A stretch of DNA of 64,000 nt from positions 434,001-498,000 of the forward strand of contig NZ_JAPVBH010000002.1 of the NCBI RefSeq assembly GCF_026967795.1, written 5' to 3'. Below the pieces are notes generated by a model that did not search any database, was not told where the DNA came from, and saw only the letters and a list, made by a program, of their open reading frames with translations. Source of the DNA: Modestobacter sp. VKM Ac-2986. GTDB lineage: Bacteria; Actinomycetota; Actinomycetes; Mycobacteriales; Geodermatophilaceae. Shown one piece after another: positions 1 to 64,000 of this stretch; position 1 is the stretch's first letter, and every line of letters starts with the position of its first letter. A program made the translations under genes and the position numbers.

Positions 1-236
1 ACCCCGAGCTGGTCGGTGAGGTGCTGCGCGTCGTCCGGGAGGTCGCCGAGCAGGGCATGACGATCCTGATGGCCACCCACGAGATGGGCTTCGCCAAGCA
101 GGTCGCCGACACCATCGCCTTCCTCGACGCCGGCGTGGTGCTGGAGAGCGGCCCGCCCGCCCAGGTCCTCGCCGACCCGCAGGAGGCGCGCACCCGCCAG
201 TTCCTCGCCCGGGTCATCGACGCCGGACGCCTCTGA
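1..236 (+). CDS. Polar amino-acid ABC transporter ATP-binding protein, C-terminal part
   Basis: This is the 3' end of a GlnQ-like ATPase that energises uptake of a polar amino acid at the cytoplasmic face of the membrane. The frame is open from the left edge, so the start, Walker A and signature motifs lie outside the window. What remains shows the switch (H-loop) histidine in the motif MATHEMGFAKQVAD and the typical end of the family, a glycine/proline turn (ESGPPAQVL) followed by a short Arg-rich helix ending RQFLARVI. The tail matches the usual GlnQ/ArtP C terminus in length. The gene ends 2 bp before the convergent stop of the RNase H/phosphatase gene. Substrate specificity cannot be told from this fragment. 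Confidence 0.88.
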   Translation, partial: PELVGEVLRVVREVAEQGMTILMATHEMGFAKQVADTIAFLDAGVVLESGPPAQVLADPQEARTRQFLARVIDAGRL

Positions 237-238
237 CC

Positions 239-1333
239 TCAGCCGAGGTGCGACGTGTCGTTCACGAGGCGGACGCTGGTGCGGCCGTCGGAGGACCAGG
301 TGACCGTCGACAGCGAGGCTGCCTCCAGGAACACCCGGTGGACGACGTCGTCGCCGACCCCGAGCCCGGCGGCCAGCAGCAGCTTGATCGGCATCATGTG
401 GCTGACCAGGAGCACCGTCGTGCCGGCGTGCCGCTCCAGCACCCGGGCGCGGGCCCGGGCGACCCGGGTGGACACGTCGAGGACCGACTCACCGCTGGGC
501 GGCCGGACGTCGAGCGCCCCGGACCAGCGGCGGAAGGCCAGCGGGCTCTTCGACTGCGCCTCGTCGGCGGTCAGCCCCTCCCACGCACCGAAGTCCATCT
601 CGCGCAGGTCGCCGTCGACCTCGACCGGGACGCCGAGCACCTCCGCAGCGGCCTCGGCGGTCTGCCGGGTGCGCTGCAGCGGGGAGCAGACGATGACGTC
701 GATGCCGCGGCCGGCCAGGTGCCGGGCGGCCGCGGCGGCCTCCGCCCGTCCCAGCTCCGACAGCGGCAGGTCGCTGCTGCCGGAGAACCGGCGCTCGGGA
801 GTGTGCTCGGTGCGCCCGTGCCGCAGCAGGTGGGTGACCGTGGTGACCACCGGGGCCGGCTCGGTGACCGGCTGCAGGTCGTCCTCGACCACGACCGGCT
901 CGGTGGCCACGTCCCGGCGCACCGGCTTGCCGTCCATCGCCGAGTTGGCCAGCGCGTCGGCGGCACCGTTCTGCGCGCGCGGCACCCAGGTGTAGCGCAC
1001 CGAGCCCAGCTGCCGGGCGATGTCACGGGCCTGCACGGCCAGCTGCTTCATGTCCGGGTGCTTGATCTGCCAGCGGCCCGACATCTGCTCCACGACGAGC
1101 TTGGAGTCCATCCGCACCTCGACCTCGGCGGTCGGGTCCAGGTCCAGCACGGCCTGCAGCCCGGCGACCAGCCCGCCGTACTCGGCGACGTTGTTGGTCG
1201 CCCGGCCCACGGACTCCGCCCGCTCGGCCAGCACCCGCCCGGTGTCGGCGTCCCGCACGAGCGCCCCGTAGCCGGCCGGCCCGGGGTTGCCCCGCGATCC
1301 GCCGTCGGCCTCGACGATGAGCCGGCGGCTCAC
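239..1333 (-). CDS. Bifunctional RNase H / histidine phosphatase-family protein
   Basis: A two-domain protein of 364 residues, the actinobacterial Rv2228c type. Residues 1-135 are a type I RNase H that would cleave RNA in RNA:DNA hybrids: the catalytic acids are visible as D10 (VEADGGSRGNPG), E51 (NNVAEYGG), D76 (VRMDSKLV) and D126 (GAADALAN). After a Val/Pro-rich linker, residues about 165-364 are a phosphoglycerate-mutase-like histidine phosphatase with the LLRHGRTEH motif (H172) and a second histidine in VSHMMPIK. In mycobacteria the phosphatase half is linked to alpha-ribazole phosphate or acid phosphatase activity; the substrate here is not shown by the sequence. The start overlaps the stop of the zinc-ribbon gene by 4 bp (ATGA), so the two are probably translationally coupled. 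Confidence 0.93.
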   Translation of the reverse strand: MSRRLIVEADGGSRGNPGPAGYGALVRDADTGRVLAERAESVGRATNNVAEYGGLVAGLQAVLDLDPTAEVEVRMDSKLVVEQMSGRWQIKHPDMKQLAVQARDIARQLGSVRYTWVPRAQNGAADALANSAMDGKPVRRDVATEPVVVEDDLQPVTEPAPVVTTVTHLLRHGRTEHTPERRFSGSSDLPLSELGRAEAAAAARHLAGRGIDVIVCSPLQRTRQTAEAAAEVLGVPVEVDGDLREMDFGAWEGLTADEAQSKSPLAFRRWSGALDVRPPSGESVLDVSTRVARARARVLERHAGTTVLLVSHMMPIKLLLAAGLGVGDDVVHRVFLEAASLSTVTWSSDGRTSVRLVNDTSHLG

Positions 1334-2070
1334 AGCCCGGACTCGGCCGTGCGCACCAGGACCCGGTTGCAGTTCTCGCAGCGCAGCACGGTGTGCGGGT
1401 CGGCGTTGCGGTAGGAGGCCAGCTCGGTGCCGTAGAACTCGATCCGGCAGCCCTGGCAGCGGCGGGCCTTGAGCTCGGCGGCGCCGGTGCTGCCGGTCTG
1501 GGCGGCGACCCGGTCGTAGACCTTGAGCAGGTCGGCGGGGACCGTGGCGGCGATCTGGTCGCGCTTCGCCTGGTGCTGCTCGATGCCCTCGGCGATGACG
1601 GCGAACGCCGCGTCGCGGGCCTGCTCGGCGCGCTCCTGGTCGCCCTGCGCGCCGGCGAGCCCGGCCTGCGCCTCGGCCAGTGTGGTGTCGGCGGCCTCGC
1701 GGCGCTCCATCAGCTCGAGCACCTGGTCCTCCAGGTCGCCCTGCCGGCGGGCGAGGGACTCCAGCTCGTGCTGCAGGCCGGTGATCTCCTTCGGCGTCGC
1801 CCCGCCGGAGTCGATCCGCTGCTGGTCGCGGGCCGCGCGCTGGCGCACCGTGTCGACGTCGCCCTCCAGCCGCTTCTGCTCACGGTCCAGGTCACGGACG
1901 ACGGTCTCGGCCCGGACGACGTCGTCGGACAGGGTCCGCTGCGCCTGGACGGCGGCCTCGACGGCGGCGAGCTCGGGAAGGGTGCGCTTGCGGTGGGTGA
2001 GCTGCGCGAGCGCGACGTCCTCCGCAGCGAGGGCCAGCAGCTTCTGCTGGTCGAAGTGGTCAGCCTGCAC
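1330..2070 (-). CDS. Coiled-coil protein with C4 zinc ribbon (Rv2229c type)
   Basis: A 246-residue cytoplasmic protein. Residues about 10-165 are rich in Ala, Glu, Gln and Arg with heptad-like spacing and should form a long antiparallel coiled coil. The C terminus carries a zinc ribbon with cysteine pairs C205/C208 (CQGC) and C231/C234 (CENC). The family is conserved in actinobacteria and lies next to the RNase H/phosphatase gene in mycobacteria as well; a nucleic-acid-related role is often assumed but not established. It is the upstream partner of the RNase H/phosphatase gene, which it overlaps by 4 bp. Upstream, toward 2179-2260, lie two strong hairpins that end the preceding transcript, so this pair probably has its own promoter in 2071-2178. 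Confidence 0.9.
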   Translation of the reverse strand: MQADHFDQQKLLALAAEDVALAQLTHRKRTLPELAAVEAAVQAQRTLSDDVVRAETVVRDLDREQKRLEGDVDTVRQRAARDQQRIDSGGATPKEITGLQHELESLARRQGDLEDQVLELMERREAADTTLAEAQAGLAGAQGDQERAEQARDAAFAVIAEGIEQHQAKRDQIAATVPADLLKVYDRVAAQTGSTGAAELKARRCQGCRIEFYGTELASYRNADPHTVLRCENCNRVLVRTAESGL

Positions 2071-2178
2071 GTGGCCAACCTACCCGCGCCGCGACCGGCC
2101 GTGGACCACGCCGGGACGGCGCCCCCGCACCGAGCATCGGCCCCGACCCGGCACCTGGCGGGGTCCGGCCACCGCACC

Positions 2179-2260
2179 GACCGGTGGGCCGTGTCGCGCC
2201 ACGGCCCACCGGTCGGCGGGGCGGCTGCACCCCGGCCGCTCCACCGCCGAGCGGCCGGGG
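2179..2260 (-). terminator. Tandem hairpin terminator after the yellow-like ORF
   Basis: There are two perfect inverted repeats in the 200-bp gap. The first has 11-bp arms at 2230-2240 and 2250-2260 with a 9-nt loop, starting 8 bp after the stop codon at 2269. The second has 15-bp arms at 2179-2193 and 2200-2214 with a 6-nt loop. Neither is followed by a T run, as is common for actinobacterial terminators. They separate the yellow-like ORF from the zinc-ribbon gene on the same strand. Confidence 0.7.
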
Positions 2261-2268
2261 CCCGGGGG

Positions 2269-3906
2269 TCAGCGGGTCAGGCGCACCGGGCCGGCGTCGA
2301 TCGGCGTCCGGAGCAGGAGGTAGGGGTACACCCGCTCGTCGACCCCGCCGGCGTAGCGGGCCTGCCGGTGCAGCTGGTTGGCCGTCACGTAGAGGTGCCC
2401 GTCGGCGGCCACCGACATGGTGTCGGGCCACAGCAGCCGCTCGTCGTGCACGACGGTCTCGATCGCACCGTCGGGACGGCGGACGACGATCGCGTTCTGC
2501 TCCCCCGCGGTGGCGTAGAGGTTGCCGGCGTCGTCGGTCTCCAGGCCGTCGCCGGCGCTGCCCTTGTCGCCCTCGTCGACGACGGTGGCCGCGACCGCGT
2601 CGTCGTCCAGGCTGCGGTCGACCAGGGCGTCGGTGGCGACGCTGTACCAGTGCCGGGCGGCCAGCGGGCAGTACCAGAGGCGGGCGCCGTCGGCGGAGAT
2701 GGCGATGCCGTCGGAGCCCATGGCCACCGGCTGCGGCTCGGCGTCCGGGCTCTCCTGGGTGAGGAACGGCCGGCCCTCGACCATCAGCAGCAGGTCCGGC
2801 GGGACGACGGCCTTGGTGGAGGCGTGGTCGCGCAGCCGGCGCCAGGAGTCCCCGGTGGCCAGGTCGACGACGATGATCCCGTTCTCGCCGGAGTCCGCGG
2901 AGTCGGTGATGTAGGCGACGCCGACCTCGCCGCGGGAGAGGTCGAACCGGACGTCGTTGAGGTAGGTCGTCTCCAGCGCGACCTCCCGCGGGAAGACGAT
3001 CGTCTGCACCACCGTGTCGGTGGTCAGGTCGATGCAGACCAGCTTCGGCCCACCCACCTGCGTGGGCTGGAACAGCGGGGAGCCGGTGTCGAGGACCCAC
3101 AGCCGGTCGGCCGGGTCGACGACGATGCTCTGCACGCTGACGAACGCGGTCTCGTCGTCGTCCCCGCTGGGCGAGTTGAGCGCCTGGTCGGGGTAGGCCA
3201 CGGCCACCCCGTCCCGGATCTCGGCGACGGTGAACTCCACGTCGTCGCCCCACTTGGGGTAGTTCACGAAGACGCGCCCGGTGTGCGAGACCGAGACGCC
3301 GGTCGGCATCGGGCCGGACGTGAAGGCGTGCACCACCTCCAGCTCGCCGTAGGGGCGGTCGGTCTGCACGTCAGCTGACTGCGTCATGACCTCGCCCGTA
3401 CCCGCGCGCGCTCCCGTGACCCGTCGCGTCATCGCCACCCGAGGGCCGTGCCGGTCCAGGCCGAGCTCACCCTCCCGCCGCCGCAGCGCCTGCAGGGCCG
3501 CGGTCGGCTCGATGACCTCCCAGCCGTGCCGGGCGTAGAACGGGGCGTTCCACGGGACGTCGGCGTAGGTGAGCAGGGTGACGCGGTCGGCACCGTGCCC
3601 CCGCGCCACCTCGACGGCCGCGGCCAGCAGCGCCCCGCCGATGCCGCGCCGGCTGTGCGCGGGGTGCACCGACAGCTGCTCCAGGTGCACCGCGCCGTCC
3701 AGCAGCTCGAGGACGGCGAAGCCCTGCACCGGCTCGCCGACCACCAGCACCCGCCAGGACCGCGCCCGCTCCGCCGCGGTGGCCGGGGCCGGCAGGTCGG
3801 TGATCCCCAGCGGCACGAACAGCTCGTCGGCCGCCGCCTCGACGTCCGGCAGCTGCGCCAGGTCGTCGTCCCCGGCGTCCCGCACCTCGTGGCGACTGGT
3901 CGACAT
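2269..3906 (-). CDS. GNAT acetyltransferase joined in frame to a major-royal-jelly/yellow-like protein
   Basis: One uninterrupted frame holds two recognisable units. From the ATG at 3906, residues 1 to about 160 are a GNAT N-acetyltransferase: the acetyl-CoA-binding motif is QLSVHPAHSRRGIGGALL (residues 78-95) and APFYARHGWE ends the fold. From M174 (ATG at 3387) to residue 545 is a beta-propeller of the MRJP/yellow/SMP-30-like kind, with blocks such as QSIVVDPADRLWVLDTG, YLNDVRFD and GDGLETDDAGNLYATAGE. The propeller unit of 372 residues is full length on its own, and GGCGAGG lies just upstream of its ATG, so it may start independently. No stop codon separates the units, so either they are a true fusion or the GNAT frame reads through. 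Substrates are unknown. The alternative reading is two genes, 3387-2269 and a GNAT gene with a missed stop. Confidence 0.75.
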   Translation of the reverse strand: MSTSRHEVRDAGDDDLAQLPDVEAAADELFVPLGITDLPAPATAAERARSWRVLVVGEPVQGFAVLELLDGAVHLEQLSVHPAHSRRGIGGALLAAAVEVARGHGADRVTLLTYADVPWNAPFYARHGWEVIEPTAALQALRRREGELGLDRHGPRVAMTRRVTGARAGTGEVMTQSADVQTDRPYGELEVVHAFTSGPMPTGVSVSHTGRVFVNYPKWGDDVEFTVAEIRDGVAVAYPDQALNSPSGDDDETAFVSVQSIVVDPADRLWVLDTGSPLFQPTQVGGPKLVCIDLTTDTVVQTIVFPREVALETTYLNDVRFDLSRGEVGVAYITDSADSGENGIIVVDLATGDSWRRLRDHASTKAVVPPDLLLMVEGRPFLTQESPDAEPQPVAMGSDGIAISADGARLWYCPLAARHWYSVATDALVDRSLDDDAVAATVVDEGDKGSAGDGLETDDAGNLYATAGEQNAIVVRRPDGAIETVVHDERLLWPDTMSVAADGHLYVTANQLHRQARYAGGVDERVYPYLLLRTPIDAGPVRLTR

Positions 3907-4048
3907 GTCGGCACCCTGACACGTCGGCCAACCGACTCCCGAGAGGGCCGTGCTCGCGGACATGGCCCTCGGGGACCCACCCGAGTGGGCAGTTGCGGTC
4001 GTCGACACGTGGGGGGGCACCGCTCCGGACGGCACCCACTGCCCTCTC

Positions 4049-4073
4049 GGCCCCGCCTCAGCGGCAGCGGGGT
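4049..4073 (-). terminator. Hairpin after the ABC exporter gene
   Basis: An inverted repeat CCCCGC (4051-4056) / GCGGGG (4067-4072), extendable by G-T pairing, starts about 7 bp past the exporter stop codon at 4080. It is followed by no T run. It is a plausible but weak transcription terminator. Confidence 0.4.
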
Positions 4074-4079
4074 CCTGCC

Positions 4080-7000
4080 TCAGTCCATCAGCGGGTCGGC
4101 GTCCTCGTCCTCGGTGTAGGCGGCCCACAGGGCGGCGTAGGCGCCGCCGCGGGCGAGCAGGTCGTCGTGCGTGCCGACCTCCACCACCCGGCCGCCGTCC
4201 ATGACCGCGACCCGGTCCGCGCGGGCGGCGGTGGTGAGCCGGTGGGCGACGACCAGCGTCGTGCGCCGGCGGGCGACCGCGTCGGCGGCGCGGGTGACCG
4301 CGGCCTCGGTGGCCAGGTCCAGCGAGGCCGTCGCCTCGTCGAACAGCAGGACGTCGGGGTCGACCAGCTCGGCGCGGGCCAGCGCGAGCAGCTGGCGCTG
4401 GCCGGCCGACAGCGACCGGCCGCGCTCCCCCACCCGGGTGCGGTAGCCCTGCGGCAGCGCGGCCACCATCTCGTGCGCGCCGACCGCTCGGGCCGCGGCC
4501 TCCACCTCGGCGTCGGAGGCCTCCGGCCGGCCGTAGGCGATCGCGTCGCGCACCGAGCCGGAGAACAGGAACGCCTCCTGCGGGACGACGCCGAGCCGGC
4601 CGCGGTAGGCCAGCAGGTCCAGTGACCGCAGGTCCGCGCCGTCCACGCACACCGCACCCGACGTCGGGTCGTAGAAGCGGGCGACCAGCTTGACCACCGT
4701 GGACTTGCCCGCGCCGGTCTCGCCCACGAGCGCCAGCGTCTCCCCCGGTGCGACGGTCAGCGAGACGTCGCGCAGCGCGGGGGCGGGCGCACCGGCGTAG
4801 GCGAACGTGACGTCGGAGAGCTGCACCTCCCCACGCAGCCGGCCCACCGGGCGGGGGGCGACGGCGGCCGGGGTGGACGTCGGCAGCCGCAGCAGGTCCC
4901 GCAGCCGCCGCAGCCCGACCGCGGCCTGCTGGTAGCTGTCGAACACCTGCGACAGCTGCTGGACCGGGGAGAAGAACGTGTCGACGTAGAGCACGAAGGC
5001 GATCAGCACACCGGCGGTGATCGCCCCGTCGGACAGCCGGGCCGCACCGACCGCGAGCACCGCGGCGGCCGCGACCTCGGAGAGGAACTCGACGAACGGG
5101 AAGTAGATCGAGATGTAGCGCTGCGCCCGCAGCCGCACGTCCCGGTAGGCCTTGGCGTACCCGCGGAAGACGGCGGTGGAGTGCTCGGTGCGGTCGAACG
5201 CCTGGGTGACCCGCACCCCGGCGACGTCCTCCTGCAGCCGGGCGTTGACCGCGCTGACCCGCTCGCGGGCCTCGGTGTAGGCCGGCACCGACCGCGACCG
5301 GAACCAGACCGTGGTCACCACCAGCACCGGCAGCGTGGCCAGCAGCACCAGCGCCAGCTCGACGTCGAAGAGGAACAGCGCGACCAGCACCCCGACCAGG
5401 GTCAGCACGCTGATCACCGCGGTGGTCAGCCCGGTCTGCAGGAACGCCGACAGCGCGTCGACGTCCGTCGTCATCCGGGTCATGATCCGGCCGCCGAGCT
5501 CGCGCTCGTAGTAGTCCAGCCCCAGCCGCTGGAGCTGGGCGAAGGTCTTGACCCGCAGCGTGTAGAGCAGCCGCTCGCCGGTGCGCCCGGTCAGCCGGGC
5601 CGCCCCGCGGGCGACGAACAGGTCGACCACCACGACGGTGAACGCGATCGCGGCGACGCCCAGCAGCAGGGACGTCGACCGGGCGGCGATGCCGTTGTCG
5701 ACGCCCTCGCGCACCAGCGCGGGGATGGCCAGCTGCGCGGCGGTGTCGACGGCCACCAGCACGAGCGCCGCGACCAGCGCCCAGCGGAACGGGCGGATCA
5801 GCCGCCACAGCGTGAAGTCGGTGTCGGCGGCCCGGGCGCGCTCGGAGGGCACGTCGGGCCGGTCGTCGGCGGGCGGCAGCCTCTCGACCAACGCGGTGAG
5901 CGCCGCCGTGGGTGCCGCGGCCGCCATCGCCGAGCCGCGACCGCCGATCGAGGCGGCCGCCTCCCGCACCGGGGCGGCCTCGACCGGGGTGGGCTCGGGC
6001 CAGGCGGCGGCGGTGACGCCGTCGGCCGGGGCCGCGTCGAGCTCGGGCACGTCGCCGGTGCCCGACAGCAGCAGCCGGAACAGCGGCGAGCGGACCTCGA
6101 GCTCGGCCGCCGTCCCGACGTCGACGACCCGGCCGTCGTCGAGGACGGCGACCCGGTCGGCCAGCGCCAGCGTCGACCGGCGGTGCGCCACCAGCAGCGT
6201 CGTCCGGCCGTGGACGGCGGTGCGCAGCGCGGTGTGGATGCGGGCCTCGACCGCGGCGTCGACGGCGGAGGTCGCGTCGTCGAGCACCAGCACCCGGGGG
6301 TCGGTGAGCAAGGCCCGGGCCAGCGCGACCCGCTGCCGCTGCCCGCCGGACAGCGTCAGGCCCTGCTCCCCGACGACGGTGTCGTAACCGTCGGGCAGGT
6401 CGGAGATGAAGCCGTCGGCCTGCGCGGCCCGGGCGGCGGCGCGCACCTCGGCGTCGGAGGCGTCGGGCCGGCCGAAGGCGATGTTGGACCGCACCGTGTC
6501 GGAGAACAGGAAGCTGTCCTCGAACACCACGCCCAGCGCCGAGCGCAGCGACCCGGTGTCCAGGTCGCGGACGTCGACCCCGCCGACCCGCAGCGCGCCG
6601 GCGGAGACGTCGTAGAAGCGCGGCAGCAGCGACACGACGGTGGACTTGCCCGACCCCGAGGAGCCGACCAGGGCGAGGGTCTCCCCCGGCTCGACCCGCA
6701 GCGAGACGCCGCGCAGCACCGGCCGGTCGGGCGTGTGGCCGAAGGTGACGTCATCGAGCTCGACGGTCAGCGGGCCGGCCGGCAGCCGCTGGTCACCGGA
6801 GACCAGGGTGGGCCGGGCGTCGATGACCTCCAGCACCCGCTCGACCCCGGCGCGGGCCTGCTGGCCGATGGTGAGCACGGCGGCGAGCTGCCGCACCGGC
6901 GACACCAGCGCAGCCAGGTAGGTGGCGAAGGCCAGGAAGGTGCCGAGTGAGATCGACCCGCGCAGCGCCAGCCACCCGCCCAGGGCCAGCACGCCGACCT

Positions 7001-7814
7001 GCCCGAGCGCCGGGACCGCCTGCAGCAGCGGGTTGTAGCGGGCGGTGAACCGGACGACGCGCATCCGGGCGCCGAAGAGCGTGCGGGCGCCGTCGTCGAT
7101 CCGGTCGAGCTCGCGGTCCTCCTGGCCGAAGCCCTTGACCACCCGGACGCCGGTGACGGCGGCCTCCACGTCACCGGCCACCTCCCCGGCCTGCTGCTGG
7201 GCGGCCCAGTTGGCCGGGAACAGGTCGCGCCTGGACCGCAACGCCAGCCACCACAGCGCCGGCCCGACCGCCAGCGCCACGACGGTGAGCAGCGGGGACA
7301 GCCAGGCCATCACGCCCAGGGAGACCACGAACAGCAGCGCGTTGCCGGTCAGGTTGGGCAGGAACGCCAGCAGCCCCTGCACCAGGGTGATGTCGCTGAT
7401 CGAGCGGCTGACCGCCTGCCCGGTCTGCAGCCGGTCCTGACCCGGGCCGTCGAGCCGGGACAGCGCGGCGTGGACGTCGTTGCGCAGGTCGTACTGCACG
7501 TCCAGCGACAGCCGCCCGGCCAGGTACCGGCGCACGAACCCGGCGCCGAAGCGCAGCAGCCCGGCGAGCACCAGCGCGACGACGAAGGGCGTGACGTCGG
7601 CGTCGCCGGCGACCACCCGGTCGACGACGGCGCGGGTCAGCAGCGGGGCGACCGCGGCGATCACCGAACCGACCAGCGCGGCGGTGAACGCCCCGACCAG
7701 GTCGCCCCGGTGCCGCAGGCAGTAGCCGACGAGGCGCTTCAGCCAGCCGCCCTCGGGCACCGGGGCCTCGTCGCGGGAGCGGGTGCTGGGGGCGCGCTGG
7801 GCAGTGGCCGTCAC
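4080..7814 (-). CDS. Fused double ABC exporter (TMD-NBD-TMD-NBD)
   Basis: This 1244-residue protein contains both halves of an ABC exporter in one chain, the arrangement of mycobacterial Rv0194. Each half has a six-helix membrane domain followed by an ATPase. Half 1 shows Walker A VGSSGSGKST (about residue 383), signature LSGGQRQR, Walker B VLVLDDATSAVD and H-loop VAHRRSTL. Half 2 shows VGETGAGKST (about 1027), LSAGQRQL, VLLFDEATASLD and VAHRLTT. In half 1 the catalytic glutamate after Walker B is Asp (DD rather than DE), as in asymmetric heterodimeric exporters with one degenerate ATP site. It probably exports lipids or drugs. I chose the GTG at 7814 (VTATAQRAP) because the longer frame to 7922 overlaps the divergent FUSC gene. 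The start codons of the two genes are 83 bp apart and must share a promoter region. Confidence 0.92.
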   Translation of the reverse strand: MTATAQRAPSTRSRDEAPVPEGGWLKRLVGYCLRHRGDLVGAFTAALVGSVIAAVAPLLTRAVVDRVVAGDADVTPFVVALVLAGLLRFGAGFVRRYLAGRLSLDVQYDLRNDVHAALSRLDGPGQDRLQTGQAVSRSISDITLVQGLLAFLPNLTGNALLFVVSLGVMAWLSPLLTVVALAVGPALWWLALRSRRDLFPANWAAQQQAGEVAGDVEAAVTGVRVVKGFGQEDRELDRIDDGARTLFGARMRVVRFTARYNPLLQAVPALGQVGVLALGGWLALRGSISLGTFLAFATYLAALVSPVRQLAAVLTIGQQARAGVERVLEVIDARPTLVSGDQRLPAGPLTVELDDVTFGHTPDRPVLRGVSLRVEPGETLALVGSSGSGKSTVVSLLPRFYDVSAGALRVGGVDVRDLDTGSLRSALGVVFEDSFLFSDTVRSNIAFGRPDASDAEVRAAARAAQADGFISDLPDGYDTVVGEQGLTLSGGQRQRVALARALLTDPRVLVLDDATSAVDAAVEARIHTALRTAVHGRTTLLVAHRRSTLALADRVAVLDDGRVVDVGTAAELEVRSPLFRLLLSGTGDVPELDAAPADGVTAAAWPEPTPVEAAPVREAAASIGGRGSAMAAAAPTAALTALVERLPPADDRPDVPSERARAADTDFTLWRLIRPFRWALVAALVLVAVDTAAQLAIPALVREGVDNGIAARSTSLLLGVAAIAFTVVVVDLFVARGAARLTGRTGERLLYTLRVKTFAQLQRLGLDYYERELGGRIMTRMTTDVDALSAFLQTGLTTAVISVLTLVGVLVALFLFDVELALVLLATLPVLVVTTVWFRSRSVPAYTEARERVSAVNARLQEDVAGVRVTQAFDRTEHSTAVFRGYAKAYRDVRLRAQRYISIYFPFVEFLSEVAAAAVLAVGAARLSDGAITAGVLIAFVLYVDTFFSPVQQLSQVFDSYQQAAVGLRRLRDLLRLPTSTPAAVAPRPVGRLRGEVQLSDVTFAYAGAPAPALRDVSLTVAPGETLALVGETGAGKSTVVKLVARFYDPTSGAVCVDGADLRSLDLLAYRGRLGVVPQEAFLFSGSVRDAIAYGRPEASDAEVEAAARAVGAHEMVAALPQGYRTRVGERGRSLSAGQRQLLALARAELVDPDVLLFDEATASLDLATEAAVTRAADAVARRRTTLVVAHRLTTAARADRVAVMDGGRVVEVGTHDDLLARGGAYAALWAAYTEDEDADPLMD

Positions 7815-7897
7815 GAAGCGGCGAGGGTGAGCGGCACGACGTCCAGTGTGCGACTCCCCCGGCGGCCGCGCCGCCGACGGGGTGGGAGGGTGGCGCG

Positions 7898-9856
7898 GTG
7901 GCGGACAGGGGGTTGCACGCACCGGCCTGGCTGGAGGAGCTGGTGCGCACCAGCCGGCCGCCGGTGCCCTGGCGCGACGTCGTGCGGTTCGCCGTCGTCG
8001 TCCCCGCCCCGCTGGCCGTGGCGCTGGCCGTCGGCGGGGTCGAGGGCCCGGCGCTGGGTGCCGGCGTCTTCGCCACGATGGGCTCGCTGGCCGCGACGCT
8101 GGCGCCGCAGTCCGGGCCGCTGCGGGTGCGGCTGCGCCGGGTGGCGGCGGCCTCGCTGATGGGCGGCACCGGGCTGGTGGTCGGCCAGGCGCTCACCGGC
8201 GGCGGCTGGGTGCCGATCGTGCTGATGGCGCTGGTGTCCGCGGTCGCGGCGCTGCTCAGCTCGATCAGCGCGGCGTACTCCCTGGGCGCGCTGCAACTGC
8301 TGGTCTACACCGCGGTGTCCTCCGGGCTGTCCACGCCGCTGCCGGCCGTCGCCGAGGTCGGCTTCTTCCTGGCCGGTGCCGCGCTGGCCACCCTGGCGGT
8401 GGTGCTGCAGGCCCGGGTCGAACCGGTCGACCCCGACCGGGACGCCGTCGGCACGGTGTTCCGCCGGGTCGCCGAGCTGCTCGAGGCCATCGGCACCGAC
8501 CGCACCGAGGACGCCCGCCGCGCGCTGACCCTGGCGCTCAACGACGGCTACGACCGGGTGATCCACACCCGCAGCCGCTCGGCCGGGCGCAACCGCGAGC
8601 TCGCCGGGCTGGCCGGGGTGCTCAATGCCGCCGCACCGCTGGTCGAGGGCGCCGTGGCCAGCGCCCGGGCCGGGGTGCCCGCCGACTCCCGGGACGTCGG
8701 CGCCGCGCACGCGCTGGCCACCGCCGTCACCGACCGCCGGCCGCTGCTGGGCGAGCGCCCGCCCCGGGTGGAGGACGCCCCGGCGCAGCAGCGCGCGGTG
8801 CGGCACGGCCTGCGGCTGGTCTGGAACGTCGTCGGCGACCCCGAGGAGCGCGCCTCGGCCGCCGTCGTCCGCCCCCGGCCGGACCTGCGGGTGCGGCTGC
8901 ACGACCTCGCCGACCGCACCGTGGGCAACGCCGACTCCCGCGCCTTCGTCGTCCGGCTGACGCTGTGCATGACCGTGGCCGAGGTGGCCCGCCAGCTGCT
9001 GCCGATCGACCGGCCGTACTGGGTCCTGCTCACCGTCGCCATCGTGCTCAAGCCCGACTTCGGCTCGGTGTTCACCCGGGCGGTGCAACGCGGCGCCGGC
9101 ACGCTGTTGGGGGTGCTGCTCGGCTCGCTGCTGCTGACGGTCGTCTCCCGCGACGCCTGGGTGCTGGTCCCGCTGGCGCTGGCCGCCGGCGCGCTGCCCT
9201 GGGCCCGCGCCGGCAACTTCGGGCTGTTCTCGGTCTTCCAGACCCCGCTGATCATCCTGCTGATCGACCTGGCCTCCCCCAGCGGTGACGGCGTCGTCGG
9301 TGCTCGGCTGGTCGACACCCTGATCGGCTGCGGCATCGTGCTGCTGTTCGGCTACCTGCTGTGGCCGCAGACCTGGCGCGCCCCGCTGGACGACGCCCTG
9401 AGCGCCGCCGCCCTGGCGCTGGACCGCTTCGTCGACGCCGCCTTCACCGCGAGCCCGGAGGAGACCAGGCGCGCGCGGCGGGCCAACTACCGCGCGCTCA
9501 CCGAGCTGCAGACCCAACTGCAGCGACGGCTGGCCGAACCACCGCCGATCAGCACGCGGGCCGCCGCCTGGTACCCGGTGATCGTGCAGCTGGAGCGGAC
9601 GGCGGACGCGGTCACCGAGGCGGTCATCGCGATGCGCACCGGGGCGCCGGCGCCCGAGCCCGGCCAGGTCGCGGTGCTGCGCAAGGCGGTGCGGGAGCTG
9701 GAGGCCGACCTGCGCGACCACCGGGTGCCCGACGACGCCGAGATCGACGCAGCCGGGGTGCTCGCCCCGGTCGCCCGCGAGGTCGACGCCGCCCGGCGGC
9801 TGGTCCGGGAGACCACGCCGGGACGGCGGGCGGGCGTCCGCGGCGCCGACGACTGA
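7898..9856 (+). CDS. FUSC/YccS-like integral membrane protein
   Basis: A 652-residue protein with two blocks of hydrophobic helices (residues about 25-170 and 365-485) separated and followed by soluble helical segments rich in Ala, Arg and Glu. This duplicated arrangement is that of the fusaric-acid-resistance/aromatic acid exporter-like superfamily (FUSC, YccS, ArAE). The block beginning RPYWVLLTVAIVLKPDFGSVFTRA in the second half is the most recognisable family segment. It is likely an inner-membrane exporter or envelope stress protein; the substrate is unknown. The GTG start at 7898 is preceded by GGGAGGG at 7884-7890. It is divergent from the large ABC exporter and tail-to-tail with the rhodanese gene. 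Confidence 0.85.
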   Translation: MADRGLHAPAWLEELVRTSRPPVPWRDVVRFAVVVPAPLAVALAVGGVEGPALGAGVFATMGSLAATLAPQSGPLRVRLRRVAAASLMGGTGLVVGQALTGGGWVPIVLMALVSAVAALLSSISAAYSLGALQLLVYTAVSSGLSTPLPAVAEVGFFLAGAALATLAVVLQARVEPVDPDRDAVGTVFRRVAELLEAIGTDRTEDARRALTLALNDGYDRVIHTRSRSAGRNRELAGLAGVLNAAAPLVEGAVASARAGVPADSRDVGAAHALATAVTDRRPLLGERPPRVEDAPAQQRAVRHGLRLVWNVVGDPEERASAAVVRPRPDLRVRLHDLADRTVGNADSRAFVVRLTLCMTVAEVARQLLPIDRPYWVLLTVAIVLKPDFGSVFTRAVQRGAGTLLGVLLGSLLLTVVSRDAWVLVPLALAAGALPWARAGNFGLFSVFQTPLIILLIDLASPSGDGVVGARLVDTLIGCGIVLLFGYLLWPQTWRAPLDDALSAAALALDRFVDAAFTASPEETRRARRANYRALTELQTQLQRRLAEPPPISTRAAAWYPVIVQLERTADAVTEAVIAMRTGAPAPEPGQVAVLRKAVRELEADLRDHRVPDDAEIDAAGVLAPVAREVDAARRLVRETTPGRRAGVRGADD

Positions 9857-9860
9857 GCGC

Positions 9861-10256
9861 TCACTCCCGGACGTCGGCCGGGCCGGAGGCCATCGGCAAC
9901 CCCGCGGCGGTCCACGCCTCGACACCACCGGCCAGGTCGGTCGCGCGCGGCAGCCCCACGGCCCGCAGCGAGGCGGCCGCCAGGCTGGAGCTGTAGCCGT
10001 GCCGGCAGACCACGACCACCTCCAGGTCGGGACCGGTCGCCTCCGGGATGCGCCACGGCGAGGTCGGGTCCAGCCGCCACTCCAGCACCGTGCGGTCGAT
10101 GACCAGCGCGCCGGGGAACTCGCCCTGGACCCGGCGGTGGGACTCGGTGCGGGTGTCGACGACCAGCGCCCCCCGGGCCACCGCGGCCACCAGCTCCTGC
10201 GGCGTCAGCCGGTGCACCCCGGCCCGGCTGGCGGCCAGCACGTCGTCGATGCCCAT
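9861..10256 (-). CDS. Rhodanese-like sulfurtransferase domain protein
   Basis: A single-domain rhodanese of 131 residues. The active-site loop is VVVCRHGYSSS with the persulfide-forming cysteine at C84, and the flanking CH2-type motifs VDTRTESHRRVQGEFPGA (residues 33-50) and DLAGGVEAWTAAGLP are present. Such proteins carry sulfane sulfur or act in thiol and cyanide detoxification; no specific acceptor can be named here. It is cytoplasmic, with no signal peptide. It ends 4 bp from the stop of the FUSC gene on the opposite strand. Confidence 0.93.
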   Translation of the reverse strand: MGIDDVLAASRAGVHRLTPQELVAAVARGALVVDTRTESHRRVQGEFPGALVIDRTVLEWRLDPTSPWRIPEATGPDLEVVVVCRHGYSSSLAAASLRAVGLPRATDLAGGVEAWTAAGLPMASGPADVRE

Positions 10257-10562
10257 GCCCAGCAGCCTGCCCGACGGGAAAAGCGCTGGTCGAGCCGGGC
10301 GGGCCGCCGTAGCGTCCTCCCTCGCCCGGGGTCAGCAGCCACGGCGGCATCGCCGTCGCAGGTCCTGCGGATCGGCTCCGGGCAGGCCATGTCAGGGCAG
10401 ACGTCCACGGAACGTCCGGGGTTCAACTCCCTCAGGCCGTCCGGCGCGCGGTCATCCCGGCGCGGTCGGTCTGCGGCACCCCGGTGCCCCCCGTCCCGCG
10501 CCCGGCCGCGCGCCGGCCGGTTCCCCCGACGGGCAGTCGAGCGAGCAGTGAGGAGCACGGAC
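10257..10562. other. Intergenic region between divergent rhodanese and SPFH genes
   Basis: This is about 306 bp without a supportable gene. It separates divergently transcribed genes and so must contain two promoters. The only clear element is the ribosome binding site AGTGAGGAG just before the GTG at 10563. I see no repeat, RNA gene or strong operator in it. Confidence 0.5.
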
Positions 10563-11243
10563 GTGCGGATCGTCGTCGAGCAGTGGGAGCGGGTCCTGGG
10601 CTACCGGGACGGCCGCTTCGTCGAGGTGCTCGAGCCCGGCCGGCACCGGCGGGCGCGGCGGCGTCAGCGCTTCGTGCGGGTCGCCGTCCGGCCGCGGCTG
10701 CTCACCGTCCCCGGTCAGGAGGTGCTCACCGCCGACGGGCTGACGGTCAAGGTGAGCCTGCTGGCGACCTGCCGGACCAGTGACCCGCGGCGCTGGCACG
10801 AGGCCGTCGAGGACGCCGACGGGTTCGTCTACGCCGCCCTGCAGGTCGCGCTGCGCGAGGAGGTCGCCACCCGCACCCTCGACGAGCTGCTCACCGCCCG
10901 CGAGGCGCTGCCCGGCGCCCTCCAGGCGGCGGCGGCCCAGCGCGCGGAGGCGGTCGGCGTCACGGTCGAGGACGTCGCGGTGCGGGACGTGATGGTCCCG
11001 GCCGAGCTGCGGCGGGCCGCGGCCGGTGTCGCGACCGCCCGGGCCGAGGGGCTGGCCGCGCTGGAGCGGGCACGGTCGGAGGTCGCGGCCACCCGGGCCC
11101 TGGCCAACGCGGCGCGGATGGTCGCCGAGCAGCCGGGGCTGCTGCAGCTGCGGACCCTCCAGGCGGTCGAGGCCGGCGGCGCCACCGTCGTCCTCACCAC
11201 CGGGCCCACCGGCACCGACGTCGGCGTCCCCCCGGTCCCGTGA
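10563..11243 (+). CDS. Short SPFH / band-7 domain protein
   Basis: A 226-residue slipin-like protein beginning VRIVVEQWERVLGYRDG, with the band-7 core (a long beta-sheet segment to VKVSLLATCRTSDP) followed by an Ala/Arg/Glu-rich helix from about residue 140. The typical SPFH motif EVATRTLDELLTARE is present. Unlike most stomatin/prohibitin homologues there is no obvious N-terminal membrane helix, so it may attach to the membrane indirectly. These proteins assemble into oligomers and organise membrane microdomains. The GTG at 10563 has a good Shine-Dalgarno (GTGAGGAG); the open frame further upstream is not protein-like. No NfeD partner gene is adjacent. Confidence 0.8.
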   Translation: MRIVVEQWERVLGYRDGRFVEVLEPGRHRRARRRQRFVRVAVRPRLLTVPGQEVLTADGLTVKVSLLATCRTSDPRRWHEAVEDADGFVYAALQVALREEVATRTLDELLTAREALPGALQAAAAQRAEAVGVTVEDVAVRDVMVPAELRRAAAGVATARAEGLAALERARSEVAATRALANAARMVAEQPGLLQLRTLQAVEAGGATVVLTTGPTGTDVGVPPVP

Positions 11244-11286
11244 ACCCGGGCGGCGGCGTCCCCTCGGGGGGACGTCGCCGTCCGGG

Positions 11287-13938
11287 TCAGGCGACGGGGG
11301 CGTGGGCCCCGTCGCGGAAGGACGAGACGGCGGCGGCCGGGAGCGGGCGGGACAGCAGGTAGCCCTGCACCAGGTCGCAGGCGTCGGCGCGCAGCAGCTC
11401 CAGCTGGTCGACCTCCTCCACGCCCTCGGCGACGACGGTCAGCCCGAAGGTGTGCGCCGCCCGGATGATCAGCGCCACGAGCTCGCGGTTGCCCGCCTCG
11501 GCCGAGGCGATGAAGCTGCGGTCGATCTTGAGGGTGTCCACCGGCATCGAGCGCAGCTGGCCGATCGAGGTGAAGCCGGTGCCGAAGTCGTCGATGGCGA
11601 TGCTCACCCCGTGCGACCGCAGGACGGCGAGGTTGCTGATCGCCGCGGGGTCGTCGACCAGCACGGTCTCGGTCACCTCGACGATCAGCAGCTCGGCCGG
11701 GAACCCGGAGGCGGCCAGCGCGGCCAGGACGTCGTCGACGACGCCGGCCTCGGCCAGGTGCCGGCCGGAGATGTTCACCGCGAGGGTCCGGTCGGCGGCG
11801 GTCGGGTCCTCCGCCCGCCACTGCGCCAGCTGGCGGGTGGCCTCGTTGAGCACCCACCGGTCGAGCTCGCAGATCAGCCGGGTGGCCTCGGCGGTGGGGA
11901 TGAAGGAGTCCGGCGGGACCATCCCGTGGCCGGGGCGGTTCCAGCGGATCAGCGCCTCGTAACCGGTCAGCCGGCTCGTCGCGACGTCGAGCACCGGCTG
12001 GTAGTGCAGCTGCATCTCACCGTTGCGCAGTGCGGACGTGATCGCGGACTCCAGCTCGGCCCGGGCCGACAGCTCGGCGCGCAGCGCCTCGTCGAACACC
12101 TCGGCCCGGCCGCGGCCGTGCCCCTTGGCCCGGTAGGCCGCGGCGTCGGCCTCGGCGAAGAGCAGGTCGGCGTCGGTGCCGGCGTCGCGGGCGACCGCCA
12201 CCCCGACGCTGGCACCGATCCACACCTGGTCGGCGCCGACGTCGATCGCCCGGGCGGTGACCGCGACGATCCGCTCGGCCAGCTCGACCAGGTCCCGCTC
12301 CTCGGCCACCTGCTCGACGAGGACGACGAACTCGTCACCGCCCAGGCGGCAGACGACGTCCCCGGAGCGCACCGTGGCCAGCAGCCGGCGGGCCACCTCC
12401 TGGAGCACGGCGTCCCCGTGGGCGTGGCCGAAGCCGTCGTTGACGGACTTGAAGCCGTCGAGGTCGACGAACAGCAGCCCGGTCATCCCCCCGGACCGCT
12501 GGGCGCGGTGCAGCGCCGAGTTGACCAGCACGCGTGCCTGGGCCCGGTTGGACAGCCCGGTCAGCGGGTCGTGCGTGGCCTGGTGGGTCAGCGCGAACTG
12601 CAGGCGCTCGCGCTCCCGCACCGACTCGACGATCTGCTGCACGGAGGCGTGCACCACCTCCCCGAGCGGACCGGGGAGCGGCTCCTCGAGGACGGGGCTG
12701 GTCAGATCGCCCCCGGCCACGGCGGCCGACTGCGCCTGGATGCGGCGCAGGCTGGCGACGGCGGAGCCCAGCGCGGTCGACACGGTGCGCACCTCACGGG
12801 GCCCACCGCCCTCGACCTCGACCAGCTCGCCGCGGCTGACCCGGTCGGCCTGCCCGGCCAGCACCCGGAGCGACCGGGAGATGCTGCGGCCGAGCAGGGC
12901 CGCACCGAGCGTCGCGGCCAGCAGCACGCCGAGTGCGGCCAGCAACGTGCGGTCCCGGCGACCGTCGGCGGCGTCGTGGTCGGCCGCCGCGGCGGCCTGG
13001 GCGCTGCCGACCGCGGTCTGCAGCAGCCCGGCGAGCGCAGCGTCCCGGTCGGTGTTCCGGCTGACCAGCGCGGCCACCTGCAGGATCGAGATGGGGGCGG
13101 CCGCGGCGTCGTCGGCCTGTGCAGCGAGGACGTCGTCGACCGCGGTCAGCGCCTCGGAGGTGCGGACGTCGTCCCAGGCCGACACCAGCGCCGGCTGCGC
13201 GAGCTCGTCCATCTGGGCGCGCGCGTCGGTGTAGCTGCGCCAGGTGGCGCGCCAGTCCAGGTCCGGGCCCTCGGTGCCGGAGACGGTGGTCTGGGTGCTG
13301 AGGAACAGCGGGATCGCGCGGCTGGCCGTGCGGGCCAGCCGGGCGACGAGCTCCACGTCGCGGGTCGCGCGGTCGGTCCCGGCCGACACGTCGTGCGCGC
13401 CGGCCGCCGACGCGGCGTCCCGCTGGGCCGCCATCAGCATGTCGGACACGGCGAGGTACCGCGTGTAGGTGTCCATCGGGGAGGCCTGCTGGTCCGACGC
13501 ACCGGACCGCACGGCGGCGAGCTCCACCGCGGCCCGCTCGGCCACCTCGGCGCCCACCGACCCGGCCGGCACCGACGCGATCGCCGCATCGGTGACCTGC
13601 TGCGCCTGGGTGAGCGCCCCCTGCGCGTCAGCCAGCTGCGCCCGGACCAGGAACGTCGGCAGGCCGGTGAGGGCCACCGCCGCCGGGTCGCGCAGGACCG
13701 CGATCGACAGCACCGGGATGATCTCGTGCTCGACGCTGCTGCGGGCGGCCTCCAGCTGCGCCACCGCGCTCACCGCGGCCTCCGCGCCGGTCGCCGCATC
13801 CGCCTCGGCCACAGCGCCGCGGACCAGGACGGTGGTCAGCACAGCGACCCCAACGGTCGGGACGAGGACGAGCGCGGAGAGGTGGGCCCACAGCGGGGTG
13901 CCGCGGCCTGCCGTGCGGGACGCCGATCGAAGTCGCAT
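11287..13938 (-). CDS. Membrane-bound GGDEF-EAL cyclic-di-GMP enzyme with HAMP
   Basis: This 883-residue protein has a transmembrane helix at about residues 16-40, a mainly helical extracytoplasmic sensor to about 325, a second membrane helix (LLAALGVLLAATLGAALLG) and a HAMP linker. A GGDEF domain follows with RLGGDEF at about residue 530 and FVDLDGFKSVND, both consistent with active diguanylate cyclase. The EAL domain starts at YEALIRW (about 658) and keeps IDDFGTGFTS and VVAEGVEE, as in active phosphodiesterases. It could make or degrade c-di-GMP depending on the sensor. The ATG at 13938 has GGGAGG directly upstream; an ATG at 13962 is in frame but lacks a ribosome binding site. The ligand sensed is unknown. 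It is the last gene on this strand before tRNA-Val. Confidence 0.92.
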   Translation of the reverse strand: MRLRSASRTAGRGTPLWAHLSALVLVPTVGVAVLTTVLVRGAVAEADAATGAEAAVSAVAQLEAARSSVEHEIIPVLSIAVLRDPAAVALTGLPTFLVRAQLADAQGALTQAQQVTDAAIASVPAGSVGAEVAERAAVELAAVRSGASDQQASPMDTYTRYLAVSDMLMAAQRDAASAAGAHDVSAGTDRATRDVELVARLARTASRAIPLFLSTQTTVSGTEGPDLDWRATWRSYTDARAQMDELAQPALVSAWDDVRTSEALTAVDDVLAAQADDAAAAPISILQVAALVSRNTDRDAALAGLLQTAVGSAQAAAAADHDAADGRRDRTLLAALGVLLAATLGAALLGRSISRSLRVLAGQADRVSRGELVEVEGGGPREVRTVSTALGSAVASLRRIQAQSAAVAGGDLTSPVLEEPLPGPLGEVVHASVQQIVESVRERERLQFALTHQATHDPLTGLSNRAQARVLVNSALHRAQRSGGMTGLLFVDLDGFKSVNDGFGHAHGDAVLQEVARRLLATVRSGDVVCRLGGDEFVVLVEQVAEERDLVELAERIVAVTARAIDVGADQVWIGASVGVAVARDAGTDADLLFAEADAAAYRAKGHGRGRAEVFDEALRAELSARAELESAITSALRNGEMQLHYQPVLDVATSRLTGYEALIRWNRPGHGMVPPDSFIPTAEATRLICELDRWVLNEATRQLAQWRAEDPTAADRTLAVNISGRHLAEAGVVDDVLAALAASGFPAELLIVEVTETVLVDDPAAISNLAVLRSHGVSIAIDDFGTGFTSIGQLRSMPVDTLKIDRSFIASAEAGNRELVALIIRAAHTFGLTVVAEGVEEVDQLELLRADACDLVQGYLLSRPLPAAAVSSFRDGAHAPVA

Positions 13939-14004
13939 GCCCTCCCATCGGCGCCCCGACACACGCCGTTGAGCGCCCCGCCCGAAGGGGTGAGGCGTCC
14001 GGGG

Positions 14005-14076
14005 TGGGCGCGGAGGGGTTCGAACCCCCGACCACTCGCTTGTAAGGCGAGCGCTCTACCGCTGAGCTACGCGCCC
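14005..14076 (-). tRNA. tRNA-Val (anticodon UAC)
   Basis: The 72-nt cloverleaf is complete. The acceptor stem GGGCGCG pairs with CGCGCCC, the D arm reads GCTC..GAGC, and the anticodon stem CTCGC/GCGAG holds the loop CTTACAA, giving anticodon TAC. The T arm carries TTCGAAC, and the discriminator is A. No CCA is encoded. The gene lies between the GGDEF-EAL gene and ahpE on the same strand. Confidence 0.95.
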
Positions 14077-14079
14077 TCA

Positions 14080-14138
14080 GGCCCCGCTGCGAGATCCCGC
14101 CCCGAGCTCGCGAGGGGTGGGGGCAGCGGGGACCTTCC
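14080..14138 (-). repeat. Stop-proximal GC-rich hairpin repeat, copy A
   Basis: This copy starts directly after the ahpE stop codon. It has arms CCCCGCTGC (14082-14090) and GCAGCGGGG (14123-14131) around an inner, partly complementary loop containing the CCCCACCCCTCGCGAG core. It matches the family described for copies B, C, D and F. It probably acts as a terminator between ahpE and tRNA-Val. Confidence 0.65.
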
Positions 14139-14606
14139 TCAGGCTGCTGCGGGCAGGGCCGCGACGGCGTCCTTCCAGCCGGACTGCGCGCGGGGGTCAC
14201 CGGGCTGGTTGACCTCGGCGAAGGCGACCATGCCCTCGGCGTCGACCAGGAAGGTGCCGCGCAGCGCCATGCCGGCCTTGTCGTTGAAGACGCCGTAGGC
14301 GCGGGCGGTGTCCCCGTGCGGCCAGAAGTCCGACAGCAGCGGGAACCCGTAGCCCTCCTTCTCGCGGAAGGCCTTGAGGCTGAAGGTCGGGTCGGTGGAG
14401 ATCGCGACCACCTGGACCCCGGCCTCGGTGTAGCCGGCCAGCTCGTCGCGCAGCTGGCACAGCTCGCCGGTGCAGATGCCGGAGAAGGCGAAGGGGTAGA
14501 AGACGACGAGCACCGGCCGGCCCCGCAGGTCGGCGAGGGACACGACCTGCTTGTCCTGGTCGGGGAGGCTGAACTCGGGGGCGACGTCACCGACGGAGAG
14601 GCTCAT
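14139..14606 (-). CDS. ahpE: AhpE-type peroxiredoxin
   Basis: A 155-residue thioredoxin-fold peroxidase that reduces hydroperoxides and peroxynitrite in the cytoplasm. The peroxidatic cysteine is C45 in [12 protein letters not shown], with a second cysteine at C50. The family arginine is in [11 protein letters not shown]. Length and motif spacing match mycobacterial AhpE (Rv2238c), a one-Cys enzyme recycled by mycothiol/mycoredoxin in that genus; C50 could give an additional thiol here. I chose the ATG at 14606 ([10 protein letters not shown]) because GAGGG precedes it; the ATG at 14624 adds six unconserved residues. It lies downstream of the DUF3052 gene in the conserved order ahpE, DUF3052, aceE. 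Confidence 0.93.
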
Positions 14607-14682
14607 GCCCTCATCGTGCCGCACCCGGTCGGCCCCCTCACAAGGGCCCGCGCCATCGGCCCCGTCGCAGGGGCCCGCCGTC

Positions 14683-14743
14683 GGCCCCCTCGCAGGGCCC
14701 CGCCGCGAGCGGAGCGAGTGGTGGGGGGCGAGGGGGTCCTTGC
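14683..14743 (-). repeat. Stop-proximal GC-rich hairpin repeat, copy B
   Basis: It begins at the stop codon of the DUF3052 gene. Arms CCCCCTCGC and GCGAGGGGG (14728-14736 on the plus strand) enclose a core with CCCCACCACTCGC and GCTCGCGGCGGGG. It is nearly identical to copy C at 27885-27945. Further degenerate copies of its CCC-rich arm are repeated in tandem at about 14641-14690. Confidence 0.75.
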
Positions 14744-15169
14744 TCAGCGACGGGAGCGGGCGGCCTTCGGGGTGACGAGGCGGATGCCCGACCAGTCCTT
14801 GGCCGCGGAGATGCTGGAGGTCTGCTGCAGCCCGGCGGTGGGGGCGGCCTCGGTGACGTCACCGGGCTCGACGTGGCCGGGGCGCCCGGACTTGGGGACC
14901 AGCAGCCACACGACGCCGTCCTCGGCGAGGGAGGCGATCGCGTCGACGAGGGCGTCGATCAGGTCGCCGTCGTCCTCGCGCCACCACAGCAGGACGGCGT
15001 CGGCCACCTCGTCGGAGTCCTCGTCGACCATGTCCCCGCCGGAGAGCTCGACGACGGAGTCACGCAGCTCCTCGTCGACGTCCTCGTCCCAGCCGAGCTC
15101 CTGCACGACCATGCCCGGCTTGATCCCCAGCCGGGCAGCCATGCTGGTGCTGCCCGAGTCGACGCTCAT
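14744..15169 (-). CDS. DUF3052 family protein
   Basis: A 141-residue acidic protein of the DUF3052 family (Rv2239c type). The core runs from [17 protein letters not shown] to [22 protein letters not shown], and the C-terminal segment is basic ([12 protein letters not shown]). A stretch of Asp/Glu ([17 protein letters not shown]) lies in the middle. The function is unknown; the family stays next to aceE and ahpE across actinobacteria, which suggests a link to central metabolism or redox control. I chose the ATG at 15169 because of the purine-rich GCAGGG ahead of it; the long upstream frame crosses the aceE promoter region and is not coding. It is divergent from aceE. Confidence 0.9.
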
Positions 15170-15491
15170 CCCTGCGGTTCCTCCGTGTGTTCGGCGACCC
15201 GGTCTGCTCCGGGCGTCTCGTTCGTCGTGCGGTGCCCCGGCGCGGTGTGCGCGGGGCGGGTGTCCTGCAGGGATGGTGCCCTGTCCTGGGCCGACCCGCC
15301 TGGGCGGGACCCCCGGTGGACCTCGTCGGGCCACCGTTGCAGCGGAGCGTAGGGCATCGGCGGCGCGGCGCAAGGTCTCCACCCGGATGCGGGGTCCGGA
15401 GGGGGCCGCCGAGGGGTGTTCGCGGACCTTCCTGAGGGTCCGATCGCGAGGCAACGTGACGTGCACCGCCCCGACAGGAGACGATGGGCAC
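15170..15491. other. Divergent promoter region of DUF3052 and aceE
   Basis: About 322 bp with no supportable gene. It must hold promoters in both directions. Visible elements are a small hairpin CGGACC/GGTCCG at 15423-15442 and the aceE ribosome binding site AGGAG at 15476-15480. I could not identify convincing -35/-10 boxes. Confidence 0.5.
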
Positions 15492-18302
15492 ATGAGTGCC
15501 ACGCAGCAGTCGGACGGAGACCCCGCCCGCATCACCGGCAGCCCCCGCGCGGTCATCACCGACGGGCGGCCGAGCCAGCTCCCCGACACCGACCCGGACG
15601 AGACCCAGGAGTGGCTGGAGTCCCTCGACGCGGTCGTCGACAACGCCGGTCGCAACCGCGCCCGCTACCTGATGCTCCGCATGCTGGAGCGCAGCCGCGA
15701 GCAGCAGGTCGGCGTCCCGGCGCTGCGGAGCACCGACTACATCAACACGATCGCCCCGGAGCAGGAGCCCTGGTTCCCCGGCGACGAGGACGTCGAGCGC
15801 CGGATCCGCGCCTACATCCGGTGGAACGCCGCGATCATGGTCCACCGCGCCCAGCGGCCGGGCATCTCCGTCGGCGGCCACATCTCCTCCTACGCCTCCT
15901 CGGCGTCGCTGTACGAGGTGGGCTTCAACCACTTCTTCCGCGGCAAGGACCACCCGGGCGGCGGCGACCAGATCTACTTCCAGGGCCACTCCTCCCCCGG
16001 CATCTACGCCCGCGGCTACCTCGAGGGCCGGCTCGACGAGCACCAGCTCGACGGCTTCCGCCAGGAGGTCAGCCACACCGGCGGTGGGCTCTCGTCCTAC
16101 CCGCACCCGCGGCTGATGCCCGGCTTCTGGGAGTTCCCCACCGTCTCCATGGGCCTCGGCCCGATGAACGCGATCTACCAGGCGCGGTTCAACCGCTACC
16201 TGCACGACCGCGGCATCGCCGACACCTCCGACCAGCACGTCTGGGCGTTCCTCGGCGACGGCGAGATGGACGAGGTCGAGTCGATCGGCCCCATCGGTCT
16301 GGCCGCCCGCGAGGAGCTGGACAACCTCACGTTCGTCGTCAACTGCAACCTGCAGCGCCTCGACGGCCCGGTCCGCGGCAACGGCAAGGTCATCCAGGAG
16401 CTGGAGTCGATCTTCCGGGGTGCGGGCTGGAACGTCATCAAGGTCGTGTGGGGCCGGGGCTGGGACAAGCTCCTCGCCGCCGACCGCGACGGCGCGCTGG
16501 TGAACCTGATGAACAGCACGCCGGACGGCGACTACCAGACCTACAAGGCCGAGGACGGCGCCTACGTCCGCGAGCACTTCTTCGGTCGCGACCCCCGCAC
16601 CCGCAAGCTGGTCGAGGGCCTGTCGGACAAGGAGGTCTGGGACCTGCAGCGCGGCGGTCACGACTACCGCAAGGTCTACGCCGCCTACAAGGCCGCGATG
16701 GAGCACAAGGGCCAGCCCACGGTCATCCTCGCCAAGACCATCAAGGGCTGGACGCTGGGCAGCCACTTCGAGGGCCGCAACTCCACGCACCAGATGAAGA
16801 AGCTGACGGCCGAGGACCTGGCCAACTTCCGCGACCGGCTGCACCTGCCGATCCCGGACGAGGCACTCGACAAGACCCTGCCGCCCTACTACAAGCCCGC
16901 CGCGGACTCCGACGAGATGCAGTACATGCTCGAGCGGCGTCAGGCGCTGGGTGGGTCGATCCCCCGCCGCCGGCACACCGCCGCGCAGCTCAAGGCCCCC
17001 GACGACAAGGCCTTCGAGGTCGTCCGCCGGGGCTCGGGCAAGCAGGAGGTCGCCACCACCATGGCGTTCGTCCGGCTGCTCAAGGAGCTCATCAAGGACC
17101 CCGAGCTCGGCCCGCGCTTCGTACCGGTGATCCCCGACGAGGCCCGCACCTTCGGCCTGGACTCGCTGTTCCCGACGAAGAAGATCTACAACCCGCACGG
17201 CCAGAACTACACCTCGGTCGACCGCGAGCTGATGCTGGCCTACAAGGAGTCCACGACCGGGCAGATCCTGCACGAGGGGATCAACGAGGCCGGCTCCTCG
17301 GCGTCGTTCATCGCGGCCGGCACGTCGTACGCGACGCACGGCGAGGCCATGATCCCGATCTACATCTTCTACTCGATGTTCGGGTTCCAGCGCACCGCCG
17401 ACGAGTTCTGGGCGGCCGCCGACCAGATGACCCGCGGCTTCCTGCTGGGCGCCACCGCAGGCCGGACGACGCTCAACGGCGAGGGGCTGCAGCACGAGGA
17501 CGGTCACTCGCTGCTGCTGGCCGAGACCAACCCCGCCGTCGTGTCCTACGACCCCGCGTTCTCCTACGAGGTCGGGCACATCGTCAAGGACGCCCTCCGC
17601 CGGATGTACGGCGAGGACCCGGGCGCGCCGCTGGGCGGCGACCGCGACCCGAACGTCATGTACTACCTGACGATCTACAACGAGCCCTACGTGCAGCCGG
17701 CCGAGCCCGCGGACCTGGACGTCACGGGCCTGCTGGCCGGGATCTACCGCTACGCCGAGGGCCCGGCCGACAAGGGCACCAAGGCGCAGGTCCTGGCCTC
17801 CGGCGTCGCCGTGCCGTGGGCGCTGCGGGCCCAGGAGCTGCTGGCCGAGGACTGGGGCGTGTCCGCCGACGTGTGGTCGGTGACGTCCTGGAACGAGCTG
17901 CGCCGCGAGGCCCTGGCCGCGGAGGAGTGGAACCTGCTCCACCCGGCCGAGGAGCCGAAGGTCCCCTTCGTCACGCAGAAGCTGGCCGACGCCCCCGGCC
18001 CGGTCGTGGCGGTGTCGGACTGGATGAAGGCGGTCCCGGACCTGCTGTCGCCGTTCATGCCGAACGGGATGGTCTCGCTGGGCACCGACGGGTTCGGTCT
18101 GTCCGACACCCGCCCGGCGCTGCGGCGGCACTTCCGGGTCGACGCCGAGTCGATCGTCGTCCGCACGCTGGCCTCGCTGGCCAACCGCGGCGAGATCGAG
18201 CGCGACGTCGTCCGCCAGGCGGTCGAGAAGTACAAGATCGGCGACGTCCAGGCCGCTCCGGAGGACACCAGCACCACCCCCGAGCAGCAGCCCGAGGCGT
18301 GA
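15492..18302 (+). CDS. aceE: Pyruvate dehydrogenase E1 component, homodimeric
   Basis: The 936-residue thiamine-diphosphate enzyme decarboxylates pyruvate and acetylates the lipoyl E2, feeding acetyl-CoA to the TCA cycle and fatty-acid synthesis. Diagnostic segments are the N-terminal [20 protein letters not shown], the TPP-binding motif [12 protein letters not shown] (about residue 253) followed by [16 protein letters not shown], and the YPYRIMIDDLE-like later domain represented by [19 protein letters not shown]-type sequence. Length fits the AceE family (about 890-940), not the alpha/beta heterotetramer. The ATG at 15492 has AGGAG 11 bp upstream; the ATG at 15484 is out of frame. The same neighbours (DUF3052, ahpE) flank aceE in mycobacteria. 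Confidence 0.96.
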
Positions 18303-18313
18303 CCCCCTCGGTC

Positions 18314-18354
18314 GGTCACCTGATCGCCGTCGTCCCGACGGTGATCAGGTGACC
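18314..18354 (+). terminator. Hairpin after aceE
   Basis: The arms 18314-18331 and 18337-18354 are 18 bp long with one mismatch and a 5-nt loop, beginning 11 bp past the aceE stop. It would serve as an aceE terminator. Its right arm is also the first half of the 29-bp palindrome of the cassette left repeat, so terminator and repeat overlap. Confidence 0.65.
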
Positions 18355-18412
18355 TGATCACCGTCTGTCCCCCCTCACCAGCATTGGTGAGGGGGGACAG
18401 TTGTTGGTGAGG
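18337..18412 (+). repeat. Left 76-bp inverted repeat of cassette 1
   Basis: It starts with a 29-bp odd palindrome (18337-18365, centre 18351). A perfect hairpin with 16-bp arms, 18365-18380 and 18385-18400 with a 4-nt loop, follows, then a TTGGTGAGG tail. Aligned by eye, its reverse complement matches 19523-19598 at 68 of 76 positions with no gaps. Confidence 0.85.
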
Positions 18413-18498
18413 CAGGACGGCGGTCCCCAGGCCCGGGCGTCGTCCACAGATCGGCCGGTGGCGTCCCTGTCACCTCGGGGACGACAGACCGTGTCGGC

Positions 18499-19512
18499 GT
18501 GCACCCGCTGCTGGACGACGCGATGAGACGCCACGCCGGCGTCTTCACCACCTCCGAGGCGCTGGCGGCCGGTGTCGACCGCAACGCCATCGCCCCGCTC
18601 GTGCGTGCCGGCACCTGGCGACGGCTCCGGTACGGGATCTACACGACAGGCGAAGTGTGGCGACGACACGAGGTGGAAGGCCGCACGCACCGGCTGGACT
18701 GCGCCGCCGCACTGCGGCGGCTCGGCGCTCCGGGGGCGACGGTCAGCCACACGTCGGCCGCACGACTGCACGGGCTGGTCGTCCCGAGGTCCCTCGACCA
18801 CGGGGTACGACTGACCGGCCCGGAGCAGTGGCGCACCGGCCGCGGGTACCGGATCAGCGCAGCCTCGCTGCCACCGGCGGACGTCGTGGTGCACGAAGGA
18901 CTGCCGATCACCGCCGTCACCCGAACACTCGCCGACGTGGGCCGGGAATGGTCGTTCACCGACACGGTGGTCGCCGTGGACGACTCACTGGCCGACGGCC
19001 GGACGACACTTCCGCAGCTGCAAGCCGCCGCGCTGGCCCAGACGCACTGGGTCGGCTGCGGCGACTCGGCACGTGCCTTCGGTGCGGCCCGGACCGGCGC
19101 GCACTCACCGCACGAGACCAGGACGCGGCTGGCACTACTGGCCGCCGGGTTGCCCGAGCCGTTGCTGCAGCAAGCCGTCCTGCTCGATGGCCGACTCGTC
19201 GCCGTCCTGGACATGTACTGGCCTGAAGCGGGCGTGTTCGTGGAGTGCGACGGGATGGTCAAGTACGCCGATCCGTGGCGCGGGCGCACCCCGGCCAAGG
19301 TCTTGTGGGCGGAGAAGCGCCGCCAAGACCACCTGCTGGACCTCGACCTGCACGGTGTGCGGGTCGCTCCGGACGACCTGCGCACGGACTGGCAGGCGAA
19401 GGTCGAGCGCCTCGGGACGCTGCTCGCGCGAGGCCGTGGGCACTCCCCGCGCTACCGGACGACGGCGTGGAACGGCGGACTGCGCACGCCGCACCGGGCC
19501 GCCACCGCCTGA
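18499..19512 (+). CDS. AbiEi-like winged-helix plus DUF559-like nuclease protein
   Basis: A 337-residue solitary protein. The N terminus (about residues 5-60) resembles the AbiEi-type winged helix (GVFTTSEALAAGVDRNAIAPLVRAG then RRLRYGIY, with the helix and wing in order). The middle resembles the AbiEi body (SHTSAARLHGL, TAVTRTLADVGREW). The C terminus looks like a DUF559/Vsr-type endonuclease core: E249 and D251 in VFVECDGMVKY and E272-D277 in EKRRQD. The final Arg usual after this strand in DUF559 is not clear. It could be the antitoxin-like arm of a TA system, but there is no AbiEii toxin gene nearby. Start GTG at 18499. The stop is 10 bp from the right repeat. Function unknown; a nuclease acting on DNA is the best inference. 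Confidence 0.75.
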   Translation: MHPLLDDAMRRHAGVFTTSEALAAGVDRNAIAPLVRAGTWRRLRYGIYTTGEVWRRHEVEGRTHRLDCAAALRRLGAPGATVSHTSAARLHGLVVPRSLDHGVRLTGPEQWRTGRGYRISAASLPPADVVVHEGLPITAVTRTLADVGREWSFTDTVVAVDDSLADGRTTLPQLQAAALAQTHWVGCGDSARAFGAARTGAHSPHETRTRLALLAAGLPEPLLQQAVLLDGRLVAVLDMYWPEAGVFVECDGMVKYADPWRGRTPAKVLWAEKRRQDHLLDLDLHGVRVAPDDLRTDWQAKVERLGTLLARGRGHSPRYRTTAWNGGLRTPHRAATA

Positions 19513-19522
19513 CGCCGTCCGA

Positions 19523-19598
19523 CCTCACCAACGTCTGTCCTACCGCAGCAACGCTGGTGAGGGAGGACAGACGGTGATCAGGTCACCTGATCACCGTC
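19523..19598 (-). repeat. Right 76-bp inverted repeat of cassette 1
   Basis: The inverted counterpart of 18337-18412. It ends with the same 29-bp palindrome (19570-19598), whose centre base is C instead of G, as expected for inversion. It starts 10 bp after the nuclease stop codon and ends 25 bp before the amidohydrolase stop. It could also end transcription from both sides. Confidence 0.85.
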
Positions 19599-19623
19599 TG
19601 TCCAGCCGAGCAGCTGCAGACCG

Positions 19624-20838
19624 TCAGCCGGCGAGGGCCTGGACCGCCATGAGGGCGTACATCGCGACGCCGGCGGGGAACGCCGACTCGTCGAACACCA
19701 CCAGGTTCGAGTGGTTGCCGGGCGCGGTGGCCGGGTCCAGCTCCGGCAGCCGGGCGCCGAGGAAGGCCATCGCGCCGGGCACCTGCTCGAGCACGTAGGA
19801 GAAGTCCTCCGCGCCCATGAGCGGCTGCGGCATGACCGTGCTCGCCTCCTCGCCCAGCAGGACGGCGGCGGCCTCGGTGACCTGCGCGGCGACGGCGGCG
19901 TCGTTGACGGTCACCGGGTAGCCCTCGACCCGCACGAACTCCCCGCGCAGCTCGTGGGCGGCGGCGACGTGCTCACCGACCCGCTGGACCGACGCCACCA
20001 TGTCGGCCCGCCGCTCCGGCGACAGGGTGCGGATGGTGCCGTGCACCAGCGCGGTCTCCGGGATGATGTTGTCGGTCCGGCCGGCCTCCAGGTGCCCCAC
20101 GGTGACCACGGCGGGGTCGAAGACGTCGACGCGGCGGGTGACCATCGACTGCAGCGCCAGGATGATCTCCGCGGCCACCGGCACCGGGTCGGCGGACATG
20201 TGCGGGGTCGAGGCGTGCCCGCCGCGGCCGTGCACGGTGATCGTGAACTGGTCGGCCGAGGCCATCATCGAGCCGGGCCGCACGTTGATCGTGCCGGTCG
20301 GGAACGCAGTGGAGATGTGCAGCGCGAACGCACCGCTGACCGGGGCGTCCGGGACGACGTCGAGCAGCCCCTCGTCGAGCATGAACCGGGCGCCGTGGTG
20401 GCCCTCCTCCCCCGGCTGGAACATGAACACGACCTGCCCGGCGAGGGTGTCGCGGCGCTCGGCGAGCAGCCGGGCCGCACCGACGAGCATCGCGACGTGG
20501 GTGTCGTGGCCGCAGGCGTGCATGACGCCGGGGTTCTCGGAGGCGAAGTCCAGGCCGGTGTCCTCGGCCACGGGCAGGGCGTCCATGTCCCCGCGCAGGA
20601 GGTAGGTGGGCCCGGGACGGCCACCGCGCAGCACGCCGACCACCGAGGTGGTGCTTGTGCCGGTGGTGACCTCGATCGGCAGGTCGGCCAGCGCCTCCAC
20701 GACGAGCGCCTGGGTGCGCGGCAGCTGCAGTCCGATCTCGGGCGTGCGGTGCAGGGCGCGGCGGAGCTCGACCGTGCGGTCGGCGTCGGCGCGGGCGGCG
20801 GCGAGCAGGTCAGCGGCAACGGATGCGTCGGCAGGCAT
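19624..20838 (-). CDS. M20-family amidohydrolase
   Basis: A 404-residue cytoplasmic metallopeptidase-like hydrolase of the M20D group (hippurate/N-acyl-amino-acid/IAA-amide hydrolases). Motifs for the two-metal site are visible: the HACGHDTH motif (GVMHACGHDTHVAML), the FQPGEEGHHGARFM segment with the catalytic Glu-Glu pair, and the later MGAEDFSYVL histidine/Glu region. A small dimerisation domain lies between (FTITVHGRGGHASTPH). It cleaves an amide bond of an N-acylated compound; the natural substrate cannot be told. I chose ATG 20838 over 20856 because the first residues of family members match MPADAS. It is tail-to-tail with cassette 1. Confidence 0.9.
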   Translation of the reverse strand: MPADASVAADLLAAARADADRTVELRRALHRTPEIGLQLPRTQALVVEALADLPIEVTTGTSTTSVVGVLRGGRPGPTYLLRGDMDALPVAEDTGLDFASENPGVMHACGHDTHVAMLVGAARLLAERRDTLAGQVVFMFQPGEEGHHGARFMLDEGLLDVVPDAPVSGAFALHISTAFPTGTINVRPGSMMASADQFTITVHGRGGHASTPHMSADPVPVAAEIILALQSMVTRRVDVFDPAVVTVGHLEAGRTDNIIPETALVHGTIRTLSPERRADMVASVQRVGEHVAAAHELRGEFVRVEGYPVTVNDAAVAAQVTEAAAVLLGEEASTVMPQPLMGAEDFSYVLEQVPGAMAFLGARLPELDPATAPGNHSNLVVFDESAFPAGVAMYALMAVQALAG

Positions 20839-20892
20839 GCGCCCAGTCTGTAGCAACGCTCACGACCACGGGAACCCGCTAGCGTGCCGCGC

Positions 20893-21492
20893 ATGTCCTG
20901 GGACGACAGCCGCCGATCGTCCACCGAGGCCGCGCACTGGTTCCTGTCCACGGTCGACCGGGTGGGCGACCGGTGGACGGCGCCCGGCCTCGGCGAGTGG
21001 GACGTGCGCGCCCTCGTCGGCCACACCAGCCGGTCCTTCCTCACGGTGGAGAGCTACCTCGCCCGGCCCGCCGCCACCGTCGAGGTGGGCTCGCCGGCGG
21101 ACTACTACGCGGCCACCCGGGCGATCGCGTCCTCCCCGGACGTCGCCGCGCGCGGACGGGACGCCGGCGCCGCGCTGGGTGCCACTCCTGCCGCCGCCCT
21201 GCACGAGATCGCCGCGCGGGTGCTCACCCTGGTCGGCACCTGCGACGGGACCGAGCTCCTGACGACGATCGCCGGCGGCATGCGGCTGGCCGACTACCTG
21301 CCGACCCGGACGTTCGAGCTGGTGGTGCACGGCCTCGACCTCGCCCGGGCACTCGGTGAGCCGCTCGACGTGCCCGCGCTGCCGGCCGCCGAGGCGCTGT
21401 CCCTGGTGGCCGGGCTCGCAGTCACCAGCGGGCAGGCCGGAGCGCTCCTGCTGGCCGCGACCGGCCGGACGACGGGGTTCTCAGTCCTCTGA
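20893..21492 (+). CDS. Maleylpyruvate isomerase N-terminal-like (mycothiol/DinB superfamily) protein
   Basis: A 199-residue protein of the mycothiol-dependent maleylpyruvate isomerase / DinB four-helix superfamily. The opening WDVRALVGHTSRSFL is the characteristic first metal helix with a histidine, and EIAARVLTLV plus PTRTFELVVHGLDLARALG give the later helices with the second histidine. These proteins may bind a metal and use mycothiol as cofactor; the specific reaction is unknown. The ATG at 20893 gives the first conserved residues; a GTG at 20884 is an alternative. Its last 12 bp overlap the end of the convergent cupin gene. Confidence 0.82.
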   Translation: MSWDDSRRSSTEAAHWFLSTVDRVGDRWTAPGLGEWDVRALVGHTSRSFLTVESYLARPAATVEVGSPADYYAATRAIASSPDVAARGRDAGAALGATPAAALHEIAARVLTLVGTCDGTELLTTIAGGMRLADYLPTRTFELVVHGLDLARALGEPLDVPALPAAEALSLVAGLAVTSGQAGALLLAATGRTTGFSVL

Positions 21493-21999
21493 CGCCCACG
21501 CCGGCCGCGCGGCGTCCAGCTGCCAGACCAGCACCCGGTCGCCGTCGCCGGGCTCCGGGCCCACGAGCACCTCGTCACCGCGGACGACCACCTGCAGCCC
21601 GTCCGGCACGCCGGGCCCGGCGATCCCGACCCACAGCCGGGCATCGGGGCGGCCCAGGTCGACCCAGCCGCTGGGCCGCAGCAGGACGTCGTGTGCCGGC
21701 TGCGCACCCGGGGCGGCCGCCCGCAGGTACGTCTGGACGACGTGCGCCCCGCCGGCGCCGGCCACCTCGTCGTGCTCCAGCCCGCGCCCGGCCCGCAGCA
21801 CCGCGACGTCCCCGGGCCCCAGCACCGCCTCCCGCCCCCAGGCGTGGCGCAGTGAGCCGGTCAGGAGCACCGCGACCACGTCGACGTCGGCGTGCGCGTG
21901 CCACCCGTAACCGGCGTCGGCACCCAGCCGGTCGTCGGCCATCCGCAGCAGCGGGCCCAGCGACCCGTCGTCCGGCTCCAGCAGCACCCGTGAGCTCAT
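21481..21999 (-). CDS. Cupin/pirin-like protein
   Basis: This 172-residue protein carries a single cupin barrel. GYGWHAHADVDVVAVLLTG resembles the pirin N-terminal metal-binding strand (two histidines) and GPGDVAVLRAGRGLEHDE resembles its second motif. It is shorter than full pirins, so the second cupin is absent or reduced. It may be a metal-dependent dioxygenase-like or regulatory protein; the substrate is unknown. Its ATG overlaps the PAP2 stop by 4 bp (ATGA), so both belong to one transcript. Its stop is read inside the end of the convergent neighbour. Confidence 0.75.
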   Translation of the reverse strand: MSSRVLLEPDDGSLGPLLRMADDRLGADAGYGWHAHADVDVVAVLLTGSLRHAWGREAVLGPGDVAVLRAGRGLEHDEVAGAGGAHVVQTYLRAAAPGAQPAHDVLLRPSGWVDLGRPDARLWVGIAGPGVPDGLQVVVRGDEVLVGPEPGDGDRVLVWQLDAARPAWASED

Positions 22000-22652
22000 C
22001 GGGTCAGCCTGCCCGGCAGCGCGCGGGCCGCAACCGCGACCAGCAGCGACCAGGCCACCCCCAGCGCCCAGCCGCCGAGGACGTCGGACAGGAAGTGCAC
22101 GCCCAGCCACATCCGGGTGCACCCCACGAGCAGCGCGAGCAGCACCCCGGCGACCGCCGCCCGGCGGCGTCCGGCCGGTGACAGCAGCGGCCAGGCGACC
22201 ACCAGCGCGACGGTGACCAGCGTGGCCACGCCCGAGGCGTGCCCGCTGGGGAAGCTCAGCGAGTCCAGTTCCGCACCGCCCTGGGCGAACTGCGGGCGCG
22301 GCCGCCCGACCAGCTCCTTGAGCAGCGTGGTCAGCGGCCCCACCAGCACGGTGGCGGCCAGCACCCAGCCGGCGGTCCGGTACGCGCGCCGCCGCACCAG
22401 CCAGACCAGCGCCGCCAGGACGACGACCGCCCGGAACGCCGAGGAGCCGGGCGCGGTGGCCACCTGCAGCGCCGCCTCGTGCAGCCCGGACCGGTCGTCG
22501 CCGGCGTACAGGGCCTCGCTGACCGCCCGGTCCACCCGCAGCACCGGCCCGGCCCCGGCCCTGACGGCCCAGCCGAGCAGCGCGAGCACCGTGAGGCAGA
22601 GGGCGACGACCGCCGTCGGCCGACCCGGACGGGCGGTGTGCACGCGCTCCAC
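21996..22652 (-). CDS. PAP2-family membrane phosphatase
   Basis: A 218-residue, about six-helix membrane protein. The three catalytic blocks of the PAP2/lipid phosphate phosphatase family are present: KELVGRPRP, the SFPSGHASG block with its histidine, and TRMWLGVHFLSDVLGG with the third arginine, histidine and Asp. It would dephosphorylate an isoprenoid or phosphatidyl lipid at the outer face of the membrane. I chose GTG 22652 (VERVHTARPG) because it places one helix before the conserved core; the much longer frame upstream overlaps fasR and is not coding. It is divergent from fasR, with 36 bp between start codons. Confidence 0.9.
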   Translation of the reverse strand: MERVHTARPGRPTAVVALCLTVLALLGWAVRAGAGPVLRVDRAVSEALYAGDDRSGLHEAALQVATAPGSSAFRAVVVLAALVWLVRRRAYRTAGWVLAATVLVGPLTTLLKELVGRPRPQFAQGGAELDSLSFPSGHASGVATLVTVALVVAWPLLSPAGRRRAAVAGVLLALLVGCTRMWLGVHFLSDVLGGWALGVAWSLLVAVAARALPGRLTR

Positions 22653-22688
22653 GATCCCCGACGACCCGGCCCGTGACAGGCTCGGGGC

Positions 22689-23876
22689 ATGGACGCAGCC
22701 GGACGGAGCGGGGAGAACGCCCCCTCGGAGGCGACGCTGCGCCGGCTCGAGCGCGCCTCGGGCGCCCTGGCGACGCAGGCCGTGGCCCGGATGGACGAGG
22801 AGCTGTCCTGGTTCCGGGCGATGCCGGCGGCCCAGCGCTCCTGGGTGACCCTGGTGGCCCAGGCCGGGATCGCCTCCCTCGTCGAGTGGTGCCGCAACCC
22901 CGGCCGTCCGCCGAAGCTGACCGGTGAGGTGTTCGGCGCCGCGCCCCGCGAGCTGATGCACGCCGTCCCGCTCAAGCGCTCGGTCGACCTGATCAAGGTC
23001 ACCGTCGAGGTCGTCGAGGACCGGGTCGGACAGGTCGCCGAGCCCGGGGACGCCGACCGGCTGCGGCTGACCGTGCTGCAGTTCAGCCGGGAGATCGCCT
23101 TCGCCGCCGCGCACGTGTACGCCAGCTTCGCGGAGAACCGCGGCGCCTGGGACGCCCGGCTGGAGGCGCTCGTCGTCGACGCCCTGGTGCGCGGCGACCG
23201 CTCCGAGGAGCTGCCCGGCCGGGCCGCCGCGCTGGGCTGGGCGGAGACCGAGCCGGTGTTCGTGCTGGTGGGGTCCGCGCCGCCGGACGGGCAGGACGCC
23301 CGCGCCGCCGTCCGGCGGGCCGCCCGGTCGCTGGGCTGCGAGGTGCTGGTCGGGGTGCACGCCGACGAGCTGGTCGTCGTCCTGGGCGGGGCCGCGGACC
23401 CGGCTGCGGTGACCGGCCGGGTCTGCCGGGAGTTCGGGCCGGGCCCGGTCGTGCGGGGTCCCCGGGTCGAGTCGCTGGCCCGTGCCGGGGAGTCCGCGAC
23501 CGCCGCACTGGCCGGGCTCCGCGCCGCGGCCGCCTGGCCCGACGCACCCCGGCCCGTGGAGGCCGAGGACCTGCTGCCCGAGCGCGCCCTGGACGGCGAC
23601 CCGCTGGCCCGGGCCGCGCTGTCGGAGCGGGTCGCCTCCCCGCTGCAGGACGCCGGCGGTGAGCTGCTGGAGACGGTGCGCACCGTGCTGGGCACCGGGG
23701 GCAACCTGGAGGCCAGCGCCCGCGCGCTGTTCGTGCACACCAACACCGTGCGCTACCGGCTCAAGCGCGCCGCCGAGCTCACCGGGTGCTCCGCGACCGA
23801 CCCGCGCGGGGCCTGGACGCTGCAGCTGGCCCTCGCCCTCGCGCAGCTCGAGGGCGACCGCTCGCTCTGGAACTGA
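22689..23876 (+). CDS. fasR: PucR-like transcriptional regulator of fatty-acid synthesis
   Basis: This 395-residue protein has a helical N-terminal half and a PucR C-terminal helix-turn-helix, seen as LLETVRTVLGTGGNLEASARALFVHTNTVRYRLKRAAELTG (split here for length: helices LLETVRTVLG, LEASARALF, NTVRYRLKRAAEL). The equivalent gene lies directly before fabD in Streptomyces (FasR, SCO2386) and mycobacteria (Rv2242). In Streptomyces it activates the fabD-fabH-acpP-fabF operon. Position, orientation and domain plan support the same role here. The effector is probably acyl-ACP/CoA derived, but nothing in the sequence shows it. Start ATG 22689. Confidence 0.85.
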   Translation: MDAAGRSGENAPSEATLRRLERASGALATQAVARMDEELSWFRAMPAAQRSWVTLVAQAGIASLVEWCRNPGRPPKLTGEVFGAAPRELMHAVPLKRSVDLIKVTVEVVEDRVGQVAEPGDADRLRLTVLQFSREIAFAAAHVYASFAENRGAWDARLEALVVDALVRGDRSEELPGRAAALGWAETEPVFVLVGSAPPDGQDARAAVRRAARSLGCEVLVGVHADELVVVLGGAADPAAVTGRVCREFGPGPVVRGPRVESLARAGESATAALAGLRAAAAWPDAPRPVEAEDLLPERALDGDPLARAALSERVASPLQDAGGELLETVRTVLGTGGNLEASARALFVHTNTVRYRLKRAAELTGCSATDPRGAWTLQLALALAQLEGDRSLWN

Positions 23877-24022
23877 CCGCCCCAGTTGTGGCCTCACCCA
23901 CCGACACGCGGCCGCGCGCGCGGTTGACGCGGTCGCAGTTGTAGGGATCCTCCAAAGATCCACGGGTGTTGTTCGTGGGCGATGCCAGCCCGCGCGCGCC
24001 GCCGGAATGGCACGGTGAACAT
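23877..24022 (+). promoter_or_regulatory. fabD promoter region, probable FasR target
   Basis: A 146-bp gap between fasR and fabD. It contains TTGACG at 23924-23929, a possible -35, and A/T-rich patches (AAAGAT, TAGGGAT) but no -10 at convincing spacing. By analogy with Streptomyces it should carry the FasR operator; the site itself is not identified here. Confidence 0.3.
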
Positions 24023-25225
24023 GTGCTCGCCGTCCTCGCCCCCGGTCAGGGGGCCCAGAAGCCCGGGATGCTCACCGAGTGGCTCGACCTCCCGGGCGCC
24101 GAGTCCTTCTTCCGCTGGGCCGGAGCGATCGCCGACGCCGACCTCCTGGGGCTCGGCACCACCGGTGACGCCGAGGCCATCAAGGACACCGCGGTGACCC
24201 AGCCGCTGGTCGTCGCGATGAGCCTGTTCATCGCCCGCGAGCTGGGCGGCATGCCCGGCCCGGTCGTCCACTCCCCGCAGGCCGGCCGGGACGTCGTGAT
24301 CACCGGCCACAGCGTCGGCGAGCTCACCGCGGCCGCGCTGGCCGGCGTGCTGTCGGTCGAGGCCGCCATCGCGCTGACCGCCGTCCGCGGCCGGGCCATG
24401 GCCCGCGCCTGCGCGCAGACGCCGACCGGCATGTCCGCCGTCCTGGGCGGCGACGCCGACGAGGTGCTCGCCGCGATCGAACAGCACGGGCTCGTGCCGG
24501 CCAACATGAACGGCGGCGGGCAGGTGGTCGCCGCCGGCTCACTCGAGGGGCTGGCCGCGCTCAAGGCCGACCCGCCCGCCAAGGCCCGGGTCGTGCCGCT
24601 GTCGGTCGCCGGGGCCTTCCACACCTCCTACATGGCACCGGCCCGCGAGGAGCTCGAGGCCCTCGTCGGTGGCCTGCGCCCGGCCGACCCGAGCCGGCTG
24701 CTGCTGTCCAACGCCGACGGCGCCGCGGTCACCAGCGGTGCCGAGGTCGTCTCCCGGCTGGTCAGCCAGGTCACCAGCCCGGTGCGCTTCGACGCGTGCC
24801 TGGCCACCCTGCGCGACCTCGGGGTCACCGCGGTGCTCGAGCTGCCCCCGGCCGGCGCCCTGGCCGGCCTGGCCAAGCGGGAGTGGAAGGGCGCCGGCAT
24901 CGAGGTGCTGGCGCTGACCGGCCCGGCCGAGCTGGAGCGCGCCCGCGAGCTCATCGCCGCCGAGCGCGGTCGCGCCGAGGCCGAGCACTCCCCCGACTGG
25001 CGCGTGGTCGTCTCCCCGGCCCGCGGGACCGTCGTCCCGGCCGAGGTGCCCGAGGGCACCCACGTACCGGCCGGCACCCCGCTGGGCCGCATCCGCAGCC
25101 GCCGTGAGGAGGTCGTCGTCTCCGCCGGGTACGACGGCGTGCTCGCCGAGTGGCTCGTGCAGGACGGCGACCTCGTGGACGCCGGAGACCCGCTCGCCCG
25201 TCTCTACCCGGAGGAGTCCCGATGA
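24023..25225 (+). CDS. fabD: Malonyl-CoA:ACP transacylase with lipoyl-like C-terminal extension
   Basis: This 400-residue protein has a malonyl-transferase core in residues 1-320. GQGAQ (8-12), nucleophile S97 in GHSVGE and H200 in GAFHTS are the expected residues, and it would transfer malonate to the ACP at 26281. Unlike typical FabD (about 310 residues) it continues with residues 326-397, which read like a biotinyl/lipoyl hammerhead: VVVSPARGTVV, then EEVVVSAGYDGVL, then VQDGDLVDAGDPLARL. The lysine that would carry lipoate is replaced by Arg (R360/R361), so it is probably an unmodified structural domain. I chose GTG 24023; the upstream frame lacks conservation. The stop overlaps the fabH start by 4 bp. 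Confidence 0.88.
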   Translation: MLAVLAPGQGAQKPGMLTEWLDLPGAESFFRWAGAIADADLLGLGTTGDAEAIKDTAVTQPLVVAMSLFIARELGGMPGPVVHSPQAGRDVVITGHSVGELTAAALAGVLSVEAAIALTAVRGRAMARACAQTPTGMSAVLGGDADEVLAAIEQHGLVPANMNGGGQVVAAGSLEGLAALKADPPAKARVVPLSVAGAFHTSYMAPAREELEALVGGLRPADPSRLLLSNADGAAVTSGAEVVSRLVSQVTSPVRFDACLATLRDLGVTAVLELPPAGALAGLAKREWKGAGIEVLALTGPAELERARELIAAERGRAEAEHSPDWRVVVSPARGTVVPAEVPEGTHVPAGTPLGRIRSRREEVVVSAGYDGVLAEWLVQDGDLVDAGDPLARLYPEESR

Positions 25226-26190
25226 CCCCCATCACCCTGCGCAAGGGCGCACCCGGCGCGCAGATCCTGGGCCTCGGGTCCTACCGGCCGCGCCGCCGCG
25301 TCACCAACGACGAGCTGGCCACGATGATGGACACCAACGACGAGTGGATCCAGAGCCGCGTCGGCATCGCCGAGCGCCGCTGGGCCTCGGAGGACGAGAC
25401 GCTGGTCGAGATGGCCGTCGCCGCCGGTGGCAAGGCGCTGGCCGCCAGCGGCCTGGACCCCGAGGACGTCGACCTGGTCATCCTGGCCAGCGCCAGCCTC
25501 ACCGCGCCGATCCCGGGCATCGGCCCGCAGGTCGCCCACCGCCTCGGCATCCCCCGGCCGGGCGCCTTCGACCTCAACGCCGGGTGCGCCGGGTTCTGCT
25601 ACGCCCTGGGCGTGGCCAGCGACGCCATCCGCAGCGGGGACGCCCGCAACGTGCTGGTGGTCGGGGTCGAGCGGCTCACCGACGTCACCGACCTCACCGA
25701 CCGCACCACCGCGGTGATCTTCGCCGACGGCGCGGGTGCGGCCGTGGTCGGCGCCTCCGACTCCCCCGGCATCGGCCCGGCCGTGTGGGGCAGCGACGGC
25801 GACCAGTACAGCGCCATCGAGATCGCCGCCGGCAGCTCGACCATGACCATGGCCGGCCAGGCCGTCTACCGGTGGGCGACCACCAAGCTCACCGAGACCC
25901 TCGTCGAGGCGATGGACGCCGCCGGGGTCACCGCCGCCGACATCGACGTCTTCGCCCCGCACCAGGCCAACCTGCGGATCGTCGAGTCGATGGCCAAGAA
26001 GCTCGGCCTGTCCGAGGACACCGTCATCGCCCGCGACATCGTCCAGTCCGGCAACACCTCGGCCGCCTCCATCCCGCTGGCGCTCACCGCGCTGCAGGAG
26101 TCCGGCGAGGCCGGGTCCGGCGACCTGGTGCTGGTGCTGGGCTACGGCGCCGGCCTCACCTTCGCCGGCCAGGTCCTCCGCCTCCCCTGA
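25222..26190 (+). CDS. fabH: 3-oxoacyl-ACP synthase III
   Basis: A 322-residue initiating condensing enzyme that joins acetyl- or short branched acyl-CoA to malonyl-ACP. The Cys-His-Asn triad is C122 (NAGCAGFCYAL), H247 (APHQANLRI) and N278 (SGNTSAAS). The length is normal. Its ATG overlaps the fabD stop (ATGA), indicating coupled translation. It completes the Streptomyces-like order fabD-fabH-acpP-fabF. Primer preference (straight or branched) cannot be read from the sequence with confidence. Confidence 0.94.
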   Translation: MTPITLRKGAPGAQILGLGSYRPRRRVTNDELATMMDTNDEWIQSRVGIAERRWASEDETLVEMAVAAGGKALAASGLDPEDVDLVILASASLTAPIPGIGPQVAHRLGIPRPGAFDLNAGCAGFCYALGVASDAIRSGDARNVLVVGVERLTDVTDLTDRTTAVIFADGAGAAVVGASDSPGIGPAVWGSDGDQYSAIEIAAGSSTMTMAGQAVYRWATTKLTETLVEAMDAAGVTAADIDVFAPHQANLRIVESMAKKLGLSEDTVIARDIVQSGNTSAASIPLALTALQESGEAGSGDLVLVLGYGAGLTFAGQVLRLP

Positions 26191-26280
26191 CACACTCCGA
26201 CCTCGCCGGGACACCCGTCCCGGTCGACGGCGACAGCTCGTGAGGGCCGCCGCCACATCCAGCACAGAGAGGACCCCCAC

Positions 26281-26526
26281 GTGCCCAGCACTGCAGAGAT
26301 CCAGGCCGGCCTCGGCGAGATCCTGGAGGAGGTGGCCGGCGTGACCCCCGCCGACGCCACCCCGGAGAAGTCCTTCACCGACGACCTGGACGTCGACTCG
26401 CTGTCCATGGTCGAGATCGCCACCGCGGTCGAGGACAAGTTCGGCGTCGCCATCCCCGACGACGAGCTCGCCAACATCAAGACCGTCGGCGACGCCATGT
26501 CCTACATCGAGAAGAACCAGGGCTGA
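26281..26526 (+). CDS. acpP: Acyl carrier protein
   Basis: An 81-residue acidic helical protein carrying growing fatty acyl chains on a 4'-phosphopantetheine. The attachment serine is S40 in the motif DLDVDSLSMVE. The fold VGDAMSYIE at the end fits type II ACPs. The GTG start at 26281 follows GAGAGGA. It lies between fabH and the condensing enzyme, 90 bp after fabH. It is shorter than mycobacterial AcpM, lacking the extended tail. Confidence 0.95.
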   Translation: MPSTAEIQAGLGEILEEVAGVTPADATPEKSFTDDLDVDSLSMVEIATAVEDKFGVAIPDDELANIKTVGDAMSYIEKNQG

Positions 26527-26587
26527 TGAAGGACCCCGTCGCCCCCCAGGACGCGCTCCGCACGCCCCGGGACCCTGCGACGGGGCC
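26527..26587 (+). repeat. Stop-proximal GC-rich hairpin repeat, copy F
   Basis: It begins immediately after the acpP stop codon. The arms CCCCGTCGC (in 26531-26542) and GCGACGGGG (26577-26585) pair over 9 bp. The core is more diverged than in copies B and C. It may be an attenuating hairpin inside the operon, since the next gene has the same orientation. Confidence 0.6.
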
Positions 26588-26642
26588 GATCCAGCACTCC
26601 CCCCGGCCGACCGGCCAGACAGTCCCAGGAAGGAACGTCCCC

Positions 26643-27884
26643 ATGAGCACGCCCACCGCCGACGTCGTCGTCACCGGGCTCGGTGCCACCACGCCCCTCG
26701 GTGGGGACGTGCCCTCCACCTGGGAGGCACTGCTGGCCGGCCGGTCCGGGGTCAGCCGCATCACCGACGACTGGGCCGGGCAGTTCCCGGCCCAGCTCGT
26801 CGCCCGCCTGGCCAGCGAGCCCGGCGAGACCCTCGACCGGGTGCGCATGCGCCGGCTCGACCGCAGCCAGCAGGTCGCCGTCGTCGCCGCCGAGGAGGCC
26901 TGGCGCGACGCCGCGGGTGCCGACTCCGGCGTCGCCCCCGAGCGGATCGCCGTCGTCTTCGGCACCGGCATCGGCGGCGCGCTGACCCTGCTGGACCAGG
27001 ACGACATCCTGGAGGAGAAGGGCCCCAAGCGCGTCTCCCCCTTCACCATCCCGATGCTCATGCCCAACGGCCCGGCTGCCGCCGTCGGGCTGGCCGTCGG
27101 CGCCCGCGCCGGCGTGCACGCCCCGGTCAGTGCCTGCGCCTCCGGTGCCGAGGCCATCCGCTGGGGCCTGGACCTGCTGCGCCTGGGCCGCGCCGACATG
27201 GTCGTGGTCGGTGGCACCGAGGCCTGCGTGCACCCCCTCCCGATGGCCGGCTTCGCCGCGATGCGCGCCATGAGCACCCGCAACGACGAGCCCGAGCGCG
27301 CCTCGCGCCCCTTCGACAAGGGCCGCGACGGCTTCATCCTCGGTGAGGGCGCTGCGGCGCTCGTGCTCGAGCGCGCCGACGCCGCCAGGGCCCGCGGCGC
27401 GAAGGTCTACGCCACGCTCGCCGGTGCCGCCGGCACCTCCGACGGCTACGACCTCGTCGCCCCGCACCCTGAGGGCGAGGGTGCTGCCCGCGCGATCGGC
27501 GCGGCCATCCGCGACGCCGGGCTGACCGCCGCCGAGATCGGCCACGTCAACGCCCACGCCACCTCCACGCCGCTCGGTGACACCGCCGAGGCGACCGCCA
27601 TCCACGACGCGATCGGTGACCACACCCTGGTCACCGCCACGAAGAGCCAGACCGGCCACCTGCTGGGTGCCGCCGGTGCGCTGGAGTCGGTGTTCGCCAT
27701 CCTGGCGCTGCGCGACCAGGTCGTGCCGGCGACGGCGAACCTCGACGACCTCGACGACAACCCGGCCGTGCAGGCGCTGGACATCGTCCGGGGCGAGGCC
27801 CGCAAGGCGACCTTCGACGCCGTCCTCAACGACTCGTTCGGCTTCGGCGGCCACAACATGGCCGTGGTGTTCACGAAGGCCTAG
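26643..27884 (+). CDS. fabF: Beta-ketoacyl-ACP synthase II (FabF/KasA type)
   Basis: A 413-residue elongating condensing enzyme. The active-site residues are C165 (PVSACASGAE), H305 (NAHATSTP), K334 and H339 (ATKSQTGHLLGAAG), with the C-terminal FGFGGHN loop. It would elongate acyl-ACP with malonyl-ACP. Mycobacteria carry kasA and kasB side by side here; this window has a single copy. The ATG at 26643 follows AGGAAGGA. It lies downstream of acpP and upstream of accD. Confidence 0.95.
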   Translation: MSTPTADVVVTGLGATTPLGGDVPSTWEALLAGRSGVSRITDDWAGQFPAQLVARLASEPGETLDRVRMRRLDRSQQVAVVAAEEAWRDAAGADSGVAPERIAVVFGTGIGGALTLLDQDDILEEKGPKRVSPFTIPMLMPNGPAAAVGLAVGARAGVHAPVSACASGAEAIRWGLDLLRLGRADMVVVGGTEACVHPLPMAGFAAMRAMSTRNDEPERASRPFDKGRDGFILGEGAAALVLERADAARARGAKVYATLAGAAGTSDGYDLVAPHPEGEGAARAIGAAIRDAGLTAAEIGHVNAHATSTPLGDTAEATAIHDAIGDHTLVTATKSQTGHLLGAAGALESVFAILALRDQVVPATANLDDLDDNPAVQALDIVRGEARKATFDAVLNDSFGFGGHNMAVVFTKA

Positions 27885-27945
27885 ACGAAGGACCCCCTCG
27901 CCCCCCACCACTCGCTCGCTCGCGGCGGGCCCCTGCAAGGGGGCC
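27885..27945 (+). repeat. Stop-proximal GC-rich hairpin repeat, copy C
   Basis: It begins right after the stop codon of fabF. GGACCCCCTCGCCC pairs with the 3' arm GCAAGGGGGCC around a core with CCACCACTCGCTCG and GCTCGCGGCGGG. It is the closest match to copy B (14683-14743). It lies in the spacer before the ribosome binding site (GAGGAG) of the accD gene. Confidence 0.8.
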
Positions 27946-27974
27946 GAACCGCCTCTCGCTCTGAGGAGCTGTTC

Positions 27975-29387
27975 ATGACCACCGTGCACGCCGACCCCCC
28001 TGCCACCACCGTCGACCCCCGGGACCCCGAGCACCGCCTCGCGCAGTTCTTCGACGCCGGGTCGCTGCAGCTGCTCGCCGCCCGCGACACCTCCGGCGTG
28101 CTGGCCGCCCGCGGCACGGTGGCCGGCTCGCCGGCGATCGCCTACTGCACCGACGCCACGATCATGGGCGGGGCGATGGGCCTGGACGGGTGCCGGCACA
28201 TCGTCGACGCCATCGACGCCGCCCTGCGGGAGCGGGTGCCGGTCGTGGGCATCTGGCACTCCGGCGGTGCGCGGCTGGCCGAGGGCGTCGTCGCCCTGCA
28301 CGCGGTCGGTGAGGTGTTCGCCGCGATGGTCCGCGCCTCGGGCCGGATCCCGCAGGTCTCCGTGGTCCTGGGTGCCGCTGCCGGTGGCGCCGCGTACGGC
28401 CCGGCGCTGACCGACCTGGTGATCATGAGCCCGGCTGGCCGCGTCTTCGTGACCGGCCCGGACGTCGTCCGCTCGGTCACCGGCGAGAACGTCGACCAGG
28501 AGCAGCTCGGTGGGCCCGACACCCACGGCCGGCGCTCCGGCGTCGTCCACGTGGTGACCGAGAGCGAGGCGGAGGCGCTGGAGACGGCCCGGACGGCGGT
28601 CGACCTGCTCGCCGCCCAGGGCACCTTCGCCCCCGCCGAGGGCGAGCCGGCCGTCGACCTGATGAGCCTGCTGCCCGAGCAGCGCAACCGCGCCTACGAC
28701 GTCAAGCCGCTGGTCGCCCAGCTGCTCGACGGCCCCGGCCTGGAGCTGCACCCCCGCTTCGCGCCCAACGTCGTCACCACGCTGGGCCGGCTCGCCGGGC
28801 GCACCGTGGGCGTCGTGGCCAACAACCCGCTGCGACTCGGCGGCTGCCTGGACTCCGCCTCGGCGGAGAAGGCCGCCCGCTTCGTGCGGATGTGCGACGC
28901 CTTCGGGGTGCCGCTGGTCGTGCTGGTCGACGTCCCCGGCTACCTGCCCGGCGTGGGCCAGGAGTGGGACGGCGTCGTGCGCCGCGGCGCCAAGCTGCTG
29001 CACGCCTTCGCCGAGGCGGTGGTGCCGCGGGTGACGCTGGTGACCCGCAAGTCCTACGGCGGTGCCTACATCGCGATGAACGCCCGCTCGCTGGGCGCGA
29101 CCGCGGTGTTCGCCTGGCCCGGCGCCGAGGTGGCCGTCATGGGCGCCAAGGCCGCAGTCGGGATCCTGCACCGCAAGAAGCTGGCCGCGGCGCAGCCCGG
29201 TGAGCGGGAGGCGCTGCACGCGCAGCTGGCCGCCGAGCACGAGGCGATCGCCGGGGGTGTGGCCAAGGCCCAGGAGATCGGCGTGGTGGACGAGGTCGTC
29301 GACCCCTCGGACACCAAGCGCCGGCTGGTGGCCGCACTGGCCGAGGCGCCGTCCGGCCGCGGGGCACACGGCAACATCCCGCTCTGA
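27975..29387 (+). CDS. accD: Acyl-CoA carboxylase beta subunit (AccD6-like)
   Basis: A 470-residue carboxyltransferase subunit that moves carboxyl groups from biotin to acetyl- or propionyl-CoA, producing malonyl- or methylmalonyl-CoA. The oxyanion-hole glycine pairs are in VLGAAAGGAAYGPALTD (N domain) and TRKSYGGAYIAMN (C domain). The length equals mycobacterial AccD6, which likewise closes the fab/kas cluster. The biotinylated alpha subunit is not in this window. The ATG at 27975 has GAGGAG upstream. Gene-order and family-length match support AccD6; the acyl preference is inferred only. Confidence 0.93.
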   Translation: MTTVHADPPATTVDPRDPEHRLAQFFDAGSLQLLAARDTSGVLAARGTVAGSPAIAYCTDATIMGGAMGLDGCRHIVDAIDAALRERVPVVGIWHSGGARLAEGVVALHAVGEVFAAMVRASGRIPQVSVVLGAAAGGAAYGPALTDLVIMSPAGRVFVTGPDVVRSVTGENVDQEQLGGPDTHGRRSGVVHVVTESEAEALETARTAVDLLAAQGTFAPAEGEPAVDLMSLLPEQRNRAYDVKPLVAQLLDGPGLELHPRFAPNVVTTLGRLAGRTVGVVANNPLRLGGCLDSASAEKAARFVRMCDAFGVPLVVLVDVPGYLPGVGQEWDGVVRRGAKLLHAFAEAVVPRVTLVTRKSYGGAYIAMNARSLGATAVFAWPGAEVAVMGAKAAVGILHRKKLAAAQPGEREALHAQLAAEHEAIAGGVAKAQEIGVVDEVVDPSDTKRRLVAALAEAPSGRGAHGNIPL

Positions 29388-29400
29388 CGACGGACGTGAC

Positions 29401-29435
29401 GCGGCCCGGCCCCTCTGCGGAGGGGGCCGGGCCGC
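29401..29435 (+). terminator. Terminator after accD
   Basis: A 13-bp perfect hairpin, arms 29401-29413 and 29423-29435, starts 13 bp past the accD stop codon. It marks the end of the fatty-acid cluster. No T run follows. Confidence 0.75.
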
Positions 29436-29476
29436 AGTCCGTGGTGCTGGTCCGCCACGGCAGCACGCGGTGGACC

Positions 29477-29535
29477 GGCCCTGCCGCAGGGCCCCGCGCC
29501 GAGCCTGCGAGGCGTGGGGGCGGCAGGGTCCTCCC
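29477..29535 (-). repeat. Stop-proximal GC-rich hairpin repeat, copy D
   Basis: It starts at the stop codon of the DUF3145 gene. The outer arms GCCCTGCCGC and GCGGCAGGGT pair over 10 bp, with a CCCCACGCCTCGC / GGCGCGGGG core. Same family as A, B, C and F. Confidence 0.65.
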
Positions 29536-30033
29536 TCAGACGACCTGGTGCAGCCAGGTGACGGGGGCGGCGTCGCCGGCGTGGCGGTAGGCCTCGAGGT
29601 CCTCGTCCCAGGCGGCGCCCAGCAGCGTGTCCACGCCGTGCCGGAAGGCCTCGACCGAGGAGGCGGTGGCCGCCAGGTGCCGCAGCTGCTGCTCGCTGAT
29701 GACGAGGTCGCCGTTGGCGCTCACCGGGGAGCGGTGCACGCCGCGGCCGGGCACGTAGGACATGCGCTCGCCGTCGTTGCCGTGGCTGGCCTCCTCGGTG
29801 ACCTCGAAGCGCAGCATCGGCCACTGCTTGAGGGCAGCGACCAGCTTCGCCCCGGTACCGGGGACCCCCGTCCAGGCGACCTCGGCACGGTAGGCACCGT
29901 GCGCCATGGGCTGGTCAGCCCATGACAGGGACACCGGCGCGCCGACGACGCGCTCGAGCGCCCACTCGACATGCTGGCAGAGAGCCTTCGGGCACGAGTG
30001 CACGAAGACGACACCCTGGGTTGACCGCTGCAC
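29536..30033 (-). CDS. DUF3145 family protein
   Basis: A 165-residue protein of the actinobacterial DUF3145 family. The start VQRSTQGVVFVHSCPKALCQHVEWAL contains the family hallmark VVFVHS and CQHVEWA, and the end TSLLGAAWDEDLEAYRHAG-like block is typical (LLGAAWDEDLEAYR). No catalytic residues or membrane segment are apparent. The function is unknown. I selected GTG 30033 because GGAGGTG lies 7-13 bp upstream; the longer frame to 30303 is not conserved. It faces the accD end in convergent orientation. Confidence 0.9.
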   Translation of the reverse strand: MQRSTQGVVFVHSCPKALCQHVEWALERVVGAPVSLSWADQPMAHGAYRAEVAWTGVPGTGAKLVAALKQWPMLRFEVTEEASHGNDGERMSYVPGRGVHRSPVSANGDLVISEQQLRHLAATASSVEAFRHGVDTLLGAAWDEDLEAYRHAGDAAPVTWLHQVV

Positions 30034-30343
30034 GGCGCACCTCCATCGACTCGACTGACTCCGTCTTCCCCAACGGACCTGTCGTGCGGTGGACTGCTCT
30101 CGTACCTCGGCGGCTCTCAGAGCGACCGGTTGAGAGTTTGCCGGATCATGACCCGGTAGCGCCAGCCCGAGTTGCTCCCGCTGAGACGTCTGGGACGCGA
30201 GTGGTCCAGCGAGACGCGCATCTTCGCAGCTCAGCGACGATCTTGTTGCGACACGTGGACGATCCCACCTGGGATCGTCCATCTGTCGCGGAGGACGGAG
30301 CACCTCGACGACCGCTCTGACGACACCGTTAGCGTGGACACCT
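30034..30343. other. Intergenic region between DUF3145 and tRNA-Met
   Basis: About 310 bp, noticeably richer in A/T than its surroundings. It must contain the DUF3145 promoter (leftward) and a tRNA promoter (rightward); TTAGCGT at 30329-30335 is a candidate -10 for the tRNA, with no clear -35. No ORF is convincing. Confidence 0.45.
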
Positions 30344-30417
30344 GGGGCGGTAGCTCAGCCGGTCAGAGCATGGGACTCATAATCCCTGGGTCGTGGGTTC
30401 GAGCCCCACCCGCCCCA
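30344..30417 (+). tRNA. tRNA-Met (anticodon CAU)
   Basis: A 74-nt cloverleaf. The acceptor GGGGCGG pairs with CCGCCCC and the discriminator is A. The anticodon loop is CTCATAA (anticodon CAT) on the stem TGGGA/TCCCT. The T arm has GTGGG TTCGAGC CCCAC. The Watson-Crick first acceptor pair (G1-C72) argues against initiator tRNA, so elongator Met is likely; a lysidine-modified Ile tRNA cannot be excluded from the anticodon alone. Confidence 0.92.
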
Positions 30418-30904
30418 CCGCAGACCTCGTCGCCGACCTGATGGTCCGGCTCACCCCGTGGCTCCCCGTCGACGCCAGGCGCAGTGCCGGGGTCCGGTGA
30501 CGGCGTCCCGGACCCCGACCGACGCGGACTCCCGTGACCACGCACCGGACCCCGACCGGGTCCGTCGACCCGACGAGGTCCTGGTGCCGTTCGGGCAGTG
30601 GGGCCCGGGGTCGACGGCGGCACTTCGTCGGCCGACCCACCTCGCCTCCTCCGCGGTCGGAGTTCGCCCCACCGGTAACACGCAACCCATCGGCATCAGC
30701 CGTCAGCCAGCTGCTGGCGAACAGCTCTCGGTAGTGGCACCGTCACTGGGAGCAACGTACGACTGACCCCGGCACGGCTTCGCGCCTGTGCTCACGTCCC
30801 ACCGCTCCGGCGTCACTGCTGCCGCCGACCACGTCCGCCCTCGACGGCGACGACACCCACCCCCCGCCTTGCCTTCCGCTGCTCCGCCTGACGAGAGGAC
30901 GCCC
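30418..30904. other. Non-coding stretch upstream of the GH16 gene
   Basis: About 487 bp after tRNA-Met. The short frames here (for instance 30458-30766) show no protein-like composition and no ribosome binding site. It presumably holds the promoter of the small ORF/GH16 pair. I see no repeat or strong hairpin. Confidence 0.5.
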
Positions 30905-31228
30905 GTGACCACCGACACCGTCACCGCGTTCGACGCCGACCGCCGGCAGGTCTCCGCCGAGGAGATCGAGCTCCCCGACGCGCCCCTCGTCGCGCTCGTC
31001 GACCGGGTCGCCGCCGTGAGCCGGAGCAGTCGACCTCCCCATCCCCAACCGCCTCGGAGGACCCTGACCGTGTACGCCGACCTGCGCTGCCGCCTCGCCG
31101 GCAGCCGTCGCACCGCCCTCGAGCTCGACGACGCCCAGTGCTGGACGACCACCACCCCGGCCGGGCGGGTCCACGCCGACGCCGCGACGACCGCCCAGCT
31201 CCTCGTCGACTCGCGCAGCGCGTCATGA
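30905..31228 (+). CDS. Small hypothetical protein coupled to GH16
   Basis: A 107-residue frame from GTG 30905, preceded by AGAGGACGCCC. It has no recognised domain. The C-terminal part reads as a compact Asp/Arg-rich protein (RCRLAGSRRTALELDDAQCW, then TTPAGRVHADAATTAQLL), without a signal peptide or membrane helix. Its stop TGA overlaps the GH16 ATG (ATGA), which suggests coupled translation and is the main reason to accept it. It could instead be a leader frame with no protein function. Confidence 0.5.
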   Translation: MTTDTVTAFDADRRQVSAEEIELPDAPLVALVDRVAAVSRSSRPPHPQPPRRTLTVYADLRCRLAGSRRTALELDDAQCWTTTTPAGRVHADAATTAQLLVDSRSAS

Positions 31229-32682
31229 GCCTCGGACGGCGCGTTCGTGCCCTCACGGTCACTGCCCTCATCGGCGCAGCCATCGCGGCCCCGGTCGCTC
31301 TGCACCCCACACCTGCGGCCGCCGCGGAACCAGGCGCGATCCTCTTCGAGGACGACTTCACCGGCGCGGCCGGTGCATCGTTCGACCGCACGAAGTGGGA
31401 GGACTTCTCGGTCGAGACGTACAACTCCTCCGCCGCCTACGGCAACATCAAGCCCGGCGACAACGAGACCCTCAACGGGTCCGGCCAGCTGGTCATCCCC
31501 GCCAAGCCCGGTGCCGGGTCCGCGATCCGGACCGGCGCCAAGTTCGGGTTCGTCTACGGCACCATGTCCGCCTGGGTCAAGCAGCCAGCCGAGGCCGGCT
31601 ACTGGCCGGCGTTCTGGTCGCTGAACAACAACACCGACGGCCGCGACGTGCTCCCGCTCGGCGAGGCCGACGCCATGGAGTTCTACTCCACCTGGCCCGA
31701 GGCGTACCACGCCGTCGGTCACACCTGGGGTTCACCCAGCTACCACGGCACCGACCACTACTGCCCCGCCGCGAACCTGACCAGCGGGTTCCACAAGTAC
31801 TCCGCGCGCATCGAACCCGGGCGGGTCACGTTCCTGCTCGACGACGTGCAGTGCGGGCAGGTCTACACCAAGGACCCGGGCAAGCAGTGGGGCTTCGGCC
31901 CCGACGTCATGCGGCCCAACTGGTTGATCCTCAACCTGGCCAACGACAGTCGCAGTGGCGCCGAGGTGGTGGCCCCCACTCAGCCCGCGCAGCTGCTCGT
32001 CGACCGTGTCGAGGTGCGGGCGCTCCCATCGGCCGTCGCTGCACCCGTCGCCCCGCCCGTGACCGCACCCGTCACCCCGCCCGTGGCCGCACCCGTCACC
32101 CCGCCCGTCGCCCCGCCCGTCGCCGCACCGGTCGCCCCGCCCGTGACCGCACCGATCGCCCCGCCCGTGACCGCACCCGTCGCCCCGCCCGTCGCCAACG
32201 GCACCTACCGGCTGGTCAACGCCTGCTCACGCACGGCCATCGACGCACCCGCCGGCAGGGGCAACCTCAAGACCGCCGCCGACAGCGGCGCCGCGTCCCA
32301 GCAGTGGAGGGTGTCCGCCACGTCCGGCGGTCACCACAAGCTGATCAACGTCGCGCACAACACCACGATGAGCCTCCCGTGGACCTCCTCCGCCGACGGC
32401 GTGGCCCTCAGCCAGTACTACGACAACGGCAGCCCCAACGCCGAGTTCAAGCTGATCCCCGTGGCCGGCGGCGCCTACCAGCTGATCAACCGGACGAGCA
32501 GCAAGGCGGTCGCGGTGCGCGGTGACGCAACGGGTGTCGGCGTCGCCATCGAGCAGGTCACGCCGGACGCCGCTCGCTGCGGGCAGCGCTGGTCGCTCGT
32601 CTCGCCGGTCCCGACGGTCACGGCGTCCGCAGCGACCCTGGTGGCGCGGTTGACTGCGGTGCGGAACACCAACCCGCGCTGA
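31225..32682 (+). CDS. Secreted GH16 beta-glycosidase with Pro-Val linker and beta-trefoil domain
   Basis: A 485-residue secreted enzyme. The signal peptide (residues 1 to about 33; hydrophobic core LTVTALIGAAIAAPVAL and an AAAA cleavage region) is followed by a GH16 jelly-roll. The catalytic ExDxxE motif is E147-D149-E152 (LGEADAMEF). Such enzymes cleave beta-1,3/1,4 glucans, galactans or related polymers; the substrate is not clear. Next comes a low-complexity linker of APV/PPV repeats (about residues 270-330) and a ricin-type beta-trefoil (RICIN/CBM13-like, ending near W and CGQRW) for carbohydrate binding. It is followed by a strong terminator. Confidence 0.9.
   Translation: MSLGRRVRALTVTALIGAAIAAPVALHPTPAAAAEPGAILFEDDFTGAAGASFDRTKWEDFSVETYNSSAAYGNIKPGDNETLNGSGQLVIPAKPGAGSAIRTGAKFGFVYGTMSAWVKQPAEAGYWPAFWSLNNNTDGRDVLPLGEADAMEFYSTWPEAYHAVGHTWGSPSYHGTDHYCPAANLTSGFHKYSARIEPGRVTFLLDDVQCGQVYTKDPGKQWGFGPDVMRPNWLILNLANDSRSGAEVVAPTQPAQLLVDRVEVRALPSAVAAPVAPPVTAPVTPPVAAPVTPPVAPPVAAPVAPPVTAPIAPPVTAPVAPPVANGTYRLVNACSRTAIDAPAGRGNLKTAADSGAASQQWRVSATSGGHHKLINVAHNTTMSLPWTSSADGVALSQYYDNGSPNAEFKLIPVAGGAYQLINRTSSKAVAVRGDATGVGVAIEQVTPDAARCGQRWSLVSPVPTVTASAATLVARLTAVRNTNPR
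32040..32205 (+). repeat. Tandem Pro/Val-coding repeats in the GH16 linker
   Basis: About eleven short units such as GCACCCGTCGCCCCGCCC, GTGACC and GTCACC, encoding alternating APV/PPV/TPPV steps. The unit is close to 15 bp with variation. It is a protein linker, not a CRISPR array, and may vary in copy number between strains. Confidence 0.8.
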
Positions 32683-33009
32683 TCAGCGCTCCGCACGAGC
32701 CGGCCCCGCCCGCCAGCGTCCAGCTGGCGGGCGGGGCCTCGTCGCGTCGGCGAGGTCCGGGGTGGGCTGCCCGCTGTCCCTGCGGACCGACGCGACCGAC
32801 CGTCGTCCGGGCCGCTGTCGGCGCACACCTTGGCGACCCGGTCCCGGGCCCTGGCCGAGGAGCGGAACCCCCCCCCCGTTCACCGAGGACCTGTCCGGCA
32901 TGGAGCTCGCCGCCTCCCTGGGCACCACCTCGGTGCGCCGCCGGCACCGGACCACGGAGGCGCCCTCCGAGCGCGGGTGACCGGGACGCCGTCGATCTAG
33001 AGTCCGGGC
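32683..33009. other. Intergenic stretch with strong terminator and a run of ten C
   Basis: About 327 bp. The first part contains the GH16 terminator (32702-32738). A run of ten C residues lies at 32868-32877; across it one reading frame reads TRSRALAEERN and the other, shifted, FTEDLSGMELAASLG, suggesting a broken or slippery short gene. No intact gene can be supported. Confidence 0.5.
32702..32738 (+). terminator. Perfect 15-bp hairpin after GH16
   Basis: The arms GGCCCCGCCCGCCAG (32702-32716) and its exact complement (32724-32738) enclose a 7-nt loop, 20 bp after the GH16 stop. No T run follows. Strong candidate terminator. Confidence 0.8.
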
Positions 33010-33270
33010 ATGGCTGACAAGAACCGCGTCCCCCGTCCGCTCGGGTGGTGCAGCGCCTGCCTGGCCGGCGACGGGCGCGAGCACCCGGCCGTGACGGCGT
33101 ACCAGGGCACGTCGCTGTGCCGGGAGCACAACGCCGCCGCCCACACCGAGCAGCAGGCGACGCTCCGCCTGGGCGACCTGGCCGCGCAGGCGCAGACGCA
33201 GGCCGAGGCCGCCGTCGAGGAGGCCCGGAAGCTGCTCACCCGGGCCTGGCACCTGCGCGAACCGCGCTGA
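33010..33270 (+). CDS. Small cysteine-containing hypothetical protein
   Basis: An 86-residue protein, MADKNRVPRPLGWCSACLAGDG... The WCSAC pair plus C and H in LCREHN form a possible C-x2-C...C-x2-H zinc site. The remainder is an Ala/Glu/Gln-rich helix (QAQTQAEAAVEEARKLL). No function can be assigned. The ATG at 33010 is 10 bp after AGTCCGGGC; the next gene follows 36 bp later on the same strand. Confidence 0.75.
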   Translation: MADKNRVPRPLGWCSACLAGDGREHPAVTAYQGTSLCREHNAAAHTEQQATLRLGDLAAQAQTQAEAAVEEARKLLTRAWHLREPR

Positions 33271-33306
33271 CCGGCAGGTCGGTGCCCTCCGGCTGAGGAT
33301 GAGCAC

Positions 33307-33786
33307 GTGCCCCTCGACTCCAGCGTCAGCTACCCCGCCTCCCCCGACACCGTGCTCGCCGTCCTCACCGACGAGCAGTTCCTCCGCGACCGCGCCGCGG
33401 CGCTGGACGCCCAGGTGCAGGAGGTCACGGTCAGCGGCTCCGCCACCACCACCCGGCTCTCGGCACCCACTGCCGGCATCCCGCCGGTCTTCGCCCGGTT
33501 CGTCGGCTCATCGGTCGCCGTCGTCGAGCGCTCCACCTGGACACCGGACGGCGAGGGCGGCCACCGCTCCCCCCTGGACGTGCAGTCGGAGGTCTTCGGC
33601 CGCGAGGTCCGGGTGACCGGCGAGCGGCGGCTGCGCCCCGAGGCCGGTGGCACCCGCGCGACGGTCACCGGCGACGTCCGGGTCGACGCCCCGCTGGTCG
33701 GCAGGCAGGCGGAGAACGCCGTCCGCGAGCTGATGACCGTCGTGCTGCGCAAGGAGGACGAGCTCATCCGCGCCCGGCTGGCCTGA
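33307..33786 (+). CDS. DUF2505 family protein
   Basis: A 159-residue protein of the DUF2505 family, a START/SRPBCC-like fold. The family pattern starts with LDSSVSYPASPDTVLAVLTDEQF and includes a hydrophobic cavity region with a long C-terminal helix (RQAENAVRELMTVVLRKEDE). These proteins probably bind a hydrophobic ligand; the ligand is unknown. Start GTG 33307. It may share a transcript with the small Cys protein just before it. Its stop lies 1 bp from that of the convergent gene. Confidence 0.83.
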   Translation: MPLDSSVSYPASPDTVLAVLTDEQFLRDRAAALDAQVQEVTVSGSATTTRLSAPTAGIPPVFARFVGSSVAVVERSTWTPDGEGGHRSPLDVQSEVFGREVRVTGERRLRPEAGGTRATVTGDVRVDAPLVGRQAENAVRELMTVVLRKEDELIRARLA

Positions 33787-34095
33787 TCAGTCCGCCGGCA
33801 GCGCCCAGGGACCAAGGGCCCAGGTCAGCGGCGCGACGAGGCCAGGGACCTGGCTGGTCCTCGGCACCGCGTCCTGCCGGTCGTGGGTGTCCACCCGTCT
33901 GTACGGGCCCGGCGTGCCGGAGTTGGCGTGGCCGGCGGTCCGGCCGTCCGCGTCGAGCCACTGGCCGCGCCGGCTCGTCCGCACGCTCGCCGTCGCGCTG
34001 CCGTCGTCCTCACCGAGTTCGGTCGACGTCGCCGGGACCGTGGTGCAGCCGCCGGTCCCCGGACTGTCGGTGGGTCGCGCGAGGATGGTCGTCAT
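33787..34095 (-). CDS. Small hypothetical protein, start shared with the divergent gene
   Basis: A 102-residue frame with coding-like third positions. The C-terminal segment (PYRRVDTHDRQDAVPRTSQ, ending LTWALGPWALPAD) reads as a real protein but has no recognised domain. GGGAGGAAGAAGG lies 6-18 bp upstream of the ATG at 34095, though that also codes within the divergent gene. The two genes have ATG codons overlapping in the CATG at 34093-34096. At least one of the two starts may be misplaced. Confidence 0.45.
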   Translation of the reverse strand: MTTILARPTDSPGTGGCTTVPATSTELGEDDGSATASVRTSRRGQWLDADGRTAGHANSGTPGPYRRVDTHDRQDAVPRTSQVPGLVAPLTWALGPWALPAD

Positions 34096-34471
34096 GGTCG
34101 CCTTCTTCCTCCCGCGGGCCAGCGACGACGAGCAGGCCGAACGGCTCTACGACGCCCTGGCCGAGTTCGCCGGCTGCGAGCCGGCCCCGGCCGGGCAGCG
34201 GGTCGCGTCGATCACCTTCGACGCCGACGGCGCCCAGTGGGTCGCCGCCGTGGGCGAGCCGCTGACCGGACGCCGGACGACGCAACAGCTGCGCCGGGGC
34301 GAGCTGCTCGAGCGCACCGAGGAGCTGGGCTCCCCCAGCCGGGTGCTGGCGATCTACCCGGGCACGCCGTTCCTGGTGGTGACCGACGCCCAGCCGATCA
34401 CCCCGGCCGCCTCGGAGTGGGCCAACCCGTTCACCGTCACGCCCAGCGCGGTGACCCTCTTCGACCGGTGA
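34094..34471 (+). CDS. Conserved hypothetical protein
   Basis: A 125-residue soluble protein, MVAFFLPRASDDEQAERLYDAL... The composition is that of a small globular protein (VASITFDADGAQWVAAVGEPL, then RVLAIYPGTPFLVVTDAQPI). No domain can be named. GCGAGG lies 10-15 bp upstream of the ATG at 34094; ATG 34085 is an alternative. It is convergent with the DUF5313 gene, with only 1 bp between stops. Confidence 0.7.
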   Translation: MVAFFLPRASDDEQAERLYDALAEFAGCEPAPAGQRVASITFDADGAQWVAAVGEPLTGRRTTQQLRRGELLERTEELGSPSRVLAIYPGTPFLVVTDAQPITPAASEWANPFTVTPSAVTLFDR

Positions 34472-34472
34472 G

Positions 34473-34931
34473 TCAGCGGCCCTGGCGCTGCCGGTAGCGG
34501 GCGGCCCGCTTCTCCGCCGCTGCGCGTCGCCGCTCCGACTCCGCCGCGGTCCGGCCCACCGCGGCCTGGTCGCGCACGGCCTGGGCGGTGCCCGGCGGGA
34601 AGCCGGCCTTCTTCACCCGGTGCTCGGTGGTCTCGGTGATGTAGGCGAAGGAGAAGATCAACCCGAGCAGCAGCCCACCCAGTGCGGTCATGCCGCGGAT
34701 CCAGAACGGCCCGGGCACCAGGACGAGCACCAGTGCGACCGGCACCGACATCTGCACCAGCGCCCGCGCCAGGTGCCGCTGGCCCCAGGTGGCGGCCGTC
34801 GTGTCGTGCAGCACCCAGGCGCGGTGGCGCTCGGGCAGCCCCGCGCCCATGGCGTAGCCGAGCCAGCGCACCGGCCCGGGGCGGTGCAGCTGCGTCCCGT
34901 CGTCCACGGACCGGGGGTCGTCGTCAGCCAC
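34473..34931 (-). CDS. DUF5313 family membrane protein
   Basis: A 152-residue protein with the DUF5313 pattern RPGPVRWLGYAMGAGLPERHRAWVLHDTTA and WGQRHLARALVQM. Two membrane helices (VPVALVLVLVPGPFW and MTALGGLLLGLIFSFAY) follow, then a strongly basic tail (RRRAAAEKRAARYRQRQGR). Function unknown. GTG 34931 has ACAGGACGG upstream. It has no operon partner on this strand. Confidence 0.85.
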   Translation of the reverse strand: MADDDPRSVDDGTQLHRPGPVRWLGYAMGAGLPERHRAWVLHDTTAATWGQRHLARALVQMSVPVALVLVLVPGPFWIRGMTALGGLLLGLIFSFAYITETTEHRVKKAGFPPGTAQAVRDQAAVGRTAAESERRRAAAEKRAARYRQRQGR

Positions 34932-35036
34932 CCGTCCTGTGTACAGCAGGGCGGTGTGGGGCGGGTGTGACGCACGGGGGTCGAAAGGTGACTGCAGGCC
35001 CTCCCGGGCGGCGCCGGCGGGGAGGACCATCGGGGC

Positions 35037-35501
35037 ATGCTCGCTCTCGTGGTGGACGACGTCGTCCCCTTCGAGGACTGGACGGCCGCCGCCCGCGCCT
35101 CGTTGGGGTTCCTGCACCGCACCGTCGGTCTGGACGCCTGGATGGTGACCCGGGTCCAGCCGCCCCACCAGCACGTGCTGCTCTCCCATCCCCGGGAGGC
35201 CGTCCCGTCCGGCACCGCGGTCCCCTGGGCGCAGTCCTTCTGCCACTCGATGGTCAGCGGCTCCGGGCCCCGGGTGGCCACCGTCGCCGCCGCCGTCCCG
35301 GCCTACCAGGACCTGGTGGCGCTGCACGGCGAGCGGGTGGCCGCCTACGTGGGCGTCCCGCTGGTCACCCGCTCGGGCGCGCTCTTCGGGACCCTGTGCG
35401 GGGTCTCGGGCCGTGCCCAGCCGCGCTCGCTGGCCCGACACCTCCCGCTGGTGGAGATGTCCGCCCGGATGCTCAGCACCCTGCTGCCCGCCGACGCCTG
35501 A
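35037..35501 (+). CDS. Stand-alone GAF domain protein
   Basis: A 154-residue single-GAF protein. The GAF signatures are FCHSMVSGSGPRVATVAAAVPAYQ and VAAYVGVPLVTRSGALFGTLCGVSG. The family is usually fused to GGDEF, kinase or phosphatase domains; here no output domain is attached, so it would act by partner binding. A small ligand is likely but unknown. Its end is 6 bp from the stop of the convergent K+ channel gene. Confidence 0.82.
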   Translation: MLALVVDDVVPFEDWTAAARASLGFLHRTVGLDAWMVTRVQPPHQHVLLSHPREAVPSGTAVPWAQSFCHSMVSGSGPRVATVAAAVPAYQDLVALHGERVAAYVGVPLVTRSGALFGTLCGVSGRAQPRSLARHLPLVEMSARMLSTLLPADA

Positions 35502-35507
35502 GCGGCC

Positions 35508-36536
35508 TCAGCGGGCGACCAGGTCACGGGTGTCGATGCGTCCGCGGCCCACGTAGTACAGCGTCGTCCCCTCACCGATCGGGGTGTCCCACGGCGGGCT
35601 GACCGTGAGCCCGCCGGCGGTGCGGACGGCGAGCACGGTGGCCCCGAACCGCCGTCCCAGGTGGGTCTGGCAGTCGCCGAAGGCGGTGAACCCGTGCCCG
35701 GACGGCAGCCGCAGCGAGTAGGTGTTGCCGTGCCCGCCGGCGCTCATCAGGTCGCTGTAGACCTCGGTGATGCCGGGGTCCAGCGCCTCCTCGGTGATCA
35801 GCGTGGGCATGTGCCACTGCACGCAGGCGATCCCGGGGTTGACGTAGCGCAGGTTGTCGCGCCGGCCGAGGTCGCGCAGCGCCGCGACGGTGTGCACGCC
35901 GGGGTTGGCGTGCTCGACGGCGACGGCGATGGCCAGGGTCTCGTTGTCGTCGCGGCCGTCGACGATCACCGTGCGCGCCCGGTCGACGCAGGCGCGGGTC
36001 ATGACGTCGGCGTGGGTGAGGTCGCCGCGGACGAAGGACACCACCGGGTCCTCGGGGACCGGGTTCTCCCCCACCTCGTCCCACGCGCACAGCACGATCG
36101 GGGTGGCGTTCTCCGCGTGCAGCTCGGCGAGCATCCGCTCGGTCCGGCCGGGCAGGTACCCCAGGACGACGACGTGACCGGTGAGCTCCAGTGCTCCCAC
36201 ACCCCTCAGACGCTTGCCGCGGACCGACTGCAGGTAGTCGGCGAGCCGCGAGAACAGCAGGGTCAGCGTGACGATCCCGCCGACGATGACGTACGTGCCC
36301 ACCAGCCGCCCGGCGCCCGACTCCGGGAAGAAGTCGCCGTAACCGACGGTGGCGGCCGTGACGACGAAGTACCACCAGTAGTTGCCCGGCGCGGCGATCT
36401 CGCTGCCGGCCGGCTCCACCAGCGCCATCGCCAGCCAGCTGGTGAGGAACACCAGCACGATCACGGCCAGCGGCAACCGCCAGCCGCGCAACCGGCTGCC
36501 CAGCAGGCGGGTCAGCCGGGAGATGAGGAGGAACAC
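35508..36536 (-). CDS. Potassium channel with RCK (TrkA-N) domain
   Basis: A 342-residue two-helix K+ channel. The selectivity filter TVGYGD is at residues 63-68 between membrane helices at about 20-40 and 75-95. A Rossmann TrkA-N domain follows (GHVVVLGYLPGRTERML), then a TrkA-C-like domain ending IGEGTTLYYVGRG. The architecture is that of MthK/KefC-like RCK-gated channels, which move K+ in response to nucleotides or Ca2+; the gating ligand is not known. The gene is divergent from the kinase gene with 89 bp between starts. Confidence 0.92.
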   Translation of the reverse strand: MFLLISRLTRLLGSRLRGWRLPLAVIVLVFLTSWLAMALVEPAGSEIAAPGNYWWYFVVTAATVGYGDFFPESGAGRLVGTYVIVGGIVTLTLLFSRLADYLQSVRGKRLRGVGALELTGHVVVLGYLPGRTERMLAELHAENATPIVLCAWDEVGENPVPEDPVVSFVRGDLTHADVMTRACVDRARTVIVDGRDDNETLAIAVAVEHANPGVHTVAALRDLGRRDNLRYVNPGIACVQWHMPTLITEEALDPGITEVYSDLMSAGGHGNTYSLRLPSGHGFTAFGDCQTHLGRRFGATVLAVRTAGGLTVSPPWDTPIGEGTTLYYVGRGRIDTRDLVAR

Positions 36537-36625
36537 GGATCTCCCACCGGGTCGGACGCTGCGCGCAACCTACCGCCCGGGCGCACGGCGTTTGGCCAGG
36601 TCGTGCACGGAGCACCCATCTGATC

Positions 36626-37822
36626 ATGACGACCGGGCCCGGAGCGGGTGAGCGGCTCGTCGGCGGGCGCTACCTGCTGGGCGCCGAGCTCGGCCGGGGC
36701 GGCATGGGCGTGGTCTGGCAGGCCACCGACCAGGTGCTGCAGCGAGAGGTCGCGCTCAAGGAGATCACCTACCCGGTGCACCTGACCGACGACGAGCGCG
36801 CCGTGCTGCGCGAGCGCACCCTGCGCGAGGCCCGGGCCGCCGCCCGGCTGGACGACCCGCACGTGGTCACCGTCCACGACGTCGTCGAGGAGGACGGCCG
36901 GCCGTGGCTGGTGATGGAGCACGTGCGCTCCCGCAGCCTCCAGCAGGTCCTGGAGAACGACGGTCCGCTGAGCCCCTCCGCCGTCGCCCGGATCGGGCTG
37001 GACGTGCTGTCGGCGATCGAGGTCGCGCACGCCGCGGGCATCGTGCACCGGGACGTGAAGCCGGGCAACGTGCTCGTGGACGGCGACGGCCACGCCTGCC
37101 TCACCGACTTCGGCATCGCCACCTCCACCGACGACTCCTCGCTCACCACCCAGGGGGCGGTGCTCGGCTCGCCGTCCTACATGGCGCCCGAACGTGCCCG
37201 CGGCGAGGAGTCCACCCCCTCGATCGACCTGTGGTCGCTGGGCGCCACCCTCTACACCGCCGTCGAGGGCCACACGCCGTTCGACCGCGGTGCCCCGATG
37301 GCGACGCTGCTGGCGGTGGTCGACGAGGAGCCCGCGCCGACCACCGCCGCCGGCCCGCTGGGCCCGGTGCTGAGCGGGCTGCTGACCAAGGACCCCGCCG
37401 CGCGGATGACGGCAGCCGAGGCCCGGCGCGGGCTGGCGCAGGTCGCCGCCGGGGTGGACGCCGAGCCGGCCGCCCCGCGCACCCCGGTGACCGGCGGGGC
37501 GAAGGCGGCGGCGCGCGGCGGGCAGGTCGAGCGCTTCGACCTGGCCGACCTGCTGGCGCTGGCCTCCTCGTCCAAGGCGGTGGTGACCACCGTCGTGCGC
37601 GGCGCCCGCGACCAGGCCAAGGACGCCGCCGGGCGGCGCCGGGCGGACGCGGAGGCGGCGCCGACCCGCAGCCGGCACGAGCGACGGCAGGCGGTCAAGC
37701 AGCGCCGGCTGCGGTTCAAGCGGCGCTGGGTCGTCGTCCCGATGGTGCTGCTGGCACTGCTCGTGCTGCTCGTCCTGGGCGCGCTGGCGCTGCTGGTCAC
37801 CGGGGTCGTCGAGCTGTCCTGA
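36626..37822 (+). CDS. Membrane-anchored Ser/Thr protein kinase without sensor domain
   Basis: A 398-residue Hanks-type kinase. The catalytic elements are G-rich loop GRGGMGVV, K45 (VALKEI), HRDVKPGN (D143 and N148) and DFG (161-163), so it should be active. A basic juxtamembrane region (ARRRADAEAAP..RRLRFKRRW) leads to a single helix at about residues 369-391 (VVVPMVLLALLVLLVL) with only about 7 residues outside. It lacks the PASTA or other extracellular sensor common in PknB-like kinases, so its signal is probably cytoplasmic or lateral. Confidence 0.92.
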   Translation: MTTGPGAGERLVGGRYLLGAELGRGGMGVVWQATDQVLQREVALKEITYPVHLTDDERAVLRERTLREARAAARLDDPHVVTVHDVVEEDGRPWLVMEHVRSRSLQQVLENDGPLSPSAVARIGLDVLSAIEVAHAAGIVHRDVKPGNVLVDGDGHACLTDFGIATSTDDSSLTTQGAVLGSPSYMAPERARGEESTPSIDLWSLGATLYTAVEGHTPFDRGAPMATLLAVVDEEPAPTTAAGPLGPVLSGLLTKDPAARMTAAEARRGLAQVAAGVDAEPAAPRTPVTGGAKAAARGGQVERFDLADLLALASSSKAVVTTVVRGARDQAKDAAGRRRADAEAAPTRSRHERRQAVKQRRLRFKRRWVVVPMVLLALLVLLVLGALALLVTGVVELS

Positions 37823-37866
37823 GCCGGCGGCGAGTGCCCCGGCGGATGGGCGGGTAGGTCGCGGGC

Positions 37867-38376
37867 ATGGAGAGCCGTGACCTGCTGCTGACCGCCTTCG
37901 ACAACGTCGAGGAGGTCGTCCGCCGTGCCCTCGACGGGATCGACCCGGCGCTGCTGACCGCGCGCCTGGACCCCGACGCCAACACGATCGCCTGGCTGGT
38001 CTGGCACCTGACCCGGGTGCAGGACGACCACGTGTCCGAGGTGGCCGGGACCGAGCAGGCGTACACGGCCGACGGCTGGGCGGACCGGTTCGGGCTCCCG
38101 TTCGAGCCCGGCGCGATCGGCTACGGCTTCAGCAGCGCCGACGTGGCGGCCACCGTCGTCACCGACCCGCAGTTGCTGGTCGACTACCACGCCGAGGTGC
38201 ACCGCCGGACCGCAGCGTTCCTGCGCACGCTGTCGGCCGGGGACCTCGACCGGGTCGTCGACGAGCGGTGGGACCCGCCGGTGACCCTCGGCGTCCGGCT
38301 GCTCAGCGTGATCGGCGACGACCTGCAGCACGCCGGCCAGGCCGCGATCGTGCGCGGGGTCCTCGAGCGGCGGTGA
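37867..38376 (+). CDS. DinB/DUF664 family protein
   Basis: A 169-residue four-helix DinB-like protein. Histidines are placed as in the family: WLVWHLTRVQDDHVS and IGDDLQHAGQAA, forming a possible metal site. The family includes thiol-dependent (mycothiol/bacillithiol) transferases. It lies 44 bp after the kinase gene on the same strand and may share the transcript. Exact function unknown. Confidence 0.85.
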   Translation: MESRDLLLTAFDNVEEVVRRALDGIDPALLTARLDPDANTIAWLVWHLTRVQDDHVSEVAGTEQAYTADGWADRFGLPFEPGAIGYGFSSADVAATVVTDPQLLVDYHAEVHRRTAAFLRTLSAGDLDRVVDERWDPPVTLGVRLLSVIGDDLQHAGQAAIVRGVLERR

Positions 38377-38385
38377 GCGGAGGGG

Positions 38386-38682
38386 TCAGCCGGCGTGCCG
38401 CAGTGGCACGGTGGTGCGCTGGCGGCACTCGGCGCAGGCGGACCGGCCGGAGCTGAGCCGGTCCCAGTCCTGGGAGCCCCACACCTGCACGATGGCGCCG
38501 CAGACGGCCAGCTCCACCTCGCCGTCGAGCTCGTCGGAGGGACGGTGGGCCTCCACCGCGTGCCAGGACATCGGCTGGTCGGCCGGCTGGGCCCAGGACC
38601 GGCGGTCGGGACGAGCGAAGCCCACGGCGTAGGTGTTCCCGCGCTGAACAGTGGTCACGGCAGCAGCTGTGCCCTGCGACAC
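38386..38682 (-). CDS. Small putative zinc-binding hypothetical protein
   Basis: A 98-residue frame from GTG 38682. The conserved-looking core is AVCGAIVQVWGSQDWDRLSSG then ACAECRQR, with cysteines in C...C-x2-C that may bind zinc. GTG 38658 is an alternative start. Third codon positions are mostly G/C. Its stop is 9 bp past the DinB stop, in convergent orientation. Function unknown. Confidence 0.6.
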   Translation of the reverse strand: MSQGTAAAVTTVQRGNTYAVGFARPDRRSWAQPADQPMSWHAVEAHRPSDELDGEVELAVCGAIVQVWGSQDWDRLSSGRSACAECRQRTTVPLRHAG

Positions 38683-38780
38683 GTCATCTCAATCATCTGC
38701 TGGGCGATGTGCTGCGTGCCGCCGATCAGCGGTCGGCGTCCTCCGCCACCGCCGGCTCCCGTTCCGCGCGGGAGCGGCGG

Positions 38781-39665
38781 TCAGCCCTCGACCACCTGCT
38801 CGGCGGTGTCGGTCAACGCCTGCTGCGCCTGCGCCCAGGTGGTGTCCTCCGGGAACTCGCCGAGCAGCACGACCACCCGGCCGTCGGTGAGCACCCCGGT
38901 GGAGTGCAGCTGGCGGCTGCCCTCCAGGCAGCACATCCAGCCCTGCTTGGCCGCGACCGCGCCGTCGGTGTCCGCCTGGGCCGACAGCAGCCCGAAGGAC
39001 TGGCCGAACCCGTCGGCGGCGGTGGGGGTGGTCGACTGCATCCAGGTGGTCAGCGTGGCCAGGTCCGCAGGTGACAGGTGCGCGTCGAGGGAGGCCAGGA
39101 AGGTCGCGTAGTCCGCCGCCGTGGTGGTCGTCTCGCCCCACTGCCCGGACCGCTCGGGAGCAGCGGTGTCGTCCAGCCCGAACTCCGCGGCGGCGGCGGT
39201 GACCAGCTGTGCGCCGCCGAACTCGACCCACAGCACGTTCATCGCCTCGTCGTCGGAGAGCTCCACGGCCCGTTGCATCCGCACCAGGTCGTCGCCGTCC
39301 AGGGTGACCGTGCCGGCGGCGTCCCGCTCGAGCAGCTGCTGGACGACGAAGAGCTTGGCCAGCGAGGCGGTCCAGTGTGTCTCCCCCGCGGCGGCGGAGG
39401 GCACCAGCTCGTCCCCCGAGGCGTCCAGCGCCACCACCGAGATGGTCCCGCCGCCCGCCTCGACCGGCGGGTCGCCCCACAGCGCCGACACGTCCACCAC
39501 CTCGGTGTGCGCCGCCAGCCAGCCGGCCAGGACCACGGAGAGGACGAGACCCAGGAGCCGGGGGCCGCGCCGGCGCCGACCCGGCCGGCCGTGGCGGTAG
39601 GTGGTCGGCGCCTCCGCGTGAGGGGCACGGCTGACGGGGGCGCGCAGCAGGGAGGTCTCGGTCAC
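38781..39665 (-). CDS. Membrane-anchored class A beta-lactamase-like serine hydrolase
   Basis: A 294-residue protein with an N-terminal basic segment and one membrane helix (RLLGLVLSVVLAGWLA, residues 37-51), so it faces outside. The beta-lactamase/D-Ala carboxypeptidase motifs are S101-x-x-K104 (TASLAKLF), the SDD(E)AMN element at 137-143 and K240-Q-G where KTG is usual. The KQG variant suggests an altered specificity or a non-lactamase role, such as a peptidoglycan-acting or signalling protein. I chose GTG 39665; the longer frame overlaps the response-regulator region. It is divergent from the two-component pair, with a 123-bp gap to its start codon. Confidence 0.83.
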   Translation of the reverse strand: MTETSLLRAPVSRAPHAEAPTTYRHGRPGRRRRGPRLLGLVLSVVLAGWLAAHTEVVDVSALWGDPPVEAGGGTISVVALDASGDELVPSAAAGETHWTASLAKLFVVQQLLERDAAGTVTLDGDDLVRMQRAVELSDDEAMNVLWVEFGGAQLVTAAAAEFGLDDTAAPERSGQWGETTTTAADYATFLASLDAHLSPADLATLTTWMQSTTPTAADGFGQSFGLLSAQADTDGAVAAKQGWMCCLEGSRQLHSTGVLTDGRVVVLLGEFPEDTTWAQAQQALTDTAEQVVEG

Positions 39666-39788
39666 GGGAGCAGGTTCCGGGGCGGGCGGTGATCCGGCCG
39701 TCAGCGTTCCCCTTATCCCGCCCTTATGCCCGCAGCAGGCATCCTGGGGACGTCGCCGCCGACGGGGGCAGCGACGGGAGGGGACCTG

Positions 39789-40451
39789 ATGCGCGTGCTG
39801 GTGGCCGACGACGAACGGCTGCTCGCCGAGACCGTGGCCGAGGGGCTGCGCCGGCTCTCCATCGCCGTCGACGTCTGCTACGACGGCGACGCCGCCCTGG
39901 AGCTGGTCTCCGTGCACCGCTACGACGTGGCGGTGCTCGACCGGGACATGCCCGGGCGCACCGGGGACGAGGTGTGCCGACACATCGTGGCCAGCCGGGA
40001 CGGCGTCCGGGTGCTCATGCTCACCGCGGCCGGCGGCATCCGGGACCGGGTGGACGGGCTGAGCCTGGGCGCCGACGACTACCTCACCAAGCCCTTCGCC
40101 TTTGCCGAGCTGGTCGCCCGGGTGCAGGCGCTGGGACGGCGCTCGGGTGCGGCCACGCCGCCGGTGCTCGACCAGCACGGCATCGTGCTCGACGTCCCGC
40201 GGCACACCGCCTCGCGGGACGGCCGGCTGCTGTCGCTGACCCCCAAGGAGTTCGCGGTCCTCACCGTGCTCATGCGCGCCGAGGGCCAGGTCGTCACCGC
40301 CGAGCAGCTACTGGAGCAGGCCTGGGACGAGCACGCCGACCCCTTCACCAACGCCGTCCGGGTCGCGGTGATGACGCTGCGGCGCAAGCTGGGCGAGCCG
40401 CCGGTGGTGCACACCGTGCCCCGGGTCGGCTACCGCCTGGGCAGCGGCTGA
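39789..40451 (+). CDS. OmpR-family response regulator
   Basis: A 220-residue regulator. Receiver acidic pocket D7-D8 and phosphoacceptor D51 (YDVAVLDRDMPG); T and K in LMLTAAGG and DDYLTKPFAFAELVAR. The C-terminal winged helix (LLSLTPKEFAVLTVLMRAEG, then VRVAVMTLRRKLG) ends GYRLGSG. The ATG at 39789 has GGGAGGGGAC upstream. The histidine kinase follows 2 bp later. The divergent beta-lactamase-like gene is a possible target. Confidence 0.95.
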   Translation: MRVLVADDERLLAETVAEGLRRLSIAVDVCYDGDAALELVSVHRYDVAVLDRDMPGRTGDEVCRHIVASRDGVRVLMLTAAGGIRDRVDGLSLGADDYLTKPFAFAELVARVQALGRRSGAATPPVLDQHGIVLDVPRHTASRDGRLLSLTPKEFAVLTVLMRAEGQVVTAEQLLEQAWDEHADPFTNAVRVAVMTLRRKLGEPPVVHTVPRVGYRLGSG

Positions 40452-40453
40452 CC

Positions 40454-41539
40454 GTGCGGCTGACCCTGCGCGTCCGGACCACCCTCAGCCTGCTGACCTG
40501 CCTGCTCCTCGGCGGCCTCTTCCTGCCGTGGGCGTTCCAGCACCTGGCCAACATCCGGCGCGCCGTGTTCTACGACTCGTTGTTCCTGCGCTGCTCGGAC
40601 GACTGGCGGGACGTCGGCGCCAGCGGGTGCTCCCCGGTCACCTACGACCCCCTCGAGGCCGGCGCCCTGCTGGTCCTCGTCAGTGGACTGGTCCTGGCAG
40701 CGGTGGTCGGGCTGACCGTGTGGAGCGGGCGGCCACTGCGCCGGCTGAGCGTCACCGTGCAGCGGTTCGGGCCGCAGAACCTCGCCGAGCGCACCGGGGT
40801 GCGCGCCCGTCGCGGTCAGTTCGGTCAGCTGGCCGGGGGCATCGACGCGATGCTCGGCCGCGTCATGGAGGGCTACGAGGCCCAGCGCCGGTTCGCCGCC
40901 AACGCCTCGCACGAGCTGCGCACACCCCTGGCGCTGCAGCGGACCCTGATCGAGGTCGGCCTGTCCGGGGACCCGACCCCGGACCAGTTGGAGCTGCTCA
41001 CCCGGCAGCTGCTGACCACCAACGAGCGCAACGAGGCGCTCATCGAGGGCCTGCTGGTGCTGGCCGAGACCGACCAGGCCGTGGTGGCCCGCACCCCGCA
41101 GCGGCTGGACGCCATCGCCGCCGACGTCGCCTCGGTCTACCAGCAGCTGGCCGGGGCGGCCGGGGTCCGGCTGCAGACGGCGCTGGAGCCGGTGACCGTG
41201 TCCGGTGAGGCGGCGCTGCTGGAACGCCTGATCGCCAACCTGGTGCACAACGGCATCAAGTACAACGTCCCCGGCGGCGAGGTCTGCCTGCGCGTGACGC
41301 CCGGGCAGCCGGTGCTGCAGGTGACCAACACCGGCCCGCTGGTGCCCGCCGAGTCCGTGCCCCGGCTCTTCGAGCCGTTCCGGCGGGCCCGCGGCGACCG
41401 GCTGGACACCAGCGGCGGGGTCGGGCTGGGGCTGACCATCGCCCGGTCGATCACCCAGGCGCACGAGGGGCACATCGAGGCCACCGCCCGGCCGGCCGGT
41501 GGCCTCGACGTGACGGTGGAGCTGCCCCCACCGGGCTGA
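40454..41539 (+). CDS. Sensor histidine kinase
   Basis: A 361-residue membrane kinase with two helices (residues about 8-28 and 67-90) bracketing a short outside segment that has cysteines at C47 and C59 (CSDDWRDVGASGC), a possible disulfide. HAMP follows, then the dimerisation helix with H153 (ASHELRTPLALQ) and the ATPase with N box (LIANLVHNGIKYN), GGVGLGLTI and a C-terminal FDLP-like PPG tail. Its signal is likely sensed by the small Cys loop. Starts at GTG 40454, 2 bp past the regulator. Confidence 0.93.
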   Translation: MRLTLRVRTTLSLLTCLLLGGLFLPWAFQHLANIRRAVFYDSLFLRCSDDWRDVGASGCSPVTYDPLEAGALLVLVSGLVLAAVVGLTVWSGRPLRRLSVTVQRFGPQNLAERTGVRARRGQFGQLAGGIDAMLGRVMEGYEAQRRFAANASHELRTPLALQRTLIEVGLSGDPTPDQLELLTRQLLTTNERNEALIEGLLVLAETDQAVVARTPQRLDAIAADVASVYQQLAGAAGVRLQTALEPVTVSGEAALLERLIANLVHNGIKYNVPGGEVCLRVTPGQPVLQVTNTGPLVPAESVPRLFEPFRRARGDRLDTSGGVGLGLTIARSITQAHEGHIEATARPAGGLDVTVELPPPG

Positions 41540-41570
41540 CCGCCCCCGTCGTCGTGGACCCGGGCGAATG

Positions 41571-42047
41571 TCAGTGGAGCTGGTGCACCACCGCGTGGCC
41601 CTTCCCGCGGCTCATCAGCCACCGGTTGACCGGCACCGTGAGCACGAAGGCCACGGCCAGGGCCCCGGCCAGGGACAGCCAGAACACCGCGCTGCCCAGA
41701 CCGGCGTCCATCGCGCCGGGGACGGTGAGCATCACCGCGTTGTCGATGAGCTCCATGACCGCGATGGACACGGTGTCGGCGGCCAGCGCGACACGGACGG
41801 CCGCCCGCAGCGTCAGCCCGCTGCGCAGGACGCCGCGCATCGTGAAGGCGTAGCCGAAGACGAACGCCAGCGCGACCGCCAGGACGACGGTGCCGGCGTC
41901 GGGCAGGCCCACCGCCGTCCCGATCGCCATGCCGAGCACCTCGCCGACGGCGCAACCGGTGAGGCAGTGCAGGGTCGCCTGGACCGCCATGGACCAACTG
42001 ACCGACGGGGTCGAGACGTGGGGTGGGTGGACCGTGCTGTCGTGCAT
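41571..42047 (-). CDS. DUF4396 family membrane protein
   Basis: A 158-residue multi-helix membrane protein. The core TLHCLTGCAVGEVLGMAIG (with two cysteines) and GMRGVLRSG-like loop belong to the DUF4396 family. An N-terminal His-rich stretch (MHDSTVHPPHVS) and a C-terminal His pair (HAVVHQLH) could bind metal. Members are often beside heavy-metal or copper export genes in actinobacteria (memory-based). The CsoR-like operator just upstream supports metal regulation. The function is not established. It is convergent with the histidine kinase, about 31 bp apart. Confidence 0.83.
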   Translation of the reverse strand: MHDSTVHPPHVSTPSVSWSMAVQATLHCLTGCAVGEVLGMAIGTAVGLPDAGTVVLAVALAFVFGYAFTMRGVLRSGLTLRAAVRVALAADTVSIAVMELIDNAVMLTVPGAMDAGLGSAVFWLSLAGALAVAFVLTVPVNRWLMSRGKGHAVVHQLH

Positions 42048-42076
42048 GACGCCTCCTCGGGACGGACGACCCTTGT

Positions 42077-42093
42077 ATACCCCCCGGGGGTAT
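42077..42093 (-). promoter_or_regulatory. CsoR-like metal operator upstream of DUF4396
   Basis: A perfect 17-bp inverted repeat ATACCCCC-C-GGGGGTAT lies 29 bp ahead of the DUF4396 start codon. It matches the TACCC/GGGTA pattern of CsoR/RcnR-family metal-sensing repressors. The regulator itself is not encoded in this window, so the ligand (Cu(I) or another metal) is unproven. Confidence 0.55.
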
Positions 42094-42225
42094 CCGATGC
42101 AACGAGTTGTCCCCCGGCTCTCCTAGCTCTCGGGCGACCGGCATGGCTACATCTGCCTACACCGTCCGGGTCATTGGTGAGACCTGTAGCACATGACGTG
42201 CCGTACGAGTGCCGATGATGGCGAC

Positions 42226-43857
42226 ATGTCACCACGGCTCGCAACGATGCGGACGTCCCCCGAGCAGCAGGTCGAGGCCTTCCGGTCCCCGTCGCCCTGG
42301 TGGCGGTCGGCCGTGGTCTACCAGGTCTACCTGCGCTCCTTCGCCGACAGCAACGGCGACGGCATCGGCGACCTGGCCGGCCTGCGCTCGCGGCTGCCCT
42401 ACCTGTCCTGGCTCGGCGTCGACGCGCTGTGGATCAACCCGCACTACCCCTCCGGCGGCGCCGACGGCGGCTACGACATCGCCGACTACCGCGCGGTCGA
42501 CCCCGACTACGGCGACGTCGCCGACCTCGAGGCGCTGGTCGCCGACGCCCGCCGGCTCGGCCTCAAGGTCGTGCTGGACGTCGTCCCGAACCACACCTCC
42601 GACCAGCACCCGTGGTTCCAGGCCGCGCTGACCGACCCCGACTCCCCCGAGGCCTCGCGCTACCACTTCGCCCCGGCGTCGGAAGAGCCGCCGAACAACT
42701 GGCAGTCCCTCTTCGGCGGGCCGGCCTGGTCGCGCACCCCCGACGGCCGCTGGTACCTGCACCTGTTCGCCCCCGAGCAGCCCGACCTGAACTGGCGCGA
42801 CCCGGCCGTCGCCGCGGACTTCGAGAAGACACTGCGGTTCTGGCTGGACCGTGGCGTCAGCGGTTTCCGCGTCGACGTGGCCTACGGGCTGTTCAAGGAC
42901 GCCGAACTCCGCGACAACCCCGGGAAGTACTCCCCCACGCTGTTCGGGCACGGCCCGGAGCAGGCGATGACCTGGAACCAGCCCGAGGTGCACGACGTGT
43001 GGCGCCGCTGGCGGGAGATCTGCGACGAGTACCCGGACACCATGATCGTCGGCGAGGTCTGCCTGGCCGACCCGCAGGAGGTGGCGCTGTACTCGCGCCC
43101 CGACGAGATGCACCAGTCGTTCTGCTTCCGGCTGCTCAAGTCCGGCTGGGACACCGAGGCCTTCGCCGACGGCGTGCGCAGCGCGCTGGACGCGTTCGGC
43201 GCGGTCGGCGCCCCGGTCTCCTGGGTGCTGGGCAACCACGACAAGGACCGCCAGGTGACCCGCTTCGGCGGCGGGGCGCTCGGTACCGCCCGGGCCCGCG
43301 CCGCGGCGCTGCTGATGCTGTCGCTGCCCGGCTCGGCCTACCTCTACGCCGGCGACGAGCTGGGCCTGCCGCAGGCCGTCGTCCCCGACGAGGCCAAGAC
43401 CGACCCGATCTTCTTCCGCAGCGGTGGCGCCCGCGCCGGCCGCGACGGCTGCCGCATCCCGATGCCGTGGAACGACGCCGACGGCGTCGGCTTCTCCCCC
43501 GACGGTGCCGCCGACCCGTGGCTGCCGATCCCCACCGACTGGTCCGGCTACGCGGTGTCCACCCAGACCCGCGACGGCGGCTCGATGCTCACCCTCTACC
43601 GCCGCGCCCTCGCCCTGCGGGCCGCGCACCCGGCGCTCGGGTCGGGCGAGGCGACGGTCGAGACCGCCGGTGACGTCCTCACCGTGCACTGCGCCGGGGA
43701 CGACGAGACGGTGCGCTGCGTGGTCAACATGGGCACCGAGACCGTGCTGGTGCGGACGACGGGGACGGTGCTGCTGGCCTCGTCGACCTCGGTGCGCCAG
43801 TCCGCGGGCACCATCGCCCTCCCGGCGAACACCGCCGCCTGGATCAGCGAGGACTGA
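42226..43857 (+). CDS. GH13 alpha-glucosidase / oligo-1,6-glucosidase
   Basis: A 543-residue GH13 enzyme that hydrolyses alpha-1,4 or alpha-1,6 glucosidic bonds. Conserved regions are VYQVYLRSFADSNGDGIGDL, VLDVVPNHTSD, GFRVDVAYGL (nucleophile Asp), MIVGEVCLADP (acid/base Glu) and VLGNHDKDR (stabilising Asp). The C-terminal domain is beta-sandwich-like. No signal peptide, so cytoplasmic. Start is uncertain: ATG 42226 (MSPRLATMRTS) or ATG 42247 (MRTSPEQQ); ATG 42193 is less likely. It stands alone, with no sugar transporter adjacent. Confidence 0.9.
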   Translation: MSPRLATMRTSPEQQVEAFRSPSPWWRSAVVYQVYLRSFADSNGDGIGDLAGLRSRLPYLSWLGVDALWINPHYPSGGADGGYDIADYRAVDPDYGDVADLEALVADARRLGLKVVLDVVPNHTSDQHPWFQAALTDPDSPEASRYHFAPASEEPPNNWQSLFGGPAWSRTPDGRWYLHLFAPEQPDLNWRDPAVAADFEKTLRFWLDRGVSGFRVDVAYGLFKDAELRDNPGKYSPTLFGHGPEQAMTWNQPEVHDVWRRWREICDEYPDTMIVGEVCLADPQEVALYSRPDEMHQSFCFRLLKSGWDTEAFADGVRSALDAFGAVGAPVSWVLGNHDKDRQVTRFGGGALGTARARAAALLMLSLPGSAYLYAGDELGLPQAVVPDEAKTDPIFFRSGGARAGRDGCRIPMPWNDADGVGFSPDGAADPWLPIPTDWSGYAVSTQTRDGGSMLTLYRRALALRAAHPALGSGEATVETAGDVLTVHCAGDDETVRCVVNMGTETVLVRTTGTVLLASSTSVRQSAGTIALPANTAAWISED

Positions 43858-43979
43858 CCTGCTGTGCCGTCGTGCGCGCCCCGGCGCACGACGGCACACG
43901 GGAGGGGCTGCGCACTGGGGACGTCGACGTGTCCACCGGAGGCGCTTCGACGGCCGACGGGCCGGGTACCCCCTCCGCA

Positions 43980-44009
43980 TCGACACGAGCCGCAGGGTGC
44001 GGTTAAGGT
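43980..44009 (+). promoter_or_regulatory. Promoter of the Cys leader peptide / TauD transcript
   Basis: Putative -35 TCGACA at 43980-43985 and -10 TAAGGT at 44004-44009, spaced 18 bp. The -10 ends 7 bp before the leader ATG, so transcription probably starts at or next to that ATG (a leaderless mRNA). Read from pattern only. Confidence 0.5.
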
Positions 44010-44016
44010 AATTCCT

Positions 44017-44106
44017 ATGAGATCGGTAGGGATTGTGCAGTGCGCGCTCGTCGAGCGCCGGCACATCGACCTGCTGCGGTGCGCGAGTGCGCTCTGTCTC
44101 GACTGA
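44017..44106 (+). CDS. Cysteine-containing leader peptide of the TauD gene
   Basis: A 29-residue ORF, with ALVERRHIDLLRCASALCLD at its C-terminal end. The (V)ERRHIDLxRxxSAxC pattern is the well-known actinobacterial leader-peptide type placed before sulfur and cysteine-metabolism genes. Three Cys codons (9, 22, 27) allow translation-dependent control by Cys-tRNA availability. The ATG lies 7 bp after the -10, so it is probably leaderless. It ends 43 bp before the TauD gene, which has its own ribosome binding site TGGAG. The mechanism (attenuation or translational coupling) is inference. Confidence 0.75.
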   Translation: MRSVGIVQCALVERRHIDLLRCASALCLD

Positions 44107-44149
44107 GCACCCGCCGCCCCGCCCGCACCCCCTCCCCTGGAGTCCTCGC

Positions 44150-45040
44150 ATGACCCTGCTCGCCAGCCCCACCACCGCCACTGCCGCCGAGCCGTCCGTG
44201 CTCGAGATCGAGCGCCTGGAGCCGACCATCGGCGCCCGGGTGCACGGTGTCGACCTCGACCGCGCCACCGACGAGCAGATCGTGGCCATCCGGGCCGCGC
44301 TCGCCGAGTACAAGGTGCTGTTCTTCGCCGACCAGCACGACCTGCACCCCGACAGCCAGATCGCGCTGGGCCGCCGGCTCGGTGAGCTCACCGAGTCCCA
44401 CCCGGTCGTCCCGGGCGTCGACGAGGACCACCCGGAGATCTACGCGCTCGACAGCGCCAGCGGTGGCTTCGCCGACATCTGGCACACCGACGTCACCTTC
44501 GTGCGCCGTCCTCCGCTGGGCTCGGTGCTGCGGGCCGTCGTGCTCCCGCCGACCGGCGGGGACACCCAGTGGGCCGACCTCGAGCTGGCCTACCGCTCGC
44601 TCAGCGAGCCGGTGCAGCGCCTGGCCGACCAGCTGGTCGCGGTGCACGACGGCACCCGCGAGTTCGGGTACTACCTGGCCCAGCGCGAGGAGCGCACCAA
44701 GTGGGAGGGCGAGGAGTTCCGCGCCCTGGTCCCGATTGAGCACCCCGTCGTCCGGGTCAACCCCGACACCGGCCGCAAGGGCCTGTTCGTCAACCCCGGC
44801 TTCGTGTCCCACATCAAGGACGTCTCCGACGCCGAGAGCCGCTACCTGCTCGACCTGTTCTACGCCCACATCACCAAGCCCGAGCACATCGTCCGGCACC
44901 GCTGGTCGGTCGGTGACGTGGTCATGTGGGACAACCGCTCGACCGTGCACTACGCCAACCGCGACTACGGCACCCAGCGCCGCGTGATGCACCGCATCAC
45001 CTTCCGCGGCGAGGAGCCCGTCGGGCCGCTCGCGTCCTGA
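44150..45040 (+). CDS. TauD/TfdA-family Fe(II)/2-oxoglutarate dioxygenase
   Basis: A 296-residue dioxygenase with the facial triad H112-x-D114 (WHTDVTF) and H267 (STVHYAN), plus the 2-oxoglutarate arginine in MHRITFRG. The family releases sulfite from taurine and alkyl sulfonates or sulfates. The leader peptide upstream with sulfur-responsive pattern suggests a role in sulfur scavenging; the exact sulfonate is unknown. The ATG at 44150 has TGGAGTCC upstream. No tauABC transporter genes are adjacent in this window. Confidence 0.9.
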   Translation: MTLLASPTTATAAEPSVLEIERLEPTIGARVHGVDLDRATDEQIVAIRAALAEYKVLFFADQHDLHPDSQIALGRRLGELTESHPVVPGVDEDHPEIYALDSASGGFADIWHTDVTFVRRPPLGSVLRAVVLPPTGGDTQWADLELAYRSLSEPVQRLADQLVAVHDGTREFGYYLAQREERTKWEGEEFRALVPIEHPVVRVNPDTGRKGLFVNPGFVSHIKDVSDAESRYLLDLFYAHITKPEHIVRHRWSVGDVVMWDNRSTVHYANRDYGTQRRVMHRITFRGEEPVGPLAS

Positions 45041-45101
45041 GCCCCGCTACGACGAGGCGCTGTCCCGGACGGGATGGCGCCTCGTCGTGTGTCCGGGCAG
45101 G

Positions 45102-45881
45102 TCAGCGGGCCCGGGCGACCCAGTCGGCGAGCAGGCCGCCGACGACGTCGGGGCGCTCGTGCAGCAGGGCGTGGCCTGCCCCGTCGACGACGGCCAGCGT
45201 GGCGTGCGGGTGCCGGTCGAGCAGGTCGACCGTGTCGGCGTATCCGACGACGGAGTCCTGCCGCCCGGCGAGCAGCAGGGTCGGGACGTCGACCGGGCCC
45301 GTGCCGACGTCGACCGGCCAGCGGGCGAAGACCCGCTCCAGCGCCACCTCGTCCTGGATCGTCATGCCGGGGACGACGGAGTCGCGGTGCCGGCGGGCGG
45401 TGGCCCGGGTGCGCACCACGAAGTACTCGTCGAAGCCGGCCCGCTGGTCGGGCTCGAGCTCGTCGTACGCGTCGGCGTCCTGCCGGACGACGACCGGCGC
45501 GGGCACCTCGCCGGTGCTCTCGGCCGCCGTACAGACCAGCGCGAGGCCGCGGACCAGGTCGGGTCGCTGCGCGGTCAGCCCGCGCGCCAGGTAGCCGCCG
45601 TAGGAGTGGCCCAGCAGCAGGACCGGCCCGCCGTCCAGCTGCTCGACGAACGCGGCGAGGACCGCGACGACGTCGTCGTTGCCGTGCAGCCCCTCGGCGG
45701 TGGTGCGGCCCATCCCCGGCAGGTCGAGGTACACGCGCCGGAGGTCCGTGCCGCCCAGGACCTGTTCCAGGGCCGCCTCGAGGTCGCGGTGGTCGACGCC
45801 GGCGCCGTGCAGGGCGACCAGTGGCAGCCCGCTGCCGTGCTCGACGGAGTGGACGGTGACACCGCGCACCCGGCTCTCCAT
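45102..45881 (-). CDS. Alpha/beta hydrolase
   Basis: A 259-residue alpha/beta-fold hydrolase. The nucleophile S93 is in LGHSYGGYLA, the acid is in LLAGRQDSVVGYAD and the histidine is in DGAGHALLHE. The oxyanion segment LHGAGVDH is present. The substrate is unknown, with an ester, lactone or epoxide plausible. It is convergent with the TauD gene and divergent from the VOC gene. ATG 45881 fits; no signal peptide. Confidence 0.9.
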   Translation of the reverse strand: MESRVRGVTVHSVEHGSGLPLVALHGAGVDHRDLEAALEQVLGGTDLRRVYLDLPGMGRTTAEGLHGNDDVVAVLAAFVEQLDGGPVLLLGHSYGGYLARGLTAQRPDLVRGLALVCTAAESTGEVPAPVVVRQDADAYDELEPDQRAGFDEYFVVRTRATARRHRDSVVPGMTIQDEVALERVFARWPVDVGTGPVDVPTLLLAGRQDSVVGYADTVDLLDRHPHATLAVVDGAGHALLHERPDVVGGLLADWVARAR

Positions 45882-46009
45882 GGCGGGACGCTAGCGCTCG
45901 TCCTCCTCGGCCGGGGCGCTCGACCGCTCGGCCGGCGTCACCGATGAGTTCCACCGGCCGGGCCGGTCCTGCCGGTGTACCCACTCGAACCACCGACGGG
46001 AGACCCACC

Positions 46010-46465
46010 GTGACCAGCCCCGCACACCCCGGCCGCACGTTCTTCGTGACCCTGCCCGTGGCCGACGTCGCGCGCAGCCGGGCGTTCTTCACCGCGCTCG
46101 GGTTCACCTTCGACGAGGCCTTCTCCGGTGACGGCGCCGCCTGCATGCTCGTCGGCGAGCAGGCCAGCGTGATGCTGGGTGACCACGCGACCTTCGCGCA
46201 GCACTCGAAGCGGCCGATGGCCGACCCGGCCACGCACGCACTGGCGCTCTACTGCTTCAGCGTCCCGTCCCGGGAGGACGTCGACCGCGTCGTCGACACC
46301 GCCCTGGCGGCCGGCGCCGTCGAGGCCGACCCGCTCGAGGACCTCGGGTTCATGGTGTCCCGCAGCTTCTTCGACCTCGACGGCCACGGCTGGCAGGTCA
46401 TGTGGATGGCCCCGGCGGCGGCCGGCCAGGACGCCGAACCGGCCGCGCAGGGCGTCGCGGTCTGA
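46010..46465 (+). CDS. VOC-superfamily (glyoxalase-like) protein
   Basis: A 151-residue paired beta-alpha-beta-beta-beta protein of the vicinal oxygen chelate superfamily, opening FFVTLPVADVARSRAFFTALGF. The segment SRSFFDLDGHGWQVMWM contains a metal-binding-like His/Glu position. Such proteins include glyoxalase I, bleomycin resistance and dioxygenases; with one module it needs dimerisation. I chose GTG 46010 because GACGGGAGACCCACC precedes it; the upstream frame lacks conservation. Confidence 0.88.
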   Translation: MTSPAHPGRTFFVTLPVADVARSRAFFTALGFTFDEAFSGDGAACMLVGEQASVMLGDHATFAQHSKRPMADPATHALALYCFSVPSREDVDRVVDTALAAGAVEADPLEDLGFMVSRSFFDLDGHGWQVMWMAPAAAGQDAEPAAQGVAV

Positions 46466-46770
46466 GCCGCTGCCGACGAGGCCAGCGCACCGGGTCACGC
46501 CGGTCAGACCGTGTGGAGTCGCTGGCACGTGCCGCCGGCGGCCAGCCGGTGCGGCCGGGCGCGGGTGACCTCGTCGCGCGGCACGGAGATCATCACCCTT
46601 GCCCCACTGGGCAGCTCCCCGGCGCGGGAGCGCTACCGCTGGAGGTCAAGGTCACCGACCGGGCCGCGTCACGCACAGTGGCGGCGGACGAAGTCCTGTC
46701 GCTCGTCAGGTGGACTGTGCGGATCACCGCAGCTGCCTAGCGTCTCGGGTGTGACGCATGGACAGTTCCG
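46466..46770. other. Intergenic stretch before the HNH gene
   Basis: About 305 bp. The composition turns less GC-rich here and stays so to about 49.4 kb. The short frames are shadows. I see no promoter, repeat or RNA gene. Confidence 0.5.
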
Positions 46771-47259
46771 ATGAGCGGGATGACTCCCCTGCCGACGCTC
46801 GGGCCAGTGGCCTCGAACACCGCGACGAGCTCTGTTCTGACCAGTCTCTGGGAGGGGGTGTGGGCTCAACCGTGGCTCGGTGTGCTCCTTGCCCTGGTGG
46901 TCGGGCGCGCGTGCCTGCGCGTGGTGCGCGAGGGCATCCACGGGGGCAGGCGACGGGACCCTGTGCGCACCTACTCCCGAGCGGACAAGTCGTTGCTGCT
47001 CCTGCGTGCCGGCGGCCGGTGCGAGCACCACACTCCGCTGATCGGTCGCTGCGAGCAGACGGCGCGACTGGAGGCGGATCACGTCCATCCCCACAGCCGG
47101 GGTGGCTCGACCACGCTGGCCAACGGACAAGTGCTCTGCCGGCGGCACAACAAGGCGAAGGCCGCTCGCGTGCCGTGGAACGGGGAGTTGAACCGCCTCG
47201 CTCGCCGTCGACGGTCGTACGCACCACCGGGTCTGCCCGTGGACGTGATCCGCCGCTGA
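46771..47259 (+). CDS. HNH endonuclease with N-terminal hydrophobic segment
   Basis: A 162-residue protein. The HNH motif reads D103-H104 (EADHVHPHSRGG), N118 (TTLANGQ) and H126 (CRRHNKAK), with C84, C94 and C123 as zinc-type cysteines. Residues 35-50 (WLGVLLALVVGRACLR) are hydrophobic and could be a membrane anchor, unusual for this family. It could be a phage-exclusion, anti-mobile element or homing nuclease. Start ATG 46771 lacks a strong ribosome binding site; ATG 46780 is an alternative. It stands in the accessory patch. Confidence 0.8.
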   Translation: MSGMTPLPTLGPVASNTATSSVLTSLWEGVWAQPWLGVLLALVVGRACLRVVREGIHGGRRRDPVRTYSRADKSLLLLRAGGRCEHHTPLIGRCEQTARLEADHVHPHSRGGSTTLANGQVLCRRHNKAKAARVPWNGELNRLARRRRSYAPPGLPVDVIRR

Positions 47260-47418
47260 CCGGCCTGGCTCACTGATGGAGAAGGGACGGACGCGGCGTC
47301 GGCAGGGCGCGCCCCCCGCTCGACGTCACGCGGCGGCCGGATGATCGGCACATCAGTGCGGTGGTTGCGAGCGACCGCCCGTGCAAGAGGCGTCGAGGGC
47401 ACCGACCCGGCGGGTCGG

Positions 47419-48396
47419 TTATTCGCTCAGCGAGCGGGCTGCCTCCGCGATGTCGTTCGCGGTGAGCGTCGAGACGTCGTCCCGGCTGAGGTCGTCGACG
47501 CTCTTGCCCTCGGCGCGGGTCAGCCGGAGGGCCTGGCGGTTCAGCGACTGTTCGAACAGGGTGCGGGCGAAGCGCGCGTTGCCGGACTCCTGGTCCGACG
47601 TGAGGCCACCCAGGGTGCGGCGGAGCGTGACCGCAGCGCCGGGCTCCAGCACGTACTCGTGCTGAAGGACGACGCCGGTGAAGATGGCCTCCAGCTCGGC
47701 GGTGGAGTAGTCCGGGAAGTCGATCTCCCGGGCGAAGCGCGACCGCAGGCCCGGGTTGGAGGCCAGGAAGGCCTCCATCAGGCGCGGGTAACCGGCCACG
47801 ATCACCACGAGCCGGTGGCGGTGGTCCTCCATGCGCTTGAGGAGGACCTCGATCGCCTCGGGCCCGAAGTCGACCCGGCCGTCGGAGTCCGGGGACAGCG
47901 AGTAGGCCTCGTCGATGAACAAGACCCCGTCGAGCGCCTTGCGGATGACCCGGTCGGTCTTGATCGCAGTCGCGCCGACGTACTGCCCGACCAGGGCAGC
48001 CCGGTCGACCTCGACCAGGTGCCCCTTCTGCAGCAGGCCGACCGCCCGGTACATCTCGGCCAGGAGCCGCGCCACGGTGGTCTTGCCCGTGCCCGGGTTG
48101 CCGAGGAACACCAGGTGCTGGGACGTCGCCGCCTCGGGGAGTCCGTGCGCCTTGCGGCGGGCCTGCACCTGCAGGAAGGCGACGAGCGCCTGCACCTGCT
48201 CCTTGACCGCCTCCAGCCCCACGAGCCCGTCGAGTTCGGCCTGGATCACCGCGAGCGGTCGGGCCGGGCCGGGGCGGCCGCCGAAGAGGTCGTTCATCAG
48301 GTCGTCAACGCCGCGGATGCCGGGACGTGGGAGCTGGTCGCCGAGGCGGCCGACGGTCTCGCGGAGCTCGTCCAGCGGCTTGCGGTTGGACGGCAT
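47419..48396 (-). CDS. CbbX/CfqX-like AAA ATPase
   Basis: A 325-residue single AAA domain. Walker A is GNPGTGKTT (99-107) and Walker B is [11 protein letters not shown] (157-167); arginine fingers appear in [18 protein letters not shown]. The N-terminal helix [24 protein letters not shown] and the pore segment GQYVGATA match the CbxX/CfqX family, which includes the Rubisco activase CbbX, SpoVK and the EccA component of type VII secretion. No Rubisco or ESX genes are near, so it may be part of an accessory defence or phage-related system. ATG 48396 gives the first conserved residues. Convergent with the HNH gene, 159 bp apart. Confidence 0.87.
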
Positions 48397-48725
48397 CCAC
48401 CGAGCGTAAGCGCCCCAGGAGCGGGAGGCTCGGCGAGGAACAGCACGTACCGTCGGCCGCGTAGCTGCGGTGCGCACGCCTCGGTGCAGTCGTCATGGCG
48501 GCGGAGTTGATGCCGCTGACACGTTGTCCCTGCGACGCACGTGTTGATCGGGTGAGACATGCATGAAGCGTCTGGTCGACCACTCGCTCGCGGCAACCCG
48601 CACGGCCATCACAGACCGGTTGATGAGTCGTGAGCCCCCCAGGACCACGCCGATCAACGTCCCTGAGCAGTACCGCTGGCTGAGCCGTTGCTCCCAGGAC
48701 GAGTCGTTGTGGATACCGTCCGACC
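48397..48725. other. Divergent spacer between AAA ATPase and DUF7002 genes
   Basis: About 329 bp. It must carry promoters for both genes. GATACC about 10 bp before the 48726 ATG could be a -10, making that message nearly leaderless, but no -35 is clear. Nothing else is visible. Confidence 0.4.
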
Positions 48726-49379
48726 ATGACTCCGTCGTTGTCGACCCACGTCATCGAGCAGCGTTGGCCGCGGCTGTACCACCTGACGGAGATCGGGTCC
48801 TGGCCGTCGATCGAGCGCCACGGGCTCCTGTCGACGGCAGCACTGCTCGACGTGTACGGGGTCGTCGGCGCCGAACGCGAGCGCCTCTTGAGCCAGCGCC
48901 GGCCGGAGATGAGGCGGCTCGAGCGCTCGGGCGTGGGGACCGCGTGGCTGCGCGACAACAAGCCGATGAACGAGACAGTCCTGCGCCGAACGCTGGTGGG
49001 CATGGACGCTCGTGAGTACTACCGGGCCTTGAACCAGCGAGTGTTCTTCTTCCTCGATGAGTCGCCGCTGTCCAGGCTCAGGAACGCACCCCCCTACCGA
49101 GACCGAGCGCACGAGGTGCTCGTCCTGGACACCGCCGCGCTCCTGTCGCGCTACGGCCACATCGTCGAGCTCTCGCCCTACAACAGTGGCGCTGTCCATC
49201 CGGGCGCGAAGGTCGAGCGTGGGCCGCGGCCCTTCCTGCCGATCAACGAGTACCCGTGGGAGGAACGTCGAGGCAAGCGACCCCCCATCGCTGAACTGAC
49301 GGTTCCGGGAGGCGTTCAGGACGTGAGCAGCCTGTTGATCGAGCGCAAGACACTCCAGCCGGGGACCGGCGGCAGCTGA
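48726..49379 (+). CDS. DUF7002 family protein
   Basis: A 217-residue protein resembling the DUF7002 family. The family start LYHLTEIGSWPSIERHGLLSTAALLD is well conserved and resembles the entry of ADP-ribosyltransferase-like or RNA 2'-phosphotransferase folds (an H at the first strand). Later family blocks are KPMNETVLRRTL, RVFFFLDESPL, EVLVLDTAAL, LSPYNSGAVHP and INEYPWEERR. A toxin or nucleotide-modifying role is only inference. The base composition is lower in GC than the flanks. It ends about 110 bp from tRNA-Asn, on the other strand. Confidence 0.78.
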   Translation: MTPSLSTHVIEQRWPRLYHLTEIGSWPSIERHGLLSTAALLDVYGVVGAERERLLSQRRPEMRRLERSGVGTAWLRDNKPMNETVLRRTLVGMDAREYYRALNQRVFFFLDESPLSRLRNAPPYRDRAHEVLVLDTAALLSRYGHIVELSPYNSGAVHPGAKVERGPRPFLPINEYPWEERRGKRPPIAELTVPGGVQDVSSLLIERKTLQPGTGGS

Positions 49380-49444
49380 AGCCGGCACGGGTTGCGATCT
49401 GGACTGGTCCGTGGACCGCACCGACCCGCCTCGGCGCGGCAGAC

Positions 49445-49478
49445 AAAAGCCCCTGATCAGCGACGCTGACCAGGGGCT
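49445..49478 (-). terminator. Intrinsic terminator of tRNA-Asn
   Basis: The arms 49448-49462 and 49464-49478 (15 bp, one mismatch) are followed on the minus strand by TTTTG. This is the most canonical T-run terminator in the window, 7 bp past the tRNA 3' end. Confidence 0.85.
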
Positions 49479-49485
49479 CGGCTTG

Positions 49486-49558
49486 CTCCCTCGATAGGAC
49501 TTGAACCTATAACCCTGCGATTAACAGTCGCATGCTCTGCCAATTGAGCTACGAGGGA
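49486..49558 (-). tRNA. tRNA-Asn (anticodon GUU)
   Basis: A 73-nt cloverleaf with acceptor TCCCTCG/CGAGGGA, D arm GCTC..GAGC, anticodon stem TGCGA/TCGCA around CTGTTAA (anticodon GTT) and T arm ATAGG TTCAAGT CCTAT. The discriminator is G. tRNA genes are frequent integration sites, and this one borders the accessory patch; no repeat of its 3' end was noticed at the far side. Confidence 0.95.
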
Positions 49559-49691
49559 TCAGCGGGCCGTGACCCGCGGACTCGTCAAGGTTACTACACC
49601 GTGGGAGGGGTGTCGGGGCAGGGGTTCTCGGCGGGTCGTCCGCGGAACCGGCCGGTACCGTCAGCACTCCCCCGAACCCAGGAGGTCCCTC

Positions 49692-49901
49692 GTGGCCAAG
49701 CTGTCCTTCCTCGCCGGCTTCGGCGCCGGCTACGTCCTCGGCGCCAAGGCCGGCCGCGAGCGCTACGAGCAGATCCGTCGGCTCTACGCCTCGGCCAAGG
49801 ACGACCCGCGTCTGCAGGCCGCCGCCGGTGTCGCCCAGGCCCGCGCCGACGCCGCCGTCGACTCGGTCAAGACCCGCATGGGCACCGACACCGGCCACTG
49901 A
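49692..49901 (+). CDS. Small YtxH-like protein
   Basis: A 69-residue protein with a hydrophobic N terminus (KLSFLAGFGAGYVLGAKAG), then a charged helix (RERYEQIRRLYASAKDDPRL) and a short tail. The pattern is that of YtxH-like small actinobacterial membrane-associated proteins. It is preceded by AGGAGGT (49680-49686), 6 bp from the GTG at 49692. The function is unknown. Confidence 0.8.
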   Translation: MAKLSFLAGFGAGYVLGAKAGRERYEQIRRLYASAKDDPRLQAAAGVAQARADAAVDSVKTRMGTDTGH

Positions 49902-49908
49902 CCGCGGT

Positions 49909-50448
49909 TCAGCGGCTGGGGTCGTCGGCGTCCACCGCGGCCGCCAGCCGCTCCCGCGCGACCTGGCGGGCGGCCGGGTCGTCGCGGTCGGCGTCGTCGT
50001 CGAACACCACCGTCCACTCCCGGGCTGCCTGACCGGGCACCCGGCGGGCCACCAGCAGCACCGCCCCGCCGGTGGGCAGCGGGTGCCGCTGGCTGGTCAC
50101 CACCGTCCGGTCGACCCGGGTGCGCAGCACCGCTGGCAGCTCGCCGGCCGCGCGCAGCACGAACCGCAGCGGCGCCTCCCGCGCCTGCACGCCCGGCTCG
50201 ACGTCGGCCAGCGGGACGACGGTGAACGTGCCGCCCTCCCCCGCCGCCGTCCAGCGCGCGGTGCCGACCCGGTGCCAGGGCAGGACGTCGCCGTCCGACC
50301 GCAGGCCCCGGCTGGTCGCCACGAGCCAGCCGCCCGCCACCAGCTCGCCCCAGGCCAGCACCCGCTCGTCGGGGTCGGCGGCCACCAGGGCGCGCACCTG
50401 CTCGGGCGGGCGCGCGCGCCCGCCCCGCAGCCGCCCGAGCAGGTTCAC
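49909..50448 (-). CDS. Conserved hypothetical protein downstream of dnaG
   Basis: A 179-residue soluble protein beginning [22 protein letters not shown], with many beta-strand-like segments (GGWLVATSRGLRSD, LPWHRVGTARWTA) and a C-terminal acidic helix. No domain could be recognised. Its GTG overlaps the dnaG stop (GTGA), so it belongs to the dnaG transcript as the last gene. Confidence 0.78.
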   Translation of the reverse strand: MNLLGRLRGGRARPPEQVRALVAADPDERVLAWGELVAGGWLVATSRGLRSDGDVLPWHRVGTARWTAAGEGGTFTVVPLADVEPGVQAREAPLRFVLRAAGELPAVLRTRVDRTVVTSQRHPLPTGGAVLLVARRVPGQAAREWTVVFDDDADRDDPAARQVARERLAAAVDADDPSR

Positions 50449-52328
50449 AGGCCGCCGGCCGCCCGGGTGCGCAGGGCCCGGGCCAGCGCCTCGAGGTCGA
50501 TCAGCTTCTGGAACATCTTCATGTAGCCGTCGGAGTCCTCGACCGGGTTGGTGCGCTGCAGCCGGCCCTTGATCGCCACCAGCTCACGCTCGGCCGCCAT
50601 CAGCTGCAGCCGGGCCATCAGCGCGTTGACGTAGGTGGGGTCGTTCTCCCCCACCGAGTGCATCGGCTCGACCGCCAGCGCGGTCAACATCGCCTTGGCC
50701 GACTCCCGGTCGCAGTGCTCGGTCACCTCGTCCAGCCAGGCCGCGCCGGACGTCGTCGCCCCGGCCGCTCCCCCGGCACCGGAGACCGCCGCGGCCACCG
50801 CCGCGTAGTCCGGGTCGGTGTAGGCCTCGGCCGGGACGGCGTCGAAGTCGGGCCCGGCGAGCTCGGGGCACTGCAGCGCCGCCTTCACCGCCTCCCGCTC
50901 GACCTCACGCGCGGCGTCCTCCGGGGAGCGCTGCGGCGCGCGGCCCCGGGACGGCGGCCGCTTCTCCCCCACCCCGTCGCCACCCTGCTGACGCAGCCGG
51001 GCCACGACCTCGCTCTCGTCGGGCAGGCCGAGCAGCCCGGCCAGCCGACGGGCGTAGGCGGGACGCAGCGCGTGGTCCTTGATCTGGGCCAGCAGCGGCG
51101 CCGTCTTGTCCAGCGCGGCGACGCGGCCCTCCACGGTGTCCAGGTCGTACTCGGCCAGGTGCGTCCGCAGCACGAACTCGATCAGCGGCGTGCGCCGGGC
51201 GATCAGGTCGCGCACGGCGGCGTCCCCGTGGGCCTGGCGCAGCTCGCAGGGGTCGCGGCCCTCCTGCTCGACCGCGACGAAGGTCTGCGCGACGAAGCGC
51301 TGGTCCTCCTTGAACGACTTCATCGCCGCCGCCTGGCCGGCCGCGTCGCCGTCGAAGGTGTAGATCACCTCTCCGCGGAACTCGTCCTGGTCCATCAAGA
51401 GCCGGCGCAGCACGTTGATGTGCTCCGGCCCGAACGCGGTGCCGCAGGAGGCGACGGCGGTGGTCACGCCGGCCACGTGGCAGGCCATCACGTCGGTGTA
51501 GCCCTCGACGACGACCGCCTGGTGGCTGCGGGCGATCTCCCGCTTGGCCCGCTCGACGCCGTAGAGGACGGTGCTCTTCTTGTACAGCGGCGTCTCGGGG
51601 GTGTTGAGGTACTTCGGGCCCGGGTCGTCGTCCATCAGCTTGCGGGCGCCGAAACCGATCACGTCACCGGTGAGGTCGCGGATCGGCCAGATCAGCCGGC
51701 GGTGGAACCGGTCGATGAGCGTGCCGCGGGAGGACTCCTTCGCCAGCCCCCCGGTGACCAGCTCCTCCTGCGTGTAGCCCAGCCCGCGCAGGTGCCGGGT
51801 CAGGGTGTCCCAGCCGGCGGGGGCGTAGCCGCAGTTGAAGTCCAGCGCGACCTGCCGGTCGAAGCCGCGGTCGGCCAGGAAGCTGCGGGCCGGCGCGGCG
51901 TCGGGCGTCATCAGCTGGACGGCGTAGAAGTCCGCAGCCGCGGTGTTGGCCGCCACCAGCCGGGCTCGCTGGCCGGCGTGCGCGCGGTCGGGGCCGGCGG
52001 TGGCGCGGCCGCCGTCGTCCTCGTACTGCAGCTGCACCCCGGTGCGGCCGGCGAGCAGCTCGACAGCCTCGGAGAAGGACAGGTGGTCGATCTCCTGCAC
52101 GAAGCGGATGACGTCACCACCGACCCCGCACCCGAAGCAGTGGTACAGCCCGCGCGAGGGCGTGACCTGGAAGGACGGCGACTTCTCGTCGTGGAACGGG
52201 CACAGCCCCTTGAGGCTGCCGCCGCCCGCACGCTTGAGCTGCAGGTGCTCGCCGACGACCTCGTCGATCTTCGACCGCTCGCGGACCGTGGCGATGTCCG
52301 CGGCCCGGATGCGTCCCCGGCCGGGCAT
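50445..52328 (-). CDS. dnaG: DNA primase
   Basis: A 627-residue primase that lays RNA primers at replication forks. The N-terminal zinc ribbon is C43/H46 and C64/C67 ([20 protein letters not shown]). The TOPRIM domain shows [11 protein letters not shown] and YTFDGDAAG. The helicase-binding C-terminal part is present. The start ATG at 52328 ([15 protein letters not shown]) overlaps the stop of the upstream gene. In mycobacteria dnaG likewise lies not far from glyS and uppS. Confidence 0.96.
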
Positions 52329-52807
52329 CAGACGGCCGCCGCGGCCGCGGCCCAGCGTCGGCCGAGGACGAGCTCGACCCACAGCAGGAAGACCGCGTGG
52401 TCCAGGGACAGGTCGGGGGCCGTGGTGAGCGTGGGCCGCGGGTTCCACGACCCGGTCGTGTCGCTCTCGGCCAGCTGCCGGCCGTCGACGGTGTAGCGGT
52501 GGGTGCCCTTCCAGCGGGACGCCGACGTGACCTCGACGGTCATGCCGTCCAGCTCCGCCGTCCAGGTGCCGTTCCAGTACGACGTCTGCCGCGCCCGCAG
52601 CCGGACGGCGTCCTCGGGGTCGACGGCCCAGCGGGCGGCCAGCTCGCGGCCGGCCTTCCCGAAGACCCAGGACCGCCCGGCCACCTCAGCGGTCGCGGAC
52701 TCCTTCCAGTTCGACGCGTGCAGCGTCGCCACGACGGCATCGCCCTCGAGCACCGGGACGGTGCCCTTCGGCAGGTCGTGCGACGCGCTCTTGCCCAGCT
52801 CCAGCAC
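52328..52807 (-). CDS. Conserved hypothetical protein upstream of dnaG
   Basis: A 159-residue protein rich in beta-strands and tryptophans ([44 protein letters not shown]), reminiscent of a LURP-one/scramblase-like sheet, without certainty. Its stop overlaps the dnaG start by 4 bp. No signal peptide. Confidence 0.78.
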
Positions 52808-52819
52808 TGTCTCTCCTCC

Positions 52820-53449
52820 TCAGCCGATGCCCGGTGCCCCGGCGACGCTCTCGCCGGTCGCGCGGTAGAGCAGGTAGGCGGCCGTCTCGCGCACGATGTA
52901 CCGCAGCTGCGTGGTGCGCGTCTGCACGGCCGGGCCCTGGCGGGTCGGCGAGCTGGTCGCGTCCATGCTGGCGTCGGACGCCATCCGCTGCGCGCGCATG
53001 GCGTGCCACGGGTCGGTCACCAGGACGGCGGTGCGCCAGCCCTGCCCGTCGAAGGTGCCGGCGACCGCCCGCACGCTCTCCAAGGTGTCCTCGCCCTCCT
53101 CGACGGCGAGCAGCGCCTCCGCCGGGACGCCGGCGTCCAGCAGGTACCGCCGGCCGGCCTCCGCCTCGCTGTACTGGTCACCCTCGGCCTTGCCGCCCAC
53201 GGTCACCACCCTCGGCGCCACGCCGTCGGTGTAGAGCGACAGCGCGTGCTCCAGCCGGGCCTCGAAGATCGAGGACGGGACGCCGTTGTACTGCGCCGAC
53301 CCGAGCACCACGATCGCGTCGGACCCGGGCCGGTCGTCCTGCCGCGCGGTCCACCAGATGGCCAGCCCCGTGGCCCCGGCGAGCAGCAGCACCGACGTCA
53401 CCGCGGCACCCACCACCCGCACGACCAACTGCCCCGCCGACGCTGCCAC
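52820..53449 (-). CDS. YdcF/SanA-like DUF218 membrane protein
   Basis: A 209-residue protein with one N-terminal membrane helix (VVGAAVTSVLLLAGATGLAIW) and a DUF218 domain: AIVVLGSAQYNGVPSSIFEARL and the following GGKAEGDQ plus EDTLESVRAV motifs. The family is linked to envelope polysaccharide or vancomycin-type barrier functions in E. coli (SanA). Start GTG 53449 is near ACGG. It sits 12 bp before the next gene of the dnaG operon. Confidence 0.88.
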   Translation of the reverse strand: MAASAGQLVVRVVGAAVTSVLLLAGATGLAIWWTARQDDRPGSDAIVVLGSAQYNGVPSSIFEARLEHALSLYTDGVAPRVVTVGGKAEGDQYSEAEAGRRYLLDAGVPAEALLAVEEGEDTLESVRAVAGTFDGQGWRTAVLVTDPWHAMRAQRMASDASMDATSSPTRQGPAVQTRTTQLRYIVRETAAYLLYRATGESVAGAPGIG

Positions 53450-53508
53450 CCGTCATGGGTACCACGCGACGCGCCGGGTGCGGGGAGCCGCTGGGGGCGG
53501 CCCGTCGC

Positions 53509-53967
53509 TCAGCCCGTGACGCGGGTCCCGCAGACCTTCGTGCCGCCCTCGGGGACCAGGGTGAGCTCGGTGGTGGTGACCGTGCCGGCGTCGTCCCAGC
53601 GCACCGTGACCAGCTCGGCCGGCGCACCCTCGTACTCGCTCGACTGCGTCCCGGTCACCTGCGGGGTGCCCGGCTGCAGGTACTCCGCGGCCAGCTGGTC
53701 CGGGGGCACCGCGGCCCGCACGTCGTCGCAGATCAGCGCGTACGAGGTGGTCAGGTCCCCCTGCGACAGCGCGGCGGTGAAGACGGTGGCGACCTCCCGG
53801 GACTGGTCGGCCCCGTTCCCGTTCCACACGTTCATCAGCACGACCATGGTCACCGAGAACAGCGCCGTGCCGCCCAGCAGGCCGAGGACCAGGCCGTTGC
53901 GCTGGCGCGGCTCGGCGGTGTGCAGCGGCGCCGGGCCGTCGTCGTAGAGGAACGGTCCGGTGGTCAT
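53509..53967 (-). CDS. Membrane-anchored hypothetical protein
   Basis: A 152-residue protein with one membrane helix (GLVLGLLGGTALFSVTMVVLMNVW, near residues 24-47) followed by an extracytoplasmic domain with two cysteines (LICDDVRA, TKVCGTRV) that may form a disulfide. The fold resembles DUF4878-like small secreted domains. GAGGCGGCAG supports ATG 53967; the longer start 54009 would overlap dus. Confidence 0.7.
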   Translation of the reverse strand: MTTGPFLYDDGPAPLHTAEPRQRNGLVLGLLGGTALFSVTMVVLMNVWNGNGADQSREVATVFTAALSQGDLTTSYALICDDVRAAVPPDQLAAEYLQPGTPQVTGTQSSEYEGAPAELVTVRWDDAGTVTTTELTLVPEGGTKVCGTRVTG

Positions 53968-53998
53968 CTGCCGCCTCGGGTCGTGGTCACGACGGGCG

Positions 53999-55159
53999 TC
54001 ATCCGCCACCCACCAGGAGCTCGGCGCCGGCAGGCGGGCGCGGGTCGTCGCGGTCGTCCAGCCAGCCCTCCGGCAGCGACACCGGGCGCGCCGACGTCGT
54101 CCGTCCGCGGGGCTCGCCCAGGACCGTCTGCGGGTAGGGCTGGTCCTCGATGCCGGCCAGCAGCTCGGCCAGCTCGTCGAGGCTGCTGACCATGGCCAGG
54201 GCGCGGCGGGTGTCCGAACCGACGGCGAAGCCCTTGAGGTACCAGGCCACGTGCTTGCGGAAGTCCGCGCAGCCGTAGGCCTCCTCGCCGTGCTCGGCGA
54301 CCAGCAGCGTCGCGTGCCGGTGCATCACCGCGGCGACCTGGCGGAAGTCGGGCAGCGTGCGCTGGGTGGACCCGGCGAAGGCAGCGGCCAGGTCGGCGAA
54401 CAGCCACGGGCGCCCCAGGCAGCCCCGGCCCACGACGACGCCGGCGCAGCCGGTCTCGGCGACCATGCGCAGCGCGTCGTCGGCCTCCCACAGGTCGCCG
54501 TTGCCCAGCACCGGGATGTCGACGGTCTCGACCAGCCTCGCGATGGGCGCCCAGTCGGCGGTGCCGCTGTAGAGCTGGTCGGCGGTGCGCCCGTGCAGGG
54601 TGATCGCCGCGGCGCCGGCGTCCTGGGCGATCCGTCCGGCGTCGAGGTAGGTGGTGTGCTCGGGGTCGATGCCGATGCGGGTCTTCACCGTCACCGGGAC
54701 GTCGCCGGCGGCCTGGACTGCGGCCCGCACGATGTTGCCGAACAGCACGCGGCGCCACGGCAGCGCCGAGCCACCGCCCTTGCGGGTCACCTTGGGCACC
54801 GGGCAGCCGAAGTTGAGGTCGATGTGCGCCGGGCGGGTGCCGGCGACCTGCTCGTCGACCAGCATCGACACCGCGCGGCCCACCGTGGCCGGGTCGACGC
54901 CGTAGAGCTGCACGGAGAACGCGTCGGCCTCGTCGGTGGTGGCCTGCACCATCCGCAGCGTCTTCTCGTTGCGCTCCACCAGCGCGCGGGTGGTGATCAT
55001 CTCGCAGACGTACAGGCCGGCGCCGAACTCCCGGCACAGCGTGCGGAACGCCGGACCGGTGATCCCGGCCATCGGCGCGAGCACCACCGCCGGGTCCACG
55101 GTCAGCTTCCCCAGCTGCAACGCCGGCAGCGCCGTCGCGCGCTCGAGGGTGCTGGTCAC
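53999..55159 (-). CDS. dus: tRNA-dihydrouridine synthase
   Basis: A 386-residue FMN enzyme that reduces uridines in tRNA. The signature is LAPMAGITGPAFR, the catalytic cysteine is C119 (NFGCPVPKVTRKGGG), and phosphate/FMN binding is in VVVGRGCLGRPWLF. The DusB subfamily is the best match. It is the first gene of the minus-strand transcript that runs to dnaG. GTG 55159 (VTSTLERATA) was preferred to an upstream start because the extension (MAAPACPRAH) lacks conservation. Confidence 0.92.
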   Translation of the reverse strand: MTSTLERATALPALQLGKLTVDPAVVLAPMAGITGPAFRTLCREFGAGLYVCEMITTRALVERNEKTLRMVQATTDEADAFSVQLYGVDPATVGRAVSMLVDEQVAGTRPAHIDLNFGCPVPKVTRKGGGSALPWRRVLFGNIVRAAVQAAGDVPVTVKTRIGIDPEHTTYLDAGRIAQDAGAAAITLHGRTADQLYSGTADWAPIARLVETVDIPVLGNGDLWEADDALRMVAETGCAGVVVGRGCLGRPWLFADLAAAFAGSTQRTLPDFRQVAAVMHRHATLLVAEHGEEAYGCADFRKHVAWYLKGFAVGSDTRRALAMVSSLDELAELLAGIEDQPYPQTVLGEPRGRTTSARPVSLPEGWLDDRDDPRPPAGAELLVGGG

Positions 55160-55255
55160 GCCCCCAGGGTAGGTGCCCCGGCTGTGTGCCCGGGGACACG
55201 CCGGAGCGGCCACCTCGCCGTCCCATCCGGCTCGACCCCTCGGCGTCCCTGGCGC

Positions 55256-55327
55256 GGGTCAACCCGGGCCAGGTGACGTCGAACCGCGCCGTGGCACGGC
55301 CCGACGTCAGGTCGACCGGGTCAACCC
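55256..55327 (+). repeat. Left palindromic block of cassette 2
   Basis: A 72-bp near-palindrome opening GGGTCAACCCGGG and ending GGGTCAACCC, with centre GCCGTGGCACGGC. By eye, compared with the right block in the same orientation, 58 of 72 bases match (54 of 72 with it inverted). Because it is itself nearly palindromic, its orientation is ambiguous. Confidence 0.75.
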
Positions 55328-55463
55328 GGGCGGCGGCCCAGTCCACCCGGGGGCCTACCGCGCGTCCGGGTCTGGTGTCCGTGACCGTCCCCGTCGGCCC
55401 CACCGGTCCACAGGTCGCCCGGTCGGGCCACTCCGCCGGCGATCACCGATCACGCTGCCTGGG

Positions 55464-56531
55464 GTGCGCGCTCCCCTCTCCGTCCCGACTGCCGTGGCCG
55501 AGCCAGGACGGCGACGGCTCGGCATCTTCACCACCGCCGACCTGACCGCCGTCGGTGTCGGTGAACGGGAGGTCCGGACGGCGGTGCGCACGGGGACGTG
55601 GGTGCGGCTGCGCACCGGCGTCTTCGTGACGGCCGGGGACCTCGCCGAGGTGGAGCGCACCCGACGCCGTCCGGGACTGGACGCGCTCGCCGTGACGACC
55701 AGCCTGGGCCGCCCGTCCGCTGTCCTCAGCGGAGCGACCGCGGCCTGGGTGTGGGGCCTCCCGAGACCGCGGGCGGCGGAGCCGGTGGTCGAGTTGACCG
55801 ACCCGGATCGCTGGCGACGCGGTCGCGGATGGCGGATGACCCGCGCCGTCCTCTCTGAGGACGAGGTGACCGTGCGCGGTGCGTACCCCGTGACGACGGC
55901 GGCCCGGACCCTGGTCGACGTGGCCCGCTCGTGGCCGGAGGTGCACGCCGTGGCCGCCCTGGACGCTGCGCTGTTGCGCGGGCTGACCACCCGGAGCCAC
56001 GTGGCCCAGGTGCTCGACCGACAGGCGTTCGTACCCGGGATCCCGCGAGCCGTGCGCGCTCTCGCCCTGGCAGACGGGCGGGCCGAGTCCTGGCTCGAGA
56101 CGTACGGCCGGCTGGCCTTCGCCGCGCTCGGGTTGCCGCCCTTCATCCCACAGGTCGAGCTCTGGGTGGACGGACAGCTGCTCAAGGTCGTCGACGGCTG
56201 GTACCCCGAGGCGGCGGTGGCCGTGGAGTTCGACGGGCAGGTGAAGTACCGGCAGCCCGCCTTCGGCCGGACCCCGGCGGAGGAGTTGTGGCAGGAGAAG
56301 CGCACGGAGGACCTGCTCCGCTCGCTGGGGATCCGCTTCGTCCGGCTCTCCGCCGCTGACCTCGGCGACCAGCGGCCCGCCGTCGCGACGACGGTCCACC
56401 GACTCCTGGCGACGCCCGGCCCCCTGGCCCGCGCCTTCCAGGAAGCGCCCCGGGCCGTGGGGCGGCCACGGGACGGAGAGGTGGGTGACGACGGGTGGTT
56501 GTCCCGGGTCGACGACCGGGTCGGAGGGTGA
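55464..56531 (+). CDS. AbiEi-like winged-helix plus DUF559-like nuclease protein (locus 2)
   Basis: A 355-residue protein, the paralogue of the 18499-19512 product. The N-terminal winged helix is LGIFTTADLTAVGVGEREV then TWVRLRTGVFVTA. The AbiEi-type body holds LSGATAAWVWGLP and TTAARTLVDVARSW. The nuclease-like core is E255/D257 (VAVEFDGQVKYRQ) and E278-D283 (EKRTEDLLRSLG), with IRFVRLSAADL as the last strand. The C-terminal tail (VGRPRDGEVGDD) is specific. I chose GTG 55464 because the longer frame reaches back over the repeat and is not protein-like. No partner toxin or methylase gene is adjacent. Confidence 0.72.
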   Translation: MRAPLSVPTAVAEPGRRRLGIFTTADLTAVGVGEREVRTAVRTGTWVRLRTGVFVTAGDLAEVERTRRRPGLDALAVTTSLGRPSAVLSGATAAWVWGLPRPRAAEPVVELTDPDRWRRGRGWRMTRAVLSEDEVTVRGAYPVTTAARTLVDVARSWPEVHAVAALDAALLRGLTTRSHVAQVLDRQAFVPGIPRAVRALALADGRAESWLETYGRLAFAALGLPPFIPQVELWVDGQLLKVVDGWYPEAAVAVEFDGQVKYRQPAFGRTPAEELWQEKRTEDLLRSLGIRFVRLSAADLGDQRPAVATTVHRLLATPGPLARAFQEAPRAVGRPRDGEVGDDGWLSRVDDRVGG

Positions 56532-56539
56532 GCTGACGG

Positions 56540-56611
56540 GGGTCGAACCGCGTCACCTGACGTTGAGCCGCGCCGTGGCACGGCTCAACGTCAGGTCACC
56601 CGGGTTGACCC
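56540..56611 (-). repeat. Right palindromic block of cassette 2
   Basis: A 72-bp block 8 bp past the nuclease stop codon. It contains a perfect 15-bp hairpin, CCTGACGTTGAGCCG with CGGCTCAACGTCAGG, and ends CCCGGGTTGACCC. It lies upstream of the glyS stop region and could end both converging transcripts. Confidence 0.75.
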
Positions 56612-56648
56612 GGGCTGCCGCACCCGGAGCAGGTGCGGCAGCCCCAGC

Positions 56649-58061
<1,413 letters not shown>

Positions 58062-58199
58062 GGGGGCTCCATCCGGCTGGCGGTCGGCGAGTGACCCCTC
58101 AACGCTAGTCGGCCTCCCCGCGTCGCTCCCCGGCCGACCCCACCGGCCACCGGGTGTTCACCCGCTGCCGGTGGAGCGCGTCCCGGGCCCGGCCTTACC

Positions 58200-58736
58200 T
58201 TGCAGCTCGTGACCGTGCCCGCGTCCCCGACGGCCGATCCCCCCACCCTCCGCCCGGCGGTCGTCGACCAGCGCCTGGCCCGCACCACCGCCGGCCTGTG
58301 CCGCGACCACCCCGCGAGCGCACCGGCGGTGCGCGGTGTCCTGGCGCCGCTGCGGGACCGTCTCCGCCGGGTGCACGAGCGGTGCGTGCAGGCCGACGCC
58401 GACGCGTGGGCCGCCTACCGCGCCGACCTCGACCGCGGCCTGGACGAGCTGTCGGTGGAGGTCGCCCGGGCGGCCCAGGAGCCGGCGCGGGGTCCCGCGG
58501 TGGACGACGTCCTGACGACGGCGGCCGCACGGCTGGAGCTGCGGGCCTGGGAGCTGCGGCTGCACACCACCGGCGGCCCCGACGCCCTCGTCGCGGAGGC
58601 CCGGCAGCTGGCCGCGGCGCTGCGGGCCGGGCTCGACGAGCTGGCGGCCGACCCCGGCTCGCCGGCACTGCGTGCCCGGGCGGAGCACGACCTGGAGACC
58701 CTGCGACGCGCGGTGGAACGAGCCGGGCGGAGCTGA
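58200..58736 (+). CDS. Helical hypothetical protein
   Basis: A 178-residue all-helical protein rich in Ala, Arg and Leu (VVDQRLARTTAGLCRD, AYRADLDRGLDELSVEVARAA, LRAWELRLHTTGG). There is no recognised domain. TTG 58200 is the frame's first start; GTG 58209 is an equally possible start and neither has a good ribosome binding site. It lies between divergent glyS and the chemoreceptor gene. Confidence 0.65.
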   Translation: MQLVTVPASPTADPPTLRPAVVDQRLARTTAGLCRDHPASAPAVRGVLAPLRDRLRRVHERCVQADADAWAAYRADLDRGLDELSVEVARAAQEPARGPAVDDVLTTAAARLELRAWELRLHTTGGPDALVAEARQLAAALRAGLDELAADPGSPALRARAEHDLETLRRAVERAGRS

Positions 58737-58884
58737 CCGCGACACCCTCACGGAACACGATCGGACGGAGAACGCGCAGGTCACACGGCGCATCGGTGTC
58801 GATCCGGTCGTGCACTGCCGATCGTTGAGCTGCACACCCGCCTGCGACCAGCCGGGCGCCGTGCTCTCCGAGAGGGGTCCGACC

Positions 58885-60858
58885 ATGACCGGTCACCGCC
58901 TGACCACCGCCCTGCGCCTGCGTTCCCTGCGCACCCTCCTGGTGCTGGTCGTGCTCGCCTGCAGCACGGTCCCGCTCGCCGGGCTGGGCGTCTTCGCCTG
59001 GCAGCGCAGCGAGGGCGACTGGGTGCGCAACTCGGGGGAGCTGCTGCAGAGCGAGGCCCGGTCCACGATCGACAAGATCGACCGCAACCTCTTCGAGCGC
59101 TACGGCGACGTGCAGGCCTTCGCCTTCAACCCCGACGCCTCGGCCGAGCCGCCGACGGTCGCCGAGGCCGCGGACTTCTACAGCAGGAACTACGTCATCT
59201 ACGACCTGCTGCTCGTCGTCGACCGGGACGGCCGGGTGGTCGGCGGCAACAGCGTCACCGGCGACGGCCAGCCGATCGACCCCGCGTCCTACGCCGGTGC
59301 CGACCTGTCGACCCGGCCGTGGTTCGCCGAGGCACTGGCCCTGCCGGCCGGCCAGACCTACGTGCAGGACCCCGAGGTCGACCCGCTGGTCAGCGCGGCG
59401 AGCGGCCGGGACGACGCGACGCTGGTGTTCGCTGCCCCCGTCTACGGCGCCGACGGCCAGGCCGAGCGGCTGTGGGTCAACTGGGCCTCGGTGCCCCGGG
59501 TGATGGGCCAGATCTTGGACGAGCAGGTCGCCGGGCTGGGTGACCGTGGCGTCGCCGTCACCGCCCAGCTGCTGCGCGAGGACGGCGTCGTCCTCGTCGG
59601 CCCGGGCGCCCAGGACTCCCTCGACCTCACCGCGACCGGCTCCCCCGCGGCCACCGCGGTGGCGGCCGGCGCGTCCGGGCACGGCACCGACGAACTCGCC
59701 GACGGCACCGGTGCGGACGTCGAGAAGGTGCGCGGCTGGTCGGCGTCCGAGGGGGCGCTGGGCTTCGCCGGCTACGGCTGGGGCGTGGTGCTCAGCGAGC
59801 ACCTCGGTGACGCCGTGGCCCCGGCCTCGGCCCTGCTGCAGGCGGTGCTGCTGGTCGCCGTGGTGGTCGCCGCCGTCGTCGCGGTGGTGGCCCTGCTGGT
59901 GGCCCGCGCCCTGACCCGGCCCCTGGACCACGCGGTCGGCGTGCTCGAGCAGGTGGCCGACGGGGACCTCCGCCCCCGCCTGCCCGAGTCCGGCACCGAC
60001 GAGCTGCGCGCGCTGGCCGTCGCGCTCAACCGGTCACTGGAGGACATGGGCAGCGCACTGGGCGGCCTGCGCGACCGCACCGGGGACCTGTCCACGGCCT
60101 CCGACCAGCTCCGCGGCCTGTCCGACGACGTCACCCGGGACGCCGCCCGCGGCACCGAGGTGGCCGGCACCGCCCAGGCCGCCACCGAGCTGGTCAGCGA
60201 GAACGTGCGCACCGTCGCCGCCGGCGCGGAGGAGATGGGCGTCTCCATCCGGGAGATCGCGCACTCCACCTCCGAGGCCGCCCGGGTGGGCGCCTCGGCC
60301 GTGGTGGCGGCGCAGCGGACCACGGCCCAGGTCGCCCGGCTCGGTGAGTCCTCCCGGCAGATCGGGGACGTCGTCGCGGCGATCACCTCCATCGCCGAGC
60401 AGACCAACCTGCTGGCGCTCAACGCCACCATCGAGGCCGCCCGCGCCGGGGAGGCCGGCAAGGGCTTCGCCGTGGTCGCCAACGAGGTCAAGGAGCTGGC
60501 CCAGGAGACGCAGCGGGCCACCGAGGACATCACCCGCCGGGTCGAGACCATCCAGGCCGACACCGCCGGGGCGGCGGCCTCGATCGCGGAGATCGCCGCC
60601 ATCGTCGAACAGGTCAACAACCACCAGCAGACCATCGCCTCGGCGGTGGAGGAGCAGAGCGCGACGACGGCGGAGATGAGCCGCAACGTGGCCCAGGCCG
60701 CCACCGGCACCGAGGGCGTCAGCGCCGACGTGCGCACGGTGACCGCCGCGACCCGCTCCACCGCACAGTCCATCGCCTCCACCCGGGAGACCGCCGTCGC
60801 CCTGGCCACCATCACCGAGGAGCTGCGCGGCCTGGTCTCCCGCTTCGACCTGCCCTAG
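58885..60858 (+). CDS. Methyl-accepting chemotaxis protein-like receptor
   Basis: A 657-residue receptor. Membrane helices lie at about residues 15-33 and 315-340. The extracellular part resembles a dCache/Cache sensor (IDRNLFERYGDVQAFAFN, ADLSTRPWFAEALALP). HAMP follows, then the signalling domain with the hairpin tip AEQTNLLALNATIEAARAGEAGKGFAVVANEVKELA (recognised in pieces: TNLLALNATIEAARAG and GKGFAVVANEVKELA). No che or flagellar genes are in the window, so the role may be chemotaxis or another signalling pathway. ATG 58885 has GAGAGGGG upstream. Confidence 0.92.
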   Translation: MTGHRLTTALRLRSLRTLLVLVVLACSTVPLAGLGVFAWQRSEGDWVRNSGELLQSEARSTIDKIDRNLFERYGDVQAFAFNPDASAEPPTVAEAADFYSRNYVIYDLLLVVDRDGRVVGGNSVTGDGQPIDPASYAGADLSTRPWFAEALALPAGQTYVQDPEVDPLVSAASGRDDATLVFAAPVYGADGQAERLWVNWASVPRVMGQILDEQVAGLGDRGVAVTAQLLREDGVVLVGPGAQDSLDLTATGSPAATAVAAGASGHGTDELADGTGADVEKVRGWSASEGALGFAGYGWGVVLSEHLGDAVAPASALLQAVLLVAVVVAAVVAVVALLVARALTRPLDHAVGVLEQVADGDLRPRLPESGTDELRALAVALNRSLEDMGSALGGLRDRTGDLSTASDQLRGLSDDVTRDAARGTEVAGTAQAATELVSENVRTVAAGAEEMGVSIREIAHSTSEAARVGASAVVAAQRTTAQVARLGESSRQIGDVVAAITSIAEQTNLLALNATIEAARAGEAGKGFAVVANEVKELAQETQRATEDITRRVETIQADTAGAAASIAEIAAIVEQVNNHQQTIASAVEEQSATTAEMSRNVAQAATGTEGVSADVRTVTAATRSTAQSIASTRETAVALATITEELRGLVSRFDLP

Positions 60859-60873
60859 CGGAGCACCTGTACC

Positions 60874-60962
60874 GGCCCTCCTGCAGGGCCCGCCGCGTGC
60901 GCGCGAGTGGTGGGGAGTTGACGGCCCCCTCCGCCAGCTCAGGGCGGGCCCCGAGAGGGGGC
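60874..60962 (-). repeat. Diverged stop-proximal repeat and hairpin after uppS
   Basis: On the minus strand the uppS stop is followed by a perfect 9-bp hairpin (arms 60923-60931 and 60955-60963) and then a segment close to the copy B/C core (CCCCACCACTCGC..GCGGCGGGCCC). The two parts are separated, unlike the other copies. It likely terminates the era-recO-uppS transcript. Confidence 0.5.
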
Positions 60963-61730
60963 CTAGGCGCTGCCGAACCGGCGCTGCCGACTGGCGTACT
61001 CCTCGCAGGCCTGCCACAGGTGGCGGCGGTCGAAGTCCGGCCAGAGCGTGTCCAGGAAGACCAACTCGGCGTAGGCCGACTGCCACAGCAGGAAGTTGCT
61101 GGTGCGGTTCTCCCCCGAGCTGCGCACGAACAGGTCGACGTCGGGCATGTCGGGCTCGTCGAGGAACCGGGCGACGGTCTCCTCGTCGACCTTGTCCGGC
61201 CTGATCCGCCCGGCGGCGACCTCCCGGGCGATGGCCGCGGCGGCGTCGGCGATCTCGGCGCGGCCGCCGTAGTTGACGCACATCGTCAGGGTCAGGACGT
61301 CGTTGTCCTTCGTGAGCTCCTCGGCGACCTCGAGCTCCTTGATGACGCTGCCCCACAGCCGCGGACGGCGACCGGCCCAGCGCACCCGCACGCCGAGCTC
61401 GTGCATCTCGTCGCGGCGGCGGCGGATGACGTCGCGGTTGAAGCCCATCAGGAACCTCACCTCGTCGGGGCTGCGCTTCCAGTTCTCCGTGGAGAACGCG
61501 TAGGCGCTGATCGCCTTCACGCCGAGTTCGATGGCGCCCTCCACGCAGTCGAACAGCGACGCCTCACCGGACTCGTGCCCGGCGGTGCGCGGCAGCCCGC
61601 GGGACTTCGCCCAGCGGCCGTTGCCGTCCATCACGATCGCCACGTGGTGCGGCACCTTGTCCGCCGGGATCGCCGGCGGGCGGGCACCGGAGGGGTGCGG
61701 GCTCGGGGCCTTCACCTCCCGCCTCACCAT
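60963..61730 (-). CDS. uppS: Isoprenyl (polyprenyl) diphosphate synthase
   Basis: A 255-residue cis-prenyltransferase. The P-loop-like motif is [17 protein letters not shown] (D35), followed by [12 protein letters not shown] and [20 protein letters not shown]. The Rv2361c type makes decaprenyl (or undecaprenyl) diphosphate, the lipid carrier for peptidoglycan and arabinogalactan. The product chain length is not shown. It is the last gene of the era-recO-uppS group, the same order as in mycobacteria. Confidence 0.94.
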
Positions 61731-61803
61731 GTCACCGGTTCGCTCACGTGGACCGCTCCGCTCCTCGCTCGTACCTCGCTGCGATGCTCACGACCCTCTC
61801 CGC

Positions 61804-62550
61804 TCACGTCCGGTCCACCAACGGCAGCGAGCGCAGCCCACGCTCCAGGTGCCACTGCAGCAGGGCCGCGACCAGGCCGCTGCCCTCCTTGCGGTTGATG
61901 CTCAGGCTGTTCTCGGCCTGGGCCCAGTCGCCGGACAACAGCGCCTCCAGCAGTTCGATGGTGACCGGACTCGGCATCGCCGACCCGGTGGGACGGCAGG
62001 ACGGGCAGACGGTCCCGCCGGCGGGGACGGAGAAGTGACGGTGCGGCCCGGCCTCACCGCAGCGGGCGCAGTCGCCCAGCGCGGGCTCCCAGCCGGCCAC
62101 CGACATCGCGCGCAGCAGGAAGGCGTCCAGCACCAGCGAGGCCGGCTTCTGCCCCTCGGCCAGCGTGCGCAGTGCGCCGATGACCAGCAGGAACATCCGC
62201 AGCGAGGGCTCCTTCTCCTCGACCGTCAGCCGGTCGGCGGTCTCCAGGACCGCGGTGCCGGCGGTGTAGGCCCGGTAGTCGGAGACGATCTCGGTGCCGT
62301 AGGGGCGGATGGACTCGGCCTGGCTGACGATGTCGAGGTTGCGGCCGGTGTAGAGCTGCAGGTCGACGTGGCTGAACGGCTCGAGCCGGGCACCGAACTT
62401 GCTCTTGGTGCGCCGTACGCCCTTGGCCACGGCACGGACCTTGCCGGTGCGCCGGGTGAGCACGGTGACGATCCGGTCGGCCTCACCGAGCTTCTGGGTG
62501 CGCAGCACCACGCCCTCGTCCCGGTACAGCGCCTGCGGGGTGTTCGACAC
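61804..62550 (-). CDS. recO: DNA repair protein RecO
   Basis: A 248-residue RecFOR mediator that loads RecA and anneals ssDNA. The OB-fold start is YRDEGVVLRTQKLGEADRIVTVLT and a zinc-binding segment CARCGEAGPHRHFSVPAGGTVCPSCRPTG (in pieces, C-x2-C...C-x2-C) follows. Length is normal. GTG 62550 gives the start. It lies 38 bp after era and 73 bp before uppS. Confidence 0.93.
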   Translation of the reverse strand: MSNTPQALYRDEGVVLRTQKLGEADRIVTVLTRRTGKVRAVAKGVRRTKSKFGARLEPFSHVDLQLYTGRNLDIVSQAESIRPYGTEIVSDYRAYTAGTAVLETADRLTVEEKEPSLRMFLLVIGALRTLAEGQKPASLVLDAFLLRAMSVAGWEPALGDCARCGEAGPHRHFSVPAGGTVCPSCRPTGSAMPSPVTIELLEALLSGDWAQAENSLSINRKEGSGLVAALLQWHLERGLRSLPLVDRT

Positions 62551-62588
62551 CTAACGCCCCGCCCCCCGGCGGCGGATCGCTCCGCTCC

Positions 62589-63506
62589 TCAATAGCCCAG
62601 CCTGTTCAGCTTCTTCGGGTCGTCCTGCCACTCCCCCAGCACCGTGACGTGCAGGTCCAGGTGGACCCGGCCGCCCAGCAGCGTCTCCAGCCCGACCCGG
62701 GCCTCGCTGCCGATCGCCTTGATGATGTTCCCGCCCTTGCCCAGCAGCATCGGCTTCTGGCTGGCGCGCTCGACGTGCAGCAGCGCGTGGACCTCGGTGA
62801 ACACGGCGCTCGCGTCCCGGGGGTCGGGCTTGCGGATGATCTCCTCGACGCTGACGGCGAGGGAGTGCGGGACCTCCTGGCGGACCTTCTCCAGCGCCGC
62901 CTCGCGGACCAGCTCGGCGATCTGCCGCTCGACGTCCTCGTCGGTGGTCTGCTCCTCCGGGTACAGCGGCGGGCCCTCGGGCAGCATCTTGATCAGGATG
63001 TCGGACAGCAGCTCGACCTGGTCGCCGGCCACGGCGCTGACCGGGACGACCTCCACGGCGTCGACGAGCTGGCTGGCCGCGAGCAGCTGCTCGGTGATCG
63101 CCTTCTTGCCCGCGGCGTCGGTCTTGGTGACCACCAGCACCACCGGGGTGGTGACGTTCTTCAGCTGCCGGGCGATGAAGGCGTCCCCGGTGCCCACCGG
63201 CTGGTCGGCCGGGATGCAGAACACGATGACGTCGACGTCGGCGAGGGTGTCGCGGACGACGTCGTTGAGCCGCTGGCCGAGCAGGCTCTTGGGCTTGTGC
63301 AGGCCCGGGGTGTCGACCAGCACGAGCTGGCCGGCCGGGCGGTGGACGACACCGCGGATGGCGTGCCGGGTGGTCTGCGGCCGGTTGCTGACGATGCCGA
63401 CCTTCTCGCCGACCAGGGCGTTGGTGAGCGTGGTCTTCCCGGCGTTGGGACGCCCGACCAGGGCGACGAACCCGCTGCGGTGGACGGGCTGCTCGGGAGG
63501 GGTCAC
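62589..63506 (-). CDS. era: GTPase Era
   Basis: A 305-residue GTPase needed for 16S rRNA maturation and small-subunit assembly. The GTP-binding motifs are G1 GRPNAGKTT (18-26), the G3 DTPGLHKP, and G4 TKTD; the KH domain contains the GKGGNIIKAIGSEAR loop. The preceding switch SNRPQTTRH is also Era-typical. GTG 63506 is favoured; a start at 63530 adds unconserved residues. It is the first gene of the era-recO-uppS transcript. Confidence 0.95.
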   Translation of the reverse strand: MTPPEQPVHRSGFVALVGRPNAGKTTLTNALVGEKVGIVSNRPQTTRHAIRGVVHRPAGQLVLVDTPGLHKPKSLLGQRLNDVVRDTLADVDVIVFCIPADQPVGTGDAFIARQLKNVTTPVVLVVTKTDAAGKKAITEQLLAASQLVDAVEVVPVSAVAGDQVELLSDILIKMLPEGPPLYPEEQTTDEDVERQIAELVREAALEKVRQEVPHSLAVSVEEIIRKPDPRDASAVFTEVHALLHVERASQKPMLLGKGGNIIKAIGSEARVGLETLLGGRVHLDLHVTVLGEWQDDPKKLNRLGY

Positions 63507-63601
63507 GCCGTCCAGTCTCCCACTGCGCACCGACCGTTCTCCCCTCCCGCTCGCCCCTGACCGCAGGAGGGCGCGCCGGCGGCCCTGCGATCATGGTCGG
63601 C

Positions 63602-64000
63602 ATGCCTCCCCGGTCGCGACGCAACGACGGTGAGCCCCTGGCGGTCCAGGCGGCGCGGGCCCGGGAGCAGCACCGCACGCAGACGGGCAGCTACGGCTAC
63701 CTCGCCCGCCGGGGGCCCAAGCGGAGCGCCACCGTGGTCCCGCGCCCGCTGCGCTACTGGCAGTACGACGTGGCCAGCCCGGTGGTGATCGGCCTGACCG
63801 TGCTGGCCGTCGCGGTGTGGCTGGGCTTCCTGGGCTGGCGGGACAGCGGCGCCGCGGTCGCCGCCGAGGCACCGGTGGCGGTCGGCCTGGGCCTGCTGGT
63901 CCTCGTCGTCTCGACCGGGCGGTTCACCATCGGCGACTGGGCGGTCTCCACCGACATCGCCGGGCTGCGCCAGACGTCGTCCTTCGGGGTGGTCCCGCTG
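63602..64000 (+). CDS. Hypothetical membrane protein, N-terminal part, cut by the window edge
   Basis: An open frame from ATG 63602 reaching the right edge with at least 133 codons. The N terminus is basic (MPPRSRRND, then AARAREQHRTQ) and two membrane helices follow (VVIGLTVLAVAVWLGFLG and APVAVGLGLLVLVVS). The segment GRFTIGDWAVSTDIAGLRQ after them begins a soluble part like PH-like/DUF3093 regions, but I am not sure. It is divergent from era, 95 bp between starts. Confidence 0.65.
   Translation, partial: MPPRSRRNDGEPLAVQAARAREQHRTQTGSYGYLARRGPKRSATVVPRPLRYWQYDVASPVVIGLTVLAVAVWLGFLGWRDSGAAVAAEAPVAVGLGLLVLVVSTGRFTIGDWAVSTDIAGLRQTSSFGVVPL

Follow-up and report, generated by a model that had tools for sequence, protein, structure and literature searches.

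Two nuclease genes between paired palindromic blocks

Why should a solitary nuclease gene lie between two copies of its own palindrome? The question is raised by two loci of Modestobacter sp. VKM Ac-2986 in the window, the whole stretch of 64,000 nucleotides that was analysed. At locus 1, gene 1 (18499-19512, plus strand) encodes a 337-aa protein with an AbiEi_4 winged-helix N-terminus and a Vsr/DUF559-like nuclease domain, the latter with the conserved acidic residues E206/D238/E249. The left block (18314-18422) consists of an outer palindrome A (GACGGTGATCAGGTGACCTGATCACCGTC), an inner palindrome B and a partial repeat, with an extra A half (18314-18332) in front, and the right block (19513-19603) carries these parts in mirrored order (partial, B, outer A). 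The resulting inverted-repeat arms (18337-18422 and 19513-19598) are 86 nt long and 88% complementary, and both contain internal palindromes. Between the left block and the gene lies the DnaA-box-like motif TCGTCCACAG (core GTCCACA; 18440-18449, plus strand). Gene 2 of locus 2 (55482-56531, plus strand) belongs to the same family, with 41% identity to the gene 1 protein over 285 aa; its ORF is open from 55173 and family homology begins at about 55482. Its left block (55252-55327) pairs with its right block (56540-56615) through arms of 76 nt that are 75% complementary, and a GTCCACA box (55406-55412, plus strand) again lies between left block and gene. The paired-block design proposed for both loci by a sequence-only reading holds, but several dimensions given there do not: the locus 1 arms exceed 72-76 bp, the right arm of locus 1 begins directly behind the stop codon rather than 8-10 bp after it, and the left block ends about 76 bp before the gene at locus 1 and, with a start at 55482, about 154 bp before it at locus 2, rather than 86-136 bp.

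Using one fixed pairing score, in which the 450 bp before the gene are compared with the reverse complement of the 300 bp behind it, we obtained 122 for locus 1 and 65 for locus 2, compared with a median of 26 and a maximum of 45 for 1684 random intervals of the window. The sequence TCAGGTCACC (at most one mismatch) occurs 15 times against 5.7 expected, a number reached in none of 100 shuffles, and six of the 15 occurrences fall within blocks. As a core shared by loci 1 and 2 it stands; as a family-wide core it was rejected, since the blocks of the other seven families in this genome, read by eye, lack the exact sequence.

An AbiEi-like N-terminus joined to a Vsr-like nuclease

A Pfam scan of seven aligned members returned AbiEi_4, DUF559, MTES_1575 and, weakly, DUF2726, and no transposase family, Y1 (HuH) tyrosine transposases included; membership in the RAYTs was rejected on this ground. 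AbiEi_4 (PF13338) was detected in three of the seven. The catalytic domain matches I-Bth0305I (PDB 3r3p), a Vsr-like homing endonuclease, both by sequence profile (E 0.02) and by Foldseek (probability 1.00, TM 0.68 of the target, E 0.065), the structure model being of moderate quality (mean pLDDT 63.8; best Foldseek E-value 0.02). These matches support a Vsr-like fold. Unlike I-Bth0305I, the window family shows no intron or intein around the gene, and it has flanking palindromes and the AbiEi-like N-terminus. The columns E206, D238 and E249 are conserved in 110, 109 and 108 of 114 proteins, the remainder being nearly all gaps, and from the fold they are predicted to be catalytic. The genes are under purifying selection (dN/dS 0.17-0.34 in 10 pairs).

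All seven aligned members also match PADLOC AbiEi models, and weak restriction-enzyme-like matches occur in the family, as expected if the protein were a toxin-like or defence nuclease for which its own palindromes act as self marks, being spared by it or titrating it. The two window genes directly adjoin genes for pyruvate dehydrogenase E1, M20 peptidase, dihydrouridine synthase and a class II tRNA synthetase, among which there is no AbiEii toxin, other toxin partner or methylase, and palindrome turnover at many sites (see below) would be left unexplained, making this reading very improbable. The family likewise shares the AbiEi_4 winged-helix domain with AbiE type IV toxin-antitoxin systems, but it adds a nuclease domain, has a block on both sides and, at the two window genes, lacks an adjoining AbiEii toxin.

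Paired blocks in the genome, the genus and beyond

In nine proteins of the source genome (G000) an AbiEi-like N-terminus is combined with a Vsr/DUF559-like nuclease domain, and eight of the nine genes lie clearly between paired palindromic blocks, the ninth (L003) being marginal with a score of 38. The palindrome sequence differs for nearly every nuclease. One locus (L005) scores only 34, because its gene start is mis-predicted, yet possesses a 39-nt pair at 90%. The true Vsr of this genome (L276), which adjoins a C5 cytosine methylase, scores 18 and has no paired palindromes; we therefore rejected the possibility that the family is the Vsr patch-repair gene itself, despite the DUF559/Vsr-like domain that it shares with this enzyme and with solitary Vsr-like proteins such as Caulobacter VsrA (DUF559 domain; PMC12907096, consulted portions, from which the word "palindrome" is absent). 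Searches with the single protein query P0001 recovered only three loci from genome contigs and no match from plasmids.

Across the genus, a score of 40 is exceeded at 91 of 114 loci, compared with none of 66 neighbouring genes (maximum 40; the threshold was chosen from these neighbouring-gene scores after they had been seen). Mismatched pairs exceed 40 in 4 of 660 cases within a genome and in 90 of 2280 cases when drawn at random across the genus, the latter presumably representing orthologues. Among best matches from the rest of the phylum, 34 of 68 loci are paired, as are 7 of 4302 mismatched pairs and, of the neighbouring intervals, 1 of 48. In three other phyla, plasmid-borne DUF559 genes are paired at 8 of 18 loci versus 0 of 51 CDS, with mismatched plasmid pairs scoring up to 81 because several of the palindromes resemble each other. 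No block pair was seen at the other half of these phylum best matches and at 10 of the 18 plasmid loci. The sequence-only reading had staked itself beforehand on paired blocks at other family members, and these are present both in the genus and in the phylum. A chance origin of the pairing was rejected on the basis of the random intervals, the neighbouring genes, the mismatched pairs within a genome and the shuffles.

The genus data also bear on the unlikely explanation that the palindromes are bidirectional terminators or mRNA-end hairpins kept and spread by host selection and gene conversion, with a coincidental nuclease association: neighbouring genes lack such pairs, and the left and right block of a gene resemble one another, whereas blocks of different nucleases within one genome do so in only 2 of 206 pairs. 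Moreover, the dihydrouridine synthase gene, on the minus strand, has the left block of locus 2 just upstream of its 5' end.

Across the family, a DnaA-box-like motif is often found between left block and gene. The conserved GTCCACA/TTRTCCACA box resembles the DnaA-box consensus. Outside the genus, the exact 7-mer GTCCACA is present in 10 of 68 loci versus 4 when reversed, and TTRTCCACA (at most one mismatch) in 32 of 68 versus 4; the 1.5 kb behind the genome's own dnaA hold only two GTCCACA and one ATCCACA. The box also fits the reading of the blocks as operators, through which the AbiEi domain would repress its own gene via inverted repeats and the solo copies would form a regulon; in the consulted parts of PMC3985639, Streptococcus agalactiae AbiEi indeed binds two promoter inverted repeats and represses its own promoter. 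Yet one of the two blocks follows the stop codon, core copies are mostly at gene 3' ends (see below), and paired blocks also accompany genes annotated as DUF559 only, many of them encoding about 112-135 aa, so that we give this reading hardly any weight.

Palindromes follow their nuclease

Co-variation of protein and block, the second check suggested along with the original proposal, is present. Among protein pairs with at least 0.7 identity, 83% of 163 share a block, and below 0.5 identity 0-1% do. For non-syntenic pairs the correlation is significant but weak (rho 0.126, a value reached in 0 of 300 permutations), since blocks rapidly lose their sequence similarity as the proteins diverge. 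One unit has moved together with its own block, as two loci with 66% protein identity and a block score of 68-69 have no flanking genes in common. Within palindrome A, co-variation between the arms at positions 2, 3 and 5 is stronger than in any of 300 shuffles.

The cognate relation was also put to a prediction test on eight foreign palindromes at two sites. Six match the blocks of one other nuclease lineage only (best score 57-72, next lineage at most 31), while two have no convincing block match. Only two of the six match the block of a nuclease in their own genome and the others match a lineage in another genome; two matched palindromes lie in G007, in which the lineage nuclease was not found at E 1e-20. 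Several of the matched palindromes may represent one inherited insertion.

Solo copies, occupied sites and empty sites

The locus 1 palindrome core is dispersed in 14, 33, 27, 12, 5, 9, 7, 37, 5 and 22 copies in the ten genomes with core-bearing gene blocks (two of them, G008 and G010, with a frame-shifted gene), and in the other thirteen genomes it numbers zero in ten and 2-4 in three; the grouping was made after the counts had been seen and includes relatives, so the genomes are non-independent. That core numbers follow the cognate gene across genomes argues against host-spread terminators. The position of the copies is what terminators would lead one to expect: counting also the copies next to gene units, 61 of 68 non-edge copies have a gene 3' end no more than 150 bp away, 19 of the 61 being flanked by two such ends, and none of the 68 falls inside an ORF as called by a crude gene caller.

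Empty sites, another suggested check, were found both for units with the gene and for solo palindromes. At the aceE|M20 site the unit is present in 8 of 20 genus genomes read and absent from G020, whose aceE is 95% identical. Such occupied and empty alleles would point to a free-standing homing endonuclease only if the protein cleaved the empty allele. Judged by eye, 8 of the 11 aceE sites free of unit and remnant keep a terminator-like hairpin that was not seen at sites holding the unit, a further point for the terminator explanation. For solo copies, an A-B-A copy in G009 separates the stops that abut as TGA|TCA in G001 and G005, and a synteny comparison of 60-70 kb in two relatives revealed one clear solo insertion. 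Comparison of junctions by eye revealed neither a target-site duplication nor a fixed target sequence.

Solo palindromes could instead be scars, left when a homing-cassette-like unit moves and is then deleted between its blocks, the blocks themselves being immobile. In G018 a gutted gene (L278) still lies between both blocks, frame-shifted genes occur, and A-B-A copies have the form expected from the joined outer parts of two blocks. Against this, two solo sites show no gene unit in the 230 bp read in any genome (a few rows being contig-cut or unclear), G010 contains its 37 core copies with one core-bearing gene found, and at one site the palindromes belong to different nuclease lineages depending on the species. 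We regard scarring as an improbable account of the solo palindromes as a whole.

A probable REP-like element with an unrelated enzyme

In REP/RAYT systems, or REPtrons, a solitary enzyme gene lies between palindromic repeats, related repeats are dispersed singly or as dimers and mostly by gene 3' ends, and one genome may hold enzyme-specific repeat types (PMC3116915, PMC8266576, PMC3733652, consulted portions). The present family resembles them in its palindrome-flanked gene (91/114 genus and 34/68 phylum loci) and in its intergenically dispersed palindromes (14 cores in G000, up to 37 in G010), but its enzyme is a Vsr-like PD-(D/E)XK nuclease instead of a Y1/HuH transposase, and it has up to nine palindromes per genome, nearly one per nuclease. 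A constant tetranucleotide tag at the stem foot, such as the GTAG of REP/RAYT systems, was not noticed in an unsystematic look. TIRtrons likewise have long inverted repeats around a solitary enzyme gene, but TIRYTs are tyrosine transposases (PMC3733652, same portions). A nuclease gene between matching palindromes has the appearance of a small mobile element of an unrecognised kind, and our full-text literature search found no description of such palindrome-flanked nuclease elements. With pairing at other members and protein-block co-variation both found, the family probably consists of REP/RAYT-like small elements served by an unrelated Vsr-like nuclease; a likeness to REP/RAYT was one of those proposed in the sequence-only reading.

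The unit would comprise a solitary Vsr-like (DUF559-type) nuclease gene between two copies of its own palindromic block, the nuclease being joined in Actinomycetota to an AbiEi-like winged-helix domain, and gene-less related blocks between genes would be non-autonomous copies. We infer that the AbiEi/winged-helix part would recognise the cognate dyad as duplex, cruciform or single-stranded hairpin, and that the PD-(D/E)XK domain would cut or nick at the dyad or at the target. Repair could then place copies of the block elsewhere, chiefly at junctions immediately after stop codons, so that cutting would drive the spread; the whole unit would move or be exchanged more rarely, and frequent decay would leave blocks over.

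Short palindromic repeats are common in bacterial genomes, and the only enzyme class tied to them in the consulted portions of the cited papers is that of the RAYT/TIRYT tyrosine transposases. If our reading is true, there is a second, unrelated palindrome enzyme class, in which each enzyme has roughly one palindrome family. It would provide a function for the abundant DUF559 domain, whose role is obscure, and for genes annotated as orphan AbiEi antitoxins, account for many of the palindromes between genes in Actinomycetota and supply numerous natural protein-DNA pairs on which co-evolution could be studied directly. More tentatively, and with rather less than even confidence, DUF559/Vsr-like solitary nucleases might form a general, phylum-spanning and RAYT-independent enzyme class for palindromic repeats, in which every lineage would maintain and disperse a palindrome of its own and which in Actinomycetota would be tied to chromosome replication by the DnaA box. 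As an idea only, they could be the missing partner of transposase-less REP types such as CGTC REPs, palindromes for which no dedicated transposase was found (PMC3733652, in the portions consulted).

The window itself also holds a degenerate solo palindrome copy (3980-4052; 70% over 70 nt, E 3e-7) that matches the block of L274, another family member of this genome with its nuclease at G000:C8:147234. A weak L275-type palindrome copy near window position 1803 (E 7e-3) was given no weight.

Palindromic blocks are paired around solitary nuclease genes

In the window, a pair of mutually inverted palindromic blocks encloses the gene of locus 1 (L001, 18499-19512), and another such pair that of locus 2 (L002, about 55482-56531). 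Locus 1 is flanked by genes for pyruvate dehydrogenase E1 (aceE) and an M20 peptidase, locus 2 by genes for a dihydrouridine synthase and a class II tRNA synthetase. Local alignment of upstream DNA with the reverse complement of downstream DNA gave block scores of 122 and 65, respectively, against a maximum of 45 among 1684 random window intervals. This arrangement, noted at two loci in the sequence-only reading, extends beyond them: a family-profile search of the same genome (4.19 Mb, 15 contigs, window included) returned 10 matches, nine proteins whose N-terminus is AbiEi-like and whose C-terminus is Vsr/DUF559-like, and one true Vsr. The further family loci scored 66 (L007), 59 and 53 (L274 and L275, slightly wider windows), 48 (L004), 46 (L006) and a marginal 38 (L003), while L005, paired by a 39-nt inverted repeat (90%), scored only 34 because its gene start is wrongly predicted. 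The true Vsr (L276, G000:C13:252736-253134), which adjoins a C5 cytosine methylase and served as negative control, scored 18. Only the palindromes of L004 and L007, among the nine, are alike at block score 40.

Across 23 genomes of the genus a protein search gave 148 matches, and 115 loci were used (28 from this search, 7 from another and 80 retrieved separately), leaving 114 from 22 genomes once one duplicate was removed. Their median score was 58, and 91 of 114 exceeded 40, a cut-off chosen from neighbouring-gene scores once these were known. Controls gave medians of 24 (shuffled downstream DNA, maximum 42), 27 (66 neighbouring genes, maximum 40) and 26 (random mismatched pairs); 90/2280 of the last, which presumably are orthologues sharing a site, exceeded 40, as did 4/660 mismatched pairs inside one genome. 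The cut-off misses some loci, such as L381 (G008), where the blocks are two different palindromes with similar ends.

Across the phylum, 83 of 197 genomes had a match to the profile. Outside the genus we took 69 loci (29 from the profile search, 40 retrieved), all among the best matches, and 34 of the 68 testable ones exceeded 40, compared to 7/4302 mismatched between-genome pairs and 1/48 neighbouring intervals. A DUF559 query of plasmids yielded 25 records, of which 18 were used; eight (Sinorhizobium meliloti, Pseudanabaena, four Deinococcus, Azospirillum lipoferum and Sphingomonas) exceeded 40, versus none of 51 genes hand-picked from annotation tables (maximum 27). Mismatched pairs among the 18 scored up to 81 because several G+C-rich palindromes resemble each other, and the plasmid loci are therefore not independent. 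On four Deinococcus plasmids, DUF559 genes (L393, L397, L399 and L400) occupy differing positions within the hydroxyphenylacetate (hpa) gene group, with paired palindromes in three of the four, which suggests repeated insertion.

Protein features and a constant upstream box

Pfam searches with seven members detected AbiEi_4 in three, DUF559 in four and MTES_1575 REase in four, and PDB profile matches were to 3hrl (E 0.009) and 3r3p, I-Bth0305I (E 0.02). With an AlphaFold2 model from four sequences (pLDDT 63.8), Foldseek retrieved AbiEi 6y8q (E 0.02) and the I-Bth0305I catalytic domain (prob 1.00, TM 0.68 of target, E 0.065). Residues E206, D238 and E249 are conserved in 110, 109 and 108 of 114 loci, and dN/dS is 0.17-0.34 (10 pairs). 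Gene dS was 0.66 versus 0.16 for the aceE end between G000 (the window's genome) and G012, and 0.08 versus 0.16 between G013 and G001, contrasts in sequence divergence that hint at exchange between strains.

GTCCACA or its complement occurs in 96/113 upstream and 0/114 downstream windows; the background frequency is 24 per 400 kb. TTRTCCACA, which we take to be the DnaA box, was found upstream with at most one mismatch at 64/113 genus loci (reversed sequence 8) and 32/68 phylum loci (reversed 4); in the genus, most lay 30-77 bp ahead of the domain start. This putative DnaA box, at 18440-18449 and 55406-55412 of the window, lies in both orientations at a near-fixed distance upstream of family genes and is constant while the palindromes differ.

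Solo copies mostly accompany the cognate gene

The locus-1 block combines palindrome A (core GATCAGGTSACCTGATC) with palindrome B and also occurs without a gene as A-B-A, A-B or B-A, successive A cores being about 63 bp apart. When A cores were counted in 23 genus genomes, copies beside the gene included, ten genomes with a gene flanked by A-core blocks (the gene is frame-shifted in G008 and G010) held 5 to 37 each; among the thirteen others, ten held none (five of these are 67-80% complete) and three held 2-4, one of which has both blocks around a gutted gene. The rank test of core number against cognate gene gave p 1.5e-5, or 1.9e-4 versus only the eight complete non-carriers, with genomes grouped once counts were known and relatedness ignored. 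By a crude gene caller, 61 of 68 non-edge copies lie at most 150 bp from a gene 3' end, where terminator function may be the reason they are tolerated. The outer arms of A vary, yet co-vary at positions 2, 3 and 5.

Inspection by eye of the aceE/M20 site in 20 genus genomes revealed the unit of gene and both blocks in eight, an inverted gene remnant in one and neither in 11; these last carry a terminator-like hairpin (eight) or a different palindrome (three), and in three of them no M20 gene was found next to aceE. The first solo site holds A-B-A in G000, G012, G010, G013 and G021, other palindromes in G020, G006, G008, G007 and G003, and nothing comparable in several genomes. In G009 the palindromic element at this site (L309, 272-1468; convergent genes) is broken by an rve-type transposase gene, apparently an insertion sequence, that matches the rve integrase core and a helix-turn-helix. 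At the second solo site, two abutting stops (TGATCA) in G001 and G005 correspond to A-B-A between the same stops in G009. No target duplication was evident at the aceE site and the two solo sites compared. Elsewhere, family gene remnants lie directly upstream of dnaK (Hsp70; domain scan of L278 only) in G003 (L277) and G018 (L278).

We predicted that foreign palindromes at occupied sites belong to another family nuclease and took eight, five from the first solo site and three from the aceE site. Compared with 120 loci, six match only blocks of L275-type nucleases, scoring 57-72 at best against no more than 31 for the next lineage. G020, G008 and G006, which hold four of the six, encode such a nuclease, and none was found in G007, home of the remaining matched palindromes; only two (G020 and G008, first solo site) match L275-type blocks of their own genome, the others matching the lineage elsewhere. 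Some of the six may be a single inherited insertion. For the foreign palindromes of G003 and G019 no partner was found among the 120 loci.

Proteins and blocks co-vary

Over 4090 pairs, 83% of the 163 whose proteins are at least 0.7 identical had a block in common, and 0-1% of those below 0.5. Non-syntenic pairs gave a rho of 0.126 (as high in 0/300 permutations), and at identity of at least 0.7 the block was common to 10 of 18; L162 is in six of these ten, has one flank in common with its partners and is not a clean relocation. Same-genome pairs showed no protein-block correlation (rho 0.03). Clean relocation was observed for L146 relative to L124 and L139: the proteins are 66% identical, the blocks score 68-69, and no flanking gene is shared over about 3.6 kb. 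Three loci about 45% identical to gene 1 (L094, L097 and L109) keep the A core with a different B.

Consistent with all observations, we infer a mechanism in which the winged helix would recognise the cognate palindrome, the Vsr-like domain would cut and repair would copy the palindrome into new places. A precedent is S. agalactiae AbiEi, which binds inverted repeats (PMC3985639). Full-text searches of an open-access library turned up no paper with a title and abstract describing the nuclease-palindrome association. By working plan the nearest known system is REP palindromes with their RAYT transposase, which differs in its enzyme; these REPtrons, the related TIRtrons and CGTC REPs without enzyme are described in PMC3733652.

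Two other parts of the window differ strongly from the relative G020: 43859-45093, of which about 1.2 kb is missing in G020, and 38738-39572 (0.8 kb versus 4.2 kb).
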